A DNA stretch of 31,386 bases, from the NCBI RefSeq assembly GCF_000003605.2, contig NW_003110108.1:1-31386 (forward strand), written 5' to 3'. This document shows positions 1 through 31,386 of this stretch, one piece after another (positions within the stretch are counted from its first letter, which is position 1; each line of letters starts with the position of its first letter). The DNA comes from Saccoglossus kowalevskii (lineage: Eukaryota; Hemichordata; Enteropneusta; Harrimaniidae). The position numbers were made by a program, and so were the translations under genes. The notes under the pieces were generated by a model that ran no database searches, was not told the origin of the DNA, and worked only from the letters and a program-made list of their open reading frames with translations.

Positions 1-244
1 AGTTGTTCAAGTCATTGCAAAGTTTTGCAAAGTTATTTCAAAGTTGGTAGATGTATTTGCATAAATGACCTAAGTTGTTGGCTAGTAGAAACGCGCAGTT
101 GTAAAGTCGACAAGTTAAATAAAAGCCAGTTGAAAGTAGCTTATAGATGTTCACGTGAGTTGACTGTAAAATGTTAGAAAACAGCGTGCAAAGTTGGAAA
201 AAACGAAAGAAATGTTGGCGAAGTTGCTTGTATATATAACCTAA

Positions 245-258
245 GTCATTATCATGAC
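245..258. repeat. Short inverted repeat GTCAT-TATC-ATGAC
   Basis: Five-base arms and a four-base loop, present in most monomers just after TATATATAACCTAA. It is broken in the three B copies near 18,000, 18,935 and 19,870 (GTAATTATCATAAC) and removed by the deletions near 15,275 and 17,110. Confidence 0.5.
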
Positions 259-621
259 AACCCCGAAGTTAAATGTCGAAAACATTAAGTAAATGTTCCG
301 AGAATGCCTCATATATAAGCAAATTGTCACAACAGTCAACTGAAACGTCGACAACAAACTGCTTACAAAATAGTGAAAAGCGATTGAAAAGTTGGTAGTT
401 TCATTCGGGATTGTTACCTGTGATATCATATTAACAAGTCCCATAGTTAAAAGTTCGAACATGTGAATAAAGAATTCGTTAATTGATGTTAAATTACCGT
501 AGTCTTACTCCAAGTATGTAGATGTCATAGGTCAATTCTAGAAGATATTTGCGTTGGCGATATCGATTTTAAAACATCTCAAAACCTGAAATAGCCGCGA
601 ATTTGACCTAAATTCATGTTT

Positions 622-741
622 TCTATGCAGTTGTGTCATTAGGTGACCGATAAATGTTTGAGGTAAAGCGCAATTGGGCGTGGTTAGTACTTGCATGGGA
701 GACTGCCTGAGTAAACGAGCTGTTGAATTAATTTTTTTTTT
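622..741 (+). pseudogene. 5S rRNA-like element, copy 1 (A1), reference description
   Basis: The stretch starts at TCTATGCAG and ends in a T-run, about 110-120 bp, close to the usual 120 nt of 5S rRNA. Seen: TTGGGCGTGGTTAGTACTTG followed by CATGGGAGACTGCCTGAG, then AACGAGCTGTTGAA and Ts. From memory of the family, the animal form reads TCGGGC(C/G)TGGTTAGTACTTG, GATGGGAGACCGCCTGGG, then a CTGTAGGC or CTGTTGGC end, so the internal element and box C differ at only a few positions. GGTAAAGCGCAA stands where box A (AAGTTAAGCA-like) is expected and is degenerate. The 5' third aligns weakly, and the two ends can still form a partial helix I (GCAG with CTGT). This copy has GACTGCCTGAG, nearer to the canonical form than the GACTCCCTGAG of other A copies. 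It is likely a decayed 5S gene or a 5S-derived polymerase III unit. No canonical 5S copy exists in the window. Confidence 0.75.
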
Positions 742-940
742 GTTTCATCACAGACATGGAAAAGATATACGGCAACATTTCTGAATTTTTCTTCCTGTGA
801 TGTCAATCATTTATAGTATAAAATCGTGGCATTTTTGTAACTTTTTTAACTAATGGAAAGTTTCGAAATTCCTTCTAATTTTCAAGTACAAGTAGTTGAT
901 GCTGTGGGCACGTAGTGGGTTTTAAGTTGTTAACGCACCG

Positions 941-990
941 TGCAAAGTTGTTCAAAGTCACTGCAAAGTTGTGCAAAGTTATTGCAAAGT
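941..990 (+). repeat. 21-bp sub-repeat (about 2.4 copies), one set per monomer
   Basis: TGCAAAGTTGTTCAAAGTCAC is followed by TGCAAAGTTGTGCAAAGTTAT and then TGCAAAGTT, an internal 21-bp tandem repeat built from a 10-11 bp core (G/T)CAAAGT(T/C). It recurs about 940 bp later in each monomer, for example at 1,882 and 12,201. GCAAAGTTGG also recurs elsewhere in the monomer. The set near 7,515 has lost about one 21-bp copy. Confidence 0.85.
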
Positions 991-1096
991 TAGTAGGTGT
1001 ATTTGTATAAATGACCTAAGTTGTTGGCATATGGAAACGTGCAGTTGTAAAGTCGACAAATTTAATAAAAGCCATTTGAAAGCAGCTTATAGATGT

Positions 1097-1104
1097 TCAC
1101 GTGA
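1097..1104. promoter_or_regulatory. TCACGTGA palindrome (E-box-like), one per monomer
   Basis: A perfect 8-bp palindrome containing CACGTG, the core bound by bHLH-type factors in eukaryotes. It is kept in nearly every monomer of both families even though the base just upstream differs (GTTCACGTG in A, GGTCACGTG in B). Changed copies are at 17010-17017 (TTACGTGA), 27273-27280 (TCGCGTGA) and 31029-31036 (TTACGTGA). Function is not shown; it may only reflect shared descent. Confidence 0.4.
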
Positions 1105-1176
1105 GTTGACTGTAAAATGTTAGAAAACAGCGCGCAAAGTTGGAAAAAACGAAAGAAATGTTGGCGGAGTTGCTTG

Positions 1177-1185
1177 TATATATAA
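1177..1185 (+). promoter_or_regulatory. TATATATAA tract, one per monomer
   Basis: A TATA-box-like tract about 70 bp after TCACGTGA and preceding CCTAAGTCATT. It lies nearly 400 bp upstream of the 5S-like element, too far to be its own upstream TATA element. Length varies by dinucleotide steps (longest near 26,412). A second TATA-like tract, CATATATAAG, occurs about 75 bp further on in A1 and B copies and is CATATGTAAG in A2. Confidence 0.3.
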
Positions 1186-1567
1186 CCTAAGTCATTATCA
1201 TGACAACCCCGCAGTTAAATGTCGAAAATATTAAGTAAATGTTCCGAGAATGCCTCATATGTAAGCAGAATGTCACAACAGTCAACCAAAAAGTCGACTA
1301 CCAACTGCTTACAAAGTTGTGAAAAGCGATTGCAAAGTTGGTATTTTCATTTGGGATTGTTACCTGTGATATCATTTTAACAAGTCCCATAGTTAAAAGC
1401 TCGAAAATGTGAATAAATATTTCGTTAATTGATGTTAAATTACCGTAGTCTTACTCCAAGTATGTAGATGTCATAGGTCAATTCTAGAAGATATTTGCGT
1501 AGGCGATATCGATTTTAAAACATCTCAAAACCTGAAATAGCCGGGAATTCGGCCTAATTGCATGTTT

Positions 1568-1682
1568 TCTATGCAGTTGTGTGGTTAGGTGACCGATAAA
1601 TGTTTGAGGTAAAGTGCAATCGGGCGTGGTTAGTACTTGCATGGGAGACTCCCTGAGTAAACGAGCTGTTGAATTTTTTTTT
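1568..1682 (+). pseudogene. 5S rRNA-like element, copy 2 (A2)
   Basis: Box-C-like TGGTTAGTACTTGCATGG is intact. Box A region reads GGTAAAGTGCAA, one base from the usual A-family form. The terminal T-run has nine Ts. Confidence 0.72.
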
Positions 1683-2508
1683 GTTTCATCACAGACATAG
1701 AAAAGATATACTTCAACATTTCTGCATTTTTCTTCCTGTGATGTCAATCATTTATTGTAGAAAATCGTGGCATTTTTGTAACTTTTTTAACTAATGGAAA
1801 GTTTCGAAATTCCTTCTAATTTTCAAGTACAAGTTCTTGATGCTGTCGGCACGTAGTGGGTTTTAAGTTGTTAACGCACCGTGCAAAGTTGTTCAAAGTC
1901 ATTGCAAAGTTGTGCAAAGTTATTGCAAAGTTGGTAGATGTATTTGCATAAATGACCTAAGTTGTTGGCTTATAGAAACGCGCAGTTCTAAAGTCGACAA
2001 GTTTAATAAAAGCCATTTGAAAGCAGCTTATAGATGTTCACGTGAGTTGACTGTAAAATGTTAGAAAACAGCGTGCAAAGTTGGAAAAAACGAAAGAAAT
2101 GTTGGCGGAGTTGCTTGTATATATAACCTAAGTCATTATCATGACAACCCCGCAGTTAAATGTCGAAAATATTAAGTAAATGTTCCGAGAATGCCTCATA
2201 TGTAAGCAGATTGTCACAACAGTCAACCAAAAAGTCGACTACAAACTGCTTACAAAGTTGTGAAAAGCGATTGCAAAGTTGGTATTTTCATTTGGGATTG
2301 TTACCTGTGATATCATTTTAACAAGTCCCATAGTTGAAAGCTCGAAAATGTGAATAAATATTTCGTTAATTGATGTTAAATTATCGTAGTCTTACTCCAA
2401 GTATGTAGATGTCATAGGTCAATTCTAGAAGATATTTGCGTAGGCGATATCGATTTTAAAACATCTCAAAACCTGAAATAGCTTGGAATTCGGCCTAATT
2501 GCATGTTT

Positions 2509-2623
2509 TCTATGCGGTTGTGTGGTTAGGTGACCGATAAATGTTTGAGGTAAAGTGCAATCGGGCGTGGTTAGTACTTGCATGGGAGACTCACTGAGTA
2601 AACGAGGTGTTGAATTTTTTTTT
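2509..2623 (+). pseudogene. 5S rRNA-like element, copy 3 (A2)
   Basis: Private changes are TATGCGGTTG at the 5' end, GACTCACTGAG after box C, and CGAGGTGTTG instead of CGAGCTGTTG. The second half of box C is otherwise unchanged. Nine Ts follow. Confidence 0.7.
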
Positions 2624-3449
2624 GTTTCATCACAGACATAGAAAAGATATACTTCAACATTTCTGCATTTTTCTTCCTGTGATGTCAATCATTTATTGTA
2701 GAAAATCGTGGCATTTTTGTAACTTTTTTAACTAATGGAAAGTTTCGAAATTCCTTCTAATTTTCAAGTACAAGTTCTTGATGCTGTCGGCACGTAGTGG
2801 GTTTTAAGTTGTTAACGCACCGTGCAAAGTTGTTCAAAGTCTTTGCAAAGTTGTGCAAAGTTATTGCAAAGTTGGTAGATGTATTTGCATAAATGACCTA
2901 AGTTGTTGGCTTATAGAAACGCGCAGTTCTAAAGTCGACAAGTTTAATAAAAGCCATTTGAAAGCAGCTTATAGATGTTCACGTGAGTTGACTGTAAAAT
3001 GTTAGAAAACAGCGTGCAAAGTTGGAAAAAACGAAAGAAATGTTGGCGGAGTTGCTTGTATATGTAACCTAAGTCATTATCATGACAACCCCGCAGTTAA
3101 ATGTCGAAAATATTAAGTAAATGTTCCGAGAATGCCTCATATGTAAGCAGATTGTCACAACAGTCAACCAAAAAGTCGACTACAAACTGCTTACAAAGTT
3201 GTGAAAAGCGATTGCAAAGTTGGTATTTTCATTTGGGATTGTTACCTGTGATATCATATTAACAAGTCCCATAGTTAAAAGTTCGAAAATGTGAATTAAT
3301 ATTTCGTAAATTGATGTTAAATTACCGTAGTCTTACTCCAAGTATGTAGATGTCATAGGTCAATTCTAGAAGATATTTGCGGAGACGATATCGATTTTAA
3401 AACATCTCAAAACCTGAAATAGCCGAGTCTTCGGCCTAATTGCATGTTT

Positions 3450-3565
3450 TCTATGCAGTTGTGTGGTTAGGTGACCGATGAATGTTTGAGGTAAAGCGCA
3501 ATCGGGCGTGGTTAGTATTTGCATGGCAGACTCCCTGAGTAAACGAGCTGTTGAATTTTTTTTTT
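3450..3565 (+). pseudogene. 5S rRNA-like element, copy 4 (A2)
   Basis: Box C carries two substitutions, TAGTATTTG and CATGGCAGAC, so it is less canonical than neighbouring copies. Ten Ts follow. Confidence 0.7.
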
Positions 3566-4391
3566 GTTTCATCACAGACATGGAAAAGATATACTTCAAC
3601 ATTTCTGCATTTTTCTTCCTGTGATGTCAATCATTTATTGTAGAAAATCGTGGCATTTTTGTAACTTTTTTAACTAATGGAAAGTTTCGAAATTCCTTCT
3701 AATTTTCAAGTACAAGTTGTTGATGCTGTCGGCACATAGTGGGTTTTAAGTTGTTAACGCACCGTGCAAAGTTGTTCAAAGTCATTGCCAAGTTGTGCAA
3801 AGTTATTGCAAAGTTGGTAGATGTATTTGCATAAATGACCTAAGTTGTTGGCTTATAGAAACGCGCAGTTCTAAAGTCGACAAGTTTAATAAAAGCCATT
3901 TGAAAGCAGCTTATAGATGTTCACGTGAGTTGACTGTAAAATGTTAGAAAACAGCGTGCAAAGTTGGAAAAAACGAAAGAAATGTTGGCGGAGTTGCTTG
4001 TATATATAACCTAAGTCATTATCATGACAACCCCGCAGTTAAATGTCGAAAATATTAAGTAAATGTTCCGAGAATGCCTCATATGTAAGCAGATTGTCAC
4101 AACAGTCAACCAAAAAGTCGACTACAAACTGCTTACAAAGTTGTGAAAAGCGATTGCAAAGTTGGTATTTTCATTTGGGATTGTTACCTGTGATATCATT
4201 TTAACAAGTCCCATAGTTAAAAGCTCTAAAATGTGAATAAATATTTCGTTAAATGATGTTAAATTACCGTAGTCTTACTCCAAGTATGTAGATGTCATAG
4301 GTCAATTCTAGAAGATATTTGCGTAGGCGATATCGATTTTAAAACATCTCAAAACCTGAAATAGCCGGCAATTCAGCCTAATTGCATGTTT

Positions 4392-4507
4392 TCTATGCAG
4401 TTGTGTGGTTAGGTGACCGATAAATGTTTGAGGTAAAGCGCAATCGGGCGTGGTTAGTACTTGCATGGGAGACTCCCTGAGTAAACGAGCTGTTGAATTT
4501 TTTTTTT
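4392..4507 (+). pseudogene. 5S rRNA-like element, copy 5 (A2)
   Basis: Matches the A2 consensus across box A, internal element and box C. It is the last A copy before the switch to B sequence about 200 bp downstream. Confidence 0.72.
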
Positions 4508-4704
4508 GTTTCATCACAGACATGGAAAAGATATACTTCAACATTTCTGCATTTTTCTTCCTGTGATGTCAATCATTTATTGTAGAAAATCGTGGCATTT
4601 TTGTAACTTTTTTAACGAATGGAAAGTTTCGAAATTCCTTCTAATTTTCAAGTACAAGTTGTTGATGCTGTCGGCACGTAGTGGGTTTTAAGTTGTTAAC
4701 GCAC

Positions 4705-4835
4705 CGTGCAAATTGGTCAAAGTCATTGTAAGTGTGCAAAGTTATTGCAAAGGTGTAGATGTACTTGTATAATGACCTAAGTGTTGGCTTATAGAACGCG
4801 CAGTTGTAAAGTCGACAAGTTTATTAAAAGCCAGT
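4705..4835 (+). other. Cluster of one-base deletions at first A2-to-B switch
   Basis: Compared with any neighbour, several short homopolymers or doublets lose bases: AAATTGGTCAAAG, CATTGTAAGTGTGC, GCAAAGGTGTAG, TATAATGACC, CTAAGTGTTGG and ATAGAACGCGC. Such density is not seen inside the blocks. Confidence 0.75.
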
Positions 4836-5329
4836 GAAAGCAGCTTATAGATGGTCACGTGAGTTGACTGTAAAATATTAGAAAATAGCGTGCAAAGTTG
4901 TAAAAAACGAAAGAAATGTTGGCGGAGTTGCTTGTATATATATAACCTAAGTCATTTATCATGACAACCCCGCAGTTAAATGTCTAAAACATTAAGTAAA
5001 TATTCCGTGAATGCCTCATATATAACCAGATTATCACAACAGTCACCGAAAAGTCGACAACAAACTGCTTTACAAAGTTATGAAAAGCGATTTCAAAGTT
5101 TGGTAGTTTCATTCGGGATTGTTACCTGTGATATCATATTAACAAGTCCCGTGGTTAAAAGTTTGAACATGTGAATTAATATTTCGTAAATTGATGTTAA
5201 ATTACCGTAGTCTTACTCCAAGTATGTAGATGTCATAGGTCAATTCTAGAAGATACTTGTGTAAACAATATCGATTTTAAAACATCCCAAAACCTGAAAT
5301 AGCCTCTAATTCTGCTTAATTTCAAATGA

Positions 5330-5445
5330 TCTATGACGTTGTGTGGTTAGGTGACCGATAAATATTTAAAGTAAAGCACAATAAGGCGTGGTTAGTACTT
5401 GCATGGGAGACTCCCCGAGTAAACGAGCTGTTGAATTTTTTTTTT
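5330..5445 (+). pseudogene. 5S rRNA-like element, copy 6 (B-like)
   Basis: The first B-type element. AAGTAAAGCACAA is nearer to a canonical box A (AAGTTAAGCA) than the A-family form. Private changes are TATGACGTTG at the 5' end and ATAAGGCGTGG replacing ATCGGGCGTGG in the internal element. Confidence 0.7.
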
Positions 5446-6267
5446 CATTACAAACATGGAAAAGATATTCGGCAACATTTCTGTATTTTTTCTTCCTGCG
5501 ATGTCAAACATTTATAGCAGAAAATCGTGGCATTTTTGTAACTTTTTGAACTAAAGAAAAGTTTCGAAATTCCTTCTAATTTTCAAGTACAAGTTGTTGA
5601 TGCTGTCGGCACGCAGTGGGTTTTAAGTTGTTAACGCACCGTGCAAAATTGTTCAAAGTCATTGCAAAGTTGTGCAAAGTTATTGCAAAGTTTGTAGATG
5701 TACTTGCATAAATGGCCTAAGTTGTTGGCTTATAGAAACGCGCAGTTGTAAAGTCGACAAGTTTAATAAAAGCCAGTTGAAAGCAGCTTTTAGAAGTTCA
5801 CGTGAGTTGACTGTAAAATGATAGAAAACAGCGTGCAAAGTTGGAAAAAACGAAAGAAATGTTAGCGGAGTTGCTTGTATATATAACCTAAGTCATTATC
5901 ATAACAACCCCGCAGGTAAATGTATAAAACATTAAGTAAATATTCCGAGAATGCCTCATATATAACCAGATTATCACAACAGTCACCGAAAAGTCGACAA
6001 CAAACTGCTTACAAATTTGTGAAAAGCGATTGCAAAGTTGGTAGTTTCAATCGAGATTGTTACCTACGATATCATATTAATAAGTCCCATAGTTAAAAGT
6101 TCGAGCATGTGAATAAATATTTCGTAAATTGATGTTAAATTAGCGTAGTCTTACTCCAAGTATGTAGAGGTCATAGGTCAATTCTTGAAGATACTTGTGT
6201 AAACGATATCAATTTTAAAACATCCCAAAACCTGAAATAGCCTCGAATTCGGAATGATTTCAAATGA

Positions 6268-6382
6268 TCTATGCAGTTGTGTGGTTTGGTGACCGATAAA
6301 TGTTTAAAGTAAAGCACAATCGGGCGTGGTTAGTACTTGCACGGGAGACTCCCCGAGCAAACGAGGTGTTGAATTTTTTTTT
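6268..6382 (+). pseudogene. 5S rRNA-like element, copy 7 (B-like)
   Basis: Internal element is intact. Box C has CACGGGAGAC, followed by CCCCGAGCAAACGAGGTG. The start region has GGTTTGGTGACC. Confidence 0.7.
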
Positions 6383-7200
6383 CATTACAAACATGGAAAA
6401 GATATACGGCAACAATTCTGCATTTTTTCTTCCTGTGATGTCAAACATTTATAGCAGAAAATCGTGGCATTTTTGTAACTTTTTGAACTAAAGAAAAGTT
6501 TTGAAATTTCTTCTAATTTTCAAGTACAAGTTGTTGATGCTGTCGGCACGCAGTGGGTTTTAAGTTGTTAACGCACCGTGCAAAGTTGTTCAAAGTCATT
6601 GCAAAGTTGTGCAAAGTTATTGCAAAGTTGGTAGATGTATTTGCATAAATGACCTAACTTGTTGGCTTATAGAAACGCGCAGTTGTAAAGTCGACAAATT
6701 TAATAAAAGCCAGTTCAAAGCAGCTTATAGATGTTCACGTGAGTTGACTGTAAAATTTTAGAAAACAGCGTGCAAAGTTGGAAAAAACGAAAGAAATGTT
6801 GGCGGAGTTGCTTGTATATATAACCTAAGTCATTATCATGACAACCCCGAAGTTAAATGTCGAAAACATTAAGTAAATGTTCCGAGAATGCCTCATATAT
6901 AAGCAAATTGTCACAACAGTCAACCGAAACGTCGACAACAAACTGCTTACAAAGTTGTGAAAAGCGATTGCAAAGTTGGTAGTTTCATTCGGGATTGTTA
7001 CCTGTGATATCATATTAACAAGTCCCATAGATAAAAGCTCGAAAATGTGAATAAAGATTTCGTTAATTGATGTTAAATTACCGTAGTCTTACTCCAAGTA
7101 TGTGGATGTCATAGGTCAATTCTAGAAGATATTTGCGTAGGTTTTAAAATAAACATCTCAAAACCTGAAATAGCCGCGAATTCGGCCTAATTTCATGTTT

Positions 7201-7319
7201 TCTATGCAGTTGTGTCGTTAGGTGACCGATAAATGTTTGAGGTAAAGCGCAATCGGGCGTGGTTAGTACTTGCATGGGAGACTCCCTGAGTAAACGAGCT
7301 GTTGAATTGTTTTTTTTTT
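7201..7319 (+). pseudogene. 5S rRNA-like element, copy 8 (A1)
   Basis: Intact ATCGGGCGTGGTTAGTACTT and CATGGGAGAC. The tail is GAATTG followed by nine Ts. Upstream, the usual CGATATCGAT is partly lost near 7,140. Confidence 0.72.
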
Positions 7320-8121
7320 CATCACAGACATGGACAAAATATACGGCAATATTTCTGTATTTTTCTTCCTGTGATGTCAATCATTTATAGTATAAAATCG
7401 TGGCATTTTTGTAACTTTTTTAACTAATGGAAAGTTTCGAAATTCCTTCTAATTTTCAAGTACAAGTTGTTGATTCTGTCGGCACGTAGTGGGTTTTAAG
7501 TTGTTAACGCACCGTGTTAAAGTTGTGCAAAGTTATTGCAAAGTTGGTAGATGTATTTGCATAAATGACCTAAGTTGTTGGCTTATAGAAACGCGCAGTT
7601 CTAAAGTCGACAAGTTTAATAAAAGCCATTTGAAAGCAGCTTATAGATGTTCACGTGAGTTGACTGTAAAATGTTAGAAAACAGCGTGCAAAGTTGGAAA
7701 AAACGAAAGAAATGTTGGCGGAGTTGCTTGTATATATAACCTAAGTCATTATCATGACAACCCCGCAGTTAAATGTCGAAAATATTAAGTAAATGATCCG
7801 AGAATGCCTCATATGTAAGCAGATTGTCACAATAGTCAACCAAAAAGTCGACTACAAACTGCTTACAAAGTTGTGAAAAGCGATTGCAAAGTTGGTATTT
7901 TCATTCGGGATTGTTACCTGTGATATCATATTAACAAGTCCCATAGTTAAAAGTTCGAAAATGTGAATAAAGATTTCGTTAATTGATGTTAATTTACCGT
8001 AGTCTTACTCCAAGTATGTAGATGTCATAGGTCAATTCTAGAAGATATTTGCGTAGACGATATCGATTTTAAAACATCTCAAAACCTGAAATAGCCGGGA
8101 ATTCGGCCTAATTGCATGTTT

Positions 8122-8236
8122 TCTATGCAGTTGTGTGGTTAGGTGACTGATGGATGTTTGAGGTAAAGCGCAATCGGGCGTGGTTAGTATTTGCATGGGA
8201 GACTCCCTGAGTAAACGAGCTGTTGAATTTTTTTTT
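8122..8236 (+). pseudogene. 5S rRNA-like element, copy 9 (A2)
   Basis: Box C has TAGTATTTG. The 5' third has GGTGACTGATGGATG instead of GGTGACCGATAAATG. Nine Ts follow. Confidence 0.7.
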
Positions 8237-9062
8237 GTTTCATCACAGGCATGGAAAAGATATACTTCAACATTTCTGCATTTTTCTTCCTGTGATGTCA
8301 ATCATTTATTGTAGAAAATCGTGGCATTTTTGTAACTTTTTTAACTAATGGAAAGTTTCGAAATTCCTTCTAATTTTCAAGTACAAGTTGTTGATGCTGT
8401 CGGTACGTAGTGGGTTTTAAGTTGTTAACGCACCGTGCAAAGTTGTTCAAAGTCATTGCAAAGTTGTGCAAAGTTATTGCAAAGCTGGTAGATGTATTTG
8501 CATAAATGACCTAAGTTGTTGGCTTATAGAAACGCGCAGTTCTAAAGTCGACAAGTTTAATAAAAGCCATTTGAAAGCAGCTTATAGATGTTCACGTGAG
8601 TTGACTGTAAAATGTTAGAAAACAGCGTGCAAAGTTGGAAAAAACGAAAGAAATGTTGGCGGAGTTGCTTGTATATATAACCTAAGTCATTATCATGACA
8701 ACCCCGCAGTTAAATGTCGAAAATATTAAGTAAATGTTCGGAGAATGCCTCATATGTAAGCAGATTGTCACAACAGTCAACCAAAAAGTCGACTACAAAC
8801 TGCTTACAAAGTTGTGAAAAGCGATTGCAAAGTTGGTATTTTCATTTGGGATTGTTACCTGTGATATCATTTTAACAAGTCCCATAGTTAAAAGCTCGAA
8901 AATGTGAATAAAGATTTCGTTAATTGATGTTAAATTACCGTAGTCTTACTCCAAGTATGTAGATGTCATAGGTCAATTCTAGAAGATATTTGCGTAGACG
9001 ATATCGATTTTAAAACATCTCAAAACCTGAAATAGCCGGGAATTCGGCCTAATTGCATGTTT

Positions 9063-9177
9063 TCTATGCAGTTGTGTGGTTAGGTGACCGATGAATGTTT
9101 GAGGTAAAGCGCAATCGGGCGTGGTTAGTATTTGCATGGGAGACTCCCTGAGTAAACGAGCTGAAGAATTTTTTTTT
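9063..9177 (+). pseudogene. 5S rRNA-like element, copy 10 (A2)
   Basis: Carries TAGTATTTG in box C, and the 3' end reads CTGAAGAA rather than CTGTTGAA, which weakens helix-I pairing at the terminus. Confidence 0.7.
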
Positions 9178-10004
9178 GTTTCATCACAGACATGGAAAAG
9201 ATATACTTCAACATTTCTGCTTTTTTCTTCCTGTGATGTCAATCATTTATTGTAGAAAATCGTGGCATTTTTGTAACTTTTTTTAACTAATGGAAAGTTT
9301 CGAAATTCCTTCTAATTTTCAAGTACAAGTTGTTGATGCTGTCGGCACGTAGTGGGTTTTAAGTTGTTAACGCACCGTGCAAAGTTGTTCAAAGTCATTG
9401 CCAAGTTGTGCAAAGTTATTGCAAAGTTGGTAGATATATTTGCATAAATGACCTAAGATGTTGGCTTATAGAAACGCGCAGTTCTAAAGTCGACAAGTTT
9501 AATAAAAGCCATTTGAAAGCAGCTTATAGATGTTCACGTGAGTTGACTGTAAAATGTTAGAAAACATCGTGCAAAGTTGGAAAAAACGAAAGAAATGTTG
9601 GCGGAGTTGCTTGTATATATAACCTAAGTCATTATCATGACAACCCCGCAGTTAAATGTCGAAAATATTAAGTAAATGTTCGGAGAATGCCTCATATGTA
9701 AGCAGATTGTCACAACAGTCAACCAAAAAGTCGACTACAAACTGCTTACAAAGTTGTGAAAAGCGATTGCAAAGTTGGTATTTTCATTTGGGATTGTTAC
9801 CTGTGATATCATTTTAACAAGTCCCATAGTTAAAAGCTCGAAAATGTGAATAAAGATTTCGTTAATTGATGTTAAATTACCGTAGTCTTACTCCAAGTAT
9901 GTAGATGTCATAGGTCAATTCTAGAAGATATTTGCGTAGACGATATCGATTTTAAAACATCTCAAAACCTGAAATAGCCGGGAATTCGGCCTAATTGCAT
10001 GTTT

Positions 10005-10120
10005 TCTATGCAGTTGTGTGGTTAGGTGACCGATGAATGTTTGAGGTAAAGCGCAATCGGGCGTGGTTAGTATTTGCATGGGAGACTCCCTGAGTAAACG
10101 AGCTGATGAATTTTTTTTTT
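10005..10120 (+). pseudogene. 5S rRNA-like element, copy 11 (A2)
   Basis: Shares TAGTATTTG with copy 10. The 3' end reads CTGATGAA, intermediate between copy 10 and the consensus. Ten Ts follow. Confidence 0.7.
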
Positions 10121-10946
10121 GTTTCATCACAGACATGGAAAAGATATACTTCAACATTTCTGCTTTTTTCTTCCTGTGATGTCAATCATCTATTGTAGAA
10201 AATCGTGGCATTTTTGTAACTTTTTTAACTAATGGAAAGTTTCGAAATTCCTTCTAATTTTCAAGTACAAGTTGTTGATGCTGTCGGCACGTAGTGGGTT
10301 TTAAGTTGTTAACGCACTGTGCAAAGTTGTTCAAAGTCATTGCCAAGTTGTGCAAAGTTATTGCAAAGTTGGTAGATATATTTGCATAAATGACCTAAGT
10401 TGTTGACTTATAGAAACGCGCAGTTCTAAAGTCGACAAGTTTAATAAAAGCCATTTGAAAGCAGCTTATAGATGTTCACGTGAGTTGACTGTAAAATGTT
10501 AGAAAACAGCGTGCAAAGTTGGAAAAAACGAAAGAAATGTTGGCGGAGTTGCTTGTATATATAACCTAAGTCATTATCATGACAACCCCGCAGTTAAATG
10601 TCGAAAATATTAAGTAAATGTTCGGAGAATGCCTCATATGTAAGCAGATTGTCACAACAGTCAACCAAAAAGTCGACTACAAACTGCTTACAAAGTTGTG
10701 AAAAGCGATTGCAAAGTTGGTATTTTCATTTGGGATTGTTACCTGTGATATCATTTTAACAAGTCCCATAGTTAAAAGCTCGAAAATGTGAATAAAGATT
10801 TCGTTAATTGATGTTAAATTACCGTAGTCTTACTCCAAGTATGTAGATGTCATAGGTCAATTCTAGAAGATATTTGCGTAGACGATATCGATTTTAAAAC
10901 ATCTCAAAACCAGAAATAGCCGGGATTTCGGCCTAATTGAATGTTT

Positions 10947-11062
10947 TCTATGCAGTTGTGTGGTTAGGTGACCGATAAATGTTTGAGGTAAAGCGCAATC
11001 GGGCGTGGTTAGTACTTGCATGGGAGACTCCCTGTGTAAACGAGCTGTTGAATTTTTTTTTT
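10947..11062 (+). pseudogene. 5S rRNA-like element, copy 12 (A2)
   Basis: Box C returns to TAGTACTTG. The private change is CCTGTGTAAACG after box C. Just downstream, the neighbouring sequence has ATCGTGCCATT for ATCGTGGCATT. Confidence 0.7.
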
Positions 11063-11887
11063 GTTTCATCACAGACATGGAAAAGATATTCTTCAACATT
11101 TCTGCATTTTTCTTCCTGTGATGTCAGTCATTTATTGTAGAAAATCGTGCCATTTTTGTAACTTTTTTAACTAATGGAAAGTTTCAAATTCCTTCTAATT
11201 TTCAAGTACAAGTTGTTGATGCTGTCGGCACGTAGTGGGTTTTAAGTTGTTAGCGCACCGTGCAAAGTTGTTCAAAGTCATTGCAAAGTTGTGCAAAGTT
11301 ATTGCAAAGTTGGTAGATGTATTTGCATAAATGACCTAAGTTGTTGGCTTATAGAAACGCGCAGTTGTAAAGCCGACAAGTTTAATAAAAGCCATTTGAA
11401 AGCAGCTTATAGATGTTCACGTGAGTTGACTGTAAAATGTTAGAAAACAGCGTGCAAAATTGGGAAAAACGAAAGAAATGTTGGCGGAGTTGCTTGTATA
11501 TATAACCTAAGTCATTATCATGACTACCCCGCAGTTAAATGTCGAAAATATTAAGTAAATGTTCCGAGAATGCCTCATATGTAAGCAGATTGTCACAACA
11601 GTCCACCAAAAAGTCGACTACAAACTGCTTACAAAGTTGTGAAAAGCGATTGCAAAGTTGGTATTTTCATTTGGGATTGTTACCTGTGATATCATTTTAA
11701 CAAGTCCCATAGTTAAAAGCTCGAAAATGTGAATAAATATTTCGTTAATTGATGTTAAATTACCGTAGTCTTACTCCAAGTATGTAAATGTCATAGGTCA
11801 ATTCTAGAAGATATTTGCGTAGACGATATCGATTTTAAAACATCTCAAAACCTGAAATAGCCGGTAATTTGGCCTAATTGCATGTTT

Positions 11888-12002
11888 TCTATGCAGTTGT
11901 GTGGTTAGGTGACCGATGAATGTTTGAGGTAAAGCGCAATCGGGCGTGGTTAGTACTTGCATGGGAGACTCCCTGAGTACACGAGCTGTTGAATTTTTTT
12001 TT
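11888..12002 (+). pseudogene. 5S rRNA-like element, copy 13 (A2)
   Basis: Close to A2 consensus. The only clear private change is GAGTACACGAG for GAGTAAACGAG. Nine Ts follow. Confidence 0.72.
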
Positions 12003-12828
12003 GTTTCATCACAGACATGGAAAAGATATACTTCAACATTTCTGCATTTTTCTTCCTGTGATGTCAATCATTTATTGTAGAAAATCGTGGCATTTTTGTA
12101 ACTTTTTTAACTAATGGAAAGTTTCGAAATTCCTTCTAATTTTCAAGTACAAGTTGTTGATGCTGTCGGCACGTAGTGGGTTTTAAGTTGTTAACGCACC
12201 GTGCAAAGTTGTTCAAAGTCATTGCAAAGTTGTGCAAAGTTATTGCAAAGTTGGTAGACGTATTTGCATAAATGACCTAAGTTGTTGGCTTATAGAAACG
12301 CGCAGTTCTAAAGTCGACAAGTTTAATAAAAGCCATTTGAAAGCAGCTTATAGATGTTCACGTGAGTTGACTGTAAAATGTTAGAAAACAGCGTGTAAAG
12401 TTGGAAAAAACGAAAGAAATGTTGGCGGAGTTGCTTGTATATATAACCTAAGTCATTATCATGACAACCCCGAAGTTAAATGTCGAAAATATTAAGTAAA
12501 TGTTCCGAGAATGCCTCATATGTAAGCAGATTGTCACAACAGTCAACCAAAAAGTCGACTACAAACTGCTTACAAAGTTGTGAAAAGCGATTGCAAAGTT
12601 GGTATTTTCATTCGGGATTGTTACCTGTGATATCATATTAACAAGTCCCATAGTTAAAAGTTCGAAAATGTGAACAAAGATTTCGTTAATTGATGTTAAA
12701 TTACCGTAGTCTTACTCCAAGTATGTAGATGTCATAGGTTAATTCTAGAAGATATTTGCGTAGGCGATATCGATTTTAAAACATCTCAAAACCTGAAATA
12801 GCCGGGAATTCGACCTAATTGCATGTTT

Positions 12829-12944
12829 TCTATGCAGTTGTGTGGTTAGGTGACCGATGAATGTTTGAGGTAAAGCGCAATCGGGCGTGGTTAGTACTTG
12901 CATGGGAGACTCCCTGAGTAAACGAGCTGTTGAATTTTTTTTTT
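12829..12944 (+). pseudogene. 5S rRNA-like element, copy 14 (A2)
   Basis: A2 consensus through box A, internal element and box C. GATGAATG stands in place of GATAAATG in the 5' third. Ten Ts follow. Confidence 0.72.
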
Positions 12945-13770
12945 GTTTCATCACAGACATGGAAAAGATATACTTCAACATTTCTGCATTTTTCTTCCTG
13001 TGATGTCAATCATTTATTGTAGAAAATCGTGGCATTTTTGTAACTTTTTTAACTAATGGAAAGTTTCGAAATTCCTTCTAATTTTCAAGTACAAGTTGTT
13101 GATGCTGTCGGCACGTAGTGGGTTTTAAGTTGTTAACGCACCGTGCAAAGTTGTTCAAAGTCATTGCCAAGTTGTGCAAAGTTATTGCAAAGTTGGTAGA
13201 TGTATTTGCATAAATGACCTAAGTTGTTGGCTTATAGAAACGCGCAGTTCTAAAGTCGACAAGTTTAATAAAAGCCATTTGAAAGCAGCTTATAGATGTT
13301 CACGTGAGTTGACTATAAAATGTTAGAAAACAGCGTGTAAAGTTGGAAAAAACGAAAGAAATGTTGGCGGAGTTGCTTGTATATATAACCTAAGTCATTA
13401 TCATGACAACCCCGCAGTTAAATGTCGAAAATATTAAGTAAATGTTCCGAGAATGCCTCATATGTAAGCAGATTGTCACAACAGTCAACCAAAAAGTCGA
13501 CTACAAACTGCTTACAAAGTTGTGAAAAGCGATTGCAAAGTTGGTATTTTCATTTGGGATTGTTACCTGTGATATCATTTTAACAAGTCCCATAGTTAAA
13601 AGCTCGAAAATGTGAATAAATATTTCGTTAATTGATGTTAAATTACCGTAGTCTTACTCCAAGTATGTAGATGTCATAGTTCAATTCTAGAAGATATTTG
13701 CGTAGACGATATCGATTTTAAAACATCTCAAAACCTGAAATAGCCGGGAATTCGGCCTAATTGCATGTTT

Positions 13771-13886
13771 TCTATGCAGTTGTGTGGTTAGGTGACCGAT
13801 GGATGTTTGAGGTAAAGCGCAATCGGGCGTGGTTAGTATTTGCATGGGAGACTCCCTGAGTAAACGAGCTGATGAATTTTTTTTTT
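13771..13886 (+). pseudogene. 5S rRNA-like element, copy 15 (A2)
   Basis: Combines GATGGATG (also in copy 9), TAGTATTTG and CTGATGAA (also in copy 11). This mosaic of neighbouring alleles suggests exchange between copies. Confidence 0.7.
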
Positions 13887-14712
13887 GTTTCATCACAGAC
13901 ATGGAAAAGATATACTTCAACATTTCTGCATTTTTCTTCCTGTGATGTCAATCATTTATTGTAGAAAATCGTGGCATTTTTGTAACTTTTTTAACTAATG
14001 GAAAGTTTCGAAATTCCTTCTAATTTTCAAGTACAAGTTGTTGATGCTGTCGGCACGTAGTGGGTTTTAAGTTGTTAACGCACCGTGCAAAGTTGTTCAA
14101 AGTCATTGCAAAGTTGTGCAAAGTTATTGCAAAGTTGGTAGATATATTTGCATAAATGACCTAAGTTGTTGGCTTATAGAAACGCGCAGTACTAAAGTCG
14201 ACAAGTTTAATAAAAGCCATTTGAAAGCAGCTTATAGATGTTCACGTGAGTTGACTGTAAAATGTTAGAAAACAGCGTGCAAAGTTGGAAAAAACGAAAG
14301 AAATGTTGGCGGAGTTGCTTGTATATATAACCTAAGTCATTATCATGACAACCCCGCAGTTAAATGTCGAAAATATTAAGTAAATGTTCCGAGAATGCCT
14401 CATATGTAAGCAGATTGTCACAACAGTCAACCAAAAAGTCGACTACAAACTGCTTACAAAGTTGTGAAAAGCGATTGCAAAGTTGGTATTTTCATTTGGG
14501 ATTGTTACCTGTGATATCATTTTAACAAGTCCCATAGTTAAAAGCTCGAAAATGTGAATAAATATTTTGTTAATTGATGTTAAATTACCGTAGTCTTACT
14601 CCAAGTATGTAGATGTCATAGGTCAATTCTAGAAGATATTTGCGTAGACGATATCGATTTTAAAACATCTCAAAACCTGAAATAGCCGGGAATTCAGCCT
14701 AATTGCATGTTT

Positions 14713-14827
14713 TCTATGCAGTTGTGTGGTTAGGTGACCGATGAATGTTTGAGGTAAAGCGCAATCGGGCGTGGTTAGTACTTGCATGGGAGACTCCCTG
14801 AGTAAACGAGCTGTTGAATTTTTTTTT
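14713..14827 (+). pseudogene. 5S rRNA-like element, copy 16 (A2)
   Basis: Intact box C with TAGTACTTG. It is the last A copy before the second switch to B sequence about 130 bp downstream. Nine Ts follow. Confidence 0.72.
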
Positions 14828-14954
14828 GTTTCATCACAGAGATGGAAAAGATATACTTCAACATTTCTGCATTTTTCTTACTGTGATGTCAATCATTTAT
14901 TGTAGAAAATCGTGGCATTTTTGTAACTTTTTTAACTAATGGAAAGTTTCGAAA

Positions 14955-15110
14955 TTCCTTTTATTTTCAGTACAAGTTGTTGATGCTGTCGGCACGTAGT
15001 GGGTTTAGTTGTAACGCACCGTGCAAAATTGTCAAAGTCATGCAAAGTTGTGCAAAGTTATTGCAAAGTTTGTAGATGTACTTGCATAAATGACTGAGTT
15101 GTTGGCTTAT
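14955..15110 (+). other. Cluster of one-base deletions at second A2-to-B switch
   Basis: CCTTTTATTTTCAGTAC, GGGTTTAGTTGTAACG, AAATTGTCAAAG, GTCATGCAAAG and ATGACTGAG each miss one or more bases relative to neighbouring monomers. The positions differ from those at the first switch, so the damage is not inherited from one ancestral junction. Confidence 0.75.
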
Positions 15111-15261
15111 AGAAACGCGCAGTTGTAAAGTCGACAAGTTTATTAAAAGCCAGTTGAAAGCCGCTTATAGATGGTCACGTGAGTTGACTATAAAATGTTA
15201 GAAAACAGCGAGCAAAGTTGTAAAACACGAAAGAAATGTTGGCGGAGTTGCTTGTATATAT

Positions 15262-15300
15262 GTAACCTAAGTCATTATTATTATGCCTCATATATAAACA
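15262..15300 (+). other. ~47-bp internal deletion, shared with 17,098-17,136
   Basis: CCTAAGTCATTATTATTATG is followed directly by CCTCATATATAAACAG. The usual TATCATGACAACCCCGC and GTCGAAAACATTAAG segments are missing. The same join, with the same linked ATGTAACC and ATAAACAG alleles, appears two monomers later near 17,098-17,136. The monomer between them is intact. Confidence 0.85.
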
Positions 15301-15599
15301 GATTATCACAACAGTCACCGGAAAGTCGACAACAAACTGCTTACAAAGTTGTGAAAAGCGATTTCAAAGTTGGTAGTTTCATTCGGGATTGTTACCTGTG
15401 ATATCATATTAACAAGTCCCATGGTTAAAAGTTCGAACATGTGAATAAATATATCGTAAATTGATGTTAAATTACAGTAGTCTTACTCCAAGTATGCAGA
15501 GGTCATAGGTCAATTCTAGAAGATACTGGTGTAAACGATATCGATTTTAAAACATCCCAAAACCTGAAATAGCCTCGAATTCTGCTTAATTTCAAATGA

Positions 15600-15714
15600 T
15601 CTATGCAGTTGTGTGTTTAGGTGACCGATAAATATTTAAGGTATAGCACAATCTGCCGTGGTTAGTACTTGCAGGGAGACTCCCCGAGTAAACGAGCTGT
15701 TGAATTTTTTTTTT
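15600..15714 (+). pseudogene. 5S rRNA-like element, copy 17 (B)
   Basis: The most damaged early B copy: GTGTGTTTAGG, GTATAGCACAA in box A, ATCTGCCGTGG in the internal element, and CTTGCAGGGAG (two bases missing in box C). Confidence 0.65.
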
Positions 15715-16538
15715 CATTACAAACATGGAAAAGATATTCGGCAAAATTTCAGCATTTTTTCTTCCTGTGATGTCAAACATTTATAGCAGAAAATCGTGGC
15801 ATTTTTATAACATTTTGAACTAAAGAAAAGTTTCGCAATTGCTTCTAATTTTCAAGTACAAGTTGTTTATGCTGTCGGCAAGTAGTGGGTTTTATGTTGT
15901 TAACGCGGCATGCAAAATTGTTCAAAGTCATTGCAAAGTTGTGCAAAGTTATTGCAAAGTTTGTAGATGTACTTGTATAAATAACCTGAGTTGTTGGCTT
16001 ATAGAAACGCGCAGTTGTAAAGTCGACAAATTTATTAAAAGCCAGTTGAAAGCAGATTATAGATGGTCACGTGAGTTGACTGTAAAATATTAGAAACTAG
16101 CGTGCAAAGTTGTAAAAAACGAAAGAAATGTTGGCGGAGTTGCTTGTATATATATAACCTAAGTCATTATCATGACAACCCCGCAGTTAAATGTCTAAAA
16201 CATTAAGTAAATGTTCTGAGAATGCCTCATATATAAGCAGTTTATCACAACAGTCACCAGAAAGTCGACAACAAACTGCTTACAAAGTTGTGAAAAGCGA
16301 TTTCAAAGTTGGTAGTTTCATTCGGGATTGTTACCTTTGATATCATATTAACAAGTCCCATGGTTAAAAGTTCTAACATGTGAATAAATATATCGTAAAT
16401 TGATGTTAAATTACCGTAGTCTTACTCCAAGTATGCAGAGGTCATAGGTCAATTCTAGAAGATACTTGTGTAAACGATATCGATTTTAAAACATCCGAAA
16501 ACCTGAAATAGCCTCCAATTCTGCTTAATTTCAAATGA

Positions 16539-16657
16539 TCTATGCAGTTGTGTGGTTTAGGTGACCGATACATGTTTAAAGTAAAGCACAATCGGGCGTG
16601 GTTTAGTACTTGCACGGGAGACTCCCCGAGTAAACGAGCTGTTGAATTTTTTTTTTT
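16539..16657 (+). pseudogene. 5S rRNA-like element, copy 18 (B)
   Basis: Contains two one-base insertions (GGTTTAGG near its start and GGTTTAGTAC in box C) and CACGGGAGAC. The downstream flank is altered to CATTCATACATTG. Confidence 0.68.
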
Positions 16658-17434
16658 CATTCATACATTGAAAAAGATATTCGGCAACATTTCTGCATTT
16701 TTTCTTCCTGTGATGTCAAACATTTATAGCAGAAAATCGTGGCATTTTTATAACTTTTTGAACTAAAGAAAAGTTTCGCAATTGCTTCTAATTTCCAAGT
16801 ACAAGTTGTTGATGCTGTCGGCACGTAGTGGGTTTTATGTTGTTAACGCGGCGTGCAAAATTGTTCAAAGTCATTGCAAAGTTGTGCAAAGTTATTGCAA
16901 AGTTTGTAGATGTACTTGTATAAATGACCTATGTTGTTGGCTTATAGATACGCGCAGTTGTAAAGTCGACAAGTTTATTAAAAGCCAGTTGAAGGCAGCT
17001 TATAGATGGTTACGTGAGTTGACTGTAAAATATTAGAAAACAGCGTGCAAAGTTGTAAAAAACGAAAGAAATGTTGGCGGAGTTGCTTGTACATATGTAA
17101 CCTAAGTCATTATTATTATGCCTCATATATAAACAGATTATCACAACAGTCACCGGAAAGTCGACAACAAACTGCTTACAAAGTTGTGAAAAGCGATTTC
17201 AAAGTTGGTAGTTTCATTCGGGATTGTTACCTGTGATATCATATTAACAAGTCCCATGGTTAAAAGTTCGAACATGTGAATAAATATATCGTAAATTGAT
17301 GTTAAATTACCGTAGTCTACTAACAAGTATGCAGAGGTCATAGGTCAATTCTAGAAGATACTTGTGTAAACGATTTCGATTTTAAAACATCCCAAAACAT
17401 GAAATAACCTCGAATTGTGCTTAATTTCAAATGA

Positions 17435-17550
17435 TCTATGCAGTTGTGTGGTTAGGTGATCGATAAATGTTTAAAGTAAAGCACAATCGGGCGTGGTTAG
17501 TACTTGCATGGGAGACTCCCCCAGTAAACGATTTGTTGAATTTTTTTTTT
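17435..17550 (+). pseudogene. 5S rRNA-like element, copy 19 (B)
   Basis: Box C is intact. The region after it reads CCCCCAGTAAACGATTTG instead of CCCCGAGTAAACGAGCTG. Ten Ts follow. Confidence 0.7.
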
Positions 17551-18372
17551 CATTACAAACATGGAAAAGATATTCGGCAACATTTCTGCATTTTTTCTTC
17601 CTGTGATATCAAACATTTATAGCAGAAAATCGTGGCATTTTTGTAACTTTTTGAACTAAAGAAAAGTTTCGCAATTGCTTCTAATTTTCAAGTACAAGTT
17701 GTTGATGCTGTCGGCACGTAGTGGGTTTTATGTTGTAAACGCGGCGTGCAAAATTGTTCAAAGTCATTGCAAAGTTGTGCAAAGTTATTGCAAAGTTTGT
17801 AGATGTACTTGTATAAATGACCTAAGTTGTTGGCTTATAGAAACGCGCAGTTGTAAAGTCGACAAGTTTATTAAAAGCCAGTTGAAACCAGCTTATAGAT
17901 GGTCACGTGAGTTGACTGTAAAATATTAGAAAATAGCGTGCAAAGTTGTAACAAACGAAAGAAATGTTGGCGGAGTTGCTTGTATATATAACCTAAGTAA
18001 TTATCATAACAACTCTGCAGTAAAATTTCGAAAACATTAAGTAAATGTTCCGAGAATGCCTCATATATAAGCAGATTATCACAACAGTTACCGGAAAGTC
18101 GACAACAAACTGCTTACAAAGTTGTGAAAAGCGATTTCAAAGTTGGTAGTATCATTCGGGATTGTTACCTGTGATATCATATTAACAAGTCCCATGGTTA
18201 AAAGTTCGAACATGTGAATAAATATATCGTAAATTGATGTTAAATTACCGTAGTCTTACTCCAAGTATGCAGAGGTCAAAGGTCAATTCTAGAAGATACT
18301 TGTGTAAACGATATCGATTTTAAAACATCCCAAAACCTGAAATAGCCTCGAATTGTGCTTAATTTCAAATGA

Positions 18373-18487
18373 TCTATGCAGTTGTGTGGTTAGGTGACCG
18401 ATAAATGTTTAAAGTAAAGCACAATCGGGCGTGCTTAGTGCTTGCATGGGAGGCTCCCCGAGTAAACGAGTTGTTGAATTTTTTTTT
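18373..18487 (+). pseudogene. 5S rRNA-like element, copy 20 (B)
   Basis: Three changes fall in box C: GTGCTTAGTG and GGGAGGCT. A functional TFIIIA site would be expected to suffer from these. Confidence 0.68.
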
Positions 18488-19309
18488 CATTACAAACATG
18501 GAAAAGATATTCGGCAACATTTCTGCATTTTTTCTTCTTGTGATGTCAAACATTTATAGCAGAAAATCGTGGCATTTTTGTAACTTTTTTAACTAAAGAA
18601 AAGTTTCGAAATTCCTTCTAATTTTCAAGTACAAGTTGTTGATGCTGTCGGTACGCAGTGGATTTTATGTTGTTAACGCACCGTGCAAAGTTGTTCAAAG
18701 TCATTGCAAGGTTGTGCAAAGTTATTGAAAAGTTTGTAGATGTACTTGTATAGATGACCTAAGTTGTTGGCTTATAGAAACGCGCAGTTGTAAAGTCGAC
18801 AAGTTTATTAAAAGCCAGTTGAAAGCAGCTTATAGATGGTCACGTGAGTTGACTGTAAAATATTAGAAAATAGCGTGCAAAGTTGTAACAAACGAAAGAA
18901 ATGTTGGCGGAGTTGCTTGTATATATAACCTAAGTAATTATCATAACAACTCTGCAGTAAAATTTCGAAAACATTAAGTAAATGTTCCGAGAATGCCTCA
19001 TATATAAGCAGATTATCACAACAGTTACCGGAAAGTCGACAACAAACTGCTTACAAAGTTGTGAAAAGCGATTTCAAAGTTGGTAGTTTCTTTCGGAATT
19101 GTTACCTGTGATATCATATTAACAAGTCCCGTGGTTAAAAGTTTGAACATGTGAATAAATATATCTTAAATTGATGTTAAATTACCGTAGTCTTACTCCA
19201 AGTATGCAGAGGTCATAGGTCAATTCTAGAAGATACTTGTGTAAACGATATCGATTTTAAAACATCCCAAAACCTGAAATAGCCTCTAATTCTGCCTAAT
19301 TTCAAATGA

Positions 19310-19424
19310 TTTATGCAGTTATGTGGTTAGGTGACCGATAAATGTTTAAAGTAAAGCACAAGCGGGCGTGGTTAGTACTTGCATGGGAGACTCCCCGAGT
19401 AAACGAGCTGTTGAATTTTTTTTT
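19310..19424 (+). pseudogene. 5S rRNA-like element, copy 21 (B)
   Basis: Start reads TTTATGCAGTTATG. The internal element has AAGCGGGCGTGG. Box C is intact. Confidence 0.7.
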
Positions 19425-20242
19425 CATTACAAACATGGAAAAGATATTCGGCAACATTTCTGCATTTTTTCTTCCTGTGATATCAAACATTTATAGCAGA
19501 AAATCGTGGCATTTTTGTAACTTTTTGAACTAAAGAAAAGTTTCGCAATTGCTTCTAATTTTCAAGTACAAGTTGTTGATGCTGTCGGCACGTAGTGGGT
19601 TTTATGTTGTAAACGCGGCGTGCAAAATTGTTCAAAGTCATTGCAAAGTTGTGCAAAGTTATTGCAAAGTTTGTAGATGTACTTGTATAGATGACCTAAG
19701 TTGTTGGCTTATAGAAACGCGCAGTTGTAAAGTCGACAAGTTTATTAAAAGCCAGTTGAAAGCAGCTTATAGATGGTCACGTGAGTTGACTGTAAAATAT
19801 TAGAAAATAGCGTGCAAAGTTGTAACAAACGAAAGAAATGTTGGCGGAGTTGCTTGTATATATAACCTAAGTAATTATCATAACAACTCTGCAGTAAAAT
19901 TTCGAAAACATGAAGTAAATGTTCCGAGAATGCCTCATAAGCAGATTATCACAACAGTCACCGGAAAGTCGACAACAAACTCCTTACAAAGTTGTGAAAA
20001 GCGATTTCAAAGTTGGTAGTTTCATTCGGGATTGTTACCTGTGATATCATATTAACAAGTCCCATGGTTAAAAGTTCGAACATGTGAATAAATATATCGT
20101 AAATTGATGTTAAATTACCGTAGTCTTACTCCAAGTACGCAGAGGTCATAGGTCAATTCTAGAAGATACTTGTGTAAACGATTTCGATTTTAAAACATCC
20201 CAAAACCTGAAATAACCTCGAATTGTGCTTAATTTCAAATGA

Positions 20243-20358
20243 TCTATGCAGTTGTGTGGTTAGGTGACCGATAAATGTTTAAAGTAAAGCACAATTGGGC
20301 GTGGTTAGTACTTGCATGGGAGACTCCCCGAGTAAACGAGCTGTTGAATTTTTTTTTT
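20243..20358 (+). pseudogene. 5S rRNA-like element, copy 22 (B)
   Basis: B consensus except ATTGGGCGTGG in the internal element, shared with copies 1 and 23. Ten Ts follow. Confidence 0.7.
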
Positions 20359-21180
20359 CATTACAAACATGGAAAAGATATTCGGCAACATTTCTGCATT
20401 TTTTCTTCCTGTGATGTCAAACATTTATAGCAGAAAATCGTGTCATTTTTATAACTTTTCGAACTAAAGAAAAGTTTCGCAATTGCTTCTAATTTTCAAG
20501 TACAAGTTGTCGATGCTGTCGGCACGTAGTGGGATTTATGTTGTTAACGCACCGTGCAAAATTGTTCAAAGTCATTGCAAAGTTGTGCAAAGTTATTGCA
20601 AAGTTTGTAGATGTACTTGTATAAATGACCTAAGTTGTTGGCTTATAGAAACGCGCAGTTGTAAAGTCGACAAGTTTACTAAAAGCCAGTTGAAAGCAGC
20701 TTATAGATGGTCACGTGAGTTGACTGTAAAATATTAGAAAATAGCGTGCAAAGTTGTAAAAAACGAAAGAAATGTTGGCGGAGTTGCTTGTATATATAAC
20801 CTAAGTCATTATCATGACAACCCCGCAGTTAAATGTCTAAAACATTAAGTAAATATTCCGAGAATGCCTCATATATAACCAGATTATCACAACAGTCACC
20901 GAAAAGTCGACAACAAACTGCTTACAAAGTTGTGAAAAGCGATTTCAAAGTTGGTAGTATCATTCGGGATTGTTACCTGTGATATCATATTAACAAGTCC
21001 CATGGTTAAAAGTTCGAACATGTGAATAAATATATCGTAAATTGATGTTAAATTACCGTAGTCTTACTCCAAGTATGCAGAGGTCATAGGTCAATTCTAG
21101 AAGATACTTGTGTAAACAATATCGATTTTAAAACATCACAAAACCTGAAATAGCCTCTAATTCTCCTTAATTTCAAATGA

Positions 21181-21295
21181 TCTATGCAGTTGTGTGGTTA
21201 GGTGACCGATAAATGTTTAAAGTAAAGCACAATTGGGCGTGGTTAGTACTTGCATGGGAGACTCCCCGAGTAAACGAGCTGTTGAATTTTTTTTT
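21181..21295 (+). pseudogene. 5S rRNA-like element, copy 23 (B)
   Basis: Same ATTGGGCGTGG allele as the preceding copy. Box C is intact. Downstream AATCGTGTAATTTT replaces AATCGTGGCATTTT. Confidence 0.7.
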
Positions 21296-22117
21296 CATTA
21301 CAAACATGGAAAAGATATTCGGCAACATTTCTGCATTTTTTCTTCCTGTGATGTCAAACATTTATAGCAGAAAATCGTGTAATTTTTATAACTTTTCGAA
21401 CTAAAGAAAAGTTTCGCAATTGCTTCTAATTTTCAAGTACAAGTTGTTGATGCTGTCGGCACGTAGTGGGATTTATGTTGTTAACGCACCGTGCAAAATT
21501 GTTCAAAGTCATTGCAAAGTTGTGCAAAGTTATTGCAAAGTTTGTAGATGTACTTGTATAAATGACCTAAGTTGTTGGCTTATAGAAACGCGCAGTTGTA
21601 AAGTCGACAAGTTTATTAAAAGCCAGTTGAAAGCAGCTTATAGATGGTCACGTGAGTTGACTGTAAAATATTAGAAAATAGCGTGCAAAGTTGTAAAAAA
21701 CGAAAGAAATGTTGGCGGAGTTGCTTGTATATATAACCTAAGTCATTATCATGACAACCCCGCAGTTAAATGTCTAAAACATTCAGTAAATATACCGAGA
21801 ATGCCTCATATATAACCAGATTATCACAACAGTCTCCGAAAAGTCGACAACAAACTGCTTACAAAGTTGTGAAAAGCGATTTCAAAATTGGTAGTATCAT
21901 TCGGGATTGTTACCTGTGATATCATATTAACAAGTCCCATGGTTAAAAGTTCGAACATGTGAATAAATATATCGTAAATTGATGTTAAATTACCGTAGTC
22001 TTACTCCAAGTATGCAGAGGTCATAGGTCAATTCTAGAAGATACTTGTGTAAACAATATCGATTTTAAAACATCACAAAACCTGAAATAGCCTCTAATTC
22101 TGCTTAACTTCAAATGA

Positions 22118-22234
22118 TCTATGCAGTTGTGTGGCTAGGTGACCGATAAATGTTTAAAGTAAAGCACAATCGGGCGTGGTTAGTACTTGCATGGGAGACT
22201 CCCCGAGTAAACGAGCTGTTGATTTTTTTTTTTT
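22118..22234 (+). pseudogene. 5S rRNA-like element, copy 24 (B)
   Basis: Intact internal element and box C. GGCTAGGTGACC lies in the 5' third, and the tail is GTTGA followed by twelve Ts, the longest run in the window. Confidence 0.7.
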
Positions 22235-23059
22235 CATTACAAACATGGAAAAGATATTCGGCAACATTTCTGCATTTTTTCTTCCTGCCATGTCAAACAT
22301 TTATAGCAGAAAATCGTGGCATTTTTGTAACTTTTTGAACTAAAGAAAAGTTTCGAAATTCCTTCTAATTTTCAAGTACAAGTTGTTGATGCTGTCGGCA
22401 CGCAGTGGGTTTTAAGTTGTTAACGCACCGTACAAAATTGTTCAAAGTCATTGCAAAGTTGTGCAAAGTTATTGCAAAGTTTGTAGATGTACTTGTATAA
22501 ATGACCTAAGTTGTTGGCTTATAGAAACGCGCAGTTGTAAAGTCGACAAGTTTATTAAAAGCCAGTTGAAAGCAGCTTATAGATGGTCACGTGAGTTGAC
22601 TGTAAAATATTAGAAAATAGCGTGCAAAGTTGTAAAAAAACGAAAGAAATGTTGGCGGAGTTGCTTGTATATATATAACCTAAGTCATTATCATGACAAC
22701 CCCGCAGTTAAATGTCTAAAACATTGAGTAAATATTCCGAGAATGCCTCATATATAACCAGATTATCACAACAGTCACCGAAAAGTCGACAACAAACTGC
22801 TTACAAAGTTATGAAAAGCGATTTCAAAGTTGGTAGTTTCATTCGGGATTGTTACCTGTGATATCATATTAACAAGTCCCGTGGTTAAAAGTTTGAACAT
22901 GTGAATAAATATATCGTAAATTGATGTTAAATTACCGTAGTCTTACTCCAAGTATGCAGAGGTCATAGGTCAATTCTAGAAGATACTTGTGTAAACAATA
23001 TCGATTTTAAAACATCCCAAAACCTGAAATAGCCTCTAATTCTGCTTAATTTCAAATGA

Positions 23060-23164
23060 TCTATGCAGTTGTGTGGTTAGGTGACCGATAAATGTTTAAA
23101 GTAAAGCACAATCGTACTTGCATGGGAGACTCCCCGAGTAAACGAGCTGTTGAATTTTTTTTTT
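23060..23164 (+). pseudogene. 5S rRNA-like element, copy 25 (B), 11-bp deletion in control region
   Basis: The sequence jumps from CACAATCG straight to TACTTGCATGG, losing GGCGTGGTTAG, that is the internal element and the first part of box C. This copy should not bind TFIIIA normally. It explains most of the short 929-bp period here. Confidence 0.7.
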
Positions 23165-23988
23165 CATTACAAACATGGAAAAGATATTTGGCAACATTTC
23201 TGCATTTTTTCTTCCTGCGATGTCAAACATTTATAGCAGAAAATCGTGGCATTTTTGTAACTTTTTGAACTAAAGAAAAGTTTCGAAATTCCTTCTAATT
23301 TTCAAGTACAAGTTGTTGATGCTGTCGGTACGCAGTGGGTTTTAAGTTGTTAACGCACCATGCAAAATTGTTCAAAGTCATTGCAAAGTTGTGCAAAGTT
23401 ATTGCAAAGTTTGTAGATGTACTTGTATAAATGACCTAAGTTGTTGGCTTATAGAAACGCGCAGTTGTAAAGTCGACAAGTTTATTAAAAGCCAGTTGAA
23501 AGCAGCTTATAGATGGTCACGTGAGTTGACTGTAAAATATTAGAAAATAGCGTGCAAAGTTGTAAAAAACGAAAGAAATGTTGGCGGAGTTGCTTGTATA
23601 TATATAACCTAAGTCATTATCATAACAACCCCGCAGTAAAATTTCGAAAACATTAAGTAAATGTTCCGAGAATGCCTCATATATAAGCAGATTATCACAA
23701 CAGCCACCGGGAAGTCGACAACAAACTGCTTACAAAGTTGTGAAAAGCGATTTCAAAGTTGGTAGTTTCATTCGGGATTGTTACCTGTGATATCATATTA
23801 ACAAGCCCCATGGTTAAAAGTTCGAACATGTGAATAAATATATCGTAAATTGATGTTAAATTACCGTAGTCTTACTCCAAGTATGCAGAGGTCATAGGTC
23901 AATTCTAGAAGATACTTGTGTAAACGATATCGATTTTAAAACATCCCAAAACCTGAAATAGCCTCGAATTATGCTTAATTTCAAATGA

Positions 23989-24103
23989 TCTATGCAGTTG
24001 TGTGGTTAGGTGACCGATAAATGTTTAAAGTAAAGCACAATCGGGCGTGGTTAGTACTTGCAGGGAGACTCCCCGAGTAAACGAGATGTTGAATTTGTTT
24101 TTT
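23989..24103 (+). pseudogene. 5S rRNA-like element, copy 26 (B)
   Basis: Two bases are missing in box C (CTTGCAGGGAG), as in copies 17 and 30. CGAGATGTTG is at the 3' end, and the T-run is broken by a G (TTTG then six Ts). Confidence 0.67.
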
Positions 24104-24927
24104 CATTACAAACATGGAAAAGATATTCGGCAACATTTCTGCATTTTTACTTCCTGTGATGTCAAACACTTATAGCAGAAACTCGTGGCATTTTTGTAAC
24201 TTTTTGAACTAAAGAAAAGTTTCGCAATTGCTTCTAATTTTCAAGTACAAGTTGTTGATGCTGTCGGCACGTACTGGGTTTTATGTTGTTAACGCGGCGT
24301 GCAAAATTGTTCAAAGTCATTGCAAAGTTGTGCAAAGTTATTGCAACGTTTGTAGATGTACTTGTATAAATGACATAAGTTGTTGGCTTATAGAAACGCG
24401 CAGTTGTAAAGTCGACATGTTTATTAAAAACAAGTTGAAAGCAGCTTATAGATGGTCACGTGAGTTGACAGTAAAATATTAGAAAATAGCGTGCAAAGTT
24501 GTAAAAAACGAAAGAAATGTTGGTTGAGTTGCTTGTATATATGTAACCTAAGTCATTATCATGACAACCCCGCAGTTAAATGTATAAAACATTAAGTAAA
24601 TGTTCCGTGAATGCCTCATATATAACCAGATTATCACAACAGTCACCGGAAAGTCGACAACAAACTGCTTACAAAGTTGTGAAAAACGATTTCAAAGTTG
24701 GTAGTTTCATTCGGGATTGTTACCTGTGATATCATATTAACAAGTCCCATGGTTAAAAGTTCGAACATGTGAATAAATATATCGTAAATTGATGTTAAAT
24801 TACCGTAGTCTTACTCCAAGTATGCAGAGGTCATAGGTAAATTCTAGAAGATACTTGTGTAAACGATATCGATTTTAAAACATCCCAAAACCTGAAATAG
24901 CCTCGAATTGTGCTTAATTTCAAATGA

Positions 24928-25042
24928 TCTATGCAGTTGTGTGGTTAGGTGACCGATAAATGTTTGAAGTAAAGCACAATCGGGCGTCGTTAGTACTTGC
25001 ATGGGAGACTCCCCGAGTAAACGAGTTGTTGAATTTTTTTTT
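24928..25042 (+). pseudogene. 5S rRNA-like element, copy 27 (B)
   Basis: A GCGTCGTTAG change hits the start of box C. The start region carries TTTGAAGTAAAG, a mix of A and B alleles. Confidence 0.68.
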
Positions 25043-25865
25043 CATTACAAACATGGAAAAGATATTCGGCAACATTTCTGCATTTTTTCTTCTTGTGATG
25101 GCAAACATTTATAGCACAAAATCGTGGCATTTTTGTAACTTGTTTAACTAAAGAAAAGTTTCGAAATTCCTTCTAATTTTCAAGTACAAGTTGTTGATGA
25201 TGTCGGTACGCAGTGGATTTTATGTTGTTAACGCACCGTGCAAAGTTGTTCAAAGTCATTGCAAGGTTGTGCAAAGTTATTGCAAAGTTGTTAGATGTAT
25301 TTGCATAAATGACCTAAGTTGTTGGCTTGTAGAAACGCGCAGTTGTAAAGTCGACAAGTTTATTAAAAGCCAATTGAAAGCAGCTTATAGATGTTCACGT
25401 GAGTTGACTGTAAAATGTTAGAAAACAGCGAGCAAAGTTGTAAAACACGAAAGAAATGTTGGCGGAGTTGCTTGTATAAATAACCTAAGTCATTATCGTA
25501 ACAACCCCGCAGTAAAATTTCGAAAACATTAAATAAATGTTCCGAGAATGCCTCATATATAAGCAGATTATCACAACAGTCACCGGGAAAGTCGACAACA
25601 AACTGCTTACAAAGTTGTGAAAAGCGATTTCAAAGTTGGTAGTATCATTCGGGATTTTTACCTGTGATATCATATTAACAAGTCCCATGGTTAAAAGTTC
25701 GAACATGTGAATACATATATAGTAAATTGATGTTAAATTACCGTAGTCTTACTCCAAGTCTGCAGAGGTCATAGGTCAATTCTAGAAGATACTTGTGTAA
25801 ACGATATCGATTTTAAAACATCCCAAAACCTGAAATAGCCTCGAATTCTGCTTAATTTCAAATTA

Positions 25866-25981
25866 TCTATGCAGTTGTGTGGTTAGGTGACCGATAAATG
25901 TTTAAAGTAAAGCTCAATCGGGCGTGGTTAGTACTTGCATGGGAGACTCCCCGAGTAAACGAGCTGTTGAATTTTTTTTTT
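25866..25981 (+). pseudogene. 5S rRNA-like element, copy 28 (B)
   Basis: Box C is intact; GTAAAGCTCAATC lies in the box A region. Downstream flank reads TATTACAAAC. The ORF at 25898-26359 begins inside this copy and runs on because a later TAA became CGA; it is not called a gene. Confidence 0.7.
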
Positions 25982-26805
25982 ATTACAAACATGGAAAAGA
26001 TTGTCGGCAACATTTCTGCATTTTTTCTTCCTGTGATGTCAAACATTTATAGCAGAAAATCGTGGCATTTTTGTAACTTTTTGAACGAAAGAAAAGTTTC
26101 GCAATTGCTTCTAATTTTCAAATACAAGTTGTTGATGCTGTCGGCAGGTAGTGGGTTTTATGTTGTTAACGCATCGTGCAAAATTGTACAAATTCATTGC
26201 AAAATTGTGCAAAGTTATTGCAAAGTTTGTAGATGCACTTGCATAAATGACCTAAGTTGTTGGCTTATAGAAACGCGCAGTTGTAAAGTCGACAAGTTTA
26301 ATAAAAGCCAATTGAAAGCAGCGTATATATGGTCACGTGAGTTGACTGTAAAATATTAGGGAACAGCGTGCAAAGTTGTAAAAACGCAATAAATGTTGGC
26401 GGAGTTGCTTGTATATATATATAACCTAAGTCATTATCATGACAACCCCACAGTTAAATGTCAAAAACATTAAGTAAATATTCCGAGAATGCCTCATATA
26501 TAACCAGATTATCACAACAGTCACCGAAAAGTCGACAACAAACTGCTTACAAAGTTATGAAAAGCGATTTCAAAGTTGGTAGTTTCTTTCGGGATTGTTA
26601 CCTGTGATATCATATTAACAAGTCCCGTGGTTAAAAGTTTGAACATGTGAATAAATATATCGTAAATTGATGTTAAATTACCGTAGTCTTACTCCAAGTA
26701 CGCATAGGTCATAGGTCAATTCTAGAAGATACTTGTGTAAAACAATATCGATTTTAAACATCCCAAAACCTGTAATAGCCTCTAATTCTGCCTAATTTCA
26801 AATGA

Positions 26806-26921
26806 TCTATGCAGTTATGTGGGTAGGTGACCGATAAATGTTTAAAGTAATGCACAATCGGGCGTGGTTAGTAATTGCATGGGAGACTCCCCGAGTAAAC
26901 TAGCAGTTGATTTTGTTTTTT
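26806..26921 (+). pseudogene. 5S rRNA-like element, copy 29 (B)
   Basis: Several private changes: GTGGGTAGGTG, AGTAATGCACAA, TAGTAATTGC, ACTAGCAGTTG and a T-run broken by G. It is one of the most eroded copies. Confidence 0.65.
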
Positions 26922-27742
26922 CATTACAACATGGAAAAGATATTCGGCAACATTTCTGCATTTTTACTTCCTGTTATGTCAAACACTTATAGCAGAAACT
27001 CGTGGCATTTTTATAACTTTTTGAACTAAAGAAAAGTTTCGCAATTCCTTCTAATTTTCAAGTACAAGTTGTTGATGCTGTCGGCACGTAGTGGGTTTTA
27101 TGTTGTTAACGCGGCGTGCAAAATTGCTCAAAGTCATTGCAAAGTTGTGCAAAGTTATTGCAAAGTTTGTAGATGTACTTGTATAAATGACCTGAGTTGT
27201 TGGCTTATAGAAACGCGCAGTTGTAAAGTCGACAAGTTTATTAAAAGCCAGTTGAAATCAGCTTATAGATGGTCGCGTGAGTTGACTGTAAAATATTAGA
27301 AACTAGCGAGCAAAGTTGTAAAACACGAAAGAAATGTTGGCAGAGTTGCTTGTATATATAACCTAAGTCATTGTCATAACAACCTGGCAGTAAAATTTTG
27401 AAAACATTAAATAAATGTTCCGAGAATGCCTCATATATAACCAGATTATCACAACAGTCACCGGAAAGTCGACAACAAACTGCTTACAAAGTTGTGAAAA
27501 ACGATTTCAAAGTTGGTAGTTTCAATCGGGATTGTTACCTGTGATATCATATTAACAAGTCCCGTGGTTAAAAGTTCGAACATGTGAATAAATATAGCGT
27601 AAATTGATGTTAAATTACCGTAGTCTTACTCCAAGTATGCAGAGGTCATAGGTCAATTCTAGAAGATACTTGTGTAAACGATATCGATTTTAAAACATCC
27701 CAAAACCTGAAATAGCCTCGAATTCTGCTTAATTTAAAATGA

Positions 27743-27856
27743 TCTATGCAGTTGTGTGGTTAGGTGACCGATAAATGTTTAAAGTAAAGCACAATCGGGG
27801 GTGGTTAGTACTTGCAGGGAGACTCCCCGAGTAAACGAGCTGTTGAATTTTTTTTT
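27743..27856 (+). pseudogene. 5S rRNA-like element, copy 30 (B)
   Basis: The internal element has ATCGGGGGTGG and box C has CTTGCAGGGAG. It is the last B copy of the long B block. Confidence 0.67.
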
Positions 27857-28679
27857 CATTACAAACATGGAAAAGATATTCGGCAACATTTCTGCATTTT
27901 TACTTCCTGTTATGTAAAACACTTATAGCAGAAACTCGTGGCATTTTTATAACTTTTTGAACTAAAGAAAAGTTTCGCAATTCCTTCTAATTTTCAAGTA
28001 CAAGTTGTTGATGCTGTCGGCACGTAGTGGGTTTTATGTTGTTAACGCGGCGTGCAAAATTGCTCAAAGTCATTGCAAAGTTTTGCAAAGTTATTGCAAA
28101 GTTTGTAGATGTACTTGTATAAATGACCTGAGTTGTTGGCTTATAGAAACGCGCAGTTGTAAAGTCGACAAATTTAATAAAAGCCAGTTGAAAGCAGCTT
28201 ATAGATGTTCACGTGAGTTGACTGTAAAATGTTAGAAAACAGTGTGCAAAGTTGGAAAAAACGAAAGAAATGTTGGCGGAGTTGCTTGTATATATAACCT
28301 AAGTCATTATCATGACAACCCCGAAGTTAAATGTCGAAAACATTAAGTAAATGTTCTGAGAATGCCTCATTTATAAGCAAATTGTCACAACAGTCAACCG
28401 AAACGTCGACAACAAACTGCTTACAAAGTTGTGAAAAGCGATTGCAAAGTTGGTAGTTTCATTCGGGATTGTTACCTGTGATATCATATTAACAAGTCAC
28501 ATAGTTAAAAGTTCGAAAATGTGAATAAAGATTTCGTTAATTGATGTTAAATTACCGTAGTCTTACTCCAAGTATGTAGATGTCATAGGTCAATTCTAGA
28601 AAATATTTGCGTAGGTGATATCGATTTTAAAACATCTCAAAACCTGAAATAGCCGGGAATTCGGCCTAATTTCATGTTT

Positions 28680-28795
28680 TCTATGCAGTTGTGTGGTTAG
28701 ATGACCGATAAATGTTTAAAGTAAAGCGCAATCGGGCGTGGTTAGTACTTGCATGGGAGACTCCCTGAGTAAACGAGCTGTTGAATTGTTTTTTT
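28680..28795 (+). pseudogene. 5S rRNA-like element, copy 31 (A1/B hybrid)
   Basis: TTTAAAGTAAAG (B) is joined to CGCAATCGGGCG and CCCTGAGTAAACG (A) within the same element. It sits at the B-to-A boundary, so an exchange point lies inside or beside it. GTTAGATGACC is private. Confidence 0.7.
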
Positions 28796-29619
28796 GTTTC
28801 ATCACAGACATGGAAAAAATATACGGCAACATTTCTGCATTTTTCTTCCTGTGATGTCAATCATTTATAGTATAAAATCGTGGCATTTTTGTAACTTTTT
28901 TTACTAATGGAAAGTTTCGAAATTCCTTCTAACTTTCAAGTACAAGTTGTTGATGCTGTCGGCACGTAGTGGGTTTTAAGTTGTTAACGCACCGTGCAAA
29001 GTTGTTCAAAGTCATTGAAAGTTGTGCAAAGTTATTGCAAAGTTGGTAGATGTATTTGCATAAATGACTAAGTTGTTGGCTTATAGAAACGCGCAGTTGT
29101 AAAGTCGACACATTTAATAAAAGCCAGTTCAAAGCAGCTTTTAGATGTTCACGTGAGTTGACTGTAAAATTTTAGAAAACAGCGTGCAAAGTTGGAAAAA
29201 ACGAAAGAAATGTTGGCGGAGTTGCTTGTATATATAACCTAAGTCATTATCATGACAACCCCGAAGTTAAATGTCGAAAACATTAAGTAAATGTTCCGAG
29301 AATGCCTCATATATAAGCAAATTGTCACAACAGTCAACCGAAACGTCGACAACAAACTGCTTACAAAGTTGTGAAAAGCGATTGCAAAGTTGGTAGTTTC
29401 ATTCGGGATTGTTACCTGTGATATCATTTTAACAAGTCCCATAGTTATAAGCTCGAAAATGTGAATAAAGATTTCGTTAATTGATGTTAAATTACTGTAG
29501 TCTTACTCCAAGTATGTGGATGTCATAGGTCAATTCTAGAAGATATTTACGTAGGCGATATCGATTTTAAAACATCTCAAAACCTGAAATAGCCGGGAAT
29601 TCGGCCTAATTGCATGTTT

Positions 29620-29734
29620 TCTATGCAGTTGTGTGGTTAGGTGACCGATAAATGTTTGACGTAAAGCGCAATCGGGCGTGGTTAGTACTTGCATGGGAGA
29701 CTCCCTGAGTAAACGAGCTGTTAATTTTTTTTTT
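29620..29734 (+). pseudogene. 5S rRNA-like element, copy 32 (A1/A2 hybrid)
   Basis: Reads GACGTAAAGCGCAA in the box A region and CTGTTAATT at the 3' end. It lies between A1-type sequence upstream (CCCCGAAG at about 29,261) and an A2 allele (ACTTCAACG) just downstream. Confidence 0.7.
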
Positions 29735-30558
29735 GTTTCATCACAGACATGGAAAAGATATACTTCAACGTTTCTGCATTTTTCTTCCTGTGATGTCAAT
29801 CATTTATAGTATATAATCGTGGCATTTTTGTAACTTTTTTAACTAATGGAAAGTTTCGAAATTCCTTCTAATTTTCAAGCACAAGTTGTTGATGCTGTCG
29901 GCACGTGGTGGGTTTTAAGTTGTTAACGCACTGTGCAAAGTTGTTCAAAGTCATTGAAAGTTGTGCAAAGTTATTGCAAAGTTGGTAGATGTATTTGCAT
30001 AAATGACCTAAGTTGTTGGCTTATTGAAACGCGCAGTTGTAAAGTCGACAAATTTAATAAAAGCCAGTTGAAAGCAGCTTATAGATGTTCACGTGAGTTG
30101 ACTGTAAAATGTTAGAAAACAGGTGCAAAGTTGGAAAAAACGAAAGAAATGTTGGCGGAGTTGCTTGTATATATAACCTAAGTCATTATCATGACAACCC
30201 CGCAGTTAAATGTCGAAAATATTAAGTAAATGTTCCGAGAATGCTTCATATGTAAGCAGATTGTCACAACAGTCAACCAAAAAGTCGACTACAAACTGCT
30301 TACAAAGTTGTGAAAAGCGATTGCAAAGTTCGTATGTTCATTTGGGATTGTTACCTGTGATATCATTTTAACAAGTCCCATAGTTAAAAGCTCGAAAATG
30401 TGAATAAATATTTCGTTAATTGATGTTAAATTACCGTAGTCTTACTCCAAGTATGTAGATGTCATAGGTCAATTCTAGAAGATATTTGCGTAGGCGATAT
30501 CGATTTTAAAACATCTCAAAACCTGAAATAGCCGGGAATTCGGCCTAATTGCATGTTT

Positions 30559-30674
30559 TCTATGCAGTTGTGTGGTTAGGTGACCAATAAATGTTTGAGG
30601 TAAAGCGCAATCGGGCGTGGTTAGTACTTGCATGGGAGACTCCCTGAGTAAACGAGCTGTTGAATTTTGTTTTT
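30559..30674 (+). pseudogene. 5S rRNA-like element, copy 33 (A2)
   Basis: Intact internal element and box C; GGTGACCAATAAATG lies in the 5' third. The T-run is broken by G (four Ts, G, five Ts). Last 5S-like copy in the window. Confidence 0.7.
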
Positions 30675-31386
30675 GTTTCATCACAGACATGGAAAAGATA
30701 TACTTCAACATTTCTGCATTTTTCTTCCTGTGATGTCAATCATTTATTGTAGAAAATCGTGGCATTTTTGTAACTTTTTTAACTAATGGATAGTTTCGAA
30801 ATTCCTTCTAATTTTCAAGTACAAGTTGTTGATGCTGTCGGCACGTAATGGGTTTTAAGTTGTTAACGCACCGTGCAAAGTTGTTCAAAGTCATTGAAAG
30901 TTGTGCAAAGTTATTGCAAAGTTGGTAGATGTATTTGCATAAATGACCTAAGTTGTTGGCTTATAGAAACGCGCAGTTGTAAAGTCGACACATTTAATAA
31001 AAGCCAGTTCAAAGCAGCTTTTAGATGTTTACGTGAGTTGACTGTAAAATTTTAGAAAACAGCGTGCAAAGTTGGAAAAAACGAAAGAAATGTTGGCGGA
31101 GTTGCTTGTATATATAACCTAAGTCATTATCATGACAACCCCGAAGTTAAATGTCGAAAAACATTAAGTAAAATGTTCCGAGAATGCCTCATATATAAGC
31201 AAATTGTCACAACAGTCAACCGAAACGTCGACAACAAACTGCTTACAAAGTTGTGAAAAAGCGATTGCAAAGTTGGTAGTTTCATTCGGGATTGTTACCT
31301 GTGATATCATATTAACAAGTCCCCATAAAATAAAAGCTCGAAAATGTGAATAAAAGATTTCGTTTAATTGATGTTAATTTACCGTA

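What the first reader, a model, noticed from the sequence alone, without database searches (positions are those of the whole stretch)
1..31386. 5S rRNA-derived satellite with a long (~940 bp) monomer
Seen: each of 33 monomers has a 5S-like stretch of about 110 bp with near-canonical internal element and box C and a terminal T-run, but none is a canonical 5S gene. Known: 5S-derived tandem satellites and 5S pseudogene clusters have been described in some animals, and 5S genes themselves are normally tandem. Inference: this is a former 5S gene cluster that drifted as a unit, or a satellite that captured a 5S gene and amplified it. A whole array sharing the same non-canonical changes implies that decay came before, or spread with, homogenisation.
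Basis: partly seen in the sequence, partly recalled or inferred. Interest (0 to 1): 0.7.

Follow-up and report, generated by a model that had tools for sequence, protein, structure and literature searches.

The report
Satellite array carrying a 5S-gene fragment
This is a long tandem repeat in an animal-like genome that picked up a piece of the 5S ribosomal RNA gene, including most of its internal promoter, and it is one of at least three such 5S-bearing repeat families in that genome; the kind is known, the composite build is unusual.

Summary
The whole contig is one head-to-tail satellite array (unit about 940 bp, 33 copies of the 5S-like stretch, all on the + strand). The host genome is held (572 Mb), and its real 5S genes give the decisive comparison. 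Consensus monomer positions 680-709 are 30/30 identical to host 5S positions 62-91 (internal element, first part of box C). Identity falls to 8/14 upstream and 11/22 downstream, and 5S 1-47 is not detectable. So the 5S homology is real but covers about 66-74 nt, not 110. The unit body matches neither type of canonical 5S spacer; it is three diverged ~175-nt blocks plus a 5S-bearing block. That favours a satellite that captured a 5S fragment over a 5S cluster that drifted whole. The 21-nt core occurs 3,597 times in the genome, in at least three satellite families (216, 728, ~940 bp) besides the genes. Within the window the 5S part is no better conserved than the rest. In seven independently sampled diverged copies it changes more slowly (7% against 17%), but window-rank support is modest (3-12%). 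5S-derived satellites are already known; this is a composite variant. Transcription and TFIIIA binding are untested.

The parts
1..31386 (+). satellite array, ~940-bp unit, 33 copies of the 5S-like stretch, both ends cut by the contig
1..940 (+). monomer M00, haplotype A'
   Evidence: 51 diagnostic columns
941..4706 (+). block of A monomers M01-M04
4707..6578 (+). two B monomers (M05-M06; M06 is an A/B mosaic)
6579..7514 (+). monomer M07, haplotype A'
7515..15026 (+). block of A monomers M08-M15
15027..28052 (+). block of B monomers M16-M29 (M27 mosaic)
28053..31386 (+). A and A' monomers M30-M33 (M30 mosaic with B; M33 partial, without the 5S part)
11261..12201 (+). example monomer M12 (type A)
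11261..11312 (+). 21-nt CAAAGTT subrepeats; AAAGTTG motif (up to one mismatch) 15 forward against 3 reverse in the unit consensus
11283..11820 (+). three paralogous ~175-nt blocks b1, b2, b3 of the body (approximate; B-consensus positions 23-200, 191-375, 366-560)
   Evidence: b1/b2 112/186 identical, score 59 against maximum of 300 shuffles 43; b2/b3 86/137, 53 against 48; b1/b3 28/33, 46 against 41
11926..11993 (+). 5S-derived segment of M12 (5S positions 48 to about 115)
11940..11969 (+). 30-nt core in M12, identical to host 5S positions 62-91 (internal element and start of box C)
11994..12002 (+). T-run (9 T) directly after the 5S-derived segment in M12, Pol III terminator-like
   Evidence: at least 5 T in 33 of 33 copies
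7202..7310 (+). only 5S covariance-model match of the window at E<=5 (23.9 bits, below gathering)

Best explanation
A composite satellite DNA. An older repeat of about 175 nt formed the body as three blocks, now diverged (shown). A block holding the 3' part of a 5S gene with its terminator joined it (joining is inferred from structure). The flanks of the 5S piece had largely decayed before the unit was amplified, and changes are shared between the ~940-bp and 728-bp families (shown). The unit then spread to a few thousand copies. It is homogenised locally by unequal exchange and conversion, which leaves blocks of A, A' and B monomers with mosaic monomers among them (the blocks and mosaics are shown, the process is inferred). 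The 5S piece is not expected to make 5S rRNA. It is mostly a passenger, though its box A, internal element and box C part may have been kept longer than the rest because the Pol III factors TFIIIA and TFIIIC can still bind it (inferred, weak).
For: Host 5S genes: 47 scored matches, 105-113 bits, in three contigs. Monomer A 680-709 is 30/30 to 5S 62-91; blastn with 7-base words at E<=0.01 finds only the 5S core shared between monomer and the canonical units. A run of 30 matches among 66 sites with 17 mismatches arises in 27 of 400000 random placements. Three paralogous blocks (lags 171-178 and 349). Related build in a 728-bp family at 68% identity and in a diverged locus. A/A'/B blocks and mosaics M06, M27, M30. 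Copy counts: body 25-mer with <=3 mismatches 2399, control 0; second body 25-mer exact 1186, control 0. 5S helix pairs 67:108 and 68:107 are broken in the ~940-bp, 728-bp and C6 copies alike.
Against: The body could be a very old 5S spacer too diverged to recognise, since spacers evolve fast. The junctions of the captured piece were not found: the 5' limit near position 48 is where similarity fades, not a mapped breakpoint. No outgroup genome was available, so the order of events is inferred. b1/b3 and b2/b3 exceed the shuffle maximum only narrowly (46 against 41, 53 against 48). For a pure passenger, the 30/30 core and the slower change of positions 48-91 in seven independent copies are awkward.
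Confidence: 0.68

Rival explanations
1. A former 5S rDNA cluster (gene plus its own spacer) that lost function and drifted as a unit; the body is the old spacer.
For: A 5S-derived part with a T-run in the place of the 5S terminator, in tandem, with a unit length (940) near those of the host's 5S units (1139, 1579). The host already has two spacer types, read, so spacers turn over.
Against: No spacer similarity beyond the core. The body consists of repeated ~175-nt blocks shared with a 728-bp family. The first 47 nt of the gene are undetectable in the A and B consensus.
Confidence: 0.17
2. A tandemised remnant of a Pol III-promoted mobile element (a SINE3, or an Ajax/Cassandra-like TRIM) whose 5S-derived promoter was kept by selection for transcription before the element formed arrays.
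For: The promoter side is kept while the upstream 5S is lost, as described for Ajax and SINE3 (PMC10886601, section 3.7) and as a ~70-bp core in Cassandra (PMC10853983 passages). Positions 48-91 change more slowly in seven body-sampled copies. Copies also occur singly or in pairs in larger contigs (C6, C203, C257, C594, C829).
Against: A run of at least 5 T lies within 40 nt after the promoter in 33 of 33 window copies, 4-10 T in 7 of 7 diverged ones, and would stop Pol III before the body. Most listed copies lie in arrays, and the two large-contig loci read closely, C6 and C203, are short decayed arrays. One monomer searched for repeats showed no terminal repeats. PBS, PPT and target-site duplications were not tested.
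Confidence: 0.12
3. A functional array transcribed by Pol III into a short 5S-like RNA.
For: Box A/IE/box C part and T-run are present in order.
Against: Helix pairs 67:108 and 68:107 broken and the 5' half missing. No extra conservation within the window: core 22/976 against 731/29834 elsewhere, p 0.83. Cores change in other arrays: three of seven body-sampled copies have 3 changes in 30.
Confidence: 0.03

Closest known systems
5SHindIII-DNA satellite of the fish Hoplias malabaricus (passages of PMC2713275; the primary paper was seen only as a reference entry)
   Same: tandem satellite with a partial, 95-bp 5S-like segment; derived from 5S rDNA
   Different: 360-bp unit whose remaining 265 bp resemble the true 5S spacer; mapped to centromeres. 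Here the body is unlike the host's 5S spacers and the location is unknown
PcP190 satellite of frogs (passages of PMC11675491)
   Same: 5S-derived region about 70% like the gene, with a second unrelated region; several sequence types
   Different: about 190-bp unit with a 120-bp 5S-like region, with evidence of transcription. It is closer to the 216-bp family found here (119 of 216 bp 5S-like) than to the window's family
Ajax TRIM of nemerteans (PMC10886601: outline with abstract, passages, section 3.7) and Cassandra (PMC10853983 passages)
   Same: keep the 5S promoter part (box A, IE, box C); Ajax with diverged upstream sequence
   Different: LTR retrotransposons with primer-binding sites and, for Ajax, target-site duplications; this is an array with a T-run after the promoter
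5'-deleted 5S pseudogenes of Tribolium freemani (passages of PMC11202950)
   Same: 5S copies lacking the start of the gene in a satellite-rich setting
   Different: 30-bp deletions, in arrays that also hold full-length 5S genes

Membership tests
5S-derived satellite DNA | tandem head-to-tail array of a non-coding unit | tested here: met
   33 copies at ~940 bp, one strand
5S-derived satellite DNA | part of the unit homologous to the host's 5S gene | tested here: met
   30/30 core, and positions 48-113 alignable to the host's own 5S
5S-derived satellite DNA | remaining part derived from a 5S spacer (as in 5SHindIII; not in every member) | tested here: not met
   no spacer similarity to either canonical unit type, blastn word 7
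functional 5S rRNA gene | full-length covariance-model match above gathering score | tested here: not met
   0 in the window; best 23.9 bits against 38; host genes 105-113 bits
functional 5S rRNA gene | 5S helices intact | tested here: not met
   of 10 pairs with both ends at or after position 48, 67:108 and 68:107 are broken in A, B, 728 and C6, 70:105 also in A and B; 5' half missing
SINE3 / Ajax / Cassandra elements | Pol III promoter region of 5S retained | tested here: met
   positions 62-91 30/30; 48-61 only 8/14
SINE3 / Ajax / Cassandra elements | dispersed insertions with target-site duplications | tested here: inconclusive
   most listed copies are in arrays, a few lie singly in larger contigs; duplications not tested
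Ajax / Cassandra (TRIM) | LTRs with primer-binding site and polypurine tract | not tested
   no search for these was made
Pol III transcription unit | transcript from the 5S-like segment | not testable with these tools
   no RNA data held

The most novel reading that the evidence does not exclude
The satellites keep a working TFIIIA/TFIIIC landing site under long-term constraint, and their core has been brought back into step with the host's 5S promoter after the flanks had diverged, a satellite counterpart of the promoter mirroring described for Cassandra. Supporting signs: core 30/30 to the host while the flank keeps the Rfam-consensus state at position 107, unpaired with the host-type G at 68; the box A equivalent (48-61) differs from the host yet changes by only 6% against 17% elsewhere in seven diverged copies. 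That box A conservation argues for constraint of the satellite's own promoter rather than plain overwriting by the gene.
Probability: 0.15. Interest if true: 0.75.

Novelty: new variant of a known kind. Interest (0 to 1): 0.42.

Why it matters
One genome holds two canonical 5S array types and at least three 5S-bearing satellite families at different stages of decay (216 bp with a nearly whole gene; 728 and ~940 bp with a promoter-side fragment). That makes it possible to test how a gene becomes a satellite, whether internal Pol III promoters help satellites persist, and whether 5S annotation and FISH probes are confounded by thousands of look-alike copies. If the core is under constraint, it would point to a role of Pol III factors in heterochromatic repeats.

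Tried and rejected
Rfam at gathering score: 0 matches. The SpR08 sRNA match (27.7 bits, gathering 80) equals the 5S match in E-value; rejected as chance and used as a warning on the covariance evidence. tRNA-like origin: ARAGORN 0 genes. Coding content: 46 ORFs of 60-153 aa scattered through the repeats; no protein family search was made. Two exact patterns in viral contigs, one degenerate pattern in prokaryote contigs and a plasmid blastn: 0 matches. Monomer letters in papers: 0 papers for 6 strings. The whole monomer as a genome query had too many candidates to be scored.

Strong core constraint, first look: 28 copies in contigs chosen for an exact core gave core 4.4% against 16.5% overall, the lowest 30-nt window lying one base off the core. 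I rejected this as biased by how the copies were found. 22 copies sampled by the body from six contigs (some overlapping in C203) gave 5.2% against 8.4%, 22% of windows as low. Seven other body-sampled contigs gave 15/210 = 7.1% against 855/4857 = 17.6%. With the second alignment their rest was 17.1-17.2%, and 2.9%, 2.8% and 4.2% of windows were as low as 62-91, 48-97 and 48-113. With one copy of each of 13 loci these ranks were 8.3%, 5.5% and 1.9%. Pairwise among the seven they were 12% (62-91) and 6.6% (48-97). I report it as suggestive only.

An inverted copy of 5S 35-47 upstream of the fragment: of 10 tests one had p 0.004 (inverted) and one 0.035 (direct), both in the same C6 copy; not pursued. 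One search compared the 216-bp spacer with a wrong file that a later script had overwritten; repeated correctly. An earlier count said 44 hits in L043; the output shows 42, of which 41 reach the gathering score. My note numbers a helix pair 7,112; one search shows 7:113.
Full report
Observation. The window is contig C482 of a 572,110,611-bp genome in 4,830 contigs. It is one tandem array on the + strand with 33 copies of the box-C-like anchor. Cut at a fixed point, it gives monomers M00-M33, of 884-943 bp except the last, which is partial. G+C is 35% and CpG observed/expected of the consensus is 1.05-1.07, so CpG decay is not visible. A and B monomers are 89-92% identical to each other, 94-99% within A (M33 left out) and 92-98% within B. 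51 diagnostic columns show a third type, A' (M00, M07, M30, M31, M33), and mosaics M06, M27 and M30. Blocks with mosaics are what unequal exchange and conversion leave.

How much of it is 5S. No copy reaches Rfam's gathering score. One of 33 appears at E<=5 (23.9 bits), and an unrelated bacterial model does as well. Direct alignment with five recalled animal 5S genes places consensus A 666-738 on 5S 48-121, 55/74 identical with the best reference, score 69 against shuffles 21.0+-2.8, maximum 35 of 300. 5S 1-48 is not found in A or B (0 of 20 tests at p<0.05).

The host's own 5S. The whole-genome search scored 47 of 18,217 first-look candidates and found full-length genes of 105-113 bits in three contigs: C3485 with ~1139-bp units, C2212 and C3801 with ~1579-bp units. 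At position 82 all five recalled animal genes have G, while the host gene and the satellite have C. Monomer A 680-709 is 30/30 to host 5S 62-91. Positions 48-61 and 92-113 match 8/14 and 11/22 for A, 8/14 and 10/22 for B. A run of 30 among 66 sites arose in 27 of 400,000 random placements of the 17 mismatches of A, and in 16 of 400,000 for the 18 of B. With recalled references instead of the host the clustering was weaker (p 0.01-0.24). blastn with 7-base words finds nothing shared with either spacer type at E<=0.01 outside the core (one search shows only E 4.4 matches besides).

Build of the unit. The body holds three paralogous blocks of about 175 nt: b1/b2 112/186 identical (score 59, shuffle maximum 43), b2/b3 86/137 (53 against 48), b1/b3 28/33 over a short stretch (46 against 41). 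The 5S-bearing block is unlike them: scores 25, 31 and 32, all within the shuffles. The start of the unit holds 21-nt CAAAGTT subrepeats.

Other families in the genome. The exact 21-mer of the core occurs 2,116 + 1,481 = 3,597 times, 0 for the reversed control; only about the first 100 places were listed, in contig order. From these: a 216-bp family on C111, C242 and C404 with a 119-nt 5S-like part, 109 of 118 host positions identical, 42 covariance matches in L043 of which 41 reach gathering. A 728-bp family on C115, 68% identical to this one. More ~940-bp arrays on C324, C389 and C124. Short decayed arrays lie in the large contigs C6 and C203. The 728-bp family and the C6 locus give no 5S covariance match at E<=0.5, but carry the core at 29/30 and the same broken pairs 67:108 and 68:107. 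Both were found through the exact core, so their 29/30 is biased. A body 25-mer with up to three mismatches occurs 2,399 times, about 2.3 Mb of ~940-bp units.

Is the promoter part under constraint? Within the window it is not: core 22/976 changed against 731/29,834 elsewhere, p 0.83; A/B fixed differences 4/67 in the 3' part against 60/832 in the rest, and half of all windows of that length have as few. Contigs C113 and C322, found by the body, are absent from the listed exact-core places, and their sampled copies have 3 of 30 core changes each. Seven body-sampled copies from seven contigs show 15/210 in the core against 855/4857 in the rest, lower in 7 of 7. By segment: 48-61 6%, 62-91 7%, 92-113 19%. 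Only 2.9% of windows are as low when measured against the window's B consensus, but 12% when measured pairwise. The best-conserved body stretch includes the search anchor. 22 body-sampled copies from less diverged arrays: 5.2% against 8.4%, 22% of windows as low. Verdict: suggestive of past or weak constraint, not shown.

A small sign about history. In the host, pair 68:107 is G-C, in the Rfam consensus c-g. The satellites have G at 68, the host state, and G at 107, the consensus state. One reading is that the core was brought into step with the host gene later than the flank; another is two independent changes. It is a single pair and cannot decide.

Mechanism. Shown: tandem arrays, local blocks, mosaics, shared flank changes across families. 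Inferred: capture of a 5S fragment with its terminator by a ~175-nt satellite, amplification of the composite, little or no function now. A Pol III transcript would be expected to start near the lost 5' end and stop at the T-run (established knowledge of 5S genes), so it would not cover the body; this speaks against a SINE- or TRIM-type life cycle for the present unit.

Comparison with print. 5S-derived satellites are known in a fish (PMC2713275, passages) and in frogs (PMC11675491, passages), and one in Plantago was seen as a reference entry only. Elements that keep the 5S promoter part are Ajax (PMC10886601: outline with abstract, passages and section 3.7) and Cassandra (PMC10853983, passages). 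I found no description of this unit: six monomer strings gave 0 papers, and the listings showed nothing that I recognised as it. The host was not identified, so a published description under a species name cannot be excluded.

Noticed in passing
L043 (C111), L045 (C242), L046 (C404): A 216-bp satellite with a nearly full-length 5S part (109 of 118 host positions) in which helix I pair 7:113 is T-A instead of the host's G-C, in 96 of 103 monomers. It may derive from a variant 5S gene that was once functional. Within it the 5S part is not clearly more conserved than the spacer (5.9% against 8.5%, 33 of 216 circular shifts as extreme).
   Followed up: partly
L043, L046: Some 5S-like copies of the 216-bp family lie 117-118 bp apart, i.e. 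joined without spacer.
   Followed up: no
C3485 against C2212 and C3801: The host has two canonical 5S array types with different spacers (units about 1139 and 1579 bp) and slightly different gene 3' ends.
   Followed up: partly
L047 (C6): Very diverged short array with two 5S cores 503 bp apart that keeps a more gene-like box A (AAGTTAAGCT) than the ~940-bp family.
   Followed up: partly
window 1-31386: AAAGTTG motif (up to one mismatch) is strand-biased (15 forward, 3 reverse per unit; shuffle mean 5). The 11 copies in the first 430 bp keep a 10.5-10.6-bp phase (R 0.68-0.82, no significance computed, subrepeats included), which might matter for DNA bending or nucleosomes.
   Followed up: no
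upstream of the fragment in the second copy of L047: 13-nt stretch matching the reverse complement of 5S 35-47 at 12 of 13 (p 0.004, one of 10 tests); possibly an old inversion, possibly chance.
   Followed up: no
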